From positions 1,302,001-1,366,000 of the forward strand of contig NZ_JAPEOR010000002.1 in assembly GCF_026341125.1 (NCBI RefSeq): DNA of 64,000 nt, in the 5' to 3' direction. Of this stretch, positions 1-64,000 are shown piece by piece. Numbering within the stretch: the first letter of the stretch is position 1; each line of letters begins with the position of its first letter. A model generated the notes under the pieces. The model worked only from the letters and a program-made list of their open reading frames with translations, made no database searches and was not told the origin of the DNA. The translations under genes and the position numbers were made by a program. Source of the stretch: Streptomyces sp. NBC_01142 (GTDB lineage Bacteria; Actinomycetota; Actinomycetes; Streptomycetales; Streptomycetaceae).

Positions 1-967
1 GGGACCCCTGGCCGGGAATCACGGTCGTCCCCAGGACGCCGACCGAGTCGGCGAGCGCGTTGGTCACATACGCGTGTGTCCCGTCGGGGAAGACCGCGAT
101 GCTGGTGGGGTCGTCTCCGAAGCCGATGTTCTCGACGACGGTGTTGGTGGCGGTGTCGACCACGCTCACCGTGTCCGGGCCGGAGTTCGCCACGTACGCG
201 TGGGAGCCGTCCGGGCTGAACGCCGTGAAGCGCGGCTGGGCGCTGACGCCGATGGTGGCGGTGACGGCGCCGGCGGTGGTGTCGATCACACTCACCGTGG
301 AGTTGCCGACGTTCGTGACGTAGACGTGGGCCCCGTCGGGCGTGACCGCCACCAGGATGGGGCTGACGCCGACGGGGATCGTGTCGGTGACGGTGTTCGT
401 GGCGGTGTCGATCACGTCGACCTGGTTCGAGGCGAGACACGCGACGTAGGCGCGTGTTCCGTCCGGGGTGATGGCCAGGCCGATCGGCGCGCCTCCTACG
501 GGGACGGTGTCGGTGACGGTGTCGGTGGCGGTGTCGATCACGCTCACCGAGTTCGTGTTCTGCCCCGTCACATAGGCGCGGGTGCCGTCCGGGGTGACCG
601 CAACCACTGCCGCTCCCACGCCTACGGGGATGTCGGTGACGATGGCGTTCGTGGCGGTGTCGATCACGCTGACGAGACCGCCGTCGAAGACGGTCACATA
701 CGCCCGGGTGCCGTCCGGACTGATCGCCACGGCGTTCGGACCGGCCCCCGTGGCTATGGTGGCGATCACGGTATCGGTGACGGTATCGATCACACTCACC
801 GTGTTCGAGCCATGGTTGGCCACATATGCGCGGGCCCCGCCGGGCGTGAGAGCGATGCCGAAAGGCGTGGAGCCCACGGGAATGGAGGCTCCTGCCACGA
901 ACGTGGCGCTGAACCCGAAACCGTGCGCCTGGACCAGCCGCGGCGCACGCGATGCCAAAGTGAACAT
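1..967 (-). CDS. YVTN-type beta-propeller protein (3' end outside window)
   Basis: At least seven repeats of about 42 residues can be read. Each is built on a core such as ISPDGTRAYVT followed by SVIDTATDTV, the YVTN/YncE propeller repeat. The frame is open from the ATG at 967 to the window edge, so the C-terminus is not seen. GGGAG lies five bases before this ATG and supports the start. The first 30 residues show no convincing signal peptide, so the location in the cell is unclear. Propellers of this kind are usually binding scaffolds rather than enzymes, and no ligand can be inferred. The repeats are very alike at DNA level, which suggests recent internal duplication. Confidence 0.85.
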   Translation of the reverse strand, partial: MFTLASRAPRLVQAHGFGFSATFVAGASIPVGSTPFGIALTPGGARAYVANHGSNTVSVIDTVTDTVIATIATGAGPNAVAISPDGTRAYVTVFDGGLVSVIDTATNAIVTDIPVGVGAAVVAVTPDGTRAYVTGQNTNSVSVIDTATDTVTDTVPVGGAPIGLAITPDGTRAYVACLASNQVDVIDTATNTVTDTIPVGVSPILVAVTPDGAHVYVTNVGNSTVSVIDTTAGAVTATIGVSAQPRFTAFSPDGSHAYVANSGPDTVSVVDTATNTVVENIGFGDDPTSIAVFPDGTHAYVTNALADSVGVLGTTVIPGQGS

Positions 968-1208
968 GACACTCCCTGGGGTAGGCGGGAAGTCTTTTCC
1001 CGCACATGGAAATGCCCGCACCACCGCATGGGCCGACAGCGAGCAGGCCACCGGACCCGGACCGGGCCGGCGAAACACACACTCCTACGTGCGAAATACC
1101 CCTGCGTAAAAGGACTTTAACTCTCGCGCCATATTTCCGATTCTCCGATAATCGCTTTACTCGGGAACCGACTTAGGTAACTGGCCCCTGCTGCCAGGTA
1201 GTTTTCCG
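968..1208. other. Intergenic stretch between propeller gene and serpin
   Basis: About 240 bases lie between the start of the propeller gene and the stop of the serpin, both on the minus strand. This must hold the propeller promoter. I see an AT-richer patch around 1095-1200 (TTTAACTCTCGCGCCATATT and neighbours) but no clean -35/-10 pair and no strong hairpin. Confidence 0.4.
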
Positions 1209-2309
1209 CTATTTCGAGTTGTTCCCCAACGCCCGCACGACGGCCCGCCGGTGCGGGAGGCCCGCCTGCCATGCGGTCACCAGGGGGAGATCCTCCGCCG
1301 CCAGCAGGACGATGCCGAAGGGGCGGTCGAAGCTGATGCGCCGGACACGTGGGCCGTCCTGGACGGGCCCGTCCAGCCAGTCGATGACCTGCGTCACCGA
1401 GGCCGCCTCGAAGCCGGTCTCCGAAACGTCGATCAGGGTCTCCTGGAGCACCGCGCCCAGCGCCAGAGGTGCCTCGGACATCCCGGAGAAGTCCGCGAGC
1501 TCCGTCGGGGACCACTCCAGGCCCAGACCGGGGAAATGCCGGGTCACGTCGAGACTTTCGCGCAGCCAGACCCGGGGCACATCGATGCGTACGTCGTCGA
1601 TGTCCGCGCCCAGCGGTGTCCGGGCCGTCGCGGGCGCCCAGGCCGCCGCAAGCACCTCGGCCGGCCGCGCTCCCGGCTGCCCGAGCACGAGCCGAACGCT
1701 CAACTCCTCCCGTACACAGGCCAGTTCGACGACCTGTGTACCGGCCACGGTCCAGGCGTCGGTGGCCGGGATCCGCCGCGTCATGGTGGGCACCGAATCC
1801 CGTCCGCCGCGCGCGTCCGTGAACGGCCGGTACTCGGTGTCCTGGTCGTCGAAAGGCGTCCGCCACACCTCCCGTACACCGAAGGCGCTGACGAGGAGGA
1901 GCACGGTCTCGGGGTCCGGCGCGCAGGGCAGGCGGTCGACCAGGCCATCCGTCGCCGCGCGTACCCACGCGTCGATGGCCGCCACGTCGTCAAGCCCACC
2001 AGACCCACCGAGCCCACCGAGCCCACCGAAAGCGACGTGCGGGAACCGGGCCCGGAAGTCCTCGCGCAGCGGTACCCGGCACCACACACCGGTCGCGAGC
2101 GTCGCACGGGACGCGTCGGCCGGATCGGACGCGTCGGCCGCGTCCGGGCCCGCGACGCCGAGGAGTTCGCGCAGTTCATCGGCAGTCTCACCGCGCGCAC
2201 CGGCCGCCATGACGGCCAGCGCCTGCCACAGCCCGGCCGGTGAGCACACCAGGTTCTCGTCGTCGCGGGCAACGGTGTGGAGGAGGCGTTCGGCGAAGCG
2301 GTGGATCAT
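1209..2309 (-). CDS. Serpin-family protein (first of two)
   Basis: The 366-residue product has the length and layout of a serpin. It opens with an N-terminal ENLVCSPAGLWQALAVMAAG block (the NxxxSPxSI region), has the VPTMTRR block in the middle, and ends with the FDRPFGIVLL signature. The reactive-centre hinge reads SETGFEAASVTQ: the small-residue run is partly kept, but position P14, usually Thr in inhibitory serpins, is Phe, so inhibition cannot be assumed. No signal peptide is visible, which suggests a cytoplasmic protein. I chose the ATG at 2309; the frame stays open to 2462, but that extension would translate part of a tandem repeat. A paralogue lies at 6770-7903. Confidence 0.85.
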   Translation of the reverse strand: MIHRFAERLLHTVARDDENLVCSPAGLWQALAVMAAGARGETADELRELLGVAGPDAADASDPADASRATLATGVWCRVPLREDFRARFPHVAFGGLGGLGGSGGLDDVAAIDAWVRAATDGLVDRLPCAPDPETVLLLVSAFGVREVWRTPFDDQDTEYRPFTDARGGRDSVPTMTRRIPATDAWTVAGTQVVELACVREELSVRLVLGQPGARPAEVLAAAWAPATARTPLGADIDDVRIDVPRVWLRESLDVTRHFPGLGLEWSPTELADFSGMSEAPLALGAVLQETLIDVSETGFEAASVTQVIDWLDGPVQDGPRVRRISFDRPFGIVLLAAEDLPLVTAWQAGLPHRRAVVRALGNNSK

Positions 2310-2420
2310 GCGCCGAGCGTATGCGGGGCTCGCCCAAGTGGCGGAACCGGCTCCGTGGGCGGATCCTGGCTGGACGCGACGATCCACCCCAGGGGGTGCG
2401 GGGACAAGCCGCAGCCCCTG

Positions 2421-2500
2421 GGGCCGACACACGTGTGGGCCGACACACGTGTGGGCCGACACACGTGTGGGCCGACCCCGTGCGGGCCGACCCCCGTGCG
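2421..2500. repeat. 16-bp tandem repeat carrying CACACGTGTG palindromes
   Basis: Three perfect copies of GGGCCGACACACGTGT run from 2421 to 2468, followed by two decayed copies to about 2500. Each junction holds the perfect palindrome CACACGTGTG. The array lies between the stop of the GT87/PAP2 gene and the serpin start, about 110 bases upstream of the serpin ATG. A second 9-bp repeat, GCTGCTTCG and variants, follows to 2547. The 16-bp period is not a multiple of three, so the array is unlikely to be coding. Confidence 0.8.
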
Positions 2501-2537
2501 GCTGCTTCGGCTGCTTCGGCTGCCTCGGCTGCCTCGG

Positions 2538-4655
2538 CTACTTCGGCGTGGCCGGGACCGGCGCGTGCTCGTTCGTGCCGGTACCCGCGTTCTCGTTCGT
2601 GCCGGAACCCGCAGGTACGGCCGTACCGGTACCCGCATCCGCGGCCGTACCGGTGTCGGCATCCGCGGCCCTGCCCGCTCTCGCCGCAGGCACCGCCCCC
2701 GCCGGAATCCGGAGCTCCCGCCGCCCCGCCAGCAGATAGGTGAGGCCGAAGCCCGCGCCCACCACCGCCGCGCCGCCCGCCGCGTCCAGTACCCAGTGGT
2801 TCGCGGTGGCCACGATCGCGCAGATCGTGAAGAGCGGGTGGAGCAGGCCCAGCAGCTTCATCCACAGCTTCGGCGCGAGAACGACAACGATCAGGCCGCA
2901 CCAGAGCGACCAGCCGAAGTGCAGTGACGGCATCGCCGCGTACTGGTTGGTCACCGCCGTCATCGCCCCGTAGTCCGGGTTGGCGAGGTCCTGCGGACCG
3001 TGCACCGTGTCGATGAAGCCCATGCCGGGCATCAGGCGCGGGGGTGCCAGCGGGTAGAACCAGAAGCCGAGGAGCGCGAGGAGCGTGGCGAAGGCCAGCG
3101 AGGAACGCGCCCAGCGGTAGTCGGCGGGGCGGCGGACGTACAGCACACCCAGGATGGTCAGCGGCACCACGAAGTGGAACGACGTGTAGTAGAAGTCGAA
3201 GAAGGCCTCGGCCCACTTCGCGTTCACCACCGCATGGTTGACCCAGTGCTCGATGTCGATGCCGAGGGCCTGCTCGGCGGCGAGGATCTGCCGTCCGTGC
3301 TCCTCGGCCGCGGCCACGCCACCCGTCGCGGCGGCGCGGATGTGCGAGTAGACGGAGTAGCCGACCCGTATCACGAGCAGTTCGAGCAGCAGGTTCGGGC
3401 GGCTCAGTACGCGTCGCCAGAACGGCAGCAGCGGTACGCGGGCCCAGCGGGCGACGGCCGGCTCGGCGTACTGCGTCGGCACCGGCCGGCGGAAGTACGG
3501 CGAGGTACGGGGCAGGAACGGCACCGCGCAGGCCGCGGCCAGCGCGGCGATCAGCACCACGTTTTCGCGTACGGGGTGCAGCAGGGTCATGTTGGGCAGC
3601 AGCATCTTGCCCGGCAGCGTCATCGCCAGGATCACCAGGACCGGCCAGAGCATGCGGTCCGAGGCCCGCTTGCCGACCCGGCCGACGACCGCGAGGAGCA
3701 CCCACAGCAGCTGGTGCTGCCAGGCGGTCGGCGAAATGGCGACCGCCACACAGCCGGTCAGCGCGACGGCGAGCAGCAACTGCCCGTCCTGGGCGTAGCG
3801 AACGGCCCGGCGCAGGCCGAAGAAGCAGACCGCGGCGGCGAGCACCACGAACAGCGCGATCTCGAGGGGGCCCGCCAGACCGAGGCGGAGCAACGCGCCG
3901 TGCAGGGACTGGTTGGCGAGGCTGTCGGGGCGGGCGCCGAGCCCGGCGCCCGCCACTTGGTGCACCCAGTACATCCAGGAGTCGCTCGGCAGCGCCGCCC
4001 AGGCCAGTGCCGAGCAGGCGGCGAACGTACCCGCCGAGGTCACGGCGGCGCGCCTGCGGCCTGTCATCCACAGCAACGGCGCGAACAGGAGCACGGTCGG
4101 CTGGAGCGCCGCGCCGATGCCTATGAGTACGCCGGAGGATCTCTCCCCGCGCGCCGCGAAGCAGCCGAGCAGCACGAGCAGGACGGGGATGATGCTGGTC
4201 TGGCCGAGGTGGAAGCTGTTGCGTACGGGCAGCGAGAGCATCAGCAGGCTGATGGCGACGGGCGCGGCCAGCAGGCCGCTGCGGCGCGACACAGGCCCCG
4301 GCAGGGCGCGGGCGGCGACCAGGCCGAGGACGACGACGAGCAGCAGTGTGCCGAAGGTCCAGGCGACCCCCAGGCTCTGCTCGGCCGAGCGGGCCAGTGG
4401 TTTGAGCACCAGTCCCGCGAACGGGGTGCCGGTGAACTTGTCGGCGTCGTAGAGCGACCCCTTCACCTGCAGCACGCCGTTCGGCCCGATCCAGGTCTCC
4501 AGATCGGTGAGCCGCTCACCGGGCGGCTGCCGGAGCACCGCCGCCGTCTGCCGTATCGCGAGTACGGCCGCGACGAACCAGAGGGCGACCCGGGCCGCCC
4601 CTGTTCTCGAATCCGTCGTCGCACTCCCGCGCACGCTGTGCTCCGCGTTCGCCAC
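2538..4655 (-). CDS. Bifunctional GT87 glycosyltransferase / PAP2-family membrane protein
   Basis: A polytopic membrane protein of about 705 residues. The N-terminal two thirds have many hydrophobic segments and features of GT87 polyprenyl-phosphate-mannose-dependent mannosyltransferases (for example HLGQTSIIPVLLVLLG). The C-terminal third is a PAP2 domain: PSLHFGW near residue 576 and HWVLDAAGG near 620 supply the conserved His and His/Asp. It probably acts on lipid-linked sugars or inositol phospholipids at the membrane. The C-tail is a low-complexity run of Ala, Gly, Thr and Asp. The start is uncertain: I prefer the GTG at 4655, preceded by GGGGGG, because the region beyond it is AT-rich and looks like promoter, although the frame is open to 4853. 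Confidence 0.85.
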   Translation of the reverse strand: MANAEHSVRGSATTDSRTGAARVALWFVAAVLAIRQTAAVLRQPPGERLTDLETWIGPNGVLQVKGSLYDADKFTGTPFAGLVLKPLARSAEQSLGVAWTFGTLLLVVVLGLVAARALPGPVSRRSGLLAAPVAISLLMLSLPVRNSFHLGQTSIIPVLLVLLGCFAARGERSSGVLIGIGAALQPTVLLFAPLLWMTGRRRAAVTSAGTFAACSALAWAALPSDSWMYWVHQVAGAGLGARPDSLANQSLHGALLRLGLAGPLEIALFVVLAAAVCFFGLRRAVRYAQDGQLLLAVALTGCVAVAISPTAWQHQLLWVLLAVVGRVGKRASDRMLWPVLVILAMTLPGKMLLPNMTLLHPVRENVVLIAALAAACAVPFLPRTSPYFRRPVPTQYAEPAVARWARVPLLPFWRRVLSRPNLLLELLVIRVGYSVYSHIRAAATGGVAAAEEHGRQILAAEQALGIDIEHWVNHAVVNAKWAEAFFDFYYTSFHFVVPLTILGVLYVRRPADYRWARSSLAFATLLALLGFWFYPLAPPRLMPGMGFIDTVHGPQDLANPDYGAMTAVTNQYAAMPSLHFGWSLWCGLIVVVLAPKLWMKLLGLLHPLFTICAIVATANHWVLDAAGGAAVVGAGFGLTYLLAGRRELRIPAGAVPAARAGRAADADTGTAADAGTGTAVPAGSGTNENAGTGTNEHAPVPATPK

Positions 4656-4839
4656 TCGCGCCGCGCCCCCCACGTTCGGTGTTTCTGTTTTTCCGGTTTT
4701 CTGTTTGACAGAGCCTCGCACTGCCCCACGAGGAAGACTCAGGCAACCCCCTCTTTGCCTGACTGTCACCCTGTTTTGACCGAATATCTCGCTCGGCCGT
4801 TTCCGGAACCGCGAGGTCCGTCGTGCCGTCACAGGAGAC

Positions 4840-6009
4840 ATGCGGGGGAACATACAAGATCAAGCAGCGGGACACCTGCCACGTCGCACCACTCCTCACC
4901 TGCGACGGAGGCAGCAAGTGCTTGCGGTGGTACTGGCGCTGCTCGCGCTGCAGCTGGGGTCGCTGATCAGCCCGGCGTACGCCTGTGGTTGCGGGGCGAT
5001 GGTGGTGGACAGGCAGTCCCGGATGACGGTCGACCGCGAGACGTCCGTGGTCGCCTGGGACGGCCGTACGGAACAGATGCTGATGCGCTTCACCGTGGAC
5101 GGGAACGCGCCCAACGCCGCCTGGATCATGCCCGTGCCGAGCCGGGCGACGGTCGAGCTGGGCGACGGCGCGGTTTTCGACGAACTCTTCACGGTCATTG
5201 CGCCGGAGCACCGGAAGCGGCACTACTTCTGGCCTCGCAGCGGCGACTGGCCGCTCAGCTCGGACTCCTCCGGCGACATGGCGGGCGCACCGGTCCCGGG
5301 GGCGGCGGGGGTGGGTGTGGTCGGCCGCGAGCGCCTCGGAGACTTCGACGTCGCACGGTTGACGGCAACCGACCCGGACGCGCTGCGCGGCTGGCTGGAG
5401 GAGAACGGCTTTGAGCTGCCGGACGGGCTGGCGAGGGAGCTGCGGCCGTATGTCGAGCAGAAGTGGGAGTACGTGGCGGTGCGCCTGGCTCCGCGGGAGA
5501 AGGGCGCGGTGCTGCACGGCACGCTCGATCCCCTCCGGCTGAGCTTCGCGAGCGACAGACTGATCTACCCGATGCGGCTGTCGCGACTGGCCAAGGCGTC
5601 GCAGTCACTGGGTCTGTTCGTGCTGGCGCCGCACCGGATGGAGCCGCGCAGTTCGATCGGCGGGTACACGCCGGACGTGACGTACGCGGGGAAGGTCCGG
5701 TCGGGCGGTGTGCTGGGCTCGCTCACGGACGGCGGCGCGACGTTCCTGACAGCGCTGGACCAGGAGTTCCCGGAGCCGGACCGGATCAACGGCGACCATG
5801 AGCTGAGGGCCGCGGACGCGGACACCCCCTTCCGGCGGGTGGTGTACGAGAACGAGCTGCTGACGGTGGCCGGTGTACCGGCGTGGCTGCTGACGGTCGG
5901 CGGCGGTCTGGCCGTGTCGGCGGCGGCGTTGCTGCTGCGCGTACGGACGGTTCGGCGCAGGCCGGTCCTGCCGCCGCCACCGGTCCAGGTGCCGCCGCCG
6001 ATCGCCTGA
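4840..6009 (+). CDS. DUF2330-domain exported protein
   Basis: The product has 389 residues. It starts with a basic stretch (LRRRQQ) and a hydrophobic segment ending in SPAYACGCG, a signal peptide. The ectodomain matches the DUF2330 family (CGCGAMVVDRQSR, AAWIMPVPS, RLIYPMRLSR), and one membrane segment sits near residues 347-370, followed by a Pro-rich tail. It is therefore likely displayed outside the membrane with a C-terminal anchor. The reaction is unknown. AGGAG lies very close to the ATG at 4840. A GTG at 4918 has a better-spaced GGAGG, but using it would remove the basic n-region, so I keep 4840 with some doubt. Confidence 0.75.
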   Translation: MRGNIQDQAAGHLPRRTTPHLRRRQQVLAVVLALLALQLGSLISPAYACGCGAMVVDRQSRMTVDRETSVVAWDGRTEQMLMRFTVDGNAPNAAWIMPVPSRATVELGDGAVFDELFTVIAPEHRKRHYFWPRSGDWPLSSDSSGDMAGAPVPGAAGVGVVGRERLGDFDVARLTATDPDALRGWLEENGFELPDGLARELRPYVEQKWEYVAVRLAPREKGAVLHGTLDPLRLSFASDRLIYPMRLSRLAKASQSLGLFVLAPHRMEPRSSIGGYTPDVTYAGKVRSGGVLGSLTDGGATFLTALDQEFPEPDRINGDHELRAADADTPFRRVVYENELLTVAGVPAWLLTVGGGLAVSAAALLLRVRTVRRRPVLPPPPVQVPPPIA

Positions 6010-6040
6010 AATGGCGAGTGTCCTCAAATAGGCTGGTGCC

Positions 6041-6712
6041 ATGACCCAGGAGCAGTGGGAAGCCGTGGACCGCTATGTCAACGAACTCCTCGCCCCCGAC
6101 GACGAGATCCTGACAGCGGCCCTCGCCGCGAGCGACGCGGCGGGCCTGCCCGGCATCGCCGTCGCGCCGAACCAGGGCAAGCTGCTGCAGCTGTTGGCCC
6201 AGGTCCAGGGCGCGCGCACGGTGCTGGAGATCGGAACGCTCGGCGGCTACAGCACGATCTGGCTGGCCAGGGCGCTGCCCGAGGGCGGCAGGCTGATCAC
6301 CCTCGAACACAACCCGGACCACGCGGAGGTGGCCCGCGCCAATATCGCCCGCGCCGGCCTCGACAAGATCGCCGAGGTCCGGACGGGCACGGCGCTGGAG
6401 ATCCTGCCGAAACTGGTGACCGAGCCGGGCGCGGGCCCGTTCGACCTGGTCTTCATCGACGCCGACAAGCAGAACAACCCGCACTACGTGGAGTGGGCGC
6501 TGAAGCTCACCGTCCCGGGCAGCTTGATCATCGTCGACAACGTGGTGCGGGGCGGCGCGGTGGCGGACCCGGAGAACACCGATCCGGCGATTGCGGGCAC
6601 GCGGAAGATGTACGAACTGGTGGCGCGGGAGCCGAGGCTGAGCGCGACGGCGGTACAGACAGTGGGCACGAAGGGGTACGACGGTTTCCTGCTGGCGCGT
6701 GTGATCGCCTGA
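6041..6712 (+). CDS. SAM-dependent O-methyltransferase (family 3)
   Basis: The 223-residue protein is a class I methyltransferase of the catechol/caffeoyl-CoA O-methyltransferase type. VLEIGTLGGYSTIWLA near residues 68-83 is the SAM-binding motif I. DLVFIDADKQN near 141-151 carries the metal-binding Asp, and IIVDNVVRGG near 166-175 the second conserved Asp-Asn. The C-terminal GTKGYDGFLLARV is typical of the family. It lies 31 bases after the DUF2330 gene on the same strand and may be co-transcribed, though the two share no obvious role. The substrate is likely a catechol or other hydroxylated aromatic and cannot be named. Confidence 0.92.
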   Translation: MTQEQWEAVDRYVNELLAPDDEILTAALAASDAAGLPGIAVAPNQGKLLQLLAQVQGARTVLEIGTLGGYSTIWLARALPEGGRLITLEHNPDHAEVARANIARAGLDKIAEVRTGTALEILPKLVTEPGAGPFDLVFIDADKQNNPHYVEWALKLTVPGSLIIVDNVVRGGAVADPENTDPAIAGTRKMYELVAREPRLSATAVQTVGTKGYDGFLLARVIA

Positions 6713-6769
6713 GGTGGCGGGGCGCGGGCGCTCGAGGGAGCCGCGCCCGCGCCCACCCGGGGCAAGGAA

Positions 6770-7903
6770 TCACGGCGCCTGCGGTGCGCCCGACTGCCAG
6801 CCCGCGAACAGCGGGACCTCGCCGCTGCCGTCGAGTACGACCACACCGAAGGGGCGGTCGAAGGCGATGTGCACGATGGTCTTCGGCTCGGGCGGCGGCC
6901 CGCTGCCCGGGTTCATCAGCACCACCGACACGGCTGCCGCCTCCACTCCCCGTTCGGCGACCGTCACCACCGCCTCCTGGGCCACCAGGGAGACCGCGAG
7001 CGGCTCCGGTGACATCCCGGAGAAGTCGGCGGCCTCGGTCGTCGCCGTCCGTACTCCCAGCGCGGGCAGCTGCGGAGTGATCTCGGTGAACGTACGGAGC
7101 GAGAAGCGCGGCAGCGCGAGCCTGACCGAGTCGGCCTCGACCCACCGGCGCAGCTCGGGGGACGCCCACGCGGCGGGCAGCACGTCCGCCGCCCCCGCTC
7201 CCTCCTCGCCAAGGACGAACCGCACGCGGGCCGGCTCCCCGGCGGACGTCGCCCGGCAGCGCAGTTCGACGACGTGCGTGCCGCCCACCGTCCAGGCCTC
7301 ACCCGGCCGCAGCACCCGCCGCATGGTCGGCACGGTGTGCTCCGCCCCGCCCGCATCCCTGAAGGGCAGGTCCGCGGTCTGGCCGGTGCTGAACGGCGCG
7401 GCCCAACGAGCCTTGAGGGCAAGGACGTTGACCAGGGCGAGCAGGGTGTCGTCGGCGATCTTCGCGGGCAGCTTCTCGATCAGGCCGCCGGTTGCCTCAT
7501 TGACCCACGCGTCGATCTCGTCCGGGTCCATGGAGGAGGTGAACCCGATGCCGGGCAGCGCCTCGCGGTACTCCCGGTACACCGGCACCCGGCTCCACAC
7601 CTGCGTCGCCACGCCCAGCGCATCGGTCCCGGCGAGTTCCCGCGCGGCCTCGGTCACGGCCTCGGCGGCGTCCTTCTCGGCCACCCCCAGCAGAGCCTCC
7701 AGCTCCCGGGCGGTCTCGCCCCGCGCCCCGGCGGCCACGGCGGCAAGCACCAGCCACAGCCCGGCGGGTGAGCACACGAAGTCCCCGCCACCCGTGGTCC
7801 CCAACTCCCGCAGCCACCGCTCCCCGAGCCGCTGCACCGCGCCCGCCTGTGACCTCAGTGCCGTGCCGTGAGTGCCTTGCGTGCCTTGCATCCCCTGCGT
7901 CAT
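6770..7903 (-). CDS. Serpin-family protein (second of two)
   Basis: The 377-residue protein shares the serpin blocks DFVCSPAGLWLVLAAVAAG, HTVPTMRRV, ADFSGMSPEPL and FDRPFGVVVL with the serpin at 1209-2309. The two are clear paralogues separated by three unrelated genes. The hinge reads AERGVEAAAVSVV: an Ala-rich P12-P9 run is present, but P14 is Val rather than Thr. The predicted reactive loop is followed by NPGSGPPPEPKT, a Pro/Gly-rich stretch. No signal peptide is seen. I start at the ATG at 7903 (MTQGMQG); an in-frame start nine residues earlier is possible. It converges with the methyltransferase gene, 57 bases apart. Confidence 0.85.
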   Translation of the reverse strand: MTQGMQGTQGTHGTALRSQAGAVQRLGERWLRELGTTGGGDFVCSPAGLWLVLAAVAAGARGETARELEALLGVAEKDAAEAVTEAARELAGTDALGVATQVWSRVPVYREYREALPGIGFTSSMDPDEIDAWVNEATGGLIEKLPAKIADDTLLALVNVLALKARWAAPFSTGQTADLPFRDAGGAEHTVPTMRRVLRPGEAWTVGGTHVVELRCRATSAGEPARVRFVLGEEGAGAADVLPAAWASPELRRWVEADSVRLALPRFSLRTFTEITPQLPALGVRTATTEAADFSGMSPEPLAVSLVAQEAVVTVAERGVEAAAVSVVLMNPGSGPPPEPKTIVHIAFDRPFGVVVLDGSGEVPLFAGWQSGAPQAP

Positions 7904-8160
7904 GACGGTGAGCCTAGGCGGTGCGGGCAAGGTGGCGGCATGAGCATGTGAAGACCTAAGAGTCTGTCAACGGACTCGCACAGGCGCTCACTTGCGGTAC
8001 GCCGTCCGCCGCTGTCAGCTCACGAGCCCCGCTCGGCTGTCATGCTCGCCGTCGCCGGACAGGGCAGCCGTTCGGGCGCTCGGCTGTCACCGGGGCTGGG
8101 GGGTGCGGGCGGGGCTTGCGTTCAGGGGCCGGTCCTTGCGTCGAGCGGCGCCTTTCCGCA

Positions 8161-8691
8161 TCACACGGCCGGGTCTTTCCCGGCACGGCGCTCCGATTCG
8201 AGGGCCGCGGCGCCGACGCAAACGCCGGCGGCAAGCGCGAAGCCCAGCACGGACGGGTTGACGTAGCCGGGAACGGCGTCGGTGGCGTAGCTTCCGCCGT
8301 CATTCGTCTCGCAGACGAACCGGAGCGGCACGTAGTCCACCGTGTAGTCGGTGATCCCGTTGACCATTGTTCGCTCCTGCCAGCCCGGTGTACGGCAGGA
8401 CCGAATCGGTGCCGAGTCGGTTCCGCCGTCCTCCGCCTCCATGACCGCACCGCTGACAAGGAGCAGCCCCCAGGTGTACAGGGCGACCGCGACGGCACCC
8501 AGGATGGCGGCGAGGCTCCGGAGCCGCACCTCGCGGCCGGCGCGCCGGAGGCCGACTCGGCCGAGTGTGCCGAAGCCGTAGCCGGCGAAGGCGAAGGCAG
8601 TGACCAGCCCGGCCGGAATGAACAGCAGGAGCAGAAACACCATCCGCCGAGTCCACCAGGGCACGATCTCGATGGCTGTGACGGAGCCCAT
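8161..8691 (-). CDS. Small integral membrane protein of unknown function
   Basis: About 176 residues with three or four hydrophobic segments: MVFLLLLFIPAGLVTAFAFA near the N-terminus, AAILGAVAVALYTWGLLLV in the middle and VLGFALAAGVCVGAAAL at the end. Between the last two lies a polar loop with two Cys (SCRTPGW and RFVCET) that could form a disulfide outside the cell. The ATG at 8691 (MGSVTAIEIVPWW) is chosen because the stretch beyond it has no protein-like character. The family is not recognised, and a 250-base gap separates it from the second serpin. Confidence 0.65.
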   Translation of the reverse strand: MGSVTAIEIVPWWTRRMVFLLLLFIPAGLVTAFAFAGYGFGTLGRVGLRRAGREVRLRSLAAILGAVAVALYTWGLLLVSGAVMEAEDGGTDSAPIRSCRTPGWQERTMVNGITDYTVDYVPLRFVCETNDGGSYATDAVPGYVNPSVLGFALAAGVCVGAAALESERRAGKDPAV

Positions 8692-8900
8692 AGTTCCGGC
8701 AACAGGGGCGTCACGGCTCACGCAGAACGCCCGGCCACCCCCGGTGCTGCCCGCTCTCGGGCTCTGGCTCAACCTCTGTGGTCAGTGCCGGCACGATGCC
8801 GAACGTGGTCTCGACACCCGTTCTCCCATAAAGAGATTGCCCCCCACAGAGCGCTGTCCTTACCCTCACCGGAGCGGGATTGCGCAGTCTCGTAGGTTGC

Positions 8901-9020
8901 GGAGCCGTGGCAGAGCGGCCCAATGCGATCGGCGTGAGGGAAGCCTCCTCTCACGTCGACTGATGGGAGTCTGGCGGGCCTTGCCCCTCCTGTCCGCGGG
9001 TTCGAATCCCGCCGGCACCG
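8901..9020 (+). tRNA. Degenerate tRNA-like element with long variable region
   Basis: The 5' segment GGAGCCG (8901-8907) pairs with CGGCACC (9013-9019) at six of seven positions. It is followed by a Ser/Leu-like D-arm (GCAGAGCGGCCCAATGC), and the 3' end has a perfect T-arm (GCGGG, TTCGAAT, CCCGC at 8996-9012). At 120 bases it is about 30 longer than a class II tRNA, and no canonical anticodon stem-loop is found. Instead GTGAGGG/CTCTCAC forms a stem with a 7-base loop lacking U33. It is either a tRNA pseudogene or a tRNA-like RNA. The amino-acid identity is not assignable. Confidence 0.5.
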
Positions 9021-9104
9021 CAGCCGACCAACACCACACCGAACTGTCCCGCCTCGGCGAGCGACGGCCAACAGCTTTGTCCACCGCCGCGATCACCGTG
9101 GCAG

Positions 9105-9149
9105 GTACGGGGTGACCAGGCACGGGGTGACCAGGCACGGGGTGACGCA
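9105..9149. repeat. Three 15-bp tandem units
   Basis: GTACGGGGTGACCAG, GCACGGGGTGACCAG and GCACGGGGTGACGCA follow each other head to tail between the tRNA-like element and the monooxygenase gene. No gene is seen here; the repeat lies about 150 bases upstream of the monooxygenase start. Confidence 0.75.
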
Positions 9150-9295
9150 GTGGCACCAACTGCCACGCTCCACTGAAGCGCGGCACCCCGGGAATCGTCT
9201 TGACGGCGCTTCGACTGCCGGATGTAGGAGACTGCACGCACGTCGTCAAGGCTCGGTGCAAGACACCCGGCCTGCTTCTTCCTGAGAGGTGTCAC

Positions 9296-9637
9296 GTGCC
9301 CAGCGTGGTAAAGATCAACGTCCTGACCGTCCCGGCCGAACAGCGCGAGGTTCTCGAGAAGCGCTTCGCCTCCCGCGCGGGTGCCGTGGAGAACTCCGAC
9401 GGCTTCGAGTGGTTCGAGCTGCTGCGCCCCGTCGAGGGCACCGACCAGTACCTCGTCTACACCCGCTGGCGCGACGAGGCCTCCTTCCAGGCATGGATGG
9501 AGGGCGCCATGCAGGCCTCCCACGGCGGCGCGAGCCAGGGTGGCGGCGAAGGCGGGGAGCGGCCCAAGCCCGCCGCGTCCGGGTCCACGCTGTGGTCGTT
9601 CGAGGTGGTCCAGCAGGCTGCCCCGAAGACCCCCTAG
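9296..9637 (+). CDS. MhuD-like haem-degrading monooxygenase (ABM fold)
   Basis: The 113-residue product matches the mycobacterial MhuD/IsdG type in length and sequence pattern: VVKINVLTVP, RFASRAGAVENSDGF, FELLRP, TRWRDEASFQAW and SHGGA. The residues that matter in MhuD, an Asn near position 7, a Trp near 66 and a His near 75, all have counterparts here. Known members open haem with oxygen and an electron donor to release iron. I start at the GTG at 9296, six bases after GAGAGG, which gives MPSVVKIN; the longer frame from 9200 is not family-like. It stands alone, 66 bases before an acetyltransferase. Confidence 0.85.
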   Translation: MPSVVKINVLTVPAEQREVLEKRFASRAGAVENSDGFEWFELLRPVEGTDQYLVYTRWRDEASFQAWMEGAMQASHGGASQGGGEGGERPKPAASGSTLWSFEVVQQAAPKTP

Positions 9638-9702
9638 CCTCACGGTTCCCCCGCACGGAATTCGTTGGCCATGGGGTCCGCCCTTCCGGTACAGAGAGGG
9701 GC

Positions 9703-10194
9703 ATGACCGTCTGGACCCTGGCCCCCGAGGCCTTCGACTCCCCCGACGCGAGCGACCTGCGCCGCGCGTACTACGACGACGTCGCGAGCCGCTACTGGCA
9801 GCGACCCGCGACCGTCGAAGAGATCGACGAGGGGCTCGCCGGGGACGGCGTGGAGCGGCTCACCCCGCCCACCGGCCAGTTCGTCGTCGGCCGGTACGGC
9901 GGCGTCGCGGCGGCCTGCGGCGGGGTGCTGATGCTGGACGCCGAGCGTGCCGAGCTCACGCGCGTGTACCTGCGCCCCGCCTTCCGCGGGAAGAAGGGCG
10001 CAGGTCTGCTGCTGGAGATCCTGGAGTCCGAGGCACGCCGGCTCGGCGCGCGGCGGATGGTCCTCAACACCCGTCTCGATCTGATCGAGGCGCGCACGCT
10101 CTACGCACGGCACGGCTACGACGAGATCCCGGCGTACTGCTCGGGGCCGTACATGGATATCTGGTACGGCAAGGACATCGTGCCTTCGGGCTGA
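9703..10194 (+). CDS. GNAT-family N-acetyltransferase
   Basis: The 163-residue protein shows the GNAT core: VGRYGGVAAACGGVLML (beta strands 2-3), ELTRVYLRPAFRGKKGAGLL (strand 4 and the acetyl-CoA pyrophosphate loop, an RxxGxG variant) and YARHGYDEIPAY (C-terminal strand). It transfers acetyl from acetyl-CoA to an amine on an unknown substrate. GAGAGGGG two bases before the ATG at 9703 supports the start. The frame is open further upstream, but that part is antisense-like shadow of the monooxygenase. Its 3' end touches the epimerase remnant on the other strand. Confidence 0.88.
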   Translation: MTVWTLAPEAFDSPDASDLRRAYYDDVASRYWQRPATVEEIDEGLAGDGVERLTPPTGQFVVGRYGGVAAACGGVLMLDAERAELTRVYLRPAFRGKKGAGLLLEILESEARRLGARRMVLNTRLDLIEARTLYARHGYDEIPAYCSGPYMDIWYGKDIVPSG

Positions 10195-10666
10195 CCAGAG
10201 CCCGGAGGGTGCCTTCCGCGATGTCGTCCACGTGCACCATGTCCCGCACCTGCCGGCCGCCGCCGTTCAGGTGCAGCGGAAGGCCCAGGTGAGCCCGCGC
10301 GGCGAACCAGGCGACGACCCAGGAGTGGGAGTCGGGCTTGATGGTCTGCGGTTCGCCGTAGACGGAGAAGTACCGGACGATCGCGTACGACGTGCCGACC
10401 TGGCCGAGGATGAGCGCGGTCTGTTCCTCGTCCCATGCCTTCGTGTTGCCGTAGACCGAGACCGGCCACGTGCGGGTGAACTCTGGATTGCCGACGCGTC
10501 GACGCTCGCGGGGGAGACGAAGACCATGCGCCGGACGCGTCCTGTTGCGGCCACCGCGTCCAGGATGCTCTGGGTGCCGGTCACGTTGGTGTCGATCACG
10601 GCCAGCGGTTCGCAGGTACACGCGGAGCCGTCTGCGAACTTCAGCCCTTCGATGAGTCGGGGCCAT
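10184..10666 (-). pseudogene. NAD-dependent epimerase/dehydratase remnant, frameshifted
   Basis: Two frames on the minus strand together read as the middle and end of an extended-SDR sugar epimerase. One gives IDTNVTGTQSILDAVAATGR and RMVFVSPASVDAS. After a shift near 10490 the other gives SVYGNTKAWDEE, IVRYFSVYGEP and RDMVHVDDIAEGTLRALVSP. The N-terminal GxxGxxG dinucleotide motif and the true C-terminus are missing. The catalytic region appears as YGNTK. Such genes make NDP-sugars for cell-surface polysaccharide. A UDP-glucose dehydrogenase scrap 6 kb away suggests both come from one disrupted locus. Confidence 0.8.
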
Positions 10667-11129
10667 ACGAATTGAGTCGACCTACGCCCCTCGAAAGAGG
10701 TACTTCTCAGAGTCCGCTTTCACACTTTGATCACAGGAAAGTTGCAGATCTCTCGCTCTATCTGTGGCGCCGTCCGGTTCCTCCGTCTCGGCCTGGGCTT
10801 TCAGCCAAGCGTTTGCCCCACGGTGTACAGCCTGTGCCTGGTGTGCCTACGGTGACTATCGCGCTCGCCGGTCCAGACCAAATGCGGCGTCATGCGTACT
10901 CACGGGGCAGCCAGGGGGATTACTGATGCAGCACACTCAGCCTGAATGCATGTTCGCGCCGCCACGCGTCTCGCTGTATCGCCCATGAAGCCCGACGTGG
11001 AGAGCCATTTCTTGGCCGAACTCTGTGCGTGGCCTTCGCATTTGCCATGCCCTGGCGCGCAGTCCCATAGGGCGCCGCTGCTGCAACGAATTCGAACCAA
11101 CGGCGCAGCTCACTCACACCCAGAAGGGG
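10667..11129. other. Gene-free stretch
   Basis: No open frame here has recognisable protein character. The DNA is less GC-rich than the surroundings (for example GTTGCAGATCTCTCGCTCTA). It could hold a promoter for the secreted-protein gene at 11130, but I cannot point to a clear -35/-10 pair. Confidence 0.35.
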
Positions 11130-11709
11130 ATGCCCTACTTGAGCACGTCTGCTCGCACAACGCCCCCTGCATGCAGCGTCTTCGCTGCCCTCGCCACCTC
11201 GGCCGCACTGGCTGCCGGCCTCATAGCCACCGCCGTTCCGGCGCAAGCTCTCGTCACCGCCGTCGAGTTGTACGCCTCGACCGACATCAAACTCTCGTGA
11301 ACTGGATCTGCCCGGCGCGAGGCCGGACACCCTCGTCGCCGTCGACGTGTGCGGCGGAGTAGTCAACGGCATCGAGTTCCAGGCCCGCGCCACGGTGCAC
11401 TGGCAGATCCTGGTCGACCAGGTAGTGGACAAGTCCGAGCGTTTCGCCAGCTTCAAGGTCACCACGCGCGCCGAGAAGCGCACCACCGCGACGAGTACGG
11501 ACACCGTGGTCGCGTCGAAGACGTGTGACTTCACCGAACAGTTCAACAAGGACTGGGCCAATGCCACCGGCCTCACCTGCCAGGCCCCAGCCACTCGCTT
11601 CGATCCAGCCGCCTGGTGGTCATCTGACACCGCCGTCACCTACGACATCGAAGACGACAGCAAGGGCCCAACCACGTGGCAGCTAACTGGCTCTTCGCTC
11701 GTCCACTGA
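11130..11709 (+). pseudogene. Secreted protein of unknown function, frameshifted
   Basis: The ATG at 11130 follows AGAAGGGG and opens a signal peptide (VFAALATSAALAAGLIATAV, then PAQA). That frame ends at a TGA at 11298-11300. The frame that continues, ...RELDLPGARPDTLVAVDVCGG, joins smoothly if one base is added or removed near 11290-11298, and runs to 11709 as a polar domain with Cys pairs (DVCGG, SKTCDF, GLTCQAP). The mature part would be about 150 residues. It could be a decayed gene, a sequencing error, or two short genes. It lies 86 bases upstream of the exported-protein operon on the same strand. Confidence 0.6.
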
Positions 11710-11795
11710 CCCTCTTTCCCAGCCGCTGCGGCCCCATCTCCCCGTCCGGGGCTGCGGCACCCCCCTTTTGACCAACCGACGATTGAGGAGGACGC

Positions 11796-14066
11796 ATGGC
11801 GGACGAGATGGTCAAACGCGCCCAGCAGTTCATCAACAAGACGTACGGCAACGGCGCCACCCTTGGCATTCCGAAGCTGGAGGAGAACGGTCAGACCAGC
11901 TGGACCGTCATGTATGCCCTCACCCGGGCGCTTCAGTACGAGATGCGCATCACCTCGCTGTCCGACAGCTTCGGGCCTGCCACCCTTGGGGCCCTCGGCG
12001 AGAAGTACGGCAAGCTGAACGAGACCACCATCCCGTCGGCGATCTTCTGCCGGATCATCCAGTCCGCCCTGTACTGCAAGGGCTACGACGGCGGTGAAAT
12101 CGACGGCAAGTACAACGATCGCGTCAAGGCCGCAGTGTGGAAGATGAAGCTCGACAGTGGCTCGTACCATCCGTACCCGGACAAGAACCTGTGGCCGAAG
12201 GAGGTCAAGGGCCTGTTCAACATGGATGCTTACGTCACCATCAACAACGGTTCGAGCGGCATCAACGTCATCCAGCAGTGGTTGAACGGCCGGTACCTGC
12301 TCCGCAAGGACTTCTACCTCATCCCCTGCGACGGTCACCACTCGCGCGACGTAGCCAAGTCGCTGCTCCTGGCGATCCAGTATGAACTGGGCATGGCCGA
12401 TGGTGTCGCGAACGGAGTCTTCGGGCCCGGAACGCAGTCCGGACTAAAGAACCACACAGTATCCATCAGTAGCCCATCCGGCGTGTGGGTGCGACTCTTC
12501 TCCGCAGCCATGGAACTCAACAAGCGCCCGGTCGTCATGTCGGATTCTTTCCAGGGCGTGTTGGAAGATGCCGTCCGGGAATTCCAGACATTCCTCAAGC
12601 TGCCCGTGACCGGCAAGGGTGACTTTCAGACCTGGTCCTCGCTGCTGGTTTCCTACGGCGACCAGTCCCGCAAGGGCGAGGCGTGCGACGGCGTCACAAA
12701 GATCACCCCAGCTCGGGCACAGGCCCTGAAGGACGCCGACTACAAGTACATCGGCCGCTACCTTTACAACCCCTTCCCGGATCAGAAGCCGTATGAGAAG
12801 GAGATCCAGCCCGGCGAACTGGCGACGATCAAGCAGTACGGGTTGAGCTGCTTCCCGATCTGGCAGACGTACGGGCGCGGTGTCGATTCCTTCAGCATCG
12901 GTCAGGGCACGGCAGATGGACTGGCCGCCGTGATCGCTGCGGAGAGGCACGGCTTCAAGCCGGGCACTCGAATCTTTTTCGCCGTCGACTACGACGCCGT
13001 CGATCACGAAGTCACGTCGCACATCATCCCGCACTTCCAAGGCATCAACGACGGCATCGAGTCTGCGGGAGGCCAGTACAAGGTCGGCATCTACGGACCG
13101 CGCAATATCTGCTCCAGAGTCTCCGAACGCGGGCTCGCGGAGGCTAGTTTCGTCTCAAACATGTCCAGTGGGTTCTCCGGAAACCTTGGCTACTCGATGC
13201 CAACGAACTGGGCCTACGACCAGATCGTCACGAAGAACATCGGTTCCGGTGACGGAGTGATCGAGATCGACAACAACATCGCTTCCGGCCGCGACAAGGG
13301 CCAGAGCTCTTTCAACCCGCCGACTGCCCCTGAAAAGGACCTGGATGTAAAGTTCGACAAGATTTGGTGGGATCAGTTTCAAAAGGATATCCGCGCCTAC
13401 ATGGAGTCGGTCGATGTTCCCGAATCCAACTGGTACACGAAGTGGACCACCACCGAGTGCATCGACTTCATCATGAGCTGGGACACCGTATTCACCGACC
13501 TGGCTCGGAGGTTGAAGATGCGCAAGGCGCTGATCCAGCTGCCAGTGTTCTGGGAGATGCGGCACTACAACGTCAGCAAGGTCCTCACGGTCGACGACCA
13601 GTACTCCGATGCTGCTGTGTACCAGTACCACACCGGACAGCTGCCCGACTGGTGGCCGGACCGGGTCACAGACTCGATGCGTGACTCGTCCACAGGCCTG
13701 GCACAGATATTCGGCGCGACTGCGATCAACGCACGGAACCATGCGGTCGATCTGGGACTTCTGTCTGCGGCATCACGACGTGACTCGGCCAAGGACAAGG
13801 AACTGTTCGAGATATGGACAAAGGTGCGGACAAATAACCAGTTCACCATGGCCACTGTGCCCTACGTGCACATGTACCACGGTTCTCTCATAGACGTTGC
13901 CCGTCCAGGCCTCAACACGTCATATGCGGATACCGAGAAGATCCTGATTCGCTACCAGGGGTCGCTAGACAATACGGACGCACAGCGCGAAGGAAAGAAG
14001 CGCATGGGCCTCTACCGGTTGATTGACGACAAGTACTATGCGCCGATGCGGAAGTACCTCGGATAG
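11796..14066 (+). CDS. Peptidoglycan-binding protein with DUF1906 glycoside-hydrolase-like domain
   Basis: The 756-residue protein starts with three to four peptidoglycan-binding-like repeats (residues 1-290; for example DSFGPATLGALGEKYG, GEIDGKYNDRVKAAVWKMK and GVANGVFGPGTQSGLKNH). A DUF1906/Rv2525c-type TIM-barrel domain follows (about 294-505). It begins CDGVTKITPARAQALK and includes GTRIFFAVDYDAVDHE, where acidic residues sit at the expected strand ends. The last 250 residues are helical and unrecognised. There is no signal peptide, which is odd for a wall hydrolase. Codon use is less GC-biased than in neighbours, suggesting transfer. It is the first gene of a five-gene operon and overlaps the next gene as TAGTG. 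Confidence 0.8.
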   Translation: MADEMVKRAQQFINKTYGNGATLGIPKLEENGQTSWTVMYALTRALQYEMRITSLSDSFGPATLGALGEKYGKLNETTIPSAIFCRIIQSALYCKGYDGGEIDGKYNDRVKAAVWKMKLDSGSYHPYPDKNLWPKEVKGLFNMDAYVTINNGSSGINVIQQWLNGRYLLRKDFYLIPCDGHHSRDVAKSLLLAIQYELGMADGVANGVFGPGTQSGLKNHTVSISSPSGVWVRLFSAAMELNKRPVVMSDSFQGVLEDAVREFQTFLKLPVTGKGDFQTWSSLLVSYGDQSRKGEACDGVTKITPARAQALKDADYKYIGRYLYNPFPDQKPYEKEIQPGELATIKQYGLSCFPIWQTYGRGVDSFSIGQGTADGLAAVIAAERHGFKPGTRIFFAVDYDAVDHEVTSHIIPHFQGINDGIESAGGQYKVGIYGPRNICSRVSERGLAEASFVSNMSSGFSGNLGYSMPTNWAYDQIVTKNIGSGDGVIEIDNNIASGRDKGQSSFNPPTAPEKDLDVKFDKIWWDQFQKDIRAYMESVDVPESNWYTKWTTTECIDFIMSWDTVFTDLARRLKMRKALIQLPVFWEMRHYNVSKVLTVDDQYSDAAVYQYHTGQLPDWWPDRVTDSMRDSSTGLAQIFGATAINARNHAVDLGLLSAASRRDSAKDKELFEIWTKVRTNNQFTMATVPYVHMYHGSLIDVARPGLNTSYADTEKILIRYQGSLDNTDAQREGKKRMGLYRLIDDKYYAPMRKYLG

Positions 14067-14422
14067 TGAGAGGACCTCTGCGGACGCGAGTAGCATTCTG
14101 GGTCAATCTGCTGGTCGGCGTCCCCGCCATGATTCCGCTGCACAGCGCGTGGTGGCTCGCCCACCACCACTGGCTCGCCGGCACATCCTTCGACACGGAG
14201 CCCCCCACCATCGTCGAGGTGTGCGGAGCCGATTGCGACCAAACCGGTCTGGCCACGCTCGTCTTGGTCGTAGTCGGCAGCTTGGTCCTGCTGATGATCC
14301 TCGTCATCGACGTGCTGATCCCGCTGCACCGCGACAAGCCCCTCGCCCCATGGCTGAAGGCCACGGCTCTCATTCCTGTCCCGTACATCCTGCTCCAGGC
14401 CGCCCGTGCGGTCTTGACCTGA
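14066..14422 (+). CDS. Small membrane protein of the exported-protein operon
   Basis: The 118-residue product has an N-terminal hydrophobic segment (FWVNLLVGVPAMIPLHSAWW), a short loop with two Cys (EVCGADCDQ), a second strong segment (LATLVLVVVGSLVLLMILVI) and a third at the C-terminus. The GTG start shares its G with the upstream TAG stop (TAGTG), a sign of translational coupling to the hydrolase gene. It might help export or anchor the signal-less hydrolase, but this is inference from position only. Confidence 0.7.
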   Translation: MRGPLRTRVAFWVNLLVGVPAMIPLHSAWWLAHHHWLAGTSFDTEPPTIVEVCGADCDQTGLATLVLVVVGSLVLLMILVIDVLIPLHRDKPLAPWLKATALIPVPYILLQAARAVLT

Positions 14423-14435
14423 ATTGGAGTCAGGC

Positions 14436-15140
14436 ATGACTTCTGATATATCGCGCCGCACCATCCTCAAGCACAGTGCGGCGCTCCTCGCCGGCGCCAC
14501 ACTCGCGACGACCGCAACCACACTCGTGGCATCCCCCGCCCAAGCTGCGGGAGCGTCCGCGAACCCTGACCGGAACCGCGTCCTCACTGGTAAGCCGAGC
14601 GCGAACGGCTGGGAGATGGAGAAAGTCGTCGACGACGGTGGCTCTGTCTGGAACCGGCCCGTCGCCGGTGTTGGTATGAGTGCAGCCGTACGCATCGGGG
14701 ACGTGGAAACCGTCCTCGTTCATGTGATCCGCCGCTTCCAGTACGAGATCGACGAGCTCCGCACGGGCGACGTCATCGGCTGGCGCTCCCCGGGCAAGGT
14801 CCGCAAGGGCCTGGCCGAGAGCAACCAGGCTTCGGGAACCGCCGTACAGATCCGCCCCGGCCACTACCCGCCGGGGGTGAAGGGCGGGTTCTTCCCGCAG
14901 CAGGAGCTCGTGATACGTGACATCCTCGCCGACCTCGAAGGCATCGTCCGGTGGGGCGGCGACGATGCCAAGCCAGACGAATCGCTCTTCTACATAGACG
15001 TGGGCCCCGGCGACCTTCGCCTGGCCCGGGTTGCCGGGAAGATCCGTGGCTGGAACCCCACTCCCGGCGAGGGCGCTGGGGTCATCGTCGACCCCTCGCT
15101 GCCGTCCCGGCGTCGCAGGGCCGCGACACTGGCGCGATGA
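14436..15140 (+). CDS. Tat-exported M15-peptidase-like protein lacking zinc ligands
   Basis: A twin-arginine signal (SRRTILKHSAALLAGATLA, cleavage after SPAQA) starts the 234-residue protein. The mature part resembles M15-type D-Ala-D-Ala carboxypeptidases: SNQASGTAVQI stands where SNHASGTAVDI would be expected, and WGGDDAKPDESLFYID where WGGD...DEMHFEID is typical. The usual His/Asp/His zinc ligands therefore read Gln, Gln and Leu. I infer a non-catalytic wall-binding protein. GGAG precedes the ATG at 14436. It overlaps the lipoprotein gene by ATGA. Confidence 0.65.
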   Translation: MTSDISRRTILKHSAALLAGATLATTATTLVASPAQAAGASANPDRNRVLTGKPSANGWEMEKVVDDGGSVWNRPVAGVGMSAAVRIGDVETVLVHVIRRFQYEIDELRTGDVIGWRSPGKVRKGLAESNQASGTAVQIRPGHYPPGVKGGFFPQQELVIRDILADLEGIVRWGGDDAKPDESLFYIDVGPGDLRLARVAGKIRGWNPTPGEGAGVIVDPSLPSRRRRAATLAR

Positions 15141-15544
15141 AACGACTCCTACCCGCACTTCTCCTCGCCTTAGCCCTCCTCACAGCAGGCTGTACAGACG
15201 ACGCAGGCCCGCACAAGGACAGCACGGGTCCGTCCGGTCCTCCGACCATCAGCGAGTCACCCTCCCCGCAGGCCACTGATCTCGCCAACCGCTACCACGC
15301 GGCCGGCGGAGACCGTGACGTAGTCGGCATCCGCCAGGCGAAGGACAAGGGCGGCGTCCTGGTCCTCACCGTATGGACCCAGAAGAAGAGCGGCTACGAG
15401 CAGTTCGACGACTTCGCCACCAACTTGGCGTCCTTCCTGGCTGGGGAAGGCGCCAGTCTCGACCAAGGCTACGTCCTCAATGTGTACGGCCCGGACGGAA
15501 CCCGGCTGCACACCTACGACACGACACCGGAGAAAAGCCTGTGA
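15137..15544 (+). CDS. Lipoprotein of unknown function
   Basis: The 135-residue product begins MKRLLPALLLALALLTAGC, a lipoprotein signal with lipobox LTAGC. A Ser/Pro-rich linker (GPSGPPTISESPSPQ) leads to a small domain of about 80 residues (VVGIRQAKDKGGVLVLTVWT ... YVLNVYGPDGTRLHTYD) that looks like an alpha/beta sandwich. No family is recognised. The ATG overlaps the upstream stop as ATGA, and the next gene overlaps its own stop as GTGA, placing it firmly in the operon. Confidence 0.8.
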   Translation: MKRLLPALLLALALLTAGCTDDAGPHKDSTGPSGPPTISESPSPQATDLANRYHAAGGDRDVVGIRQAKDKGGVLVLTVWTQKKSGYEQFDDFATNLASFLAGEGASLDQGYVLNVYGPDGTRLHTYDTTPEKSL

Positions 15545-16230
15545 TACGCAGACCCCTGACCGCCATGGTCCTCGCTACCGCTACCGTCGGCGCGTTTCTG
15601 TTTGCCGGCAGCCCTGCCGTCCACGCCGACGAGCCCACCCCACAACCCTCCGTCACCGTCCCGACTGAGACGCCTGAGGAAGAGACACCGGTGGAAGTGC
15701 CGGTGAACCCGGTGATCGCCGAGTACAACGGCCGGAAGATCAACCTCGCCGAGTCATGGGAAGGTGCTACCAGCTGCACCGAGATGCCCAGCGGAGAAGT
15801 CCACTGCTACGACTCGGACGAAGAGGTACTGACCGATCCCGAACTGCCCGCCGAGACACGCAAAGCGACCATCGAAGGCACCAGTGCCCGTGCCGCAGCG
15901 GCACACCCTGACCGGTGCCTCGCCGACTACTGGTGCCTCTATATGGACGCCAACTACGAAGGCAGGATTCTCCGGTTCTCCAGCGACGGCGGGAAGAACC
16001 TCGCCGACTACGGCTGCCGCGACAAACTGAGCTCGGTCTACTACTGGGTCGCTCGATGGCACATCAACTACGGTGACGGCAGGATCATCGACAAGCGATC
16101 GTGGCCGGTCAACGATCGAGTCAGGCAGCTTGACGCTCCGGCCCATGTCTCCCGCCTCTCGAGTCTGGGATATCCCGACGGTGGCAACTGGAACGACAGG
16201 ACTGACATCTTCGATGTCCGCCGCGCCTAA
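15541..16230 (+). CDS. Secreted protein with peptidase-inhibitor I36 / beta-gamma-crystallin-like domain
   Basis: The GTG at 15541 overlaps the previous stop (GTGA). The 229-residue product has a signal peptide (MVLATATVGAFLFAGSPAVH), a Pro/Thr/Glu linker, a segment with two Cys (SCTEMPSGEVHCYD), and a C-terminal domain CLADYWCLYMDANYEGRILR ... YGCRDKLSSVYYW. The last matches the peptidase inhibitor family I36 (SMPI-like), in which Cys-stabilised beta sheets hold an inhibitor loop. The frame is open upstream, but that part shadows the lipoprotein gene. As last gene of the operon it would place a possible protease inhibitor beside wall-directed proteins. Confidence 0.75.
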   Translation: MIRRPLTAMVLATATVGAFLFAGSPAVHADEPTPQPSVTVPTETPEEETPVEVPVNPVIAEYNGRKINLAESWEGATSCTEMPSGEVHCYDSDEEVLTDPELPAETRKATIEGTSARAAAAHPDRCLADYWCLYMDANYEGRILRFSSDGGKNLADYGCRDKLSSVYYWVARWHINYGDGRIIDKRSWPVNDRVRQLDAPAHVSRLSSLGYPDGGNWNDRTDIFDVRRA

Positions 16231-16249
16231 AGCGTGTTGCAGAAGTACA

Positions 16250-16393
16250 GAATGGGCCGAGTTCGGTCACATCGACCAGCACCGCCTCGCCCACCGCGCC
16301 GCCCAGACCCTGGTCATCGACGGCCGCGGCACCCTCAACCCCGACACATGGACCGAAGCAGGCTGGACCTACCGGGCCCTCGGACGCTCCTGA
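16250..16393 (+). pseudogene. C-terminal scrap of a UDP-glucose/GDP-mannose dehydrogenase
   Basis: The frame ending at 16393 reads TEWAEFGHIDQHRLAHRAAQ followed by TLVIDGRGTLNPDTW and AGWTYRALGRS. This is the typical C-terminus of nucleotide-sugar dehydrogenases (VxDGRNxLDPxxWxxAGxxYxGxGR). Only about 45 residues remain; everything upstream is replaced by the end of the exported-protein operon. Confidence 0.75.
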
Positions 16394-16886
16394 CCACCCG
16401 GCCGCGTCAGGCCCGGATCGTGATGATCCGGGCCGACACGGCGCCGACCGCCTGGACGAACCGAAGGCCGTCGCCTACTACCAGACCACCCTGGCCGACG
16501 CCGCCGCCCTGCACGGGGGACCGGCGCCTGGCCCGGGAGGCGCTGCCAAGTCCCAGAGCGCCATCGAGAAGGCCACGCGCTGGACGTTCACGGCCCTGAC
16601 CGTCGGCGGTCCCGCGCCATCGTCCTCGGTGACCTCAGGGACGTGCACCTGCGGCGGGCGACCTGGACGGTGCGCTGGCGGCATGGTCCGAGTTCATCGA
16701 CTGCGCCGAAGGCGTCCCCGTGAAGATCAGCAACTCCCTGACGGATATGCGGGTCCGGCTGTCCCGGTACGGCAAGGCTCCCGGCGTCGCCGAGCTGGAC
16801 GGGCGGGCGGCCGTACTCGTGGACGACACGTGATCCGTTGCGGGAGGACCGGCGTAACTGCGTCCGCCGGCGGCCGGCTCGGCCGG
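16394..16886 (+). pseudogene. Decayed regulator/TPR-type gene fragment
   Basis: Several frames carry pieces that resemble the TPR-like C-terminal part of Streptomyces XRE-type regulators: KAVAYYQTTLADAAALHGG, then GDLDGALAAWSEFIDCAEGV and DMRVRLSRYGKAPGVAELDG, which ends at a TGA near 16834. No start or DNA-binding part remains, and the pieces are in more than one frame, so this is a relic. Family assignment is from memory of the closing motif only. Confidence 0.4.
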
Positions 16887-17010
16887 CACAGCGGGAAGGT
16901 CGAGCGCTGCTACAACTATCACCGACCGCACAGCGGAGCAGCCGGTCAGCCGCCCGCATCACGTCTCGGGACCGGCGTCACGAACGTCCAGCCCTCCCTG
17001 CAGCCAGGCG
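16887..17010 (+). mobile_element. IS481-type transposase 3' scrap
   Basis: The frame reads HSGKVERCYNYHRPHSG followed by GQPPASRLGTGVTNVQPSL. This is the end of an IS481/IS3-like DDE transposase (GKVER ... YNxHRPHxALGGxxPxxR) with about 30 residues deleted between GKVER and YNYHRPH. No terminal inverted repeats are visible. Confidence 0.75.
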
Positions 17011-17019
17011 GCGCTCACG

Positions 17020-19068
17020 TCAGGCCGCGTGGTCCCGCCTGGGCGGCGGACCGTAGGGCCGTTCCGCGTCCGAACCGCACAGCTCCGCGTTCAACTCCTC
17101 GACCAGCTGCACCAGATCGGTCGGCCGGTCCGGGCCCCACCAGTCGCCCAGCAGCTCCGAGAGGGACTCCTCACGGGCCTTCGCCAGCTTCACAGCCACC
17201 TCCAGACCCTCTTCGGTGAGCAACAGGTCCAGCCCCTCGCGGCGTGCGAGCCCCCGCACCTCCACCTGCCGGGCGGCCTCGGTGATGGTGCGCAACGGCA
17301 CCGCCGTGTCGTCGGAGAGACGGGCGGGCTCCACCACGCCGTGGCGCCGGATGCGCAGCAGCAGCCAACTGGCCGCGGGCAGCAGGTCGTACCCCGCCTT
17401 CGCAGTGATCTTCTCGTAGATCTCGCGCCGGCCCTCCCGCGAGCCGAGCACCGACAGGGCGCGCGCGACCTCTTCGTGCGAGGAGCGTTCGACCGGGTTG
17501 GACGCCAGCGTCTGGCTGGGGTCGGGCGCGGTGACCGAGCCGCGCAGCTTGTCCTCCCTGAGGAACCAGGCGATGAAGAAGGCGACGACCATGACCGGCA
17601 CGGCGTACAGGAAGACGTCGGTGATGGCCGACGCGTACGCCTGGAGCGCCGACGGGCGCAGTGGGGGCGGCAGTTCGGCGATGGCGCGCGGGTCGGCGGC
17701 CAGCTGCGCGGCACCGACACCGGACGGCACCGTCTGTCCCGCCAGCGCGTCCGCCAGTGTGTTCTCGAGCCGGTTGATGAAGATCGTGCCGAAGATGGCG
17801 ACACCGAAGGACGCACCGATGGAGCGGAAGAAGGTCGCGCCCGAGGTGGCGACGCCCAGGTCCTCGTAGCTGACGGAGTTCTGGACGACCAGCACCAACA
17901 CCTGCATGACCAGGCCGAGTCCGGCGCCGAAGACGAAGAAGTACACGCTCGTCTCCCAGGCGGTGCTCGTCTGCTCCATCCGGTGGAGCAGCAGCAGGCC
18001 GACAGCGGTGACGCCGGTGCCCGCGATCGGGAAGACCTTCCAGCGGCCGGTGCGGCTGACGATCTGGCCGGAGGCGGTGGAGGTGATCAGCATGCCCAGC
18101 ACCATCGGCAGCATGTGCACGCCGGACAGGGTCGGCGTCACTCCTTGTACCACCTGCAGGAACGTCGGCAGATAGGTCATCGCGCCGAACATCGCGAAGC
18201 CGACGATGAAGCTGATGACCGCGACCAGTGTGAAGGTGCGGATCCGGAAGAGCTTCAGCGGCAGTACGGGTTCGGCCGCGCGCTTCTCGACGTACACGAA
18301 GACGACGAGGAGTACGGCTCCCAGGACGGCGAGGCCGATGATCTGCGCCGAGCCCCAGGCCCAGGTGGTGCCGCCGAGGGAGGCGACGAGGACCAGGCAG
18401 GTGGCGACGGAGGCGATGAGGAACGTGCCGAGATAGTCGATGGTGTGCCTGGTGGGGCGTATGGGGATGTGCAGTACGGCGGCGACGACCAGGAGCGCGA
18501 CGATGCCGATGGGCAGGTTGATGTAGAAGACCCAGCGCCAGCTGAGGTGTTCGGTGAAGAGGCCGCCGAGCAGCGGGCCCAGCACGCTGGTGGCGCCGAA
18601 GACCGCGCCGAACAGCCCCTGGTACTTGCCGCGTTCGCGTGGCGAGACGATGTCGCCGACGATCGCCATCGACAGCACGATCAGTCCGCCGCCGCCGAGG
18701 CCCTGGATCGCACGGAAGCCGATGAGCTGGGGCATGTCCTGAGCGACGCCGCACAGCGCGGAGCCGGCGAGGAAGATGACGATGGCGGTCTGGAAGAGTT
18801 TCTTGCGGCCGTACTGGTCGCCGAGTTTGCCCCACAGGGGGGTGGCCGCGGTCGCGGCCAGCAGGTACGCGGTGACCACCCACGAGAGATGGTTCATGCC
18901 ACCCAGTTCGCTGACGATGGTGGGCAGGGCGGTGGCGACGATGGTCTGGTCGAGGGCGGCGAGCAGCATGCCGAGCAGCAGCGCGCCGATGGCGACGAGG
19001 ACCGTCCGCCGGTTCTGGCCCTCACCGGGGGCCGGACTCACCGCCGCAGTGCTCATTTCCTGAGCCAT
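17020..19068 (-). CDS. DHA2-family multidrug MFS exporter with C-terminal winged-helix-like tail
   Basis: The 682-residue protein has 14 predicted membrane segments. Motif A reads [15 protein letters not shown] near residues 77-91, motif C reads [19 protein letters not shown], and [18 protein letters not shown] is the DHA2 (EmrB/QacA) signature at the end of TM1. It exports drugs using the proton gradient. After TM14 (near residue 525) follows a cytoplasmic tail of about 150 residues containing a MarR-like stretch ([20 protein letters not shown] and [20 protein letters not shown]), seen in some Streptomyces DHA2 transporters. GAGGAG precedes the ATG at 19068. No TetR-type regulator is adjacent; the tail may act in regulation. 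Confidence 0.92.
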
Positions 19069-19206
19069 GGGCGTCTCCTCGGTTTCTCGTCCTTCTCCAT
19101 CGTGGTCGTTCGGGCCGGTTACGGCCTGCCGAAACGGACGCGAACCCGTTGGGTATCGCCGCGGACGGCTGCATAATCGCTGGCAGCCCAAGGGAGGGGA
19201 CCGGCG

Positions 19207-20183
19207 ATGACCGGACATGTGTGTCCTGCGTGCGGGACACCGCGGGGCGCGGACGGAAGGGCCGGGCCCGGCTGCGACTGCGCGGAGCGCGCGGCGGACG
19301 CGGTGCGGGCGGAACGGCGGGCGGAGATCGCGGCGGCGGAGGACTTCGATCCGCTGCGAATACGGCCCTATGTGAGGTTGCGGGGCATGGAGGAGCCTCC
19401 CGGGGACGGGGAACCCGGGGGCCGGGCGGAAGCGGAGGCGACCCCGTTGCGGGCGAGGGCTACTGCCCCGTTGCCGGCTCCTGAGCCGGTAGCAGACGAG
19501 CCCACCTTCGAGGAGCTCGAACCTGTGCCCCGGCCCGCGCCCGCACCCGCCCCCGCCCCCGCGTCTGTGCCGCCGCGCCCGCGTCTGCGTCGGCCGTTCG
19601 CCGGGCTCGTCGTGGGCGCTGCCGCGGTGGTGGTGGCCGGGACGGCGGCGTTCGCCGGGGGGCTGTTCTCCGGGGCGGACGAGCCGGAGAGGGCGCTTCC
19701 GGACACCGGGACGAACGCGCCGAGCGCGAGCTCCGTACCGGACGCTCCCTCGTCGTCGCCGAGCCGGTCCGCGTCCCCGTCTGCGTCCTCGTCGGCATCG
19801 GCCTCCGCGTCGGCATCGGCGTCCGCGTCGGCCTCCCCGTCCCGTCCACCGCGCGTCCGACCCCGAGTTCGCCGAGGCCCGCACCTCCTGCGGCCCCGCC
19901 GACCTCGACGGCGCGGGCCACGGGCACGGTGTCGCAGCAGCCGCCTGAGCAGCCGGCGCCGGCCCTGCTGCGGCGTGGGGACAGCGGGCAGGAGGTCGCG
20001 GAGTTGCAGCAGCGGCTGACGGAGGTGTGGCTGTACGGCGGTCCGGCGGACGGGCAGTACGGCGACGGCGTCGAGGATGCCGTGCGGGTCTTCCAGTGGG
20101 ACCGGGACGTACGGGGCGATCCCGAAGGGGTCTACGGGCCGAACACGCGCCGCGCCCTGGAGTCGGAGACCAGCGAGCCCTGA
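19207..20183 (+). pseudogene. Peptidoglycan-binding membrane protein, frameshifted in linker
   Basis: The start region ([13 protein letters not shown] ... [11 protein letters not shown]) is a Cys-containing N-terminus seen in Streptomyces peptidoglycan-binding proteins. One membrane segment follows ([20 protein letters not shown], near residue 140), then a Ser/Ala-rich linker. In the initial frame the linker turns into Arg-rich nonsense after about 19850. The frame that continues ([20 protein letters not shown]) leads into a good PG_binding_1 domain ([18 protein letters not shown] ... [11 protein letters not shown]) ending at 20183. A one-base slip in the repetitive TCGGCATCGGCG tract or a true frameshift explains this. 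The restored protein would be about 325 residues. Confidence 0.75.
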
Positions 20184-20373
20184 CGGTCCTGGCGCCGGCT
20201 GCACCCTCGCCGACGACCGCCGCCGGCCGCGTTGACGAGGCCGGTGCGGGGGGGCGGGTAGCGCAACCCGCCCCGCGTTTTGTATCGTGGTTGAACAAAG
20301 TGGTTCCGCCCGTATTCCCTGACCGGCGGGCGGAACCGCCTTGCTCTCTTCTCCCGCGCCCTGGAGTACGCCG

Positions 20374-21051
20374 ATGCCGGCCAGCGTCCCGCCCGTACTG
20401 ACCGCTCGCGCCCTCCTGCTGGACATGGACGGCACCCTCGTCAACTCGGACGCCGTGGTGGAGCGCTGCTGGCGCCACTGGGCGATCGAGCACGGCCTGG
20501 ACCCGGACGAGGCCCTCAAGGTCGTCCACGGGCGGCAGGGCTACGCCACCATGGCGGCGCTCCTCCCCGACCGGCCCATGGAGCAGAACTACGCGGACAA
20601 CCGCGTGATGCTCGCCCAGGAGACCGCGGACACCGACGGTGTCGTGCCCATCGCAGGCGCCCCGGCCTTCATGGCAGCCCTCTCCGGTCTCCCGCACGCC
20701 CTGGTGACCTCGGCGGACGAGGCGCTCGCCCAGGCACGGATGACCGTGGCCGGTCTCCCGATACCGCAGGTCCGTGTCACCGCCGAATGCGTCGGCGCGA
20801 GCAAGCCGGACCCGGAGGGCTTCCTCAAGGGCGCGGCCGAGCTGGGCTTCGCCCCGGCGGACTGCATTGCTTTCGAGGACTCCGAGGCAGGCATCGAGGC
20901 GGTCCGCGCGGCCGGCATGCGCGTGGTGGGCGTGGGCCCTCGCGCGGCGGGCCTCGCCCCGGACGTCCATGTCGACGACCTCATGCACCTGACGGTGACC
21001 GAGGGCCCGGACGGCACCATCGAACTGCGGGTGGCACCCCCGGCGGCCTGA
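20374..21051 (+). CDS. HAD-superfamily hydrolase (sugar-phosphatase-like)
   Basis: The 225-residue protein has HAD motif [14 protein letters not shown] (nucleophile Asp and acid Asp), a helical cap, motif II near [11 protein letters not shown], the motif III Lys in [11 protein letters not shown], and motif [15 protein letters not shown]. This is the beta-phosphoglucomutase/GPP-like subfamily that dephosphorylates small phosphorylated metabolites, often sugar or glycerol phosphates. The ATG at 20374 follows GGAG by eight bases; an in-frame start 11 residues earlier lacks a good site. It stands alone. Confidence 0.9.
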
Positions 21052-21100
21052 CCGCCCGCCCCTCGGGCCCGGCTCGGCCCGGACGGCTCGGCCCCGCCTC

Positions 21101-21250
21101 TCAGGCTCGGCTCAGCAACGTCTCAGCCAGCAGTTCCGCGGACTCGGCCGGATGCTCGACATAGCCACCATGGCCGCCCGGGAACTCCAGGAGCTGCACG
21201 CCGAGCCGTTCGGCCGGCAACGCGCCCGGACGGCACGACAGGTTGGCGCG
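21101..21250 (-). pseudogene. Alpha/beta-hydrolase C-terminal scrap
   Basis: The last 40-odd residues of this minus-strand frame, ALPAERLGVQLLEFPGGHGG followed by YVEHPAESAELLAETLL, are the usual end of an alpha/beta hydrolase with the catalytic His in the PGGHGG motif. The remainder of the gene is missing: the Gdt1 gene begins 18 bases further on. It is a truncated relic. Confidence 0.7.
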
Positions 21251-21267
21251 GGAGTCGCGGCCTCCTG

Positions 21268-21849
21268 CTATGCGATCGCCTCGAAGAGGCTGAACCCCGC
21301 AAGCGCCAGCATCAGGCAGGCCGCGACCCTGGTGATCAGCCGCAGCGGTACGTACTTCATCAGCGTCCGGCCGACCAGGATCCCGATCCCCGCGACCGCC
21401 CACAGCGCCAGGACCGCACCGACGCCCACGGACACCGGATTGTCGTAACGGGCGGCGAGGTTGGCCGTCATGATCTGGGTCAGGTCACCGAACTCCGCGA
21501 CCAGGATGAGCATGAAGCCCGCCCCCGAGACCTTCCAGAAGGACTGGTCCGCCGGGGCGTTGATGCTCTCCTCGTCGCCGTCGCCCCTCTTCAGGAGCAG
21601 CATCACCGCGCCCGCGAGGAAGAGGAGGCCGACCACCGCCTGCACCAGCCGGTGCGGCAGCAGCGTCAGTACGCTGCCCGCCGCGACGGCGAGCGCGACA
21701 TGGACGGCGAAGGCGGCCGCGACGCCCGCGAAGACGTACGACGCGCGGTAGCGGGTGCCGAGCATGAGACCGGCGAGCGCGGTCTTGTCGGGGAGTTCGG
21801 CAAGGAAGACGACGCCGAAGGTGATCGCCATGACGGTGAAGCTGATCAT
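21268..21849 (-). CDS. TMEM165/GDT1 (UPF0016) manganese/calcium exporter
   Basis: The 193-residue protein has six hydrophobic segments in two homologous halves, each with the family signature: AELPDKTAL near residues 18-26 and AEFGDLTQI near 117-125 (consensus ExGDKT). Bacterial members such as MntX/MneA export Mn2+. The second motif has Leu where Lys is usual. GAGGAA lies about nine bases before the ATG at 21849. A manganese riboswitch lies in its leader (21970-22078), which fits control by excess Mn2+. Confidence 0.93.
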   Translation of the reverse strand: MISFTVMAITFGVVFLAELPDKTALAGLMLGTRYRASYVFAGVAAAFAVHVALAVAAGSVLTLLPHRLVQAVVGLLFLAGAVMLLLKRGDGDEESINAPADQSFWKVSGAGFMLILVAEFGDLTQIMTANLAARYDNPVSVGVGAVLALWAVAGIGILVGRTLMKYVPLRLITRVAACLMLALAGFSLFEAIA

Positions 21850-21969
21850 GGATGGGGTTCCTCAATCGGTAGGGCTGTCCGCACCGAGAGACCTTGATCA
21901 GAACTTCGAGAGATTCGAAACAAGGGGTCACTTCGGCACGGCAGCGTCGTAAAAACACACGGACACTGC

Positions 21970-22078
21970 GGCCGAAGGTCTCGCTGGCGGCCCGTACTGC
22001 GACCGCCTCCGGGCGCCGGCCGGGCACAAGGCCCAGCAGTATGTCGACGTTCCGGCGAAGAGCTACTCCCCTTCTGCT
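21970..22078 (-). promoter_or_regulatory. yybP-ykoY manganese riboswitch
   Basis: Read on the minus strand, the leader shows GAAGGGGAGTAGCTC at the 5' side, an internal GTCGACATACTGCTGGGCC, and CAGCGAGACCTTC at the 3' side. These match the yybP-ykoY aptamer (GGGGAGUAGC ... ACAU ... GAGACCUU), and GAAGG pairs with CCTTC to close helix P1. It lies about 120 bases upstream of the Gdt1 exporter gene, the classic target of this Mn2+-sensing RNA. Confidence 0.85.
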
Positions 22079-22109
22079 CGACCCGGGCTACGCGACACCC
22101 GGACCGCAC

Positions 22110-22844
22110 TCACTCCCGGTGCAGCCGCCCCCGCGCCACCAGCTCGAGCACCACCGCGACCGCCACCGCCTGTACGGCCATCAGCGCGACCAGTACGAAC
22201 ACCTGAACCGCCCCCGCCTGAAGCGGTGACGCACCGCCCAGCAGCATGCCGACGAACGCGCCCGGCAGTGTGACCAGGCCCACAGTCCTGGTCTGGTCGA
22301 GTCCCGGCAGCAGCGCGTCGGACGCGGGCTCGCGCGCCACCTCGAGACGGGCGTCGCGGTCCAGCAGCCCCAGCGCCATGCCCGCCTCGACCTCTCCCCG
22401 CCGCTGCTCCAGCTCGTCCAGCGCCCGGCGCCCGCCGAGCACCGTCACGGTGAGCGCGCCGCCGATGAGGATGCCGGTCACGGGGATCAGCGCGATGCCC
22501 TTCACCGGCACCAGTCCGGTGAGGAGCAGCGCGGCGACGACGGGGACGACGCCCGCGGCGATCGGCAGGCCCGCCCACCACCAGGTTCCGTTCGAGGTGA
22601 GGCGCCGGCCCGCCGTCCGTATGGCGACCACGTACATCAGCACCAGAAAGGCGAGCAGCAGCGGTACAGAGCGAACCACCCAGCCGATCACCAGGGAGAC
22701 GGCCGTGAGCTGGACGGCGGCCCGCACACCCGCGATCGCGATCTCGCGCGAGCGCCCCAGATGCGCAAGGGCCGCCACCGTCGCCGCGAAGGCCAGCAGA
22801 ACGGCCAGGACGGCCCCGAAGGTGAGGTTGACCGGCAGCAGCAC
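22110..22844 (-). CDS. FetB/UPF0014-family ABC permease
   Basis: The 244-residue protein has about seven membrane segments and the UPF0014 (FetB/YbbM) signature RAAVQLTAVSLVIGWV near residues 41-56, with LVTLPGAFVGMLLGGASPLQ near 195-214. E. coli FetAB lowers cytosolic iron. The usual FetA ATPase gene is not beside it, so it either uses an ATPase encoded elsewhere or acts alone. It starts at a GTG at 22844. The downstream neighbour on the same strand is the manganese exporter, so two metal-export-type genes sit together, but the riboswitch between them makes the second transcription unit separate. Confidence 0.87.
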   Translation of the reverse strand: MLLPVNLTFGAVLAVLLAFAATVAALAHLGRSREIAIAGVRAAVQLTAVSLVIGWVVRSVPLLLAFLVLMYVVAIRTAGRRLTSNGTWWWAGLPIAAGVVPVVAALLLTGLVPVKGIALIPVTGILIGGALTVTVLGGRRALDELEQRRGEVEAGMALGLLDRDARLEVAREPASDALLPGLDQTRTVGLVTLPGAFVGMLLGGASPLQAGAVQVFVLVALMAVQAVAVAVVLELVARGRLHRE

Positions 22845-23009
22845 CCGCCAACCCTACGACGCCGTACGGCCCGTGCCGATACGTCAGAACCCTTGATGTG
22901 ACGTGCCCATGTCGCCACTCTGTTACCTGGCGCCCATCCCCAGTCAATCTGGCGCCGCGACCATGGCCACACCGAACGGCCAGGTTCCCCCCACATCAAA
23001 GGAGTTCGC

Positions 23010-23666
23010 ATGTCTGGTGTCTACGCGCGTCAGAGCCGCCGTATAGCCGTACTAGCCGCCACCTCCGCCCTCGCTGCCACCGGCGGCCTGCTGGCGACCG
23101 CACCCACCGCCCAGGCCTCCCCTCCCACCCCCGTCAGCGCCGCCACCGCTCGCACCTACCTCGGTCAGCTGACGGTGTCGCCGGAAGGTTCCTCCACCGG
23201 CTACAGCCGCGACAAGTTCCCGCACTGGATCACCCAGTCGGGCGCGTGCAACACCCGTGAGGTCGTGCTCAAGCGCGACGGCACGAACGTCCAGCAGGAC
23301 TCCAGCTGTGCCGCGGTCAGCGGGAGTTGGTTCTCCGAGTACGACGGCGCCACCTGGTCCGCCGCCTCCGACGTGGACATCGACCACATGGTGCCGCTCG
23401 CCGAGGCCTGGCGCTCCGGCGCGAGCAGCTGGACCACCTCCCAGCGGCAGTCCTTCGCCAACGACCTCTCCCGCCCGCAGCTGATCGCGGTCACCGACAA
23501 CGTCAACCAGGCGAAGGGCGACAAGGACCCGGCGGAGTGGCTGCCGTCGCGCACCTCCTACCGCTGCACGTACGCCCGGATGTGGGTGCATGTGAAGCAC
23601 GACTGGAACCTGAAGGTGGACTCGGCCGAGAAGGGCGCACTGCAGTCCATCCTCAACGGCTGCTGA
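23010..23666 (+). CDS. Secreted HNH-type nuclease (DUF1524 / GmrSD-C-like)
   Basis: The 218-residue product has a signal peptide (VLAATSALAATGGLLATAPT, then AQA). The domain that follows carries DIDHMVPLAEAWRSGA near residues 123-138, the DxDHxxPL histidine motif, and TDNVNQAKGDKDPAEWLP near 160-177, the Asn and N-K parts of a beta-beta-alpha-metal HNH core. Cys pairs (ACNTREV, SSCAAV, YRCTYA, LNGC) probably form disulfides. It is expected to cut extracellular DNA or RNA, perhaps for nutrition. AAAGGAG lies eight bases before the ATG. Confidence 0.9.
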   Translation: MSGVYARQSRRIAVLAATSALAATGGLLATAPTAQASPPTPVSAATARTYLGQLTVSPEGSSTGYSRDKFPHWITQSGACNTREVVLKRDGTNVQQDSSCAAVSGSWFSEYDGATWSAASDVDIDHMVPLAEAWRSGASSWTTSQRQSFANDLSRPQLIAVTDNVNQAKGDKDPAEWLPSRTSYRCTYARMWVHVKHDWNLKVDSAEKGALQSILNGC

Positions 23667-23780
23667 CCAGCGGCCGGCCTCCGCACGGCCATCCGGCCGG
23701 GAACCCGCCGGAACACGCCGGAACCTGTTCGACCTCCCCCGTCGTTCCGTACCGTACGGGGCGACGGAGGAGGGCACATC

Positions 23781-25484
23781 ATGGCCGGGCTGCGCCTGGG
23801 ACCACTGCTGCGGTACGCCGACTGGGAAACCGGCGGGAGGGCGACCGTGTGGGTCGAGGCCGACCGCCCGTGCACGGCCGAAGTGCGGTGCGCGGACGGT
23901 GCGGGCGGAACGTCGCCCACGTTCCGGGTCGGCGGCCACCACTATGCGCTGGTGCTGGTGACCGGCCTGACGCCCGGCACCTCGACGGCGTACGAAGTGC
24001 TGCTCGACGGCCACCGTGTCTGGCCGCTCGCGGACTCCCGCTTCCCGGACAGCACGATCCGGATGCCCGATGTGCCTGCCGCCGGCACCCCGCCCGCCGC
24101 CGTCACCGTCTCCTTCGGCTCCTGCCGCTGGTCGGTCCCGGCCGACGGCGGCAACGACCCGGTCGGCCCCGACGCACTGGACACCCTCGCCGCCCGGCTC
24201 GCCGCCGACCCCAACGCCGCACGTCCCGATGTGCTGCTCCTGCTGGGCGATCAGGTGTACGCGGACGAGACGTCCGAGGCAACGCGGCGCTGGCTCGCCG
24301 CCCGCCGCGATCTGAACGAGCCGCCCGGCGCGGAGGTGGCGGACTACCAGGAGTACACCCACCTCTACGACGAGTCCTGGAGCGACCCCGAGGTGCGCTG
24401 GCTGCTCTCCACCGTCCCGAGCTGCATGATCTTCGATGATCACGATGTGATCGACGACTGGAACACCAGCGCGTCGTGGCTGGCCGAGATGCGGACGGCC
24501 CCGTGGTGGCAGGAGCGGATCCTCAGCGGCCTGATGTCGTACTGGGTCTACCAGCACCTCGGCAATCTCTCCCCCGCCGAGCTGGAGTCGGACGAGCTGT
24601 ACGCGGCGGTCCGGGACACGCCCGACGGCACCGACCGGCTCAGGCAGTTCGCCGCCGCAGCGGACGCCGACCCGACCCGTGCGCGCTGGAGCTACCGGCG
24701 CGACTTCGGCCGCACCCGGCTGCTGATGCTCGACAGCCGGGCCGCCCGCGTCCTGGAGGAGCGGAACCGGTCGATGCTCAACGCGGGCGAGGCGCGGTGG
24801 GTGCGCGAGCAGGCACTGACGGAGAAGGGCTCGTACGACCATCTCCTCATCGGCACCTCGCTGCCCTGGCTGCTGCCGCCGCTGATCCATGACGCGGAGG
24901 GCTGGAACGCCGCGCTGTGCCGCGGCGAACGCGGCGGGCGGTGGGCTCGCTTCGGCGAGGATCTGCGAAGACGGTCCGACCTGGAGCACTGGGCGGCGTT
25001 TCCCGCCTCCTTCGAGGAACTGACGCATCTGATCGCGGAGGTGGGCAGCGGCGAGGGGGCCCCGGCGACGGTGTGCGTACTGTCCGGCGATGTGCACCAT
25101 GCGTACGTCGCCGAGCCTGCCTGGTCCGACGGCACGCAGCCAGATGCCCAGGTGCTGCAGCTGACCTGCTCCCCCGTGCACAACTCCATCCCCACCTCGA
25201 TAAGGCTCGGCTTCCGGTTCGGCTGGAGCCGGATGGGGCGGCGCATCGGCCGTGCTCTGGCCCGGCACGGCCGGCTGGGCACGCCGCCCATCGGCTGGCG
25301 CAAGACCGGCGGCCCCTGGTTCGGCAATCAGCTGATGACGCTGATGCTGCGCGGGCGTTCGGCCTCGCTCCGGCTGGACCAGGCGCGAACGACGGGATCC
25401 GGCCAGAGCAGGGAGGCGCGGCTGGTGACCGTGCAGGAGAGGGAGTTGACTGCGGCCCGTGATCCTTCACATAGCGGAGGGTAA
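23781..25484 (+). CDS. PhoD-like metallophosphatase
   Basis: The 567-residue protein matches the alkaline phosphatase D family: an N-terminal beta-sandwich (residues 1-95), FGSCRW near 113, LLLLGDQVYADE near 153, MIFDDHDVIDDWN near 217, LLIGTSLPWLLPP and VLSGDVHHAYVAE near 434. These supply the Asp, His and Asn ligands of the Fe/Ca centre. There is no Tat or Sec signal, unlike secreted PhoD, so this is likely a cytoplasmic member with an unknown phosphoester substrate. AGGAGGGCACATC precedes the ATG at 23781. The gene stands between the nuclease and the FAD protein. Confidence 0.88.
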   Translation: MAGLRLGPLLRYADWETGGRATVWVEADRPCTAEVRCADGAGGTSPTFRVGGHHYALVLVTGLTPGTSTAYEVLLDGHRVWPLADSRFPDSTIRMPDVPAAGTPPAAVTVSFGSCRWSVPADGGNDPVGPDALDTLAARLAADPNAARPDVLLLLGDQVYADETSEATRRWLAARRDLNEPPGAEVADYQEYTHLYDESWSDPEVRWLLSTVPSCMIFDDHDVIDDWNTSASWLAEMRTAPWWQERILSGLMSYWVYQHLGNLSPAELESDELYAAVRDTPDGTDRLRQFAAAADADPTRARWSYRRDFGRTRLLMLDSRAARVLEERNRSMLNAGEARWVREQALTEKGSYDHLLIGTSLPWLLPPLIHDAEGWNAALCRGERGGRWARFGEDLRRRSDLEHWAAFPASFEELTHLIAEVGSGEGAPATVCVLSGDVHHAYVAEPAWSDGTQPDAQVLQLTCSPVHNSIPTSIRLGFRFGWSRMGRRIGRALARHGRLGTPPIGWRKTGGPWFGNQLMTLMLRGRSASLRLDQARTTGSGQSREARLVTVQERELTAARDPSHSGG

Positions 25485-25579
25485 TCCTCGACCCAGGGGT
25501 TCGACTCCGGGCGTGCCAACGGCATGATGAGGCGGACCGTCCGCTTCCAAGCACCCCACATGCCCCGGGAGTCACCGTT

Positions 25580-27784
25580 TTGTCCGATGTACGCGACGCA
25601 TGGTCCGCCATTCCGCACGCCCCGGCCCGTGCCCGTGCCGTCGCGGTCGTCGGCGCAGGCCCCCGCGGCGCCTCCGTCCTCGAACGACTCTGCGCCTCCC
25701 TCCCCGAACTGTCGCCGGGGCTGCGGCTGACGGTCCATCTCGTCGACCCCGCGCCGCCGGGACCGGGCCACGTCTGGCGCACCGACCAGTCCGCCGAACT
25801 GCTGATGAACACGGTGGCCTCGCAGGTGACGCTGTTCACGGACGACAGCGTGGCCTGCGAGGGGCCGATACGCCCCGGGCCGAGCCTGTACGAGTGGGCG
25901 GCCGACCACACCGACGAGCGGCTCGGCCCCGACGACTATCCGACAAGGGCCTGTTACGGGCGTTATCTGGAGTGGGTGTTCCTGCGGACGGTGGGCGGCG
26001 CGCCGGACACGGTGACGGTCCGGGTCCACCGGGCCCGCGCCGTACGCCTGGAGGACGATCGCGAGCCCATGGCCGTGAGCGCGGAGCATGCCGCGGCGTT
26101 CCAAGTGCCCCGGGCGCATACACCGCTGAACAACACGGCCGCCCGCGCACCTGCCCCCACCGCCGCCCCGCGCCAGACCCTCACCCTCGACGACGGCACC
26201 GTCCTCACCGGACTCTGTGCGGTGATCCTCGCGCAGGGCCATCTGCCGGTGGTCCCGCGTCAGGCGCAGGCGCATCTGGCCGAATACGCCGCCCGCCACC
26301 GCCGGCTGCGCTACTTTCCGCCGGCCAACCCGGCGGATCTGGACCTCTCGGCCGTCGCCCCCGGAGAACCGGTTCTGCTGCGCGGGCTCGGCCTCAACTT
26401 CTTCGACCACATGGCGCTGTTGACGACGGGCCGCGGCGGCACGTTCGTACGCACCGACGGCGGCATGCTCTCCTACCTCCCGTCCGGGCGCGAGCCTCGG
26501 CTGCACGCGGGTTCGCGGCGCGGCGTCCCGTACCAGGCGCGCGGCGACAACGCCAAGGGCCCCTCGGGCCGGCACGAGCCGCTCGTGCTGACCCCGGAGG
26601 TGATCGCGGGCTTCCGCATGCGCGCGGACGGGGGCGATCCGCCGGACTTCCTGACGGAGATATGGCCGCTGGTGGCCAAGGAGGTGGAGGCGGTCCACTA
26701 CGAGGCGCTGCTCGCCGCGGGCGACGGCCCCACGCCATGCGACGTCCGGGGCTTCCAGGGCTTCCAGGACTTCCGGAATGTTCTGGACGCCGAGAACGTC
26801 ACGGACTTCGAGGATGTTCGCGGCTCCAAGGTCGTCCGGGACTTCGAGAACGTCCGGGACTTCCGGGCCCGTTTCCTCGACGCGCCCCACGGCAGCGCCC
26901 AAGAGGCCGCCGTACTCGACGCCTTCGGCTTTGCGGAGGCGGACCGCTGGTGCTGGGACCGGATCTCACGCCCGCACGCCGGCCAGTGCTTCTCCTCCCC
27001 CGCCGAGCACCACGTCTGGCTTCTCGCCCATCTGCGCCAGGATGCCGCCCAGGCCGCGCTCGGCAATGTCGCGGGTCCGCGGAAGGCCGCCCTCGACGTG
27101 CTGCGCGACGTCCGCAACGAGCTGCGCCAGATCGTGGACCACGCCGGGCTCTCCGGCACCTCCCGGCGCGACCATCTCGACCGCTGGTACACCCCGTTGA
27201 ACGCCTTCCTCTCCATCGGTCCGCCGCGCCGCCGGATAGAGGAGATGACGGCCCTGATCGAGGCGGGCGTACTGGAGGTGGTCGGCCCGCACACGACGAT
27301 CGGAATGGCGGACGGGCTGTTCACCGCGGAGTCGCCCGACGTGACCGGCTCCCTCGTCACGGCGACCACGCTCATCGAGGCGCGGCTGCCGGAACCCGAC
27401 CTCAGGCGGACCTGCGACGAGCTGCTCGGGCGGCTGCTGAAGACCGGGCAGTGCCGGCCGCACACCATCGACGGTTACGAAACCGGGGGGCTGGATGTCA
27501 CCCGGCGCCCGTACCGGCTGATCAACCGCCAGGGCCGTCCGCACCCCCGGCGCTTCGCGATCGGGGTACCCACCGAGGGCGTGCACTGGGTGACCGCCGC
27601 CGGGGCGAGGCCCGGAGTCGACTCGGTGACGCTGTCGGACGCGGATGCGGTGGCGCGCGCCGCCCTGCGCACGCTCGCGACGACGCCGACGCCGACGCCG
27701 ACGGAACCGGAGACGGGTACAGAACCGGAATCCAGGGCGGAAATCGGCCACGCGATAAATGTTGAACTTGCAAGTATCGATTAG
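25580..27784 (+). CDS. FAD/NAD(P)-binding protein (NAD_binding_9 type) with repeat insert
   Basis: The 734-residue protein starts at a TTG at 25580 behind GGGAG. AVAVVGAGPRGASVLERL near residues 20-37 is the FAD-binding Rossmann motif (GxGxxG variant). VLLRGLGLNFFDHMALLT near 270 belongs to the same family (FAD-NAD(P)-binding, often annotated as adenylate-cyclase-like or SidA-like). A low-complexity insert of about 40 residues (near 393-432) repeats DFxNV/DVRGF units, for example FQGFQDFRNV and RDFENVRDFR. The role is probably oxidative tailoring or siderophore-type hydroxylation, but no substrate can be named. Its stop overlaps a candidate iron box. Confidence 0.8.
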   Translation: MSDVRDAWSAIPHAPARARAVAVVGAGPRGASVLERLCASLPELSPGLRLTVHLVDPAPPGPGHVWRTDQSAELLMNTVASQVTLFTDDSVACEGPIRPGPSLYEWAADHTDERLGPDDYPTRACYGRYLEWVFLRTVGGAPDTVTVRVHRARAVRLEDDREPMAVSAEHAAAFQVPRAHTPLNNTAARAPAPTAAPRQTLTLDDGTVLTGLCAVILAQGHLPVVPRQAQAHLAEYAARHRRLRYFPPANPADLDLSAVAPGEPVLLRGLGLNFFDHMALLTTGRGGTFVRTDGGMLSYLPSGREPRLHAGSRRGVPYQARGDNAKGPSGRHEPLVLTPEVIAGFRMRADGGDPPDFLTEIWPLVAKEVEAVHYEALLAAGDGPTPCDVRGFQGFQDFRNVLDAENVTDFEDVRGSKVVRDFENVRDFRARFLDAPHGSAQEAAVLDAFGFAEADRWCWDRISRPHAGQCFSSPAEHHVWLLAHLRQDAAQAALGNVAGPRKAALDVLRDVRNELRQIVDHAGLSGTSRRDHLDRWYTPLNAFLSIGPPRRRIEEMTALIEAGVLEVVGPHTTIGMADGLFTAESPDVTGSLVTATTLIEARLPEPDLRRTCDELLGRLLKTGQCRPHTIDGYETGGLDVTRRPYRLINRQGRPHPRRFAIGVPTEGVHWVTAAGARPGVDSVTLSDADAVARAALRTLATTPTPTPTEPETGTEPESRAEIGHAINVELASID

Positions 27785-27799
27785 GTCTGCCTAACGTAG
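27781..27799. promoter_or_regulatory. Candidate IdeR/DmdR iron box
   Basis: TTAGGTCTGCCTAACGTAG matches the 19-bp actinobacterial iron box (TTAGGTTAGCCTAACCTAA) at 15 of 19 positions by eye, with a clean TTAGG/CCTAA inverted repeat. It lies 38 bases upstream of the DoxX gene and overlaps the stop of the FAD protein gene. The AT-rich ATAAATGTTGAACTTGCAAG just upstream could hold the promoter it would block. Confidence 0.5.
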
Positions 27800-27836
27800 G
27801 GCCCTCTCGGTCACGTCCCCAGCCGAAGGAGTCCCC

Positions 27837-28310
27837 ATGGCGAACAGTGCCCTGCCCACCCGCCTCCATCAGGCCCAGCCCTATGCGCTCGGCCTGTTCC
27901 GCATCGTGATCGGCCTGCTGTTCGCCTGCCACGGCGCTGCCGCGCTCTTCGGCGTCCTCGGCGGCACGGCGGGCGGCGGCACCGTACCGGCCGGCACCTG
28001 GCCGGGCTGGTACGCGGCAGTGATCGAGCTGGTCGCCGGCGTGCTGGTGCTGCTCGGCCTCGGCACCCGCAGCGCCGCCTTCGTGGCCTCCGGATCGATG
28101 GCATACGCGTACTTCGTGGTCCACCAGCCCGAGTCGCTCTTCCCGCTGCAGAACGGCGGCGAGGGGTCCGCGACCTACTGCTGGGCGTTCCTGCTGCTGG
28201 TCTTCACCGGTCCCGGCGCGCTGGCGCTGGACAACGTGTTCGGCTCGCGCGGCGAGAGCCGGACGGCGGAGGACGACCGAAAGGATCAGGCCACCGCGAT
28301 GACCGCCTGA
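27837..28310 (+). CDS. DoxX-family membrane protein
   Basis: The 157-residue protein has four membrane segments with the DoxX pattern: LGLFRIVIGLLFACHGAAAL, then a loop with TWPGWYAAVIELVAGVLVLL, then SMAYAYFVVHQP and a last segment. Family members are linked to quinone/thiol redox stress and to thiosulfate:quinone oxidoreductase in archaea; the exact role here is unknown. GAAGGAG lies six bases before the ATG. A candidate iron box lies upstream, and a strong hairpin follows (28351-28399). Confidence 0.85.
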   Translation: MANSALPTRLHQAQPYALGLFRIVIGLLFACHGAAALFGVLGGTAGGGTVPAGTWPGWYAAVIELVAGVLVLLGLGTRSAAFVASGSMAYAYFVVHQPESLFPLQNGGEGSATYCWAFLLLVFTGPGALALDNVFGSRGESRTAEDDRKDQATAMTA

Positions 28311-28350
28311 TCCCGCACAGCCCACAGGCAGCGCAGCACCCGGCCCCGTA

Positions 28351-28399
28351 CGACCAAGCGCCCGACCCCGTAGGAACAAGGGGTCCGGGCGCTTGGTCG
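28351..28399 (+). terminator. Long hairpin terminator after DoxX gene
   Basis: CGACCAAGCGCCCGACCCC (28351-28369) pairs with GGGGTCCGGGCGCTTGGTCG (28380-28399) through 19 base pairs with one bulged base and a 10-base loop. There is no U-tract, as is common for Streptomyces terminators. Confidence 0.8.
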
Positions 28400-28593
28400 T
28401 CCCGTTGCCGCCCCGGCCGTTCGTCTCGTGCACCCGCCCGTTGGATCCCGCCTGGTGGACGTGATGCGCACGACATCGACGACCCCCTGACGATCTCGAG
28501 GTAAACCCCAGGCGTACGCTGTACAGCTGTCATGCCGCCCCTGCCGCTCCCCTGCGACGTCGCGGCGTTGTCACGAAACCGGGGAGTCACAAC

Positions 28594-29313
28594 GTGCTCG
28601 AGAGTGTGGGGTCGCTGACCGGCAGCCCATGGATCTACGCCGTGGTCGCACTGTCCGTACTTCTCGACGTCTTCCTGCCGGTGCTGCCCAGCGGAGTCCT
28701 CGTCATCACGGCTGCCACCGCGGCCGCCGCGGGGTCGACCACCGCCACCTCTGTCGCGGAGGCGGCCGGCCAGGTGCCGCGCGAAGTGCCCTCGCTCCTC
28801 GTCCTGACCCTGTGCGCGGCCACCGCGTCCGTGCTCGGCGACCTCGTCGCGTACCGGCTTGCCTGGCGCGGTGGTGACCGCCTGGACCGGGCGATCGCCC
28901 GGTCGCGCCGCCTGACCAGGGCGCAGGAACGTCTCGGCACGGCGCTGAGCCGCGGTGGTGGCGCACTCGTCGTGATAGCGCGCTTCGCCCCGGCGGGCCG
29001 CTCGGTCGTCTCACTCGGCGCGGGCGCCGCGCACCACAAGGTGAAGGAGTTCCTGCCCTGGTCGGCCCTGGCGGGCCTGGTCTGGGCAAGCTACAGCGTG
29101 GGCCTCGGCTACTTCGGTGGCCAGTGGCTCGGCGCGAGCTGGGTCGGCGCGGCCGTCTCGGTGCTGGCGCTCTTCGGGGCGGGCGCGGTCGCGGCATACG
29201 TCATGCGGCGTCCGGCAACGGCGACAGCTACGGCACCGGGACCGGCACCGGCACCGGCACCGGCTCAGGAACCGACGCCGACGCCGACGCCGGCTCCCGA
29301 GCCTGCTGCTTAG
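28594..29313 (+). CDS. DedA-family membrane protein (VTT domain)
   Basis: The 239-residue product has the SNARE-associated/VTT layout: a re-entrant N-terminal region (DVFLPVLPSGVLVITAATAA), RLGTALSRGGGALVVIARFA (consensus near the FxxRFxP motif), PAGRSVVSLGAGAAH, and two C-terminal membrane helices. DedA proteins are thought to move undecaprenyl phosphate or other lipids across the membrane. GGGGAG precedes the GTG at 28594. The last 30 residues are a Pro/Ala/Thr tail encoded by GGCACC-type repeats that overlap the end of the opposing DUF2277 gene. Confidence 0.85.
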   Translation: MLESVGSLTGSPWIYAVVALSVLLDVFLPVLPSGVLVITAATAAAAGSTTATSVAEAAGQVPREVPSLLVLTLCAATASVLGDLVAYRLAWRGGDRLDRAIARSRRLTRAQERLGTALSRGGGALVVIARFAPAGRSVVSLGAGAAHHKVKEFLPWSALAGLVWASYSVGLGYFGGQWLGASWVGAAVSVLALFGAGAVAAYVMRRPATATATAPGPAPAPAPAQEPTPTPTPAPEPAA

Positions 29314-29533
29314 CAGCCGCGCCGGACCCGCGCACCTCGATCCCTTCGAGCAGCTTGCGGGTCGCCTCGGCGATCTCGTCGACAGCCTGCTCGAAGACCT
29401 CGCGATTGTGCGCGGCCGGGGCACGGAAGCCGGACACCTTGCGTACGTACTGCAGGGCGGCGGCCCGGATGTCCTCCTCGGTGGCCTCTTCGGGGAGCAC
29501 GGGCGGACGGAGAGTCTTGATACTGCGGCACAT
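29228..29533 (-). CDS. DUF2277 protein
   Basis: About 101 residues. MCRSIKTLRP ... EEDIRAAALQYVRKVSGF ... AVDEIAEATRKLLEGI is the DUF2277 pattern, a small helical family of unknown function. The start at 29533 is the family start (MCRxIKTL). The core ends near residue 70, and the remaining 30 residues ([16 protein letters not shown]) come from a repeat shared antisense with the end of the DedA gene; the two coding regions overlap by 86 bases. Confidence 0.85.
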   Translation of the reverse strand: MCRSIKTLRPPVLPEEATEEDIRAAALQYVRKVSGFRAPAAHNREVFEQAVDEIAEATRKLLEGIEVRGSGAAAKQQAREPASASASVPEPVPVPVPVPVP

Positions 29534-29658
29534 ACATCCAGTGTGCCCCCACCCCGCCGGACCCGAGCCCTCCCCATGGACCATCAGCACTCACCGCTTC
29601 GCCGCCGGCAGGCACCCCGCCGAAACTCACCGCCTGAGCACCTCACCGCCTGAGCACC

Positions 29659-31146
29659 TCACCGCCTGAGGACCTGGATGGCCGGCATCTCGTACCTGCC
29701 GTCGAGGACAGCCTGTCCGGGGGTGTAGAGCCGGATCACAGACCTGAAGTCGCCCTCGGGCGCGGGCAGCCAGTTCGCGGCCTCCGCCGGGTCCGCCGGC
29801 CGGTCCTTGCGGATGTGGATCGTCAGCGAACCGTCGTCCCCGTGGACGAGGCCGGGCGTGCGGTCGCCGATCGAGCAGCGGCCCGCGGAGTTGTCGACGA
29901 GGCGGCAGTCGGGGATGTCGTACGTGGTCAGGGACCAGAACGACTCGACCGGCGGAGGTTGTTCGAAGCGCAGGACGTACGACTTCGCCCCGCTGAGCTG
30001 CTCCCCTTCGGCGTCCTGGAAGGTGAAGCCGTACACCGCCTCGTAGCCGTGGTTTCCCCACAGCCCGACGCGCGCCGCCACCGCCCGGACCAGGTACGAC
30101 TCCTCCCGGTCGGTCATCCTCCACTCCGGGGAGTCGATCGTCCCCACGCCGAAGTGGTCGAGGCTGTAGTCGTACAGGTGCGGGTTCATCTGCCATGCGC
30201 CCGGCGGCCGTCCCCCGTCCGGCGCCGCGCGGATCGCCTCCTCCACCCGCGCTCTGCCGCGCTCCAGCCCCTCGGTCAGCGCCTGTACGAGGGCGGGATC
30301 ACCGGCCGTGTACGGCGACGGGCCCTCCTCCAGCAGCCCCAGTGGCTGGAAACGGTCCTGGTAGGCGCGGTCGGGCGCGGAGGGCGGGAAGTCGGCCATC
30401 CAGACGCGGAGCCGTTCGAAGAAGAGCAGTTCCTCGGGTACATCGGGATCGGGCGCGGGCAGCCCGGTGCGATGCGTCTCCGGATCGGTGGCGGTCAGCG
30501 TGAACTGCCGCTGGAGCGCCAGGACGCGGGGCAGATCGTCGGGCCCGTCGCAGGCGTTGCGTACGACGACGGTGACGACGGAGGTCGGCGCGTCGATCAC
30601 CTCGCGTACGCCGCGTACGCCGCCGAGTCCACCCCCCGACCAGCCGGGCGGCACGATCAGCCAGTCGTCCTCGGCCGTACCGGTGGCGCGGCGGCCGAGA
30701 TACGCGAAGTTGTTGGTCCACGCGTCGATGCACTGGAGCACGTAGTACGCCCCGCCGGTGTCCGGCACATGCAGCAGGAACGGCCCTCCGGAGAGGTCGA
30801 CCTGCGCGATCGAGTACATCGTGTCGTGGGTGGCGAACACGAAGTGCGTGTCGCCGTCGGCCAGTTGGGTCGCGTGCGAGAACTCGTTGAAGGGCGCGGG
30901 CTCCAGCGGGCCGAGGCCCTGGTGTGTGGAGGCCTCGGCCATGGTCAGGTCGGAGACCAGCGGGTAGCCGTAGACGTACGCGTCGGCCGCCAGATCGCGC
31001 AGCGCCTGCTGCCCGGACACGGCCTGCCTGAACTCGGCCTGCCTGAACTCGGCCTGCCCGGACTCGACCTGCCTGGACTCGACCTGCCCGGACTCGACCT
31101 GCCCGGGCTCGGGCTGCCCAGATGCGGCTTCGGCCTGCTCCGACAT
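29659..31146 (-). CDS. DUF1254/DUF1214 protein with N-terminal repeat
   Basis: The 495-residue protein shows DUF1254 at the front (AADAYVYGYPLVSDLTMAEA, HATQLADGDTHFVFATHDTM) and DUF1214 at the end (GNHGYEAVYGFTFQDAEGE, SFWSLTTYD, IHIRKDRP, NWLPAPEGDF). The family is widespread and its chemistry unknown; there is no signal peptide here, unlike many relatives. The first 40 residues are a 5-residue repeat (ESGQV, ESRQV, EFRQA) encoded by 15-bp tandem DNA repeats (31015-31125). GAGGAG lies close to the ATG at 31146. Confidence 0.88.
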   Translation of the reverse strand: MSEQAEAASGQPEPGQVESGQVESRQVESGQAEFRQAEFRQAVSGQQALRDLAADAYVYGYPLVSDLTMAEASTHQGLGPLEPAPFNEFSHATQLADGDTHFVFATHDTMYSIAQVDLSGGPFLLHVPDTGGAYYVLQCIDAWTNNFAYLGRRATGTAEDDWLIVPPGWSGGGLGGVRGVREVIDAPTSVVTVVVRNACDGPDDLPRVLALQRQFTLTATDPETHRTGLPAPDPDVPEELLFFERLRVWMADFPPSAPDRAYQDRFQPLGLLEEGPSPYTAGDPALVQALTEGLERGRARVEEAIRAAPDGGRPPGAWQMNPHLYDYSLDHFGVGTIDSPEWRMTDREESYLVRAVAARVGLWGNHGYEAVYGFTFQDAEGEQLSGAKSYVLRFEQPPPVESFWSLTTYDIPDCRLVDNSAGRCSIGDRTPGLVHGDDGSLTIHIRKDRPADPAEAANWLPAPEGDFRSVIRLYTPGQAVLDGRYEMPAIQVLRR

Positions 31147-31156
31147 GGCTCCTCGA

Positions 31157-31603
31157 TCACGGCCGGGCGACGGGATTCGGTCGGTCCGTGCACAGCGCCC
31201 AGATGACGAAGATGCCGATGGCAATCGAGATGAGCGCCCAGATGGGCTGGTAGGGCAGCCAGATGAAGTCGGCGATGATGCTGAGCGCGGCCAGTGCCAC
31301 ACCCACCGCGCGGGCCCATGTGGCGCCCTTGAGGATGCTCCAGCCGGTGATGATCAGGATCAGGCCGAGGACGAGGTGGATCCAGCCCCAGGTGGTCAGG
31401 TTGAACTTGAAGACGTAGTCGCCGAGACGGGTGTAGACGTCGTCATTGGAGATGGCCGCGATCCCTTTGAAGATGTTGAGCACACCCACGACGAACAGCA
31501 GCACTCCGGCGAACATGGTGCCGCCGGCGGCCCATGCGCTTTCGGCCGGGCTCGGGGGGCCGGAAGGCGGGGGGCCGGCGGGAGGAGACGAGGTCTGTGC
31601 CAC
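31157..31603 (-). CDS. DUF7144-family membrane protein
   Basis: A 148-residue protein: Pro-rich N-terminus, then four membrane segments (AGVLLFVVGVLNIFKGIAAI, WIHLVLGLILIITGWSILKG, AVGVALAALSIIADFIWLPY and PIWALISIAIGIFVIWAL). This matches the DUF7144 pattern common in actinobacteria, function unknown. I start at the GTG at 31603, six bases after AAGGAG; an ATG at 31675 has no comparable site. It lies 10 bases upstream of the DUF1254 gene on the same strand, probably one operon. Confidence 0.8.
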   Translation of the reverse strand: MAQTSSPPAGPPPSGPPSPAESAWAAGGTMFAGVLLFVVGVLNIFKGIAAISNDDVYTRLGDYVFKFNLTTWGWIHLVLGLILIITGWSILKGATWARAVGVALAALSIIADFIWLPYQPIWALISIAIGIFVIWALCTDRPNPVARP

Positions 31604-31686
31604 GGGAGACTCCTTAGTCGGGATCTCATCGAGCGTGTGCTCGGCCCCCTCGCACGACCACTTGTTCGCGTCCATTCGGGTGACGG

Positions 31687-31853
31687 ACCGGTGCCGAAGA
31701 ACAGCAGCAGAGCCACAAACTGCCGGAGCCCTGGATAGAGCAGATACCCGGCTTCCTGGACTCCGTCGCCCTGCCGTGGTACCTGAGAGAACTGCCGGCC
31801 CCGCCCGAGCCCACCCTCGACTCGCTCACGGTGGCCTGGTTCGGAGCGAGCTG
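31687..31853 (+). pseudogene. Coding scrap of unknown origin
   Basis: One plus-strand frame reads PWIEQIPGFLDSVALPWYLR followed by ELPAPPEPTLDSLTVAWFGA to a TGA at 31851. It has a protein-like composition but no start codon or upstream part. I take it as the 3' scrap of a lost gene; the family is not recognised. Confidence 0.35.
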
Positions 31854-31918
31854 AAGCAAGCGCGCCGGCCCGCGGAAATGCGTTGCCCGGTGCCCGGCCT
31901 GCTGGGAGGCTTCCGGTC

Positions 31919-32194
31919 ATGTCCGAGAACAGATCAAGCAGTTCACAAGGGGTGGCCGACCTCTTCTCGAAGGGGCGGCTGACGGCGATCCCACGGAAGC
32001 CGGCCCGCCGCGAGCAGTTGTTCGTACACCTCACGGAGACGCTGTTCGAGCGCAACCGCTCCTACAGCGAGGGTGAGGTCAACGACGCGCTGCGCACGGT
32101 GCACGAAGACTGCTCGGCGCTGCGCCGCTACCTGGTCGTGGCGGGTCTGCTGGACCGGCCCAAGGACGGCAGCAGCTACCGGCGGGTGCGGTAG
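31919..32194 (+). CDS. DUF2087 protein
   Basis: The 91-residue protein reads GRLTAIPRKPARREQLFVHL ... EGEVNDALRTVHEDCSALRR ... VAGLLDRPKDGSSYRRVR, the DUF2087 domain, a small winged-helix-like module of unknown role often fused to DNA-binding or acetyltransferase domains; here it stands alone. GGGAGG lies about ten bases upstream of the ATG at 31919. Confidence 0.85.
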   Translation: MSENRSSSSQGVADLFSKGRLTAIPRKPARREQLFVHLTETLFERNRSYSEGEVNDALRTVHEDCSALRRYLVVAGLLDRPKDGSSYRRVR

Positions 32195-32294
32195 CCAGGG
32201 ACGCGCGGGCCGGTCGGCGCGGTAGTCGGTCACGCGGGGGCGGTTCGTGATCGGGCGTACGGGACGAACCGCGGCGGCAAGGCATTCGTTCCGT

Positions 32295-32723
32295 CTAGAG
32301 CTGGTCTCTCCACCAAGGGACATCGGGGGAATCGGCACGGACGGCTCTGGCCCTGGCCAGGATCCGGGCGTCGAGAGCCCCCACGAGCGTGCGCAACTCG
32401 CGGGCCGACTTCTTGGGCAGGGCGTGCATCACGTCTTCGAGATGGTCACGGAAGTACCCCGGATCGCAGCCGCATTCCTCCGGGTTGTCGCATCGGCTCT
32501 GCGCAGAGGAGCCGGACAGCCTGCTCAGTGGACCGTGAGCCAGAGCAGCCCAGCGCCGGAAGGCCTGGGCGGTGCTGCCGACCCGGAAGCGCGTGCGCTC
32601 CAGCCTGCGGATGTGCGCCATGCACGCCCCTGACAGGCGATTGATCGGCGGGTGACGGAACCCGGGACTGCTGATGCGTACGGGAAGGCCGCCGCGGACG
32701 GCGGACGGGCGCCTACGCGGCAT
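32295..32723 (-). CDS. Conserved Streptomyces hypothetical protein
   Basis: The 142-residue product has a basic N-terminal half, a Cys cluster in the centre (SRCDNPEECGCDPGYF) that could bind a metal, and a helical C-terminal part (HALPKKSARELRTLVGALDA) ending in PWWRDQL. The pattern CDxPExCxCD followed by a helix with RELR recurs in unnamed Streptomyces proteins as I remember them. The start is uncertain. Confidence 0.6.
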   Translation of the reverse strand: MPRRRPSAVRGGLPVRISSPGFRHPPINRLSGACMAHIRRLERTRFRVGSTAQAFRRWAALAHGPLSRLSGSSAQSRCDNPEECGCDPGYFRDHLEDVMHALPKKSARELRTLVGALDARILARARAVRADSPDVPWWRDQL

Positions 32724-33231
32724 TTCCCTTTCGGCAGTGGTGAGTCATGAAGGCAACGTACCGCCGCCGACGCCGATGATCCAGAGCCCGCAGCTCGACG
32801 CGAGATGGACTCGACGCGACGTCAGCTCGGTCCGAGGGGCCGGCCCTCCGCGACAACCGCGTTGACAGGCGACTACCCGGTGGCTGTAATGGAATACGTG
32901 TCGCGTGACGCCGGCCAAGAGCAGTGGGCCGGCCGGTAGTTGGGCGAGCACCATTCACCGGGGGTCACGCCTTGAGTTCATACTCCGCGCCCTGCGCCTG
33001 ACGTAAGCGCCTCCGCGCGTCATCCCTCGTCCTTCGCGATGCCGCCGAGCCTCCCCGACAGCCGCCGTGTCCCGGCGCGCCCGTCGGCAGCTGGGAGTGC
33101 TCGATCGATGTCCAACTCCGGGCGAGGGTTCGCGTGCGGTCACTGCGCGCTGCGGCCGCTGCGCTCTGCGCACATCAACGCCATCCCCTCTCACCGCGGA
33201 ACCACACACTGCTTTGGAGAGCCGACACCGC
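32724..33231. other. Gene-free stretch
   Basis: About 500 bases between divergent genes. No frame shows protein character or a recognised family. It should contain the promoters of the hypothetical gene (minus) and of the nitroreductase-hemerythrin gene (plus), but I cannot mark either with confidence. Confidence 0.35.
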
Positions 33232-34146
33232 ATGCCCACATCCTTCAACCAATCGGTCATCGAGGAGTTCCGAGCCAACGCGGGAAAGGTCAGTGGCCCC
33301 TTCGAGGGCGGTGACCTTCTCCTGTTGACCACCACTGGCGCGAAGTCGGGGAAGGAACACACCACTCCCCTCGGCTATGTCCGCGACGGCGGCCTTCTGC
33401 TGATCATCGGCTCCGCCGCCGGCGGGCCCCGCCATCCCGCCTGGTACCACAACCTGCTCGCCCATCCCCTGGTGCAGGTGGAGATCGGCACCGAGGCGTT
33501 CGGAGCGGTCGCGGTCCCCGCCGAGGGCGCGCGGCGCGACCAGCTGTTCGAGCGCGTGGTACGTGCCGAGCCCGGATACGGGGACTATCAGGCCGGCACC
33601 ACCCGGATCCTGCCGGTCGTGGCACTGGAGCGCTCCGCGCCCGAGGCGGGCGAAGGCCCCCGGGAGGTCAACAACCTCGCCGACAAGCTCATGGAGGTCC
33701 ACACCTGGCTGCGTGCGCAGTTGCGGCATGTACAGGCCGAGACCGACGCCCACTTCGCCGCACGGGCGGCTCACCAGGGCTCCGGCGAACCGCCGGTGCC
33801 GAGCCTCGGACTGCAAATACGGCAGCACTGCCTGGCGTTCTGTCAGTCCCTGGAGTTCCATCACACCAGCGAGGACGCGCACCTGTTTCCCACGATGGCG
33901 GGCTACCACCCGCATCTGGCCGACACCTTCGAGCAGCTCCGTGTCGAACACCGAACGGTCGCACGCATCCAGGGCGAACTGGTTGCCCTGCTGACCGGCA
34001 TCAACGCCGCCGACCCCGGGCGCTTCCGCACCGAGCTGACGCGGATGTCGGAGGAGTTGACCGCACACCTCGCCTATGAGGAGGAGTCACTTCTCCCCAT
34101 CCTGGCCGAGATCCCGTGGCCCCCGGCGGGCCCACCGGCACCCTGA
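33232..34146 (+). CDS. Nitroreductase/quinone reductase (DUF385) fused to hemerythrin domain
   Basis: The 304-residue protein has two domains. Residues 1-135 match the deazaflavin (F420)-dependent Ddn family: LLLLTTTGAKSGKEHTTPLGY, IIGSAAGGPRHPAWYHNLLA and VPAEGARRDQLFERVV. Residues 145-300 are a hemerythrin-like four-helix bundle, with His/Glu candidates in VHTWLRAQ, IRQHCLAF, EFHHTSEDAHLFP, VEHRTVARI and HLAYEEESLLP. The fusion suggests an F420H2-linked reductase coupled to an oxygen- or NO-sensing di-iron centre. The start ATG at 33232 gives the usual Ddn-like N-terminus. Confidence 0.85.
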   Translation: MPTSFNQSVIEEFRANAGKVSGPFEGGDLLLLTTTGAKSGKEHTTPLGYVRDGGLLLIIGSAAGGPRHPAWYHNLLAHPLVQVEIGTEAFGAVAVPAEGARRDQLFERVVRAEPGYGDYQAGTTRILPVVALERSAPEAGEGPREVNNLADKLMEVHTWLRAQLRHVQAETDAHFAARAAHQGSGEPPVPSLGLQIRQHCLAFCQSLEFHHTSEDAHLFPTMAGYHPHLADTFEQLRVEHRTVARIQGELVALLTGINAADPGRFRTELTRMSEELTAHLAYEEESLLPILAEIPWPPAGPPAP

Positions 34147-34161
34147 CGGATGCCCATGGGG

Positions 34162-34194
34162 GGCGGTGACGGCCCCATCCGGCCCGTCACCGCC
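34162..34194. terminator. Bidirectional hairpin between convergent genes
   Basis: GGCGGTGACGG (34162-34172) pairs perfectly with CCGTCACCGCC (34184-34194) around an 11-base loop. It lies just after the nitroreductase-hemerythrin stop and before the TetR stop. A hexamer-like run of CCATGC/CCCTGC copies follows at 34215-34255. Confidence 0.75.
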
Positions 34195-34261
34195 GCACCC
34201 CACCTGCCCATTCCCGTACCCATGCCATGCCCATGCCCATGCCCCTGCCCCTGCCCGAGGT

Positions 34262-34897
34262 CTAGTGCCGTTCCCGGGCGTGGGCGGGCTGTTGGCTGAT
34301 CCACACGAGCCGGTCGAAGTCGACCGCCACCCCGCGCAGCAGCAGATCCACCAGAGGACCCGCTGTGTCCTGGTCGAGCGGAGCATCGCCGAACAATGCG
34401 CGCTGGTAGACCGTCGAGGCGAGCAGATCGACCAGCAGTTCCGGGTCGGCGTCGGGCAGCAGATCGCCCCGGTCGACCGCGCGCTGCACCGCGATCGTCG
34501 CGGCCTGCCTGCTGGGCTGCACCAACACGTCGATCAGCCGCCGGTGCAGATCGGCGTCGTGGGCGCAGCCCGCGATCAGCGGGGCCAGGACCCCGCCGGG
34601 CAGCCGGTCGTGCAACGCCTCGGCGAGCAGCCGCACGCTCTGGATCAGATCACAGCGGGTGCAGCCGTTGTCCGGCGCCGGAGGGGTGACGACGACCGAG
34701 GCGAGCGCGTCGATGACAAGGCTCTGCCGGACCGGCCACCGCCGCCGGATCGACGCCTTCGTCGTACCGGCCCTGGCAGCGACCGTCTCGAGGGCGAACC
34801 CGGCGTACCCGCTTTCGCGCAGCACTTCGAGGGTCGCGGCCAGCACCGCGGCATCGATCGCCGGGTCACGTGGCCGCCCGGCCGCGGCGGGGCTCAC
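34262..34897 (-). CDS. TetR-family regulator
   Basis: The 211-residue protein has the TetR DNA-binding region: DAAVLAATLEVLRESGYAGF, ETVAARAGTTKASIRRRWPV and RQSLVIDAL (residues 15-66). The C-terminal domain (TetR_C-like) should bind a small ligand; it has DNGCTRCDL near 76, two close Cys. It overlaps the VOC gene by four bases (ATGA), so both come from one transcript. It likely represses that transcript through the palindrome at 35307-35318. Confidence 0.9.
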   Translation of the reverse strand: MSPAAAGRPRDPAIDAAVLAATLEVLRESGYAGFALETVAARAGTTKASIRRRWPVRQSLVIDALASVVVTPPAPDNGCTRCDLIQSVRLLAEALHDRLPGGVLAPLIAGCAHDADLHRRLIDVLVQPSRQAATIAVQRAVDRGDLLPDADPELLVDLLASTVYQRALFGDAPLDQDTAGPLVDLLLRGVAVDFDRLVWISQQPAHARERH

Positions 34898-35280
34898 CGG
34901 TCGGCGTCCTGCGGATACCAGCGCAGCTCAACGGTGTTGCCCTCCGGATCCCGCACGTATATCGACTGCGCCTCGCCCCGGGCACCGTAGCGGCCGACCG
35001 GGCCTTCCAGCACGGTGAAGTCGCCCGAGTCGATGACCTGCTGCCAGTCCAGGGGTTCGACGACCAGGCATATGTGGTCCACATTGGACTCGCCGCGGGG
35101 ACGGTCGAGCAGATCGATGATCGTGGTCGGACTGACCCGCACCGACGGGAACGGGACCTCGCCGGCCCGCCATTCGTCCACCCGGACCGGCTCCAGACCC
35201 AGGGGTCCGCAGTAGAACTCCAACGCACGCTCGACGTCCTGCACGTTGAGCACCAGGTGATCGAAGTCCTTGACTCGCAT
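34894..35280 (-). CDS. VOC-family (glyoxalase/bleomycin-resistance-like) protein
   Basis: The 128-residue protein has the paired beta-alpha-beta-beta-beta modules of the vicinal oxygen chelate fold: FDHLVLNVQDVERALEFYCG and VDHICLVVEPLDW ... SIYVRDPEGNTVELRWY. The metal-ligand positions His8 (DHLVLNV), His68 (DHICLVV) and Glu119 (VELRW) are present, so it may be an active dioxygenase, lyase or thiol transferase on an unknown substrate. It is the first gene of the operon with TetR. GAGAGGG lies about eight bases before the ATG. Confidence 0.9.
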   Translation of the reverse strand: MRVKDFDHLVLNVQDVERALEFYCGPLGLEPVRVDEWRAGEVPFPSVRVSPTTIIDLLDRPRGESNVDHICLVVEPLDWQQVIDSGDFTVLEGPVGRYGARGEAQSIYVRDPEGNTVELRWYPQDADR

Positions 35281-35306
35281 GGGACAGCCCTCTCGTAGTT
35301 CAAATA

Positions 35307-35318
35307 CGAACCGGTTCG
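35307..35318. promoter_or_regulatory. Palindromic operator candidate for VOC-TetR operon
   Basis: CGAACCGGTTCG is a perfect 12-bp palindrome 27 bases upstream of the VOC start, in an otherwise AT-richer leader (AGTTCAAATACGAACC). It is the most likely binding site of the co-encoded TetR regulator. Confidence 0.65.
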
Positions 35319-35459
35319 GATCGTAACACCCTCAGGATAGATCACATCCGGTGACAACCCGGCTGACGCTGCGCGGGATGCATGCCACCCGACGGCGCTC
35401 GATACCCCAGCGCCGCCCAGCCCTCCGCCGCCACGCTCTCGCCAGGCCCCCGAGGTCCG

Positions 35460-35652
35460 ACTGTGCTCGATGGGCTGCCGGACCGATGACGAGGGAGCTT
35501 TCGAGAGAAAGGGCCTGCCGGCCGGCGAGTACACCGTCAGGACAACGGAAGGTTCGGTGACCTGGACCAAGGCCACGGCGAACGAAGAGGGTGAAGCCAC
35601 CGGCAGAGATCGTCTTCATCCTCAACGGCATGGCGCACAACATCACTTGGTG
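35460..35652 (+). pseudogene. Carboxypeptidase-regulatory-like domain remnant
   Basis: The frame reads TDDEGAFERKGLPAGEYTVR, the hallmark of carboxypeptidase-regulatory/SpaA-type beta domains, then ATANEEG. The rest (VKPPAEIVFILNGMAHNITW) continues in another frame near 35594 to a TGA at 35651-35653. No start or signal peptide is found. It is a decayed gene fragment. Confidence 0.5.
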
Positions 35653-35759
35653 ACAGAGCATCATCGTTCGCGAGGCCCCGCACTGCTGTGCGGGGGCCTG
35701 TCACGGTAGTTGCCCGAGGCTCGACTCGACCGGTATGCGCCGGACTTCTGTCCATGTCA

Positions 35760-35880
35760 TCCGCGGCCCATCGATCACCTGCCGGTGATACCACCACCGG
35801 CCGCAACGCCCGTTGTCCACCGGCAGGAACGGGCGCAGCCGCTCCCACTCACCGTGCCTCAGATCGCCCCGACTCGTCAT
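35760..35880 (-). mobile_element. IS5-family transposase N-terminal scrap
   Basis: From the ATG at 35880 the minus strand reads MTSRGDLRHGEWERLRPFLP and RCGRWWYHRQVIDG. This is the start of the Streptomyces IS5-type transposase (DUF4096 region). It breaks off after about 40 residues into unrelated sequence, and no terminal inverted repeat is obvious. Confidence 0.75.
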
Positions 35881-35939
35881 GCACTGCTTCACGAGGCACC
35901 CGGCCGGAGAGCCACAACCACGCTGCGTACCCTCGTGGA

Positions 35940-36278
35940 ATGGACCGCTACGAGGGTGCAGCCCATCTGGAGTGGTGGGCAAACCGCTCCACCTGCCTTG
36001 CACGTATCCCTGTCAGGATCGTCCCCACGGCCGGAGGCGGCACGTGGGACGCCGCCGCCTCGCCGCCCCTCGACCGCAGCGAGAGTGAGGACGTACAGCT
36101 GCTCATCGAGGCCAGTCCCTACTTCACCCTCCGCTGCGAAGACGACGTGGCCGTTGAGGTCGAAGTGGCGTCCTCCGGGGAAATCAACCACTATCGGCTG
36201 AGCGCCGACGCGACCCTTGATCCAAGCGCGCGAGCAGGCCACACTCACGGGTCACATGGTCACCCGGACACGCCCTAG
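35940..36278 (+). CDS. Hypothetical protein
   Basis: A 112-residue product beginning MDRYEGAAHLEWWANRSTC. The middle (EDVQLLIEASPYFTLRCEDD, VAVEVEVASS) is beta-rich and acidic, and the end is His/Gly-rich (HTHGSHGH), a possible metal-binding tail. The amino-acid composition is protein-like. No family is recognised. Confidence 0.5.
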   Translation: MDRYEGAAHLEWWANRSTCLARIPVRIVPTAGGGTWDAAASPPLDRSESEDVQLLIEASPYFTLRCEDDVAVEVEVASSGEINHYRLSADATLDPSARAGHTHGSHGHPDTP

Positions 36279-36429
36279 TTGATTCGGCTTGCGGCTGCGC
36301 TCCCGCTCACGGCCCCACAGCGACGGGCCGCGCCCGGCCGGCCCCGACGCGCATCCAGCCTGCTCACGTCCACAAACAGCCAGAGGCTGAGCGTGGCCGC
36401 AAACAGCAGGAGACCAAAGCCGTCAGCCG

Positions 36430-37110
36430 TCAGCCGTCAGCGTCCAGCAACTCGCACTCGCGCCGGGCGCTGAGCCCGGCACGCCTTTCCCGGTCCAGAC
36501 CCTGCTCGCGTTCCCAGAGCAGCGTGTCGGCCAGCAGCTCCGCCCGGGGCCGATGGCGGAGCCCCGCCCCGCGCGCCGCGGACCCGTTCCGGGCCGACCA
36601 CTCCTTCCAGTCCGGCTCGACCACCCACATCGGCAGCGACTCGGCCCCCATGTACTCGGCCACGCCGTTCGCGAGCAGCCGTGCCGAGTCCGCGGTGACC
36701 ACGGGACCGGTGTGCCCGCCAAGAGCGCGGGACAGCTCGATCCACTCTCCGAACGGAACAACCGGACCGACAGCGTCGTATACGCCGGTGCTCCCCGTCT
36801 CCGCGGCGTCGAGCAGCCAGGCGGTGAGGTCCCGCACGTCGACTGCCTGTGTCGGCATGGCCGGAGCATCGGGAACCAGCATCGGCCCGTGCGGATCGCG
36901 TGCGGCACGGGCCACCCAGTAGCCGGAGCGTCCGCTGCGATCGCCCGGCCCGCCGATGAGGCCCGCTCGTGCGATGAGGAGGCGGTCGCCCACGACGGCC
37001 GGGCGGGTTCGCTGACAGCGGACCCGATGTCGTCGACCGAGCGCCGCGGCCCGCACAGAGAGCACATCCGGCAGATGCCGAGCCAGTTGCGATCGGCTGC
37101 CGACTTGCCG
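36430..37110 (-). pseudogene. NAD-dependent epimerase/dehydratase remnant
   Basis: The main frame reads [56 protein letters not shown] and [14 protein letters not shown]. This is the C-terminal two thirds of an atypical SDR epimerase, the type in Streptomyces with the IARPGLIVGPxDxxDR motif. The preceding part ([19 protein letters not shown]) is in another frame, and the Rossmann N-terminus is missing. It is therefore truncated and frameshifted. Confidence 0.75.
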
Positions 37111-37210
37111 CCGGCCACCACGTCGTTCCGCGCTCGTGTGCTGTCAGCCACATGGGACCGGCTGCTCGAAAGGCGGCCCGGCCCTGAGTGACTACTGGTC
37201 CTTTTGCAGG

Positions 37211-37612
37211 TCAAGCCGCCAGAGGCACCTGCTCGCCCTCGACCGGGTTTTGGTAGTGGGCCCATATCTGGTTCAGCTCGTGCTGGTAGTAGAGCGAGTA
37301 CAGGCCTCCAACGATGATGAGAACCAGCCCGATCCAGGGATTACAGGTGGGTTGCATCCCGGCCGACTTCTGCATCCGGGCAATGCGCTGACCGGTGTTG
37401 TAGACCGATACGAAGGGCGGAACGATCACCAGCCAGCCGACAGTGATGGCCAGAACGGCCATCACCGGATCGACCTCAATCCGGTGGTCAAAGTCGCGGG
37501 CCTCGCGATTCACTTTGTAGTACCAGACCAAATGATAGATACCCAGCGTGATCAGCGGCCAGATCAGCCAGACGAGAAAGATGTTGCGGGGCTTTCCGGC
37601 ACGACCTGACAT
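37211..37612 (-). CDS. DUF4234 membrane protein
   Basis: A 133-residue protein with the DUF4234 pattern (NIFLVWLIWPLITLGIYHLV, then WYYKVNREARDFD) and further membrane segments (VLAITVGWLVIVPPFVSVYN, IGLVLIIVGGLYSLYYQHEL). The function is unknown. AGGAGGTG with ideal spacing precedes the ATG at 37612, a perfect ribosome-binding site that fixes this start over ones further upstream. Confidence 0.85.
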   Translation of the reverse strand: MSGRAGKPRNIFLVWLIWPLITLGIYHLVWYYKVNREARDFDHRIEVDPVMAVLAITVGWLVIVPPFVSVYNTGQRIARMQKSAGMQPTCNPWIGLVLIIVGGLYSLYYQHELNQIWAHYQNPVEGEQVPLAA

Positions 37613-37998
37613 GATGCACCTCCTGTCAATCCAGTGCATCACGACCGGCGGGATCGCGCGCGCCATCCGTGTTGGCTACATGTTGGCAGCACAGGCGCGT
37701 CTCTGACGGCCGCGAGACGGGCCGGACGGGGGCCGACCACCCTCGTCGATGCCATCCCGGCCGCTACCTGCCCTCGGAGCGGCGGTAGCGGGTTGCCATG
37801 GCTGCGGTACTCCGCTGCTGTACAGCGGTCGCACGGGCACGGGAGGGCGCCGAGCTCGGCGCGCACGGCTTCATCAAGCCCCGGGGAATGAACCTCATCG
37901 TGTGGAACAGCGCGTAGATCCTCGGGAAAGCACCCACAGAGTGAGCATCCTGCGCTATGAAGAACGGGTTCCGAGCCGAACGGAAGACAGGGGGCGAT
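37613..37998. other. Largely gene-free stretch with a 3' coding scrap
   Basis: Only one piece looks coding: 37826-37917 plus reads REGAELGAHGFIKPRGMNLI then VWNSA and a TAG stop, the apparent end of a lost gene of unknown family. The remainder shows no features beyond the DUF4234 promoter region. Confidence 0.35.
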
Positions 37999-38502
37999 AT
38001 GGCCAGTTCTTCAACCACCACGTCAAGTAGCAGCGCTGCGGGTGTACCTCCGCCAGGGACACCATCGGCGGGTACCACACATCCCCGGTGGAAGATCGTC
38101 ACCGTAAAATTGGCCAGCTGGTTCGCGTTCGGCGTCGTATTCGCCGTTATGCCAATCCTGTTGAGCTACATCATTGGCGAGACTCGACACAGCGAGCGAA
38201 CCCTGAGAAGCCTCATCGGGCACGGGGAGCTGTTAATTGTCGCGACGGGTCTGTCCGCCGCGGCCGCCGGCCAGGCATTCACTATGAAGCACACTCAATT
38301 CAGCCTGGCCGCCCGCCTCCTGGGCTGTGGAAACGTCTTGATCGCCCTCTTCACAACAGGAGTGTTCGCCGACATTTCCGCCGCCCTGGCCGACAAGCAG
38401 AAGATCGATGAGTCCTTCGTGACCAACTACTCCTTGTGGTTTTTCAGTTTCGCCTTGATTGCAAGCTTTAGTAGCGCCCTGGTGGCGGAGTTGGAGCAGT
38501 GA
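37999..38502 (+). CDS. Four-helix membrane protein paired with EACC1-like gene
   Basis: The 167-residue product has a Ser/Thr-rich N-terminus and four hydrophobic segments (LASWFAFGVVFAVMPILLSY, ELLIVATGLSAAAAGQAFTM, LLGCGNVLIALFTTGVFADI and LWFFSFALIASFSSALVAEL). No family is recognised. GGGGGCGAT precedes the ATG at 37999. Base use is clearly less GC-rich than in the backbone (TGTTAATTGTCGCGAC, TTTTTCAGTTTCGC), suggesting transfer. It overlaps the next gene by the stop/start GTGATG, so the two are translated together. Confidence 0.7.
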   Translation: MASSSTTTSSSSAAGVPPPGTPSAGTTHPRWKIVTVKLASWFAFGVVFAVMPILLSYIIGETRHSERTLRSLIGHGELLIVATGLSAAAAGQAFTMKHTQFSLAARLLGCGNVLIALFTTGVFADISAALADKQKIDESFVTNYSLWFFSFALIASFSSALVAELEQ

Positions 38503-38771
38503 TGGGCGCATTGATCGCTGAAGTCGGGAGCATCCTTTCGGGCCTGATCGCCGCTTCCTCCGTAGGTGTAGCAGTGAGAACATGGTTGGCATCCAGGAAG
38601 AACGTCGCCACGGTCACGCTCAAACTGGAACGCGACGGCAGGACTTATGAAGTTTCAGCTGGGGACACCAAGGACCCGGAGGAAATGCATCGGCTCCTCA
38701 CGGAGTTGATGGAAAACGCTGACACCTCCACCGACGAGGACTCGCCCACACCGCCGTCGAATAAGTCATAG
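38499..38771 (+). CDS. EACC1-like small membrane-anchored protein
   Basis: About 90 residues: one N-terminal membrane helix (IAEVGSILSGLIAASSVGVA), a basic stop-transfer (RTWLASRKN) and a beta-hairpin domain (VATVTLKLERDGRTYEVSAG, then DPEEMHRLLTELME). This layout resembles the C-terminal part of effector-associated constant component 1 (EACC1), a small partner in actinobacterial NTP-dependent conflict systems. The likeness is from memory of the pattern TWLxxRxxxVTVTxxxxDG...DPExLLxxL. The start is the GTG at 38499 or the ATG at 38502. No effector is encoded next door. Confidence 0.5.
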   Translation: MMGALIAEVGSILSGLIAASSVGVAVRTWLASRKNVATVTLKLERDGRTYEVSAGDTKDPEEMHRLLTELMENADTSTDEDSPTPPSNKS

Positions 38772-38982
38772 AGTGCGCGGCTGCGTCAAACACTCGCCTC
38801 ACCGGGTTGGCCAGGAGCTGGACGGCTGTTCGTAGTGAAGGCGAGGGGCAGTGCCGAGAACTGCTGCAAATTTGCGAAGACGCGGGATTTCGTGTCGGTG
38901 GCTGCCGCCGAACCGGCATGTACGACCGAAGGCCGACTTCCCTCGTAGGCTGAATCTCGCATGCGACGGACAGGAGGCTGAG

Positions 38983-39663
38983 GTGGCCGAGACGATGGTG
39001 GCCGAGGTGATGGCCGAGCTGGCCGGGCTTGAGGACCCGAAGGCACGCGAGGTGAACGAGAGACACGGTGACGATCACGGTGTGAACCTCAGCAAGCTGC
39101 GCGCGCTCGCGAAGCGACTGAAGACGCAGCAGGAACTCGCGTGCCGGCTCTGGGAGACGGATGACACCGCGGCGAGACTGCTGGCGATCCTGATCTGCCG
39201 CCCCAAGGCGTTCGAGCGTGACGAGTTGGACGTCATGGTGCGCGAGGCGCGCACACCCAAGGTGCACGACTGGCTCGTGAACTACGTGGTGAAGAAGAAC
39301 CCGCACTCCGAAGAGCTGCGCCTGGCCTGGTCCGCCGATCCGGATCCAGTGGTCGCGAGTGCCGGCTGGGCGCTGACCACCGAACGCGTGACGAAGAAGC
39401 CCGAGGGCCTCGACCTCGCAGGACTGCTCGACGTCATCGAGGCGGAGATGAAAGATACCCCGGATCGCCTGCAGTGGGCGATGAACCACTGCCTGGCTCA
39501 GATCGGGATCGAGCACGCCCAGCACCGCGCCCGTGCAATCGACATCGGTGAGCGCCTGGAGGTGCTCAAGGACTACCCGACTTCCCCGGGCTGCACGTCT
39601 CCGTTCGCGCCCATCTGGATCACCGAGATGGTGCGCCGACAGCACGACAAGACGGTGGCTTGA
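38983..39663 (+). CDS. DNA alkylation repair protein (AlkD-like HEAT repeats)
   Basis: The 226-residue protein is all-helical with AlkD-type HEAT repeats: REVNERHGDDHGVNLSKLRA, KLKTQQELACRLW-like helices, DDTAARLLAILICRP, VHDWLVNYVVKKNPHSEEL and VVASAGWALTTERV. AlkC/AlkD proteins are monofunctional glycosylases that remove positively charged alkylated bases. The usual catalytic Asp is hard to assign by eye. The GTG at 38983 has AGGAGG five bases before it and fixes the start; the frame upstream is spurious. A terminator follows at 39701. Confidence 0.85.
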   Translation: MAETMVAEVMAELAGLEDPKAREVNERHGDDHGVNLSKLRALAKRLKTQQELACRLWETDDTAARLLAILICRPKAFERDELDVMVREARTPKVHDWLVNYVVKKNPHSEELRLAWSADPDPVVASAGWALTTERVTKKPEGLDLAGLLDVIEAEMKDTPDRLQWAMNHCLAQIGIEHAQHRARAIDIGERLEVLKDYPTSPGCTSPFAPIWITEMVRRQHDKTVA

Positions 39664-39700
39664 TTGGCGGTGGCTCGTCGTCTCGGGCAGAAGTAGATGC

Positions 39701-39739
39701 CGAAGGCCCCCAGCCATGATCGGTTGGGGGGCCTTCGTA
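39701..39739. terminator. Hairpin terminator
   Basis: CGAAGGCCCCC pairs with GGGGGCCTTCG around a 15-17 base loop (39701-39739). It follows the alkylation repair gene and directly precedes the first tRNA-Val fragment. On the minus strand it is where the chromosomal tRNA-Val terminator would be expected. Confidence 0.8.
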
Positions 39740-39741
39740 CC

Positions 39742-39785
39742 GGTGGGCGCGGACGGTTTCGAACCGCCGACATCTGCTTTGCAAG
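39742..39785 (-). repeat. tRNA-Val 3' fragment, outer att-like site
   Basis: The 40 bases 39742-39781 are identical to the 3' part of the complete tRNA-Val at 54231-54305 (acceptor, T-arm and part of the anticodon arm); one mismatch follows, then AAG. Orientation is the same as the full tRNA. This is what a tRNA-directed integration leaves at the distal end of an element. Confidence 0.88.
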
Positions 39786-40313
39786 GTCAACCGCACGCCC
39801 CCTGCTGCTGGCGCTGCCATGGCTGCCTGTGCCGCGAGGAGACGTGCATGGCTGCTGAGATCCACCGCCGTTGATGTCAGCTGTAGATGTCAGCTCCTCC
39901 GCTCGACTCCGCTACGGCCGCCGGTAGGCAGACGAGTCGATCCCTGGCTCCGGCTCCCTCGTGGAGCCGGGTCCGGTGTGCTGCTGATCCGAGGTCCGCT
40001 CATCCTGTGATTCCCCCGTTTGACGGCCGTAGACCTCCACGCGCTGAACAGCGCCGCCGTCGGGTAACTCCTGCTCGCTCAGTGCGACTGGGCACTCGAC
40101 GTCGACGGGGTCGAGCACTGGGCATGCCGGCTGGAACCGGACCCCTCGAAGTGGCAGACAGAGCCGGCGTTCCGCCTGGCGGACTGGCGGGACCCGGGAT
40201 CCCCGGGACGCTCGCCCGGGGGGCCCGGCGGCTTTGACAGGGCACCGAGAGGGGAGGAGGGTGAAATGTGTCCTTTGATCCGATAAGCGATAGGTAGTCG
40301 GAGGTGCGTGAGG
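39786..40313. other. Short segment between two tRNA-Val fragments, no firm gene
   Basis: Two short frames look faintly coding: plus 40070-40240 (CDWALDVDGVEHWACRLEPD) and minus 39912-40118 (DVECPVALSEQELPDGGAVQ). They overlap antisense, so at most one is real, and neither has a start with a ribosome site. I call nothing here. Confidence 0.35.
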
Positions 40314-40556
40314 ATGCGCCGCAGGATCGTTGCCGCAGTTTCCGCAGGAGCCGCAGGGCTCGCGCTCGCAGTGATGCCCGCAACCGGGGCGTTCGCCTCG
40401 AGCGACTCCAGGGTTGATTACGGATGCTCCGACGGGAGGGACCGGGGCGACCGTCGAAGCGACTGCGGCTTCTTCGACAACCGCTACGACCGCTACGACC
40501 GCTACGACGGCTATGACAGAAACTTCGACAACGCGGTGATCTTCATCGTGCTGTGA
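40314..40556 (+). CDS. Small secreted Arg/Asp/Tyr-rich protein
   Basis: An 80-residue product with a signal peptide (RRRIVAAVSAGAAGLALAVM, then PATGAFA). The mature 50 residues contain two Cys (YGCSDG, SDCGFF) and a Tyr-Asp-Arg repeat (YDRYDRYDGYDRN). TGAGG precedes the ATG at 40314. The function is unknown; a charged, tyrosine-rich secreted peptide could coat the surface or bind metal. It is the only convincing gene between the two tRNA-Val fragments. Confidence 0.6.
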   Translation: MRRRIVAAVSAGAAGLALAVMPATGAFASSDSRVDYGCSDGRDRGDRRSDCGFFDNRYDRYDRYDGYDRNFDNAVIFIVL

Positions 40557-40750
40557 GAGGCCATCATGGGGGGCACTCGTCAGTGCGGGTGGCGCTGATC
40601 CATCAGCACCTGGTCAACGGTCGGGGTCACGCGATCGCCGCTCATGCCGACGAGCAGATCGTGGAGGTCCGGCCAGCAGAGCCAGAGGACGTATCTGGCA
40701 CATAGCCGGCACGACGCCCCTCCCCCGGCCGCACGGCCGAAGAACGATCA

Positions 40751-40793
40751 AGGCCCAGGCTTCCGGCTTACTACCGGTGACCTGGGCCTTTGT
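40751..40793. terminator. Hairpin terminator beside inner tRNA-Val fragment
   Basis: AAGGCCCAGG (40751-40760) pairs with CCTGGGCCTT (40782-40791), followed by TT. It sits 12 bases before the inner tRNA-Val fragment, in the same relative place as the hairpin at 39701. Confidence 0.8.
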
Positions 40794-40804
40794 CGTGCTT
40801 CCTA

Positions 40805-40852
40805 CTGGTGGGCGCGGACGGTTTCGAACCGCCGACATCTGCTTTGTAAGAG
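40805..40852 (-). repeat. tRNA-Val 3' fragment, island att-like site
   Basis: 48 bases are identical to 54230-54277, the 3' half of the complete tRNA-Val including the CCA and the sequence through the anticodon loop. Beyond it the sequences diverge at once. Together with the full tRNA it forms the direct repeats that bound a 13.4-kb island. Confidence 0.92.
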
Positions 40853-41367
40853 GTCCAAGAACCTAGATCATCTTTGCCGATCTTGCTTCGACTGCCCCAT
40901 TTTCGCTGGTCATAGGCAGGGTGGGCGAACCAAGGTGCGCGATCCTTACCGGTCTTTCCCGGTCCTTGCGTTCCCATGATGTTCCCAGCGGACGACATGG
41001 AGACCCCGGTGAAGCCCTGAGGTGATGTCGCCCCAGGCTGTGACAGTGCTGATTCCTTGACCACTGCAGTGCATTTGAGGTGCGGGGCAGAATCTGCCTC
41101 CTCGCCGGGGGGCGGGCCTATGACCGTTTTTGGCAGGTCAGCCGCCTGATCACAGACTACCGCCATGTCTCTGAACGGGCGGGGTGACCCAGGCCGCCTC
41201 CCGCTCGCCGGGCTCCAGCTGTAGAGGTCCAGCGACGTGGCGTCCACCAACCACCTGCTGTGGAAGGCCCCGTACCACGCGCCGCAGCTTCCTGCTCGCC
41301 CCTGCTGGCGTGCGCGGGAGGCACGGCCTGCGAGCGCATCTGACTCGACGTTCTGTTGTTGCCGCCC
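40853..41367. other. Gene-free island end with double-GTTCCC motif
   Basis: No protein-like frame is seen. At 40970-40987 lies GTTCCCATGATGTTCCCA, two GTTCCCA boxes 11 bp apart, matched near two other att-like sites (46385 and 54144). The remainder shows nothing I can name. Confidence 0.45.
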
Positions 41368-42687
41368 TCAGCAGTTGCCCCTCTCCGCCGGACGCATCAG
41401 CAGAAACGGATGCTTGTCCATCGTGATCTCCGGCTCGGCCGTCTCCGTGGCGGCGATCCGGATGTCATTGGTGATCAGATAGTCGTCCGCGACGGACAGG
41501 TGCGTGATCGGTCCGCCGGAAGGCTTGTGACAGGCCAGCTCCGCGCCGGACTTCGGGTTCAGCCTCACCAGGGCCGCTTCCTTGCCCTTCCACAAGTCAG
41601 AAGCCACCCAGACCGCGTCGGACGTGACGGCAGCGATCCTGAACGCGGGCCGGTTCAGGTCGTACTCCTGTTCCTGCCGCCTCCAGGCGCGCTTGCGGTC
41701 GACCGGGTTTCTGGTGGAGAGCGAGTGTCCTGCAGGCGTGGAGATGATGTCGACGGGCGGAAGACCGCGAACATCGGGGCGGGGCTGACCGGTTGCGAGC
41801 GTGACCGGCTTGCCCGCCTCGTTGATCCACCAGTACACCGGCTCCAGACCGTGCGTGCTGCCGACCGGGTGGTACTCCACGACGTCGCACACGGGCCCGA
41901 CGCATCCGTCCGGCTGAAGCATGGCGCCCGTCTGGTTCTCCGCCGGCCAGTCGGCGGCCGGCTCGAGGGTCGCCGTCTGCTTGCCGGTACGCGGGTGGAG
42001 CAGGCGCAGCTACGACTCACAGTCCTCGTCGACCACGACGGCATGGGTGGCCGTCCATGCCGTCCCGCTGGTATCGCAGCCCTTCCACGGCCTGTTCCAC
42101 AGTTTGTCGCCCGTGGCGGCGTCAAAGGCGACCACCCCGCTCTTGCCGATGCCGTGGGCCACGACCACCGGCCTCGGTCCCGGCACGAGGCGAAGGCTGC
42201 CGTACGTTGCCACGGTTTCGAACGCGGACCAGCGGTCCCCGATGTAGTCGGAGTCCTCCGCGCGCCAGGCGACGGCTCCGGTTCTGGCGTTCACGGCAAT
42301 CAACGCGCCGTCGTACCAGAGCGACACCACAAGGGGGTCCCCCTTCCCGCGGTCGACCACCGCGACCTTGTTGAGCTCCTCCTCGCGCTCGTACGACCAG
42401 AAGACAGGAGCCTTCTCGGGCGCTTCCAGCGCCTCCGCCCAGACCTTGCCGGCCGCGGTCATCACCCGGAGCCTGCGGTCGACGACCAACGGCCGCGAGG
42501 GCAACGCCACCTGGAACCCGGCGGTGGGCCGCTCCACCCTGTTCGGATAGGTCCCACTCGCTTCGGTGACCCGCTCCTTGACCTGCTTCTCTCCGCCGAT
42601 CGTGCAGGCCGCCAGCACGGTCAGGGCGGTGATCGCCCATATCCCCCGCAGCCCCACCCGTCGTCGGCAACCTCTCGCGTTACGCAT
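41368..42687 (-). pseudogene. PQQ-type beta-propeller lipoprotein with in-frame TAG
   Basis: A single frame of 440 codons runs from the ATG at 42687 to 41368, interrupted only by TAG at 42010-42012. It starts with a lipoprotein signal (WAITALTVLAAC, lipobox LAAC). Propeller-type strands follow (VSLWYDGALIAVNARTGAVA, VVAFDAATGDKLWNRPW; after the stop LRLLHPRTGKQTATLEP and LVRLNPKSGAELACH), the BamB/PQQ-repeat pattern. Without the stop it would be a surface-anchored propeller of about 439 residues. A point nonsense mutation is the simplest reading, giving 225 + 213 residue halves. Confidence 0.8.
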
Positions 42688-42778
42688 GCGGCGGATCCTA
42701 GCCAGTAGGCGCAAACGCGGAACGGCGGCCGTCCCTCCGAGGAGGGGCGGCGGCCGTTCAGGCCTGTCGAGCAGTTCG

Positions 42779-42982
42779 TCAAACCAGCGGGCTGATCGCC
42801 GTGGGGGCGTGGCCCGGCTCCGTGGCCAGGTCCTCCCACTCGTTGATCGCGTCGATGCCTGCGCCAACCATCGAGATGTTGGTGACGCGCTCCAGGATCG
42901 CCTCGACGACCACCGGGCGGAACTCCGCGGCGAGCTTCGTGGCCTCCTCGAAGGCCGGCAGCAGCTGGTTGTCCTTTGACAA
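42779..42982 (-). CDS. Helical protein fragment of unknown family
   Basis: The frame reads SKDNQLLPAFEEATKLAAEF, RPVVVEAILERVTNISMVGA and GIDAINEWEDL. It is protein-like and helical, ending at 42779. A TTG at 42982 is a possible start; further upstream the frame becomes Arg-rich nonsense. It may be the C-terminal part of a longer lost gene. Confidence 0.4.
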   Translation of the reverse strand: MSKDNQLLPAFEEATKLAAEFRPVVVEAILERVTNISMVGAGIDAINEWEDLATEPGHAPTAISPLV

Positions 42983-43493
42983 CGAAGTCAGTCGTCCACT
43001 GCGCGCTAACCTGCGGCGACTACCTTGATTGGCAAGGGAGCCCGTGGCGCCGCCCGTCCGCTGACGCCGTGATCTGGGGCGGCTGGATTGGACGGCAAGG
43101 AACTCCACAGGCTGAGTTCGACGTCACCGGGGATGTCGGCAACCGTGCCACGGCAAAATCACTGTGCGAGCTGGGGCGTTGGGCGCAGCCCGAGGAAGGG
43201 TGCGCAACACCAAACGCGAGAGGAAGCGCGAGGGCAATCGCAACAGCCTCAGGCCCCACACCGAGTGCACTTGCAGCCCAGGCCCTCGACGACCTTGACG
43301 TGTGTCCTGTCGCACCGAACCTTGAGCGAATCTCACCGAAGACTGACGGATTGCAGTTCGTCTCATCGAAGGTTAAGTACGCAGGTCAGGGCGTTGCGGC
43401 AGCGGACCGCATGATCGCGGCCGATACTGCACAGGTACGGTTGGACGGCGGCCGGGAGCAGCAGATCCAAAGGGCAACCTCCGTCGCGACGGT
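42983..43493. other. Gene-free stretch in the island
   Basis: Open frames exist on both strands but none has family features or a supported start. Nothing structural was found. Confidence 0.35.
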
Positions 43494-43937
43494 TCAGCGA
43501 AGCAGTGCTGCGCGCAGGGTGATGCCGTGCCGCGTACGCAGCCGCCGCAGCTCCCACATCGCCACGGCGGTGACGGTCAGCGGGGCTCCCAGGATGAAGG
43601 CCACCCGCACTCCGAACGGCACACCGTCGTAGGCACCCCGGAATACGTCGAAGAGAGCGACTTCCCAAACGAGCAGCGTCGCGAGCAGCGGTGGAACCGT
43701 CTCGTGGAGGTCTGCTGTCCGGAAGACGTGCACGAGTGACTGCGCGATGCCGTAGAGACCAAAGGGGGCGAGCCACAACATGAAGGCGCCTAGGGCGAAC
43801 AGCAGCGCCACCCGCCCTGCCGACGCCGTCCAGTTCGTTTCCTCGTCCACGTAACCCAGCCCCGTGATCAGTCTTGGCACAGCGAGCGTGACGACCAACG
43901 CGAGCAGCGCCCCGGCGGGCTTACCCACGCGGGACAA
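43494..43937 (-). CDS. Small membrane protein overlapping the MBL gene
   Basis: A 147-residue protein with four hydrophobic segments (AGALLALVVTLAVPRLITGL, VALLFALGAFMLWLAPFGLY, PPLLATLLVWEVALFDVF and VRVAFILGAPLTVTAVAMW). The family is not recognised. Its start overlaps the end of the metallo-hydrolase gene by 17 bases on the same strand, so it would be third in the sulfur operon. Confidence 0.65.
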   Translation of the reverse strand: MSRVGKPAGALLALVVTLAVPRLITGLGYVDEETNWTASAGRVALLFALGAFMLWLAPFGLYGIAQSLVHVFRTADLHETVPPLLATLLVWEVALFDVFRGAYDGVPFGVRVAFILGAPLTVTAVAMWELRRLRTRHGITLRAALLR

Positions 43938-44706
43938 GAACAGGCGCCGGTTGGGTGGGCGGGCCGCCGAGTACGTCCGGACCGGACCGGTTGATCGGCG
44001 CCATGTAGTGGTAGTAGGCGGGGTACGGCGGCAGGCCTGCCAGCCGCCCGCTGATGAACTCCTCCTCGTCCCGGGTGGTCAGCGCGAGGTTGGTACGCCG
44101 CTCGGCGCCCAGGGTGGTCGTCCTGGCCCCCGACACAGGGCCGGCCGCGCAGGAGCTCCCCGCTCCGTGCGTCGGCAACACCCTCGTGGCATCGGGCAGC
44201 AGCGCCAGTCGTCGAAGCGAACGGAACTGCGCCCGGGCGAGCTCCTCCGTGTGGTCCTCGCCGGACAGGTCGGTGCGGCCGGCGGAGCCGACAAGGAGGC
44301 TGCCTCCGGTGAAGACGGCGGTCGGCGGCTGCAGTGTGTCGTCGAAGACGAGGTACGAGGTGTGCTCGGCGGTGTGCCCGGGCGTCTCCATCGCCCGCAC
44401 GGTCACATCCCCGATGGAGACCTCGTCGTCCTCCGCCAGCCCCAGATGATCGAACGCGTACGGGGCGCGGGCCGGGACTGCCACCGTGGCTCCGGTCGCC
44501 GCGCGGACCTCCAGAGCACCGGAGACGTAGTCGTTGTGCACATGCGTCTCCAGGACGTACCGGATCCGCACGCCCCTGGAGGTACAGGACTCCATCAGCC
44601 CCCAGCTGTCCCGCTGCGGGTCCACCAGTGCGGCCTCGTCGCCGCTGACGAGGAGATAGCTGGTGTCACCCAGCGACGCGGTCGTCATGATCTCGATCTC
44701 GCTCAT
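43921..44706 (-). CDS. MBL-fold persulfide-dioxygenase-like hydrolase, rhodanese part missing
   Basis: The 261-residue protein reads ASLGDTSYLLVSGDEAALVD, THVHNDYVSGALEV (metal motif HxHxD), METPGHTAEHTSYLV and VLPTHGAGSSCAAG. This is the MBL part of ETHE1/MBL-rhodanese proteins that oxidise glutathione or protein persulfide to sulfite. It ends at the linker (SGPDVLGGPP) after which related proteins carry rhodanese domains, so the gene looks truncated at that joint. The ATG at 44706 is chosen; it lies 17 bases after the sulfite-oxidase-like gene. Confidence 0.85.
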   Translation of the reverse strand: MSEIEIMTTASLGDTSYLLVSGDEAALVDPQRDSWGLMESCTSRGVRIRYVLETHVHNDYVSGALEVRAATGATVAVPARAPYAFDHLGLAEDDEVSIGDVTVRAMETPGHTAEHTSYLVFDDTLQPPTAVFTGGSLLVGSAGRTDLSGEDHTEELARAQFRSLRRLALLPDATRVLPTHGAGSSCAAGPVSGARTTTLGAERRTNLALTTRDEEEFISGRLAGLPPYPAYYHYMAPINRSGPDVLGGPPTQPAPVLVPRG

Positions 44707-44723
44707 GCCGTCTCCTGAACCCC

Positions 44724-45857
44724 TCATACGACGACCACCTCGACGGATGCCACGGGGTTGCTGCCGTATCCCCCGGCGTTCCACGGCGCCCGCGGCGGCT
44801 GGGTGCCGCCGTGCTCGTCGGTCGCGCGGGCCAGTAGCCGGTACTGGCCAGGCCGACGGGGCGTCCACCGGTACGACCAGCCGGTCCAGGCGTACGGCCC
44901 GGACGGTGGCTCCAGCACGGCGTCGTACCAGTCCCTGCCGCTCAAAGGGCCTTCGCCTCCGTAGCCGTCCTCCTCACCGCTGTGACCGTCCGCTTCCTCG
45001 TACGCAACCTGCATCTCGACCCGCAGCACGGGGACCCCGCCGCCCGACCAGGCCCGGCCACGTACGAGAGTCTCGCGGCCTCGGCGGATCACCGAGTCCG
45101 GTTCGGGTGCGGTGATGAGGGACTTGACCCGCACGGTCGTCACGGGCCCGTCGGGGGTACCGCGCGACGCGAGATAGACATACTCCTCAGTCTGAAAGAC
45201 CCCGCTGAAGGGCTCCATCACAGCCCGCGCCTCGACCAGCCACTTCACGTCGGCGACCGCGTACCGCCCGGGGACCACCAGACGGACCGGCGCCCCGTGC
45301 TCGGGCGCGAGAGGCTCACCGTTCATGTGAGTGGCGAGGAGGGTGTCCGCGTGGAGAGCCACAGCGAGCGGGAGGCTCCGCTCGAACGCCGTCCGGCGGC
45401 CGTGCATAGTGCCGAAGTCGGCTCCGCCGAAGACGATTTCCACGGCTGCCCGGTCGATCCGGGCCCGGGTGGCGAGGCAGTGGAAGGGCACCCCGGCGAA
45501 ATGTGCGCAGCCGACGGCCCCTTGCCCCCATGGCAGGCCTGTCGGCCGGGGTGACATCTGACTGCGGCCGTTCCCCGCGCATTCCAGTACGACGTCGAAC
45601 TCCCGGCGCTCCATCGTGAGCAGCTCGTCGTAGCCGATGCCGAACGGCTCGGCCGCGGCTCCGCCGAGCCGCAGCCGCCACTCGCGGTGTGTCGTCCGCG
45701 GGATGCCGAAGTGATCGCGCACGAAGAAGGCACCCACAGGTGTGACCGGCTCGGCAAGCGCGGCCGGCGGCGTCTGAGCGTTGTACGGGTCGGCCGTGAC
45801 CGTCTCGGGTGCCCAGACCGTAGCGCCGGCCTCACGCGGAATTGGCCGTGCGGTCAT
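44724..45857 (-). CDS. Molybdopterin-dependent sulfite-oxidase-like enzyme
   Basis: The 377-residue protein has the SUOX/YedY-type molybdopterin fold: FFVRDHFGIP, VVLECAGNGRSQM near residue 90 with the Mo-ligating Cys, GGADFGTMHGRR, SLPLAVALHADTLLATHMNG and GAPVRLVVPGRYAVADVKWL. The C-terminal Mo-co dimerisation domain follows (TTVRVKSLITAPEPDS, YRWTPRRPGQYRLLARATDE). There is no Tat signal and no haem domain, so it is probably cytoplasmic. It would oxidise the sulfite produced by the next gene. GAAGGGG precedes the ATG at 45857. Confidence 0.9.
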   Translation of the reverse strand: MTARPIPREAGATVWAPETVTADPYNAQTPPAALAEPVTPVGAFFVRDHFGIPRTTHREWRLRLGGAAAEPFGIGYDELLTMERREFDVVLECAGNGRSQMSPRPTGLPWGQGAVGCAHFAGVPFHCLATRARIDRAAVEIVFGGADFGTMHGRRTAFERSLPLAVALHADTLLATHMNGEPLAPEHGAPVRLVVPGRYAVADVKWLVEARAVMEPFSGVFQTEEYVYLASRGTPDGPVTTVRVKSLITAPEPDSVIRRGRETLVRGRAWSGGGVPVLRVEMQVAYEEADGHSGEEDGYGGEGPLSGRDWYDAVLEPPSGPYAWTGWSYRWTPRRPGQYRLLARATDEHGGTQPPRAPWNAGGYGSNPVASVEVVVV

Positions 45858-46002
45858 AGCAACCCCTTCCGTCGGGCTCCTATCGAGCACGACGCGGGTT
45901 TCCTTCAGTCTATGTCCGGCGCCCGGCTGCGGCAGAACTCCCCTACGCGCCTGGAGGGGGCACGGCCCACATCGGTCCTACGGACAGGCAGACGCGGGGC
46001 TG

Positions 46003-46060
46003 AGTAGGGTCGGGGGCTGGCGCGGTGGCTTCCGCTCCGTTTCCAGCCCCCGACCCTACT
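46003..46060. repeat. Perfect 18-bp inverted repeat
   Basis: AGTAGGGTCGGGGGCTGG (46003-46020) is exactly complementary to CCAGCCCCCGACCCTACT (46043-46060), with a 22-base centre. It lies upstream of the sulfur operon. It could be a bidirectional terminator stranded by rearrangement or the footprint of a mobile element. Confidence 0.75.
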
Positions 46061-46273
46061 AATGATCTGTTACCTCCAGGTTTTTGACGTGCGGGGCTGT
46101 GGTGTTGACGCGTCTGCCGGTGCGATCGAGCCTCGATGGCTGAGTGGGGTGGCAGCTGAGGTGGGATGCGGCTCACGCCTGTCTCATCCCAAGACGCCCT
46201 GTTCTACGCCGTGCTTCCATGGTCGGCACTGCGCGCCTGGGCGCACTCGCCTCAGGGCGGTACGTCCAGGGCA

Positions 46274-46333
46274 TGAGCGAGCGACGCCCGTATCCGAGCG
46301 ATCTGTCCGATGCCCGCTGGGAGTTGATCGAGG
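46274..46333 (+). mobile_element. IS5-family transposase N-terminal scrap
   Basis: From the ATG at 46274 the plus strand reads MSERRPYPSDLSDARWELIE, the typical start of Streptomyces IS5-type (DUF4096) transposases, then turns into unrelated sequence. Only about 20 residues remain. Confidence 0.75.
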
Positions 46334-46384
46334 GTGCCTCATACATGCAAGGAAAGCCGACATAGACGACTTACCGGAAAGTCC

Positions 46385-46402
46385 GTTCCCCGAATGTTCC
46401 CC
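46385..46402. repeat. Double-GTTCCC motif, inner copy
   Basis: GTTCCCCGAATGTTCCCC: two GTTCCCC boxes 11 bp apart. It is followed by a hairpin at 46415-46446 and a tRNA-like 3' fragment at 46476, the same order and spacing as at 54144-54231. Confidence 0.65.
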
Positions 46403-46414
46403 TCAGACGCCGAA

Positions 46415-46446
46415 AAGGCCCTCCGTGATCCATCACGGAGGGCCTT
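46415..46446. terminator. Perfect 15-bp stem hairpin
   Basis: AAGGCCCTCCGTGAT (46415-46429) pairs with ATCACGGAGGGCCTT (46432-46446) with almost no loop. The sequence after it, TCAAGGCTCTGACCTGG, resembles the one after the hairpin at the tRNA-Val end (TCATGGCCCTGACCTGC). Confidence 0.8.
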
Positions 46447-46475
46447 CAAGGCTCTGACCTGGCGTTTCTTGAGCC

Positions 46476-46501
46476 GCCTTCGGGATTCGAACCTGGCTCC
46501 G
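46476..46501 (-). repeat. tRNA-Thr-like 3' fragment
   Basis: On the minus strand GGTTCGAATCCCGAAGGCGGCT reads as the T-loop, the 3' strand of the T-stem and an acceptor strand AGGCGGC, as in a tRNA starting GCCGCCT (tRNA-Thr type). Homology to a tRNA stops inside the T-stem. It looks like the att core of a second, related element with a different tRNA target. Confidence 0.5.
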
Positions 46502-46725
46502 CGGCTGACAGGCTGTCCTTTCTGCCTGTGGGTGCGCTGTGGCGCCTTGACCGCGCACCGTGCCCACATCGGGACGCGGGGGACCGCAGTCGAGATGGAT
46601 TCGGCCCGCGGTCCCGCAAGGGGTGGCTCCGGCGCGCAGTCTCGCTGTCAGCTCAACCGATTGCCCAACGCCCGGATTATCTGGAGCTCATGGCCCCAGG
46701 CCCCCGGTAGCGTGCACGGTAGGAT

Positions 46726-47493
46726 TTGGCAGCCTGCCTGCATGCCTGGTTCAACGAGGTGCGGCAGACAGGGATCTCCGTCGAGTCGGGCACCGCGCTC
46801 GTGAAGACCTTGAGCCAGTGCCCGGCGTGGGTAGCGGTACAGCACGCAGTACAGGTCACAGCGCCGCCGACCGTGCGACCGGATCTGTATACCGACAAGG
46901 GAGAGCTACGGGACGCGGCGCTGCTGGGCATGACCGGCCTGGCCCGCGCTGTGCAGGCCATCATCAACGGCCTGCCCGTGGATGACCAGTGCTGTCCGCG
47001 GTCCTACCAGCACAGCAACGATCTGCAGGCGGGCATCGTAGTCGCGGAGTTCGTGGCGTTCTGCCAGTCACCGTTGCCCGTGCCGGAGGACTGGCTTCTT
47101 CTGGACGCGCAACTACCCAAAGACACCGTCGTCTCGGTCGGTGGGTACACCCTGAAGACGGCGACGGCCGGGGACTTGCGTCAGCCGCAGGCACTACCAG
47201 CGGCCCAGGCGGTATGCGCCGTGTTGGAGCGGTCCGAGATGGACCCGGGGTTCCTCAACGGCGCGACTTTCCTGCACCGTGACGATCCGGACGGGGAGTT
47301 TGGTCAATGGCATCCGTTGGCCGCTCATGAAGCTGCCGACCTGGCCTGAGCTGCATCACTGGGGCCGCTGTTCATCCTGCTGTTGTGGCGCAGCGACGTG
47401 GTGTGCCACATGGATGCCTGGTTCGTGGTCGAGCGTGGCCGGCGCATCGTCGGCGCAGCGGTGCGGTTCCCCGGACGATGGACATCTTCGTGA
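46726..47493 (+). pseudogene. Gene interrupted by in-frame TGA, upstream of HEPN gene
   Basis: The frame reads protein-like through TGISVESGTALVKTLSQCPA, ALLGMTGLARAVQAIINGLP and VVAEFVAFCQSPLPVPEDWL to a TGA at 47347-47349. It then continues in the same frame as LGPLFILLLWRSDVVCHMDA and WFVVERGRRIVGAAVRFPGR to a TGA at 47491. A TGG-to-TGA change would explain the break. The start is not clear and the N-terminus may be lost. The end overlaps the HEPN gene start by 16 bases, and together they may once have been one Apea-type protein. Confidence 0.55.
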
Positions 47494-47909
47494 ACGAGCA
47501 CGGCGAGGAGCTGGAAGTGGAGCGGCGCCAAGCGGGTCTCTACGGGGTGGCGGAAGAGGAGATGCCCCGATTCCGCGCGTTCTGCAGCGCCGTTGACACG
47601 CTGATCGAAACGGTCCTGGCAGACGCCTCGAAGGTCGGCAAGAAACGGGCGCTTCGTTTGGAGCGCGCCGCCAAGCACCTGGTGCGCGCCTCCCACCGCA
47701 CGCAAGATGACGGATCCGTCTGGGAAGAGGAGGCGGACGAGATCACGCTGCAGTACGTCATCGCTGTGGAGGCACTGCTGACCGGCGATAGGATCAGCGG
47801 GGTCGCCCAGAAGATCAGGCAGCGAGCGGCCATGCTCTGGATGACGACCGCTTGTGTGCGGATGGTCATTGACTGCATTTCGAACGGCGAACGCGGGCCA
47901 GTCACGTAG
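47478..47909 (+). CDS. Apea-like HEPN-domain protein (C-terminal part)
   Basis: The 143-residue product is helical. RALRLERAAKHLVRASHRTQ and then ITLQYVIAVEALLTGDRISG followed by VAQKIRQRAAMLW match the Apea-like HEPN family, in which the RxxxA helix packs against the E-A-L-L helix. HEPN proteins are often RNases in defence or toxin systems. Most Apea-HEPN proteins carry an N-terminal region of 200 or more residues, possibly the broken frame upstream. It overlaps the convergent MFS gene by eight bases. Confidence 0.65.
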   Translation: MDIFVNEHGEELEVERRQAGLYGVAEEEMPRFRAFCSAVDTLIETVLADASKVGKKRALRLERAAKHLVRASHRTQDDGSVWEEEADEITLQYVIAVEALLTGDRISGVAQKIRQRAAMLWMTTACVRMVIDCISNGERGPVT

Positions 47910-49068
47910 TCGCTCGGGTGACCGCCCGTCCGCCGGGCCCCTGGCCGTAGCCCGGTGGGCGCTCAGGGTGTGCTGTGCGGCGGCGGGCTGTGAGGGCGAG
48001 CAGCGGACCTGCGGCGATCAGGATGGCGAGGGCCGCGTATCCGTAGGCGAGGGTGGTGACCGTGGCGACGGCGGCGACCAGGAGCGGGCCGCCGGCGTCG
48101 CCGAGTTCGCGGCCCAGTTCGGCGGAGCCCATGGTCTGGCCGAGGCGTTCGGCGGGGGTGGAGGCGGCCAGGGCGGCGAAGCCGAGCGGGGTGATCAGGC
48201 CGGTGCCGATGAGAGCGGCGGCGAGCAGGACCCCGGCCAGGCCCGGCAGCATGGCCGCCGCGAGTCCTGTCGCCGTGATGAGGAGCCCGGCGAGGAGTCC
48301 GGCCCCGGTGGTCAGGCTCCCGGTGTCGAGAACACGTCCGGCCCTGGGCTGCACCACGGCGGCGGTCGCGGCGAGGACGGAGACGGCCGCGCCGGTGGCG
48401 ACGGTGCCGAGCCCGGCGCTGGCGCCGGAGACGGGCAGGAAGCCGACGCCGACGGAGAGCGCGGCGGTGGCGGCGGCGAGTGCGGCCGTGGGGGCGAGGA
48501 AGGATCGGTCGGCCAGGCGGCGCGCGAGGACGGCCCACAGAGCGAGGGCGGCCGCGCACACGGCCATCACCGTGAACAGCAGCCGCAGGCCGCAGGCCCA
48601 GACCAGGACACCGCCGAGCAGCGGGCCGAGGGTGTAGCCGATGGACTTGTAGAAGCCGTAACTCCCGAATGCCCGCCCGTGCTTGGCCGCCGGGTTCAGT
48701 CTGGCCACGAGCGCGGAGGCCGACGGCGAGAAGGCGGAGGCAGCCGCCCCCTGCCCGAGGCGGGCGGCCCACAGCCAGCCGGGACTGTCGGCGATCGCGT
48801 ACAGCGCGGACGCGGCGGCGAAGGCGACGAGCCCGCCGAGAAGCACGGGCTTTGCACCGATCCGGTCGGCGAGCGAGCCGAAGACCGGCTTGAGCAGCAC
48901 CTCGGCACCGTCGTACAGGGCGAGCAGTCCGCCCAGGACCAGGAGCGAGGTGACGGCGTCCTTGGAGAATCCGCCAAGGTTGGCGGCGATGCCGTGGGCG
49001 CCGAAAGCGGTGGTGAATCCGGCGGCGTACAGCGGCCACATCGCCCGCCTCGCTGCTATCGCGGTCAT
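47902..49068 (-). CDS. MFS transporter linked to chrB
   Basis: The 388-residue protein has 12 membrane segments, a motif A variant (GSLADRIGAKPVLLGG, residues 63-78) and YGFYKSIGYTLGPLLGGVLV (motif-C-like). It overlaps the chrB-like gene upstream by ATGA, so the two are translated together; in Streptomyces, ChrB-type genes are often followed by this kind of MFS gene, suggesting metal-oxyanion efflux. The substrate is not provable here. Confidence 0.88.
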   Translation of the reverse strand: MTAIAARRAMWPLYAAGFTTAFGAHGIAANLGGFSKDAVTSLLVLGGLLALYDGAEVLLKPVFGSLADRIGAKPVLLGGLVAFAAASALYAIADSPGWLWAARLGQGAAASAFSPSASALVARLNPAAKHGRAFGSYGFYKSIGYTLGPLLGGVLVWACGLRLLFTVMAVCAAALALWAVLARRLADRSFLAPTAALAAATAALSVGVGFLPVSGASAGLGTVATGAAVSVLAATAAVVQPRAGRVLDTGSLTTGAGLLAGLLITATGLAAAMLPGLAGVLLAAALIGTGLITPLGFAALAASTPAERLGQTMGSAELGRELGDAGGPLLVAAVATVTTLAYGYAALAILIAAGPLLALTARRRTAHPERPPGYGQGPGGRAVTRATT

Positions 49069-49508
49069 GGGGTGGGCTCCTCGTCGGCGGCGTGCAGGGC
49101 GACGAAGACGCGCTCGGCGTACTCCTCACAGACGGCCGTGCACCGCTTCAGGCGCTTGGCGGCCTCAGCGGCCTGCGGGGCGCCGAAGACATCGCGCACG
49201 GTCAGGTCCCGGTGCCAGCTCCGCAGCCGCTCCAGGCTCTGCTCCTCTTCCTCAAGCTCGGCCTGGGTGAACTTGGCGACCCGGACCTCCTTGGCGATCT
49301 CCTCCTCGAACTTGCCGCAGTCCGCGAGGAATTCGGTCCAGTCCGCAGAGCGGGCAGCGGTGAACATCTCCCGGAAACGGGCGGCGTCCTGGTCCGAGCG
49401 GCCGGACGCCCGAAGCGTCACACCCTGCCCGCCCGCGCTGTCGGTGAGGTCGAGAGCGCGCTGCACGCCGTCGGCGAAGACGGGCACCTCCGCACGAGGC
49501 CGGAGCAT
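49065..49508 (-). CDS. ChrB-type chromate-resistance protein, N-terminally truncated
   Basis: The 147-residue frame matches the second half of the ChrB N-terminal domain: ASGRSDQDAARFREMFTAAR, WTEFLADCGKFEEEIAKEV, AELEEEEQSLERLRSWHRDL and GAPQAAEAAKRLKRC. Normal ChrB has about 60-70 more residues at the front. Here the sequence starts abruptly at MLRPRAEVPVFADGVQ, and other gene scraps begin right beside it. ChrB proteins regulate chromate resistance operons. Confidence 0.75.
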   Translation of the reverse strand: MLRPRAEVPVFADGVQRALDLTDSAGGQGVTLRASGRSDQDAARFREMFTAARSADWTEFLADCGKFEEEIAKEVRVAKFTQAELEEEEQSLERLRSWHRDLTVRDVFGAPQAAEAAKRLKRCTAVCEEYAERVFVALHAADEEPTP

Positions 49509-49525
49509 GGAGAAAGGACCCGGGT

Positions 49526-49780
49526 ATGGCGTGGCCGGCGAAGCTGGTGGGTGTGGCTGCGGTGGGCGGCGGCGCTGTGGCCGGGTATCTGGGATTGGTG
49601 ACTGGGGCGCTGCCGCTGGATGTGGGCGTTGGCCGGCGGACCCGCCCGCTGGGGCCGCAGACGGTCGGCATCCAAGCCCCCCGGGAGGTCGTCTTCGACG
49701 TGATCGCCCAGCCGTATCTCGGGCGGGCCACCCGGGCGATGCGGGAGAAAGTACATCGCCGACGCCCGCCCGCTCGATGA
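49526..49780 (+). pseudogene. SRPBCC-family protein, truncated
   Basis: From the ATG at 49526: WPAKLVGVAAVGGGAVAGYL, a membrane helix, then TRPLGPQTVGIQAPREVVFD and VIAQPYLGRATRAMREKVH. This is the start of a Streptomyces SRPBCC (START-like) protein. It stops after 84 residues where the ligand-binding fold should continue, and runs into the methyltransferase scrap. Confidence 0.65.
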
Positions 49781-49960
49781 GTACCTGGAGATCCTTACCG
49801 CAGCCGGGCTTCGCACCGTCCACACCGTCCACACCGAGCGCCACGACCAGGCGATGCGGCGCATGATCGACCAGATCGAGGCCCGCCTGAACGTGCTGCG
49901 CATCAACGCCCCCGACAAGCTCACGACGGCCGTCGTGGACGTGAACTTGTGCCTCCCGGC
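49748..49960 (+). pseudogene. Methyltransferase C-terminal scrap
   Basis: The frame reads YIADARPLDEYLEILTAAGL, then RTVHTVHTERHDQAMRRMID and QIEARLNVLRINAPDKL. This resembles the C-terminal helices of arsenite-methyltransferase-like SAM enzymes. TVHTVHT looks like a small duplication. The SAM-binding part is absent. Confidence 0.5.
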
Positions 49961-50170
49961 TTCCTGGCTGGATGGTTCACCTGGCGACTCACGGTGGCGG
50001 TCATATCTCGTTCAGGTCGGTGACCGCTGCTCCCAGACCGTGGTGAGTGCCGCGACGGGGTCAGTGTCGGCCGGTGCCGCGTGTCACCATTCGCCCTCGT
50101 CGTCCGGAGGTGGGATACCAGCGGTGTCATGGCCGCCCAGTGTCACCCCGAGGGTCGCTAGTGTTGCCCC

Positions 50171-50482
50171 ATGAGCGTGTCGGACACGGCCGAGCTTGAG
50201 GCCATGATCGAAGAGGCGACTGTCGACGCCTACAACGAGGACGAGCAGCTGACCGGTCTGTTCACCATGCTTGAGGAGCACCTCGACCTGCCCTTCACCA
50301 CCGCGGTTCTCGGCGTCGAGGTAACCGTGGGCGGCATCGACCTCACACCGGACGGCAGGATCGTCGCCCTGTGCTCTCGCGGCGGCATGCGGCAGTCGAT
50401 CGAAATCCTGGAGTTGCCGTTGCGCAGCCCGGCGCCCGATGGTGCGGAGTGGATCGAGGCGTACCGTCACTGGGCCGGTTGA
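50171..50482 (+). CDS. Conserved hypothetical protein
   Basis: A 103-residue acidic protein: TAELEAMIEEATVDAYNEDE, GLFTMLEEHLDLPFTTAVLG, VEVTVGGIDLTPDGRIVALC and PDGAEWIEAYRHWAG. This pattern is common in Streptomyces islands and often labelled calcium-binding. The LDLPFTTxVLG...WIxAYRxW layout is conserved as I remember it, with function unknown. Confidence 0.75.
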   Translation: MSVSDTAELEAMIEEATVDAYNEDEQLTGLFTMLEEHLDLPFTTAVLGVEVTVGGIDLTPDGRIVALCSRGGMRQSIEILELPLRSPAPDGAEWIEAYRHWAG

Positions 50483-50519
50483 GGCCGGGCACCTCACACC
50501 CCACACGGAACCGGCTTGT

Positions 50520-51740
50520 ATGGAAGGGCTGAACGTGGCTAACGCCGTACAGGGCACGCATCAGGACGTCGGCGAACCGTCGCTGACCGACCTCATCGAG
50601 CGCAGTGCCGAGTTGAAAGGGCAGCTGGTCGCCTTCGGGCAGAGTGCCCGCTTCGACCGGTGGTTGACGCCCCTCCTGCTGGAGGCTGCAGGGCCTGAGC
50701 GGCAGTTGGACGAGGGCGAGGCGATCCAGATCATCGACCACTTCATCCTGCGGTACCGCCTGCCGGACGGTTCGACCGTGGTGGACCGGTTCGTCGCCGG
50801 ACGGAAGGACTTGACTGCGGTCGACCGGGAGATGCTGCTCGGCTGGCGTGACCCGGTCGAGGGCATCTTCGAGATCCAGCGCAAGGAGAAGGATGCCGTC
50901 GTCCTGCTGAACCTGGTCGACGACCTGGAGTACCGCACGTACTCCAATGTGGGGCGGGCGGCGTTCCGTGGAATGTCCAAGGGGAGCTTCCTGCACACCT
51001 GCCTGGTACCCGTCCACTCGGCCGGCGGGGCGTGGCTGGTGTCCGGGGCGATGTCGAGCTACCGCAAGTCCAGCGCCACCGAGATCGCCCAGGCCGCTCT
51101 CCGCCTGGCCACCAGCCGGCCCGAACTGGTCTTCCGTAACCCCGCGAAGATCGAGCAGGGATGGCAGCGGATGCGGGAGGACCGGGCCGCGTTCGTCGAG
51201 TTCTGCGGAGGCGACGAACTGGTCCTTCCGCCTGCCGAAGCCGAGGACCTCCTCAATGGCTACTACCGTCACCGCCAAGAGGCCGCCGTCGCCGGACAGC
51301 CCGACCGTGCCCGGGGCAGGCGGCTGCCCGGCCTGGACCTGCCCTTCTTCGAGCTGCCGGGAGAACTGGCGGACTCGGACACCATCGGTGTCATCTACGA
51401 CCAGGTCGACGGACTCAACTTCTACGCGGACTACGGGATGCTGCGGGACCTCTTCGCGGACCCGGCCCTCGCGGGCCGCAGGCAGCACGAGGACCTGTTG
51501 CGCACGTACCTGCGCGAGGAGTCGATCGCGCCACTGCCGATCCGCCGACTGGCTGCCGCTCACCCGGAAACAGCCGACGTGGTGTTCCGAAAGCTGCTGC
51601 GGAAGCCCGGGTTCACCTGGAGCGAGCACGGCGAGGCACTGTTGCGCCGACGCAAGCCCTGGTACTACGCGAACAAGCCCCGCCCTGGCGTCTCCGTAAT
51701 CGGCGACCGCCTCAGTGCGCTTGCCGCCGGCCGTCGATAG
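50520..51740 (+). CDS. Unrecognised 400-residue protein
   Basis: About 406 residues, fully protein-like, mostly helical with acidic and basic patches (DLIERSAELKGQLVAFGQSA, VVDRFVAGRKDLTAVDREML, FHTCLVPVHSAGG-like strands, LLGWRDPVEGIFEIQ). The C-terminal part has LLRTYLREESIAPLPIRRLA and a basic end (RRRKPWYYANKPRPG). There is no signal or membrane segment. The start may be the ATG at 50520 or the GTG at 50535, the latter behind GAAGGG. I do not recognise the family. Confidence 0.7.
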   Translation: MEGLNVANAVQGTHQDVGEPSLTDLIERSAELKGQLVAFGQSARFDRWLTPLLLEAAGPERQLDEGEAIQIIDHFILRYRLPDGSTVVDRFVAGRKDLTAVDREMLLGWRDPVEGIFEIQRKEKDAVVLLNLVDDLEYRTYSNVGRAAFRGMSKGSFLHTCLVPVHSAGGAWLVSGAMSSYRKSSATEIAQAALRLATSRPELVFRNPAKIEQGWQRMREDRAAFVEFCGGDELVLPPAEAEDLLNGYYRHRQEAAVAGQPDRARGRRLPGLDLPFFELPGELADSDTIGVIYDQVDGLNFYADYGMLRDLFADPALAGRRQHEDLLRTYLREESIAPLPIRRLAAAHPETADVVFRKLLRKPGFTWSEHGEALLRRRKPWYYANKPRPGVSVIGDRLSALAAGRR

Positions 51741-52050
51741 TCACCGTTCACACCGTCGTGACTGCTGCACAACACTGCCCGTCCTCCGCCCATGCTGCGT
51801 TTCCGAAGGTCAGTGCGTGATGGGTGAAAGAGGCTTGACTGACCTCGACACAGCCCCGGACGTCCTGAACGCGGCGCGCGCCGCCGTCGCCGACGGCACC
51901 CTCGGCTATGCCCTGCTCATTGCTGAAAAGCCCCGGGACGCCTGGGCGGACTACCGGCGCGTACGTAAGCGTGCTCACATACCTGCGCATGCCATGAGCC
52001 CTAGCGTCAGTGCTGCAGCACAAATCCGCAGGCAGGAAAGGACATTGACC
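51741..52050. other. Intergenic stretch with possible N-terminal scrap
   Basis: A plus frame from 51821 reads MGERGLTDLDTAPDVLNAAR then AAVADGTLGYALLIAEKPRD and ADYRRVRKRA before entering the next gene's leader in frame. It looks like the start of a lost gene. No other feature is seen. Confidence 0.35.
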
Positions 52051-52536
52051 ATGACCATCGCCGTACAGATAACGCCCAGAATCGCCGCCATTCCCGTCCA
52101 CGCGGCGTGGGGAGCCGCGGCCGGCCTGGTCGGCGGCGCCGGGATGGGCATCTGGATGACGGTGTCCGAACCGATGCCGGACACTGCGATGATCACCATG
52201 GTGGCCAGTCTCCTCGGCTCGACCAACGCCTTCGCCGGCTGGCTGATCCACCTGGCCATCGCACTCTTCGCCGGCATCGCATTCGGCGCCCTGCTGGGCC
52301 AGTTCGCCCAGCGCCTCACCTCCGCGGCGGTCCTCGGCCTGGTCTACGGCGCCGCGTGGTGGTTGATCGGCGCCTTGTGGATCATGCCCGCCAACATGGG
52401 CATGCCCGTCTTCGAATGGAACGACGTCACCCGCTCCAGCCTCGGCGCCCACCTCGTGTACGGACTGCTCGCCGGACTGACCTTCGCCTGTATCGCGCGG
52501 GTGATGGGCAAGCGGACGGACCCGGATAGCCGATGA
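52051..52536 (+). CDS. Four-helix membrane protein upstream of Crp regulator
   Basis: A 161-residue protein with four hydrophobic segments (AAWGAAAGLVGGAGMGIWMT, GWLIHLAIALFAGIAFGALL, AAVLGLVYGAAWWLIGALWI and LVYGLLAGLTFACIARVMG). The pattern resembles YagU/DUF1440-type proteins, but I am not certain. The ATG at 52051 follows GGAAAGGA. Its stop overlaps an ATG at 52533 that could start a longer Crp protein. Confidence 0.65.
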   Translation: MTIAVQITPRIAAIPVHAAWGAAAGLVGGAGMGIWMTVSEPMPDTAMITMVASLLGSTNAFAGWLIHLAIALFAGIAFGALLGQFAQRLTSAAVLGLVYGAAWWLIGALWIMPANMGMPVFEWNDVTRSSLGAHLVYGLLAGLTFACIARVMGKRTDPDSR

Positions 52537-52724
52537 CGCGGATACCGCCCGCGCAGGCCGGCGGGCCGGGCATACCACCGCAGGGGGCTGCCCTGCGCGC
52601 CAGCACGCCCGACGGGGGCGCTGTGCCCTACTGTCTGGCCGAGGGCGCGGACGCGCTGGCCAGCCCGGCGTGGGGCGCCGCACCCCCGCCCTGGGCGCCG
52701 GGACGACGCGAGGAGACGCACCAC

Positions 52725-53435
52725 ATGATCGACGCCGGTTCCGACGCCGAACGGACCTGGTGCCTGGCCGAGGTCGACATCTTCTGCGACCTGTCCGAGC
52801 AGGAAATGGAGGCCATCGCCGCCGCAGCGCCGATGAAGACCTACACGGCCGGGGAGATGCTGTACTCCCCGGCCCAGCCGTGCGAGGTGTTGTTCATCCT
52901 TAAAAGGGGCCGGGTGCGCGTCTTCCGGGTCTCCGCCGACGGCCGTGCGCTCACGACCGCGATCATCACCCCGGGCACCATCTTCGGCGAGATGGTCCTC
53001 CTCGGGCAGCGCATGTACGACAACTACGCCGAGGCCCTCGACGACGCGGTGGTGTGCGTCATGAGCCGCGCGGACGTGCACCGCTTCCTCCTCGCGGACG
53101 CCCGCATCTCCGCCCGCATCACCGCGATCCTCGGCCGCCGCCTCGCCGACCTCGAACAGCGCCTGTCCGACAGCGTCTTCAAATCCGTCGCCCAGCGCAT
53201 CGCCACCACCCTGGTCACTCTCACCACCGCCCAGCCCCAGCCGGGCCCCTTGCGGCCCGGCGCCCGCCACCCGCAGATCGCTCTCACCCACGAACAACTC
53301 GCCGCCCTCGCCGGCACCTCCCGCGAGACCTGCACCAAAGTCCTGCGCGAGTACGCCGACCGCGGCCTGCTGCGCCTGGCCCGCGGCCGCATCACCGTCC
53401 TGGACCCGGCACGCCTGAAGGACGAAGCCGGATAA
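52725..53435 (+). CDS. Crp/Fnr-family transcription regulator
   Basis: The 236-residue protein has a cNMP-binding-like beta-barrel (FCDLSEQEMEAIAAAAPMKT, GTIFGEMVLLGQRMYDN, residues 20-130), a dimer helix, and a Crp-type helix-turn-helix (LTHEQLAALAGTSRETCTKV then LREYADRGLLRLARGRITVL). The region before the barrel has one Cys but no FNR Fe-S cluster motif. AGGAG lies nine bases before the ATG at 52725; the frame is also open from 52533 (ATGA overlap), but that extension is Pro/Ala-rich and lacks domain features. The target is unknown; the sulfur operon is a candidate. Confidence 0.88.
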   Translation: MIDAGSDAERTWCLAEVDIFCDLSEQEMEAIAAAAPMKTYTAGEMLYSPAQPCEVLFILKRGRVRVFRVSADGRALTTAIITPGTIFGEMVLLGQRMYDNYAEALDDAVVCVMSRADVHRFLLADARISARITAILGRRLADLEQRLSDSVFKSVAQRIATTLVTLTTAQPQPGPLRPGARHPQIALTHEQLAALAGTSRETCTKVLREYADRGLLRLARGRITVLDPARLKDEAG

Positions 53436-53639
53436 CCCTGCCGCGGAAGCAGGGCCTCACACGACCGCTCGAACTCAAGGAGCCTCCTGGGCCCTGACGT
53501 GGCCTCAGGCTCGCCGACAGGGCCGCCCCGGTGGCACGGGGGAGGGCCACCGGGGCGGACATCCCCAGCATCGCAGAACCGCGACCCAGGCGGTCCGCCC
53601 TACTCCGACTTCTTCCCCATTGTCTTGCCGCAGCCGCAC

Positions 53640-54029
53640 GTCGGGCTCTGCCGACCGGTGCAGGTCGGCGGGCCGGCGCATCTGCGGCGCCGTATCGCTG
53701 CGGGATGGATGCCGAGCGCGATCGGGTCTGCCAGATCACGGACACGGCAGCGTTTCGCGCGTCCGCTCGTGCCAGGAGTTGGGATCGCACCGATGTCCCG
53801 GCGCCGCAGCCGCTCCGCCAGCACACCTTGAGCGTCGGCCGTAAACACGCCGACCAGTGCGGCACCGGACGCGGCCACTACCGCCGCCATCCATGCCGAC
53901 AACCAGGTACCCCCAAGCCAACACCGCAGCCGCGCCACCACCGGATACACCGATCAGCACAACCCATGGCCGCAGTGATCGCCAGAACATCAAGCCCCCG
54001 GATGACGCCACAACACCACGTATGCCCAC
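53640..54029 (-). pseudogene. STAND-NTPase-type N-terminal scrap
   Basis: Two minus frames join as a membrane-anchored N-terminus: SLRPWVVLIGVSGGGAAAVL and AWGYLVVGM, then, after a shift near 53900, ALVGVFTADAQGVLAERLRR and VRDLADPIALGIHPAA. The last motif (LxDPxALGxHPA) commonly precedes the NTPase core in Streptomyces STAND/TPR conflict proteins. The core is absent. Confidence 0.5.
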
Positions 54030-54143
54030 CCATGTTCACGGCTGGCAAAACCCAGCGTCGATAGCGCAGCCGACATCAGGTTAGCCCCGAACCGTATTCG
54101 ACTATCGAAAATCTAGACATAGGAGATTTATACGAACATCAAC

Positions 54144-54161
54144 GTTCCCAGGATGTTCCCA
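54144..54161. repeat. Double-GTTCCC motif at tRNA-Val end
   Basis: GTTCCCAGGATGTTCCCA: two GTTCCCA boxes 11 bp apart, 70 bases inside the island from the tRNA 3' end. It matches 40970-40987 and 46385-46402. Confidence 0.7.
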
Positions 54162-54174
54162 TCTGGGCACAGAA

Positions 54175-54206
54175 AAAGCCCCCCACGATCTTCGTGGGGG
54201 GGCTTT
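54175..54206 (-). terminator. Terminator downstream of tRNA-Val
   Basis: AAAGCCCCCCACGA pairs with TCGTGGGGGGGCTTT around a 3-base loop. It lies 25 bases beyond the 3' end of the tRNA on its own strand; an A-run on the plus strand gives a U-run in the tRNA transcript. Confidence 0.85.
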
Positions 54207-54230
54207 CATGGCCCTGACCTGCATCTTTTC

Positions 54231-54305
54231 TGGTGGGCGCGGACGGTTTCGAACCGCCGACATCTGCTTTGTAAGAGCAGCGCTCTACCACTGAGCTACG
54301 CACCC
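54231..54305 (-). tRNA. tRNA-Val(UAC)
   Basis: The minus strand folds as a full cloverleaf: acceptor GGGTGCG/CGCGCCC, D-arm GCTC...GAGC, anticodon stem CTGCT/AGCAG with loop CTTACAA (anticodon TAC), T-arm GGCGG/CCGTC around TTCGAAA, discriminator A and encoded CCA. It is the target of island integration: its 3' half recurs at 40805 and 39742. Confidence 0.97.
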
Positions 54306-54495
54306 GTGGATGAAGGAACAGGGTACATGGCCCGGGGGGCCGACCTGCAAATGCGTTCCCGGACCCTCCCGGCCGCCGGCCGCCGCGTACGGGGGCTACC
54401 CCCACCCCCGAGACGGTGGTCGCCCGGATCGTTCCCGTACGGGCGGGCTCCTACCGTGGGGCGCATCGGCAGAACCACCTGGGGGAACGATCACC

Positions 54496-55305
54496 ATGGC
54501 AGCACCACTCACCGGCACCCGCACCCGCACTCGCACTCGCACTCGCACCCGCGCCCGCACGCTCCTCGCCGTCGGCGGGGCCGTCGTCGTCGCGTTGGCC
54601 GTTACCGGGTGCGGGAGCGCCGATGCCGGGGAGGCGCCCGTAGAGAGTCGGTCGTTCCCCTTCGCAGGGAAGTCCCTCGTCATCGACTCCGACAACTCCG
54701 ACCTCGAGCTCGTGCCTGCCGACGTGAAGGACGTGCAGGTGAAGCGGCAGGTCGACGGCTGGGTCTTCATGGGGGACGGGCCCGAGCCCAGCTGGAAGCT
54801 GGAGGACGGCAGGCTCACGCTCCGGGTGGAGTGCGATGCCCTCGCCAGTAACTGCGAGTCGCGGCACTCGGTGAAGGTGCCGCGCGGCGTCGCGGTGACC
54901 GTGGAGGACGACAACGGGGGCGTGACCGCCACCGGTTTCGACACCGCCCTGAAGATCCGTTCCGACAACGGCGCGGTGACCGTACGGGACTCCAGCGGGC
55001 CGCTCCGGCTCAACAGTGACAACGGGCAGATCGTCACCGAGCGCGTCACCGCCAAGACCGTGACCGCCCAGTCGGACAACGGGTCCGTGCGGCTCGGGCT
55101 CACGGCCGTGCCGGATCGGGTCGAGAGCGTCAGTGACAACGGGCAGATCTTCATCGAACTGCCGGATGCCGGGGCTCCGTACGCCGTGAGTGCCAAGAGC
55201 GACAACGGCGATGTGGATGTGGACGTGCCGACGGACGACGGCAGCGCCCACATCGTCGAGGCCCGCAGTGACAACGGCAAAGTCACTGTGCGAAGCGCGA
55301 ACTAA
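54496..55305 (+). CDS. DUF4097-type beta-helix lipoprotein
   Basis: The 269-residue product has an unusual Thr-Arg repeat (TGTRTRTRTRTRTRARTLL) in the n-region of its signal, then VVVALAVTGCG with a lipobox Cys near residue 39. The mature part is the DUF4097 beta-strand repeat: SDNSDLELV, VEDDNGGVTATGF, IRSDNGAVTV, LNSDNGQIVTERV, AQSDNGSVRLGL and so on. The repeated SDNG turns suggest a right-handed beta-helix on the outer face of the membrane. The function is unknown. GGGGGAA precedes the ATG at 54496. Confidence 0.88.
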   Translation: MAAPLTGTRTRTRTRTRTRARTLLAVGGAVVVALAVTGCGSADAGEAPVESRSFPFAGKSLVIDSDNSDLELVPADVKDVQVKRQVDGWVFMGDGPEPSWKLEDGRLTLRVECDALASNCESRHSVKVPRGVAVTVEDDNGGVTATGFDTALKIRSDNGAVTVRDSSGPLRLNSDNGQIVTERVTAKTVTAQSDNGSVRLGLTAVPDRVESVSDNGQIFIELPDAGAPYAVSAKSDNGDVDVDVPTDDGSAHIVEARSDNGKVTVRSAN

Positions 55306-55376
55306 CGGACCCGTGTGTTCGTCCTTACCTGGTGGGAGAATGAACCGGGCAGGGCGAGTCAGCACGGGAGAGGGAT

Positions 55377-56741
55377 GTGACGGCGACACACGCGCAGCCG
55401 CACGCAAGAGCGAAAGCGAGTGCCGTACGCGATGTCCTGGCGCTGATGCTGTTGCCGGTGCCCTTGGTCGCCATGGCGCTGGGCGCGTTCGCCGGTGGGG
55501 GCACGCGGCGCTGGTTCGGTGGGCGCGGTGAGAGCCAGCGGGCCGATGCGCAGGCCGCGAAGGACGCTGCCGCCGCTGCCTTCTACGAGCTCGACACCGC
55601 CCAGCGCGATCTGCGGATCTCGATCGAGACGATCGCGGCGGTCGACAGTTCGCCGGGCGCGCGCCGGGCCGTCGACGGCTTCGCCGCGCTGGGGCGCCGG
55701 ATCGACGAGGTGAGTCATGGGTACATCACCGCCGTCGACGCGCACGACCTCGACCGTGACGACCTGGAGGCCTCCGTCGCCTCGCACGCGCGCGGCGAGC
55801 TGAACCGTGCCAAGGACGAGCTGGTACGGGTCAAGGGCGAGCTCGACCGCTTCGAGGAGGGGCTGCGGCCGCTGCTCGACAAGGCGGAGACGCAGCTCGC
55901 CCGGCTTGCTCCCGCCGTGGAGCGGGCGCGGCAGGCGCTCCTTTCCGCGAGCAACGCTCTCGATACGGCGCGGGGCTCGGGTCTGCGGGCGGACGATCTC
56001 GCGGCCCGGCTCGCCGCCCTCGCGCCCGAACTGACCATGCTCAATGAGGGCGCGGGCCGGCACGGCGTGGCCGAGACCCTCCAGCGCGCCGACCGGGTGC
56101 TGCGGGACGCCGAGGCCGTACGGGCCGAGGCCGAGCGGCTTCCCGAGCGTGCCGCCGAGACCGACAAGCGCCTGGTGTCGCTGCGGACGCGCGCACAGGC
56201 CCTCACCAACCGTGCCGGTTCCGTCGAGCCCGTCCTGAGCGAGCTGCGGCGGCGGTTCTCCGCCGCCTGCTGGCAGGATCTCCAGCCCGTCCCCGAGCAG
56301 GCGGCGCTCAGCGTCCGGCAGGCCGAGGAGCGGCTCGGGGAAGCGGGCAAGGCGCGCGACGAGCAGCGGTGGGCGGATGCGACGGCCCTGCTCAGCACGG
56401 TGCGGGCGCTGCTGAACAGTACCGACGAGGCGGTTTCCGCGGCCGGCGACCGGCTGCAGCGGCTCAATGCGGTCTCGAAGGACCCGCAGCACGAGATCGA
56501 GCGGACCCGGTTCGCCATCCGGGACGCGCAGCGCCTGGCCATGGCGGGCCGCCACACCCCGGACCCCCGCCATGCCCGGCCGCTGGACGACTCGGTGGCC
56601 AGGCTGGACCGCGCCGTCGCCGGGCTCGAGAGCCGCCACCCCGACTACTGGCATTTCCTGACCGAGACCGAGGCGGTCCGGCGCACGGTCGCGGGGGTGG
56701 TCGAGCAGATCCGCGAGGACCTGGGCGGGGGCAGCGCCTGA
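55377..56741 (+). CDS. Membrane-anchored coiled-coil protein
   Basis: The 454-residue protein has one N-terminal membrane helix (VLALMLLPVPLVAMALGAFA), then almost continuous helical heptads rich in Ala, Arg, Glu and Leu (AKDELVRVKGELDRFEEGLR, ADRVLRDAEAVRAEAERLPE, AALSVRQAEERLGEAGKARD). It is likely a long periplasm-side or cytosolic coiled coil. GGGAGAGG precedes the GTG at 55377. Homologues are common unnamed Streptomyces proteins as I recall; the role is unknown. Confidence 0.8.
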   Translation: MTATHAQPHARAKASAVRDVLALMLLPVPLVAMALGAFAGGGTRRWFGGRGESQRADAQAAKDAAAAAFYELDTAQRDLRISIETIAAVDSSPGARRAVDGFAALGRRIDEVSHGYITAVDAHDLDRDDLEASVASHARGELNRAKDELVRVKGELDRFEEGLRPLLDKAETQLARLAPAVERARQALLSASNALDTARGSGLRADDLAARLAALAPELTMLNEGAGRHGVAETLQRADRVLRDAEAVRAEAERLPERAAETDKRLVSLRTRAQALTNRAGSVEPVLSELRRRFSAACWQDLQPVPEQAALSVRQAEERLGEAGKARDEQRWADATALLSTVRALLNSTDEAVSAAGDRLQRLNAVSKDPQHEIERTRFAIRDAQRLAMAGRHTPDPRHARPLDDSVARLDRAVAGLESRHPDYWHFLTETEAVRRTVAGVVEQIREDLGGGSA

Positions 56742-56850
56742 CGCCCGGACCGTGGCTGCGCCGCACGGCTTGTACGGCTTCCCGCTTGTACGGCTTCCCG
56801 TGCGGGCGGATCCTGGATGCAGTACGAGTACGTCCAAAGGAGGCCGGAAC

Positions 56851-57432
56851 ATGGCCACACACGTACTGCATCCCAAAACGCGCCGCACCCGGCTCGACGA
56901 GCATCTGCCCGTCGACCACCGGCTCAGCCAGGTCTACCGGGTGGGCGCAGGCCTGATGGGGCTGGTGCTGCTCGCTTTCGGCATCCTCGGGCTGATCGAC
57001 AGGATCGGCTTCTTCGACACCGGCGGCGACACGGTCGCGGGCCTCAACACCAATGGCTCGCTGAGTGTGCTCTCCATCTGCGTCGGGCTGCTGCTCTTCG
57101 TCGGGATGGTCATCGGCGGCAACTTCGCCTCGACCGTCAACATGATCCTGGGCATCGCCTTCATCCTGAGCGGCTTCGTCAATATGGCGCTGCTGGAGAC
57201 GGACTTCAACTTCCTGGCCTTCGAGATCCAGAACGTGATGTTCAGCTTTGTGGTCGGCGTGATGCTGATGTTCTTCGGAATGTACGGAAGGGTCAGCGCG
57301 ACGCTGCCGCACGACAACCCGTACTGGAAGGCCCGCCACCCCGATCAGGCAGCCCGGGAACAGCGGGCCCTGGGGCGGGAGGCCTCGCAGCGCCCGGCGG
57401 TCGGCGGAGGGAAGCAGGACGAAAGCGTCTGA
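56851..57432 (+). CDS. DUF4383 membrane protein
   Basis: The 193-residue protein has four membrane segments and the DUF4383 pattern (LSQVYRVGAGLMGLVLLAFG, LSICVGLLLFVGMVIGGNFA, VNMILGIAFILSGFVNMALL and IQNVMFSFVVGVMLMFFGMY). The N-terminus is hydrophilic (HPKTRRTRLDEHLPVDHR). AAAGGAGG precedes the ATG at 56851. It is a small actinobacterial membrane family, function unknown. Confidence 0.88.
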   Translation: MATHVLHPKTRRTRLDEHLPVDHRLSQVYRVGAGLMGLVLLAFGILGLIDRIGFFDTGGDTVAGLNTNGSLSVLSICVGLLLFVGMVIGGNFASTVNMILGIAFILSGFVNMALLETDFNFLAFEIQNVMFSFVVGVMLMFFGMYGRVSATLPHDNPYWKARHPDQAAREQRALGREASQRPAVGGGKQDESV

Positions 57433-57559
57433 TCCAGGCGATCCGGTCGGCCCGGACGATCGTTCCGACCGATCGGACGAAGCCATCAGACGAAGCGATC
57501 CGACCGATCGGAGCGGGACACGCGGAGTGTTCCCGCCCGGTCGGCGTTAGCCTGTGGCC

Positions 57560-57769
57560 ATGCCTCGTTACGAATACCGCTGCCGGAGCTGCGACGACAC
57601 TTTCGAAGTGAACCGCCCGATGGCCCAGTCCTCCGCACCGGCGAGCTGCCCGGCCGGCCACGAGGGCACGGTCAAGCTGCTCTCGGCCGTCGCCGTCGGC
57701 GGTACGACGTCCGCGCCCAGCGGCGGTGGCGGGGGCGGTGGCTGCTGCGGGGGCGGCTGCTGCGGCTGA
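57560..57769 (+). CDS. FmdB-type zinc-ribbon protein
   Basis: A 69-residue protein: MPRYEYRCRSCDDTFEV at the start and SCPAGHEGTVKLLSAVAV later supply the CxxC and C...H/C pair of an FmdB/CxxC_CXXC_SSSS zinc ribbon (the second pair is CPAGH, not CxxC). A glycine-rich tail ends in CCGGGCCG, with four extra Cys. It may be a small regulatory or metal-handling protein. The ATG at 57560 is the family start. Confidence 0.9.
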   Translation: MPRYEYRCRSCDDTFEVNRPMAQSSAPASCPAGHEGTVKLLSAVAVGGTTSAPSGGGGGGGCCGGGCCG

Positions 57770-57832
57770 GGCCGGCGACCGGGACACCGCCGGGCGGCCG
57801 TACGCGACCGTAGGCAACGTACGGAACCGCGC

Positions 57833-58477
57833 TCAGCTCCCCAGATAGCGCAGCACCGCCAGCACCCGGCGCGAGTAGCCCGTCGTCCCGCTCAGCTCCA
57901 GCTTCTCGAAGATCGCGTTGATGTGCTTCTCGACCGCGCTCTGCGACACATGGAGCCGGGCGGCGATGGCCGCGTTCGTATGCCCCTGCGCCATCTCCCC
58001 CAGCACGTCCTGCTCCCGCACGGTCAGTCTGGAGAGCGGATCGGCACGCGTGCTGCGGGCGAGGAGCTGGCGTACGACATCGGGATCGAAAGCCGCCCGC
58101 CCCTGCCCCACCCGCTCCAGCGCGTCGAGGAACTCGTCGACCTGGACCACCCGGTCCTTGAGGAGATAGCCGACGCCCTCCGAGTCGGAGGTGAGGAGTT
58201 CGGTGGCGTACCGCTTCTCGACGTACTGCGACAGCACCAGCACCCCCACGGCCGGCCAGCGGCGCCGGATCTCCAGCGCCGCCCGCAGCCCCTCGTCGGT
58301 GTGGGTGGGCGGCATCCGGACGTCGGCGACGACCACGTCCGGCTGCCGCGCCTCGACCGCCGCGAGCAGCTGCACACCGTCGCCGACCGCCGCGAGCACC
58401 TCGTGGCCCTCCTCGGCGAGCAGTCGTACGAGTCCCTCCCGCAGCAGGGTCGAGTCCTCGGCCAGGATTACGCGCAC
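57833..58477 (-). CDS. NarL/LuxR-type response regulator
   Basis: The 214-residue protein has a receiver domain (VILAEDSTLLREGLVRLL; phosphoacceptor Asp in VVVADVRMPP near residue 52; Lys in LLKDRVV near 106) and a LuxR-type HTH (SRLTVREQDVLGEMAQGHTN then AAIAARLHVSQSAVEKHI). It overlaps the kinase gene by ten bases, forming a two-component pair. Targets are unknown. Confidence 0.95.
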   Translation of the reverse strand: MRVILAEDSTLLREGLVRLLAEEGHEVLAAVGDGVQLLAAVEARQPDVVVADVRMPPTHTDEGLRAALEIRRRWPAVGVLVLSQYVEKRYATELLTSDSEGVGYLLKDRVVQVDEFLDALERVGQGRAAFDPDVVRQLLARSTRADPLSRLTVREQDVLGEMAQGHTNAAIAARLHVSQSAVEKHINAIFEKLELSGTTGYSRRVLAVLRYLGS

Positions 58478-59682
58478 GGCAGCTCCGCGGTGATGACAGT
58501 GGGTCCGCCGGCCGGGCTGTCCACGCCGAACCGGCCGTCCAGCGCGGCGACCCGGCTCGCCAGCCCGGTGAGTCCGCCGCCGGCGGGGTCGGCGCCGCCC
58601 GTGCCGTCGTCCTCCACACGCAGGTTCAGCGCCTCGCCGTGGCGGCGGAGGGTGACGTCGATACGGGTGGCGCCCGAGTGCTTGACCACATTGGTGACGG
58701 CTTCCGAGACCACGAAGTAGGCGACGGTCTCCACCTGCTTCGTCGGCTCCGCAGCCACCGCGTACTCCAGGTTCACGGGCAGCGGGGTGCGTTCGGCGAC
58801 CGTCTCCAGGGCGGCCCGCAGACCCGCCTCGTCCAGCACGGTCGGGTAGACGCGCCAGGCGACGTCACGCAGTTCGGCCAGGGCCCGTCGGCTCTCCTCG
58901 TGGGCCTGGAGGAGCAGCTGGTCCGCGCGCTCCGGATCGCGGCTGCGGCGGGCGCGGCCGAGCAGCATGCCGAGGGCGACCAGGCGTTGCTGCACTCCGT
59001 CGTGCAGGTCCCGCTCGATACGGCGGCGTTCGCCGGTGACGGCGTCCATGACCTCGGCGCGGCTGGTGGCCAGTTCCGTGATGCGCCGCTCCAGTTCGTC
59101 CTGGTGGCTGGGGCCGAGGAGGTGACGTGCCAAGTGCCCTTCCAGCAGGGCGACTCCGAAGATTCCCTGGAGGGAGAGGAAGAGGAGGAAGAGACCGGCG
59201 AGGCTGCCGAGGATGACGGTGAGGGGGTGGAGAAGGTCGGTGATCAGCCAGGCGTAGAGGAAGAAGGTGCCGTAGGCCGCGCCGATGAGGACGCAGAACA
59301 GGACGACCGCGCCCAGGGCGCCGAGCGGCCAGCGGGCGGCGACGTAGCGCAGTTCGGCGAGGGGGTGTTCGCCTTCGCTTCCGTACGCGGCGGGGTGCGC
59401 GGCGGGGTAGCCGGTGGAGTTGCCGGTGGGCCGGCCGGCGGATTGCGGGGCGGAGATCCGCACCCCGAGGAAGCGGTCCAGCCTGCGCCGCTCGAGGTCC
59501 GCGAGGCGGGCCGCCGCTCTTCCCAGCGGCCGCAGCACCGCCCGCCGCCCGCGCGGCCAGGCCAGGACGAGCAGCAGGACCACGCCCGCGAACAGTGCGA
59601 AGACGGCCTCGACGACGGCGGTGGCGGCCCCCAGGGTGAGCCCCACCGCGTAGCGAACACCCTTCAGCGCCAGCGCCTTCAT
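58468..59682 (-). CDS. NarL-type sensor histidine kinase
   Basis: The 404-residue protein has two N-terminal membrane segments, a variable linker, and two more near 125-175 (LGALGAVVLFCVLIGAAYGT and LTVILGSLAGLFLLFLSLQG), an uncommon extra pair. The HisKA_3 box is RRRIERDLHDGVQQRLVALG with the phosphoacceptor His near 237, and the ATPase part has FVVSEAVTNVVKHSGA and VEDDGTGGADPAGGGLTGL. It phosphorylates the paired regulator. The ATG at 59682 is chosen over one 17 codons upstream. Confidence 0.93.
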   Translation of the reverse strand: MKALALKGVRYAVGLTLGAATAVVEAVFALFAGVVLLLVLAWPRGRRAVLRPLGRAAARLADLERRRLDRFLGVRISAPQSAGRPTGNSTGYPAAHPAAYGSEGEHPLAELRYVAARWPLGALGAVVLFCVLIGAAYGTFFLYAWLITDLLHPLTVILGSLAGLFLLFLSLQGIFGVALLEGHLARHLLGPSHQDELERRITELATSRAEVMDAVTGERRRIERDLHDGVQQRLVALGMLLGRARRSRDPERADQLLLQAHEESRRALAELRDVAWRVYPTVLDEAGLRAALETVAERTPLPVNLEYAVAAEPTKQVETVAYFVVSEAVTNVVKHSGATRIDVTLRRHGEALNLRVEDDGTGGADPAGGGLTGLASRVAALDGRFGVDSPAGGPTVITAELPCA

Positions 59683-59792
59683 GATCGGCCACGCTAGTGG
59701 CTGCGGCCGTCCCCGCGCACTGCGGAAAACCACAGGAGAGTGTGCGGTCGGCTTCAGGGTGGCTTCAGCTGCGCTTTCCTAGCGTGGGGCGC

Positions 59793-60455
59793 ATGGATCC
59801 CATGATCGAGAGCAGCACACTGGCCGCCGGGAGCAGCGCACCGGGCTGGGTGACCGGCCTCATGGACACCCTCGGCGCACCGGGCGCGGGTATCGCCATC
59901 GCGCTGGAGAACCTCTTCCCGCCCCTGCCCAGCGAGGTGATTCTGCCGCTGGCGGGCTTCGCCGCGAGTACGGGAGAGATGAACCTGATCGCGGCCCTGC
60001 TGTGGACGACGGCCGGGTCGGTGATCGGCGCGCTCGCGCTGTACGGGATCGGGGCCCTGCTCGGCCGGGACCGTACCGTCGCCATCGCCGCCCGACTGCC
60101 GCTGCTGAAGATCGCCGACATCGAGCGGACCGAGGCGTGGTTCGCCCGGCACGGATCCAAGGCGGTGTTCTTCGGGAGAATGATCCCGATCTTCCGCTCC
60201 CTGATCTCCGTGCCGGCGGGCGTCGAACGCATGCCGCTGCCCACCTTCCTGCTGCTGACGACGCTGGGCAGCGCGATCTGGAACACCGTCTTCGTTCTCG
60301 CCGGCTATGCGCTCGGCGAGAACTGGGACGACGTCACCGGGTACGTCTCCGCGTACTCCAAGGTCGTGCTGGTGGCCGCGGTGCTCGCAATGCTGGCGTT
60401 CGCGGGTGTACGGCTGCTCAGGCCGGGGGCGGGGTCGCGGCGCAGCCGGACCTGA
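59793..60455 (+). CDS. DedA-family membrane protein
   Basis: The 220-residue protein shows the DedA pattern: ENLFPPLPSEVILPLAGFAA (re-entrant N-terminal region), ARHGSKAVFFGRMIPIFRSL (FxRxxPxxR), and SVPAGVERMPLPTFLLLTTL. DedA proteins act in undecaprenyl-phosphate or phospholipid translocation. It is the second DedA gene of the window (see 28594-29313). The start is the ATG at 59793. Its 3' end overlaps the HAD gene by 38 bases on opposite strands. Confidence 0.9.
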   Translation: MDPMIESSTLAAGSSAPGWVTGLMDTLGAPGAGIAIALENLFPPLPSEVILPLAGFAASTGEMNLIAALLWTTAGSVIGALALYGIGALLGRDRTVAIAARLPLLKIADIERTEAWFARHGSKAVFFGRMIPIFRSLISVPAGVERMPLPTFLLLTTLGSAIWNTVFVLAGYALGENWDDVTGYVSAYSKVVLVAAVLAMLAFAGVRLLRPGAGSRRSRT

Positions 60456-61251
60456 ACCGGCGCAGAATCTCCTCACCCGCCGCGATCCCCGTCTGTGGCA
60501 GTACCTCGACGTTCGGGGCTGTCCAGCCGCTGTCGGCGAGTTCGCCGTGGCTCGGGCGCCAGCCGCGGTCGGCGACGAGCAGCAGATCGGCGTCGAGGAG
60601 CGAGTCCCCGGCCGCGAGGATCTGCTCGGCGCCGGTGCGGCGGGCCACTTCGCGGACCGCGGCGCTCTTGGTGAGCGGCTGCGGCACGGCGTAGATCTTG
60701 CGGCCCTGGAGCGAGACGGTCCAGCCGCGGCCCTCGGCCCATTCGGCGAGTTCCTTCACCCAGCCTTCGGGCAGCCGCGTGCGCTCGACGACGAGATAGG
60801 CGAAGAGGTCCTCGGCGATGCGCTCCTTGAGCAGCCAGGCGGGGTCGGCGGAGGCAAGGAGATGGGCGCGGACCTCGTCGAGCGAGGCGCACTCGTCGGC
60901 GAGCCGGGCGGCGACCTGCCGCTGCCAGTCCGGGTCGGTGACACCGTCGACGAGGAGGTGCCCGCCGTTGGCGCAGATCGCGAACCGGGCGGCGGGGCCC
61001 GGCAGATGGATACGGTGGTACTGCTCGCGGGTACGGGTGGTGGTCGGTACGAACACGCTCTCGGCGGCGAGCTCGGACAGCAGTCCGGCGGCGGTCTCGG
61101 TCACATATGACAGCGGCTTGCTGCCGTACACCTCGACGCAGAGCAGGCGGGGGGCTTCCGCGTCCGGCATGGGGAGCTGGAGGGCGGCGGCCGAGTAGAT
61201 CAGGGTGCGGTCGAGGTCGCTCGCGACGAGAGTCTGCGCTGTGGTGGTCAC
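60418..61251 (-). CDS. HAD hydrolase of the tellurium-resistance-associated module
   Basis: The 277-residue protein has motif I VASDLDRTLIYS near residues 9-20 (DxDxT), motif II VFVPTTTRTREQYHRI, a Lys in PLTKSAAV and motif IV ILAAGDSLLDADLL. It belongs to the HAD branch encoded beside TRSP/PRTase genes in ter-associated biosynthetic operons. It overlaps the PRTase gene by ATGA, so both come from one transcript. The exact product of the module is unknown. Confidence 0.85.
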   Translation of the reverse strand: MTTTAQTLVASDLDRTLIYSAAALQLPMPDAEAPRLLCVEVYGSKPLSYVTETAAGLLSELAAESVFVPTTTRTREQYHRIHLPGPAARFAICANGGHLLVDGVTDPDWQRQVAARLADECASLDEVRAHLLASADPAWLLKERIAEDLFAYLVVERTRLPEGWVKELAEWAEGRGWTVSLQGRKIYAVPQPLTKSAAVREVARRTGAEQILAAGDSLLDADLLLVADRGWRPSHGELADSGWTAPNVEVLPQTGIAAGEEILRRFRSGCAATPPPA

Positions 61252-64000
61252 TGGGACGCCACCGCCTTGCCGTCCACGCCCGTGGCGCCGCGGGTGTACT
61301 GGGGGTGGATCAACCCGACACAGGTGTACGGGAGTCCGTCGACCTCCTCGACCGGTACGCCGCGCTGCTCGGCGAGCAGCCGCACATGGTCGAGGTCGGG
61401 GCCCGCGCCGCGCTTGGCGAGGATCTTCCAGGGGACGCGGCGCAGCAGTACGCGCGTCGCCTCACCGACACCCGGCTTGACCAGGTTCACATCGTGAATG
61501 CCGTACTCCTCGCTGATCCGCTCGACGGCCGCCCAGCCCTCCCAGGTGGGGGCGCGGTCGGCCGCCAGCAGTTCCTTCACCTCGGCGTCGACGGCGTCCG
61601 CGACCTCGTCGAAGCGGGCGGCCACGGTGTCCAGGAAGAGGCCGGAGACATCAGCGTCGGCGAGCTCGCGGTAGAACTTCGCGCCGTGGAAATCGTCCGG
61701 GCCGACCAGGTCGGCGCGCAGCACCGTACGCGATATGAGGCCGGAGACGGTGGAGTTGAGGCAGGCGGAGGGGATGAGGAAGTCCTCGCGGGTGCCGTAG
61801 GTGCGGACGCAGCCGCCGGGGTCGGCAAGGACCGCGATCTCGGGGTTGAAGCCGGGGAACTCCTCGAGGGCTGCGGCCAGTTCGCGGGTGATGGCACCCT
61901 TCCCGGTCCAGCCGTCGACGAAGACGACGTCGGCCGGGTCGTGGTGCTGCTCGAGCCAGCGCAGGGCGTTGGCGTCGATACCGCGGCCGCGGACGATGGA
62001 CACGGCGTAGTGCGGCAGGTCCAGTCCGTGCCGGTGCTGGGCCCAGCGGCGCATCAGTACGCCGACGGGGGTACCGGCGCGGGCCAGCGAGACGAGCACG
62101 GGGCGCGGGGATCGCTCTGCGAGGACGGTCTCGGTGACGGTGCCGACGGCGCGGGCGATCCGGGCGGCGGAGGTGTCCAGAGCGGCCTTGAACAGCTCCT
62201 GGTACTGCGGGCTCGGCTGGTACTCCACGGGCAGCGACTCGGCGTAGTGCGCGCCGCCGCTCTGTATCGCCTCTTCGCGCTCCTCGGTCGGGGCCTCCAG
62301 CTCGGCCTCGGACAGGTCCTGGAGCAGCCAGCCGACCTCGTCCGGGGCGTAGGAGGAGAAGGCGGGGCCGCGGAGCGGGTCGGGCAGCATGGGGGCACCT
62401 TCGAGTACGGGTACGTACGAGGGGACGACGGCCAGGACGACGTGCGGGGTGTGCCCGGCGAGCTGGGCCAACAGGCCGTCGGGAGCGTGCAGTCGGGGGG
62501 TGTCGGCAACTGAGTCGACGACGGCGACGACGGCGTCGAAGCCGGCTCCCGCGACGTTGTAGGCGTACCGCTCGCCGGGGCCGTCGGAGGGCTCGTCGTG
62601 GGCGGGGAAGACGAGGCGGCTGCGTATCGCGTAGCCGGGGTCGTCGACGGCGAGGACGGGCGAGCGGGTGGTGGTGGAGTACTGCACGTCGGCGTCGACG
62701 ACCTGCTCCAGGGCGGTGCCGAGCCGCAGGGGTGCGTACATCAGCTCCTCGAACCCGAGGACGAGCACGCGGGGGCGGCCACTGCCGCGTCCGGTGCCCG
62801 GGGAGACGGCATCGGCCGCGGTCCGGGGGGCCGCGTCGGCCGCGGGCCGGGAGGCGGGGTCCGAGGCGGGTCCGGCAGTGGGCTCCGCCGCGCCCGGTCG
62901 CGCCGGCGCAGGCCGGGAGGTCACGTCGGGCCGGGAGGCAGAGCACGCCGCGCTCTGCCGCGCGGGCGCGATCTCGAGCGCCTCGGCGATGCGCGCCGCC
63001 ATGCCCGGGAGCGCGGCCTCCAGCTGCTCGCGATGCCCGGGTGAGAAGCCATGGCGCCCGCCGTCCGGCACACCCGCCGGCCAGCCGAGCTCCACGCGCA
63101 CCGGGGTGCGTCCCGCGGGCCGGCCGTCCGCGTCGGGGGCGTCCGCGCGCACGCGCTCGTCACCGGCCGAGAACGGCACCGGTTCCACCGCGCCGGACCC
63201 CGTCACGCGGTCTGCGGCATCCGCCGCTCGAGAGCCATCATGCGCAGCCACGCCGCCCGGCGCGCCCGCACCCGCGCCCGCACCCGCGCCCGCATCCGCG
63301 CCCGCGTTCGGGAGCGACGTCGCCGACTCGAACTCCGCGACCAGCGCCTGGCCCTTTTCCAGGACGCCCTCGGGCAGCCGCACCGTCCCCGATGCCAGGG
63401 CCACCAGGTCGACCCGGGCGCCGATCTCCTGGGCGAACTCCGTCAGCCTGGCCCTGTCCCGTTCCGACCGCATATCGACCAGGGCCACTATCACGTACCA
63501 CTCGCGCGGGTAGCGCTCGTGCAGGTCCCGGATGGTGTTGAGCACCGTGTTGCCCGTCGAGAACTCGTCGTCCACCAGCACCAGCGGACCCTCGCCCGCC
63601 AGCAGCCCGGCGTCCTCCGGGAGCAGCAGATGCGAGGTGGCGTGCGAGTGGGACTCCTCGAAGCCGCCCGCCCGCGGTACGCCCTCGACCGGGCGGCGCG
63701 TGGAGTGCAGATAGGGCGCCAGGCCCACCCCGTCCGCCACCGAGTGGCCCAGGCCTGTCGCGGTCTCCGCGTAACCGAGCACGACCGCGCGCCGCGCCGC
63801 GTCGTCACCCAGCAGCTCCCGGACACGCTCGCCGAGCCTGTAACCGGCGCCGTAGACCACCGCAGGGCTCTGCGGGACGTGCTTGCCGAGCACGTTCGAC
63901 ACCAGCAGGTGCGCCCGTTTCGGGTTGCGGCGCAGGGCAAGGCCCAGCAGCTCCGGGAGCCTGTCGTCACCGACGAGACCGACTCCGAGCCGCTCGGCGA
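61248..64000 (-). CDS. PRTase-TRSP-StiP fusion protein (5' end outside window)
   Basis: The frame is open from 61248 to the window edge (over 917 residues). From the N-side it reads ELLGLALRRNPKRAHLLVSN, then a phosphoribosyltransferase (LVLVDDEFSTGNTVLNTIRD, the PRPP loop), a Pro/Ala-rich linker, a TRSP domain with VQYSTTTRSPVLAVDD, and a second PRTase-like/StiP domain (LVSLARAGTPVGVLMRRWAQ, DVVFVDGWTGKGAITRELAA). In most genomes PRTase-TRSP and StiP are separate genes; here they appear fused. It is part of the ter-associated nucleotide-like biosynthetic module. A frame sliced at 63902 (GTG) is only an internal start. Confidence 0.85.
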   Translation of the reverse strand, partial: AERLGVGLVGDDRLPELLGLALRRNPKRAHLLVSNVLGKHVPQSPAVVYGAGYRLGERVRELLGDDAARRAVVLGYAETATGLGHSVADGVGLAPYLHSTRRPVEGVPRAGGFEESHSHATSHLLLPEDAGLLAGEGPLVLVDDEFSTGNTVLNTIRDLHERYPREWYVIVALVDMRSERDRARLTEFAQEIGARVDLVALASGTVRLPEGVLEKGQALVAEFESATSLPNAGADAGAGAGAGAGAPGGVAAHDGSRAADAADRVTGSGAVEPVPFSAGDERVRADAPDADGRPAGRTPVRVELGWPAGVPDGGRHGFSPGHREQLEAALPGMAARIAEALEIAPARQSAACSASRPDVTSRPAPARPGAAEPTAGPASDPASRPAADAAPRTAADAVSPGTGRGSGRPRVLVLGFEELMYAPLRLGTALEQVVDADVQYSTTTRSPVLAVDDPGYAIRSRLVFPAHDEPSDGPGERYAYNVAGAGFDAVVAVVDSVADTPRLHAPDGLLAQLAGHTPHVVLAVVPSYVPVLEGAPMLPDPLRGPAFSSYAPDEVGWLLQDLSEAELEAPTEEREEAIQSGGAHYAESLPVEYQPSPQYQELFKAALDTSAARIARAVGTVTETVLAERSPRPVLVSLARAGTPVGVLMRRWAQHRHGLDLPHYAVSIVRGRGIDANALRWLEQHHDPADVVFVDGWTGKGAITRELAAALEEFPGFNPEIAVLADPGGCVRTYGTREDFLIPSACLNSTVSGLISRTVLRADLVGPDDFHGAKFYRELADADVSGLFLDTVAARFDEVADAVDAEVKELLAADRAPTWEGWAAVERISEEYGIHDVNLVKPGVGEATRVLLRRVPWKILAKRGAGPDLDHVRLLAEQRGVPVEEVDGLPYTCVGLIHPQYTRGATGVDGKAVASQ

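Follow-up and report, generated by a model that had tools for sequence, protein, structure and literature searches.

The window, the whole 64,000-nucleotide stretch of Streptomyces sp. NBC_01142 analysed here, contains a single tRNA gene recognised by ARAGORN, tRNA-Val(UAC), and two further copies of its 3' half lie in direct orientation on the 3' side of the gene, which fits insertion at a tRNA 3' end (Table 1). Exact matches to a 40-base core start at 39742, 40807 and 54232, where 100 dinucleotide shuffles give an expectation of 0, and a search for the 44-base core with up to 15 mismatches found no further copies. Counted from the tRNA 3' end, identity stops 4 nt beyond the anticodon in att copy 2 and at the anticodon edge in att copy 1. 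The repeats noted in the preliminary description are thus real, as exact blocks, BLAST and the shuffle control agree. Each of the three tRNA-Val 3' copies is directly adjoined by a separate terminator-like hairpin, all different, as if every element supplied its own terminator.

Table 1. Positions of the tRNA target, element ends and cargo genes in the window.
Feature	Position	Strand	Remarks
Older variable sequence past last att copy	31700-39741		includes DNA-alkylation gene 38851-39663
Terminator-like hairpin left of att copy 1	39702-39737		B-type or native-like
att copy 1	39742-39785	+	exact 40 bp block 39742-39781; BLAST extension to 39785, 98%, 43/44
1.06 kb hybrid unit	39786-40804		left B-type distal end, right A-type proximal end
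B-type distal arm doublet GATGTCAGCTGTAGATGTC	39873-39891	+	87 bp from 44-base core end
Family-A tyrosine integrase remnant	40586-40702	+	last 39 codons (C-terminus)
A-type terminator-like hairpin	40748-40793		like that beside tRNA-Val in family-A relatives
att copy 2	40805-40852	+	48/48 match to tRNA-Val 3' half
13.4 kb C-type unit	40853-54230		att and C arms at both ends; without tyrosine/serine recombinase match
Distal C arm doublet GTTCCCATGATGTTCCCA	40970-40987	+	163 bp from att core start
Cargo metallo-beta-lactamase-fold hydrolase	43921-44868	-	
Cargo molybdopterin oxidoreductase	44724-45890	-	Oxidored_molyb and Mo-co_dimer
Degenerate second C-type proximal end	46359-46493	+	inside 13.4 kb unit
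Cargo MFS transporter	47902-49068	-	
Cargo ChrB N-terminal domain protein	49065-49844	-	
Cargo Crp/Fnr regulator	52533-53435	+	
AT-rich junction left of proximal C arm	54075-54143		common to C units at tRNA-Thr
Proximal C arm doublet GTTCCCAGGATGTTCCCA	54144-54161	+	start 88 bp from att core
C-unit terminator-like hairpin beside tRNA 3' end	54173-54207		common to tRNA-Val and tRNA-Thr units
tRNA-Val(UAC)	54231-54305	minus	integration target; 3' half 54230-54277 is the att core; ARAGORN

The site is variable among relatives. Extra tRNA-Val 3' copies occur on the 3' side within 65 kb in at least 19 of 61 genomes, our own included (counted by hand among the listed matches, with 14 candidates scored per genome); such copies were also seen on two Streptomyces megaplasmids when a plasmid origin was considered and rejected. 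We further compared the stretches near tRNA-Val in 34 genomes, covering up to ~18 kb or more of the 3' side (0.5 kb in G028). The genes to the right of the tRNA (54310 or 55377) are beside tRNA-Val in 33 of the 34, and the VTT gene (window 28594-29313) is on the 3' side in 21, lying ~390 bp from the tRNA in G044. None of the genes of 31.9-53.4 kb was detected at tRNA-Val in these stretches (40% coverage, E ≤ 1e-12); in these comparisons the island content is absent from the site, as in a tRNA-targeted genomic island. The preliminary description had also predicted an empty site with the alkylation gene joined to tRNA-Val, which was not borne out: none of the compared stretches from the 34 genomes has this gene there, and together with the position of the VTT gene this places the start of the variable region near 29.3-31.7 kb, with variable sequence extending left to ~31.7 kb. 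In a comparison of the 13.4 kb unit with 392 genomes, in which only 1-2 candidates were scored for each, the listed matches outside our own genome span at most ~2 kb, and the parts lie at different places.

Element ends can be recognised by paired arm sites whose spacing from the att core is almost constant. Sequence comparison with relatives shows the ends of three integration systems, A, B and C, marked by repeats of the tRNA end, arm doublets specific to the element and terminator-like hairpins. A and B represent AICE integrase families that are intact at tRNA-Val in relatives: in L108, L103 and L113, FtsK, RepSA and an integrase lie between the att repeats, as in AICEs, and family A has an extra HTH_17 gene before int. 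The A doublet is spaced 115-118 distally and 103-111 proximally; the B doublet lies at 87 in 9 of 10 distal sites, the window included, and at 98 in the remaining one, with a proximal spacing of 57-58; the C arms, GTTCCCANGATGTTCCCA, are spaced 119 distally and 88 proximally. Leaving out one doubtful copy (L062), a doublet can be recognised in 18 of 27 typed distal att copies, the window included, but not in the other 9, and some A-type ends (G025, G058, G053) consist of the hairpin only, with neither arms nor an integrase tail.

Typed in this way, the 13.4 kb unit of the tandem proposed earlier stands, but the 1.06 kb piece joins ends from two of these systems and is not a small element. Five such B-distal/A-proximal fusion units occur in 4 genomes, the window included. 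In the window unit the A label comes from the integrase tail and the hairpin, since the A doublet has decayed there. The hairpin at att copy 1 could be native, which leaves some doubt about a B element further to the left. The tail also qualifies the claim that no integrase gene remains: no complete integrase is present (no PF00589 match in the window), but a remnant persists.

The C motif has only two exact copies in our 10.1 Mb genome, both flanking the 13.4 kb unit. This unit retains attL and attR, each end having a core repeat and C arms, and has no integration gene, as in a CIME: a six-frame search of our genome, with every candidate scored, found neither PF00589 nor PF00239 within 40.85-54.23 kb. 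The integrase of its own that marks an IME is missing (no PF00589 match), as are the FtsK/TraB, RepSA-type protein and integrase of an AICE; none of the ORFs scanned with Pfam matches FtsK, a relaxase or RepSA. The AT-rich junction left of the proximal arm occupies the position of the integrase tail in the single integrase-bearing relative. In the degenerate internal end, the arm GTTCCCCGAATGTTCCC (46385-46401) is followed by a hairpin and by 23 nt from the 3' end of a tRNA-Thr (46471-46493). Among the cargo, the molybdenum oxidoreductase, ChrB N-terminal domain, MFS and Crp/Fnr genes are confirmed, but the Apea-HEPN named previously was not detected in the ORFs scanned; the SorA/SoxC-like matches score far under curated cut-offs. 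A check of the cargo for defence genes gave 0 PADLOC matches for 8 ORFs, and PHROGs gave 0 matches for 8 sequences. The Crp/Fnr region (51951-53424) matches the C unit of Streptomyces sp. NBC_01481 at 81%.

Among 84,980 species genomes scanned, the exact proximal C 18-mer was recovered from 11 Streptomyces stretches, each time next to a tRNA 3' end or a 3'-half copy (Val 1, Thr 6, Arg 4), with an adjoining integrase in only one, Streptomyces sp. TRM68367. The exact C pattern adjoins the tRNA-Val core in 1 of 392 genomes. Six units carry C arms at both ends, spanning 3.1-25.4 kb, three tRNAs and differing cargo; these units are defined via regular expressions, which miss diverged arms, and two records (L152, L167) are the same assemblies as G033 and G034 and hence not independent. 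The 25.4 kb unit, at tRNA-Val of NBC_01481, has an identical distal arm and spacing. No tyrosine or serine recombinase (PF00589, PF00239) was matched in the six units; PF00589 was searched in G000, G033, G089, G055 and G392-G395, PF00239 in G000, G033, G089, G055, G392 and G393, and only an HMM of 8 own-genome integrases plus the A and B proteins (in one search also the TRM68367 integrase, P0001) in A3M-1-3, ISL-98, TRM70350, S. wuyuanensis and the variant ends G062, G273 and G182. A similar integrase-less junction occurs at tRNA-Val and tRNA-Thr in different species, 952 bp left of the C proximal ends are common to NBC_01481 (Val) and S. wuyuanensis (Arg) at 88%, and ISL-1 holds two C copies within one genome. 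The C doublet is missing at the distal repeat of ISL-1 contig C35, the larger A53 unit, TRM70350 and G273. In G091 a C motif lies at tRNA-His, with the distal copy absent in the stretch read; it is not counted here. The motif is also present on four viral contigs, in whose examined stretches ARAGORN finds no tRNA. A phage origin was considered and rejected, the 75-bp tRNA-Val gene being unmatched in 50,697 phage records (near mode).

We interpret the region, with high confidence, as a tandem array accreted at the tRNA-Val(UAC) 3' end, comprising a B/A fusion remnant and an outermost, CIME-like C island; the repeated integration and composite nature proposed in the preliminary description are supported by the repeats, arms, hairpins and hotspot among relatives. 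We envision that tyrosine integrases recombined each element's tRNA 3'-half copy with the gene, each insertion rebuilding an intact tRNA-Val and bringing a new terminator, so that the following element could enter at the rebuilt gene. A B-type and an A-type element would later have been joined through internal deletion into the 1.06 kb unit, leaving the B distal end and the final 39 codons of the A integrase. By position, which is what sets the presumed order, the C-type island would be the outermost and youngest, with both att ends and arms kept but no recombinase. Its exit or movement would then depend on a supplied integrase that reads the GTTCCCA arms and the tRNA-Val core. The unit is probably immobile at present, as a close copy of the C-arm integrase was not found in its own genome, where the closest relatives align at 40% over 426 aa and 50% over 123 aa. 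Homologues of the TRM68367 integrase occur at E ≤ 1e-30 in 81 of 150 genomes, with 51% the highest identity (9 candidates scored in each genome), and we considered them as general C helpers; a TTCCC doublet lies within 420 bp downstream at 0 of the 30 loci inspected, indicating that these homologues use other arms.

How the C units came to lack an integrase can be read in more than one way. An even chance attaches to plain decay: the units would once have borne an integrase and lost it along with the genes for replication and transfer, keeping cargo that was useful; a single old insertion could have passed on the matched C arms. For Streptomyces, PMC9513070 describes AICEs that decayed but retained their repeats and cargo, the A and B units here have decayed too, some A-type ends keep just the hairpin, and the C unit of the window itself holds a degenerate internal C end. 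Decay fits less well with the recurrence of a similar integrase-less junction at two tRNAs in several species. Some A ends, unlike C ends, retain an integrase piece; this contrast is weak, since these A ends were found by searching for that piece.

A second possibility, which we hold tentatively, is that C units are satellites: dispersed non-autonomous cargo islands spread in trans by helper integrases such as that of TRM68367. On this account, which we favour no more strongly in its parts, they would consist of end sites only (tRNA core, paired GTTCCCA arms and terminator) with exchanged cargo, integrase absence being their normal state. They might likewise, and just as tentatively, insert at tRNA-Val, -Thr and -Arg as a tRNA-targeted counterpart of CALINs and MITEs. 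The constant placement of all 11 exact 18-mer stretches at tRNA ends or copies with one integrase among them, the six two-armed units without a PF00589 or PF00239 match, the junction found at tRNA-Val and tRNA-Thr, the cargo common across tRNAs and the two copies in ISL-1 all point this way. Against this, a single known integrase has C arms, helper and satellite were never seen in the same genome, and part of the sharing is explained by vertical inheritance of a decayed unit. The four additional C proximal ends that have a repeat to their left, with the C doublet absent at the distal copy, also count against it, and the change of tRNA target is left unexplained. It is highly improbable that the att copies represent ordinary tRNA pseudogenes or scars left by rearrangement amid native cargo: no supporting evidence was found, the copies share hairpins and arms with intact-integrase elements at the same tRNA, and the cargo genes' absence from the site in the stretches of 34 relatives is the opposite of a cargo-without-att pattern.

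Accretion and decay at tRNA genes are already known in Streptomyces; new here are integrase-less islands that share their ends at three tRNAs. According to PMC9513070, AICE03 sits in tRNA-Val with 46-nt repeats, and the Streptomyces AICE accretion it describes resembles ours in bringing several integrase families to one tRNA and leaving remnants with direct repeats; that accretion is at tRNA-Arg, whereas here arm doublets type the ends and reveal the B/A fusion and the integrase-less C unit. The AICEs of PMC3218068, reported in tandem at tRNA-Arg and tRNA-Lys, are like families A and B in having FtsK/TraB, RepSA and an integrase at a tRNA 3' end, but the window has only A and B end fragments. 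CIMEs as presented in PMC5704250 keep attL and attR without integration genes and lie in tandem with other elements, as the 13.4 kb unit does; they are treated there as ICE/IME decay products, whereas C units recur with common ends at three tRNAs in several species. Dehalococcoides ssrA islands are likewise tandem behind one RNA gene, and 15 without an integration module were proposed as CIMEs (PMC3146451); they differ in their serine recombinase and single target gene, and arm-site typing is not described in the available text of that source. Hitcher elements, CALINs and MITEs (PMC11389934) share with C units the absence of an own recombinase and are helper-dependent, but are cassette arrays or transposon derivatives and not tRNA-targeted islands.

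Arm doublets provide a readable label for tRNA-integrated element ends, making it possible to type and pair islands that have decayed or fused, and they point to a specific candidate helper integrase. Integrase-less islands are usually dismissed as dead; if C units do move in trans, this would supply a mechanism for some of the unexplained integrase-less islands of actinomycetes.

The 3' half of tRNA-Val(UAC) is repeated in direct orientation at two further places in the window, and the two repeats claimed in the preliminary description are borne out, since both blocks are identical to the gene and none is expected in shuffled sequence. No additional copy of the core was found within the window beyond these three, each of which is adjoined by a terminator-like hairpin, the three hairpins differing. 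We searched the tRNA and its surroundings in 61 genomes (own included), with 14 candidates scored per genome; because, by hand count, at least 19 of the 61 have at least one additional copy of the 3' half on the 3' side of the tRNA, no more than 65 kb away, the site is an integration hotspot. Of the 60 genomes besides our own, 34 supplied the forty loci read here. On the 5' side, the gene of window position 54310 or 55377 is present in 33 of the 34, and on the 3' side the VTT domain gene is found in 21, about 390 bp from tRNA-Val in G044. The DNA-alkylation gene, predicted to be joined to tRNA-Val in an empty site, lies near it in none of the 34 within the stretches read, and matches elsewhere on the chromosome in many genomes. 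The distribution of these two 3'-side genes places the start of the variable region near 29.3-31.7 kb, and not at 39.7 kb, where the island's left edge had been drawn.

Relatives carry two tyrosine integrase families beside tRNA-Val, A (378 aa; stretches L104, L108) and B (384-385 aa; L106, L113, L103). By Pfam, FtsK, RepSA and integrase are all present in the A element of L108 and the B elements of L103 and L113, which in gene content look as AICEs do. Between integrase and att core lies a short-repeat doublet, TGGCAC-TGGCAC in family A and GATGTCAG-GATGTC in family B, and a matching doublet stands near the distal att copy too, at a nearly fixed distance from att; by analogy we term these putative integrase sites arm sites. 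Among 27 distal copies typed, 18 have a doublet and nine have none. Typed units are B-B in G039, G018, G021 and G053, A-A in G030, G041 and G024, and B-distal/A-proximal in G002 (one), G040 (two), G024 (one) and the window (one); the related hybrid of G002 contains a reading frame that by eye resembles RepSA merged with a broken A integrase. Doublets of type B are found beside tRNA-Arg att copies as well (L157, S. olivochromogenes A53; L141/L142, S. diastatochromogenes), and arm types are therefore not tied to one tRNA. Copies of the tRNA-Val 3' half are carried by the linear megaplasmids NZ_CP109170.1 (Streptomyces sp. NBC_01724; three copies; L131:297-12050) and NZ_CP108854.1 (L132:8001-8045), with A- or B-like doublets alongside by eye; ARAGORN finds no tRNA in these stretches, and att copies thus exist on plasmids too.

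The 1.06 kb unit had been read as a separate tandem insertion. At its right, before att copy 2 (40807), lie 39 codons of a family A integrase C-terminus, 54-74% identical to relatives' A integrases over that stretch and detected also by our in-house HMM, together with an A hairpin; the A doublet is decayed. At its left, a B distal doublet stands right of att copy 1 at an offset of 87 bp, equal in eight of nine other B-armed distal copies. By this arrangement the unit is instead a B distal end fused to an A proximal end, in which an integrase remnant survives. The statement that no integrase remains holds for the 13.4 kb unit, which has no PF00589 or PF00239 match, and overlooks the remnant in the 1.06 kb unit. 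The 1.06 kb unit also holds an ORF of 82 aa whose start looks like a signal sequence and whose tail is rich in Tyr, Asp and Arg; DNA that overlaps this ORF or lies next to it has matches in G273, G034 and G230. Elsewhere in the genome, ~454 kb from the island, the B-type distal end (window 39765-39959) recurs at 92% identity with only ~21 bp of att core, joined to unrelated sequence; it is a displaced or secondary-site remnant.

The 13.4 kb unit has a third end type, C. The motif GTTCCCANGATGTTCCCA stands at both its ends and occurs exactly twice in the whole 10.1 Mb genome; five of 100 other genomes have it, one copy each, in every case next to the 3' end of a tRNA (three Arg-CCT, one His, one Thr). 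It is also present in four viral IMG/VR contigs (L168-L171), stretches in which no tRNA was found. Among the matches listed for 392 genomes (one or two candidates scored each), parts of the unit match different places in different genomes, and none outside our own genome covers more than ~2 kb. Inside it, 23 nt from the 3' end of a tRNA-Thr come after a degenerate C proximal end; some of the unit therefore appears to derive from a former tRNA-Thr insertion.

Positions of window features, C units bounded at both ends, and C ends by tRNA
Feature	Source	tRNA	Position	Length	Detail
tRNA-Val(UAC)	window	Val	54231-54305		minus strand; sole tRNA of window (ARAGORN)
3'-half repeat	window	Val	40805-40852	48 bp	identical
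3'-half repeat	window	Val	39742-39781	40 bp	identical
VTT domain gene	window		28594-29313
DNA-alkylation gene	window		38851-39663
82-aa ORF	window		40308-40556
A integrase remnant	window		40586-40702
GTTCCCANGATGTTCCCA	window		40970, 54144
Degenerate C proximal end	window	Thr	46359-46493
Stretch with Crp gene	window		51951-53424
B-type distal end copy	own genome		C2:1795674-1795869 (L126:7675-7870)
C unit	window	Val		13.4 kb	C doublets and tRNA repeats both ends
C unit	NBC_01481	Val		25.4 kb	C doublets and tRNA repeats both ends
C unit	G055	Thr		9.8 kb	C doublets and tRNA repeats both ends
C unit	G033 (S. diastatochromogenes)	Arg		7.7 kb	C doublets and tRNA repeats both ends
C unit	G089	Arg		4.2 kb	C doublets and tRNA repeats both ends
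C unit	S. olivochromogenes A53	Arg		3.1 kb	C doublets and tRNA repeats both ends
C end	NBC_01481	Val
C ends	S. diastatochromogenes, S. olivochromogenes A53, TRM70350, S. wuyuanensis	Arg
C ends	TRM68367, S. guryensis, ISL-98, ISL-1 (twice), A3M-1-3	Thr

Searching 84,980 species genomes for exact matches to the proximal C 18-mer gave 18 stretches, 11 of them Streptomyces; in all 11 the start of the C doublet is 66-90 bp away from either a tRNA 3' end (five) or a tRNA 3'-half copy (six), the A53 copy being called tRNA-Pyl by ARAGORN, yet having the letters of the tRNA-Arg core. ARAGORN finds no tRNA within 320 bp downstream in the seven others. In one Streptomyces stretch, TRM68367, an integrase gene (526 aa) runs up to the C doublet, with 6 bp between its stop codon and the doublet; the in-house HMM finds no integrase at the remaining ten. 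Homologues of this integrase (37-51% identical) have other doublets at 30 of 30 loci read, and by eye several related integrases in L172-L201 have, ahead of the att core, doublets of their own (e.g. GCTCACGCATCGCTCACGCA), suggesting that each integrase subfamily has a single doublet type. The C type is uncommon, as a 172-bp query from the window's C proximal end matches seven of 295 genomes (own included, at most two candidates scored per genome); in three of the seven (G062, G273, G182) the doublets are variants and stand at Thr or Arg copies, and the same HMM finds no integrase. ISL-1 has two C-type Thr ends (L163, L166) on different contigs, with 98% identity across 467 bp; the tRNA-Thr is intact at one and a fragment at the other.

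In the bounded C units, 161-163 bp separate the start of the distal doublet from that of the core (173 bp in G089), and none of the six has a PF00589 or PF00239 match; just outside the G033 unit is a fragment of a B integrase. Against this both-ends pattern count four other C proximal ends with a repeat at left that lacks a C doublet (ISL-1 contig C35, the larger A53 unit, TRM70350, G273). The AT-rich ~60 bp left of the proximal doublet is common to the window, NBC_01481 and Thr units, and occupies the position of the integrase tail in TRM68367. From doublet to hairpin, the window, NBC_01481, G055, ISL-98, ISL-1 and A3M-1-3 are 69-100% identical, at two tRNAs. The window and NBC_01481 agree at the distal end (87% over 340 bp), inside (96% over 263 bp) and around the Crp gene (81% over 1.5 kb), and NBC_01481 shares 952 bp at 88%, left of the C proximal ends, with the tRNA-Arg end of S. 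wuyuanensis, whose unit is unbounded because the contig ends. By Pfam, ten ORFs of the NBC_01481 unit include metabolic genes, one sigma factor and an IS110 transposase, with no site-specific recombinase among them; by eye only, the cargo resembles an ESX-type secreted protein and partner in G033, and a carbonic anhydrase and SulP transporter in G089.

Tandem accretion with decay at tRNA-Val is well supported and of a kind already known: earlier papers describe Streptomyces elements accreted at tRNA-Arg and, in a tRNA-Val, an AICE with 46-nt repeats (PMC9513070), tandem AICEs (PMC3218068), ssrA islands without integration modules (PMC3146451) and the definition of a CIME (PMC5704250). No published account of the C motif letters was found among open-licence PubMed Central papers. 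We slightly favor the reading that C units are ordinary elements reduced by plain decay, because the mobility of a satellite is putative and no genome was seen to contain both a helper and a satellite; a trans-mobilized satellite family is nonetheless possible. What is new here is that C units lacking an integrase have ends in common across species and tRNA genes.
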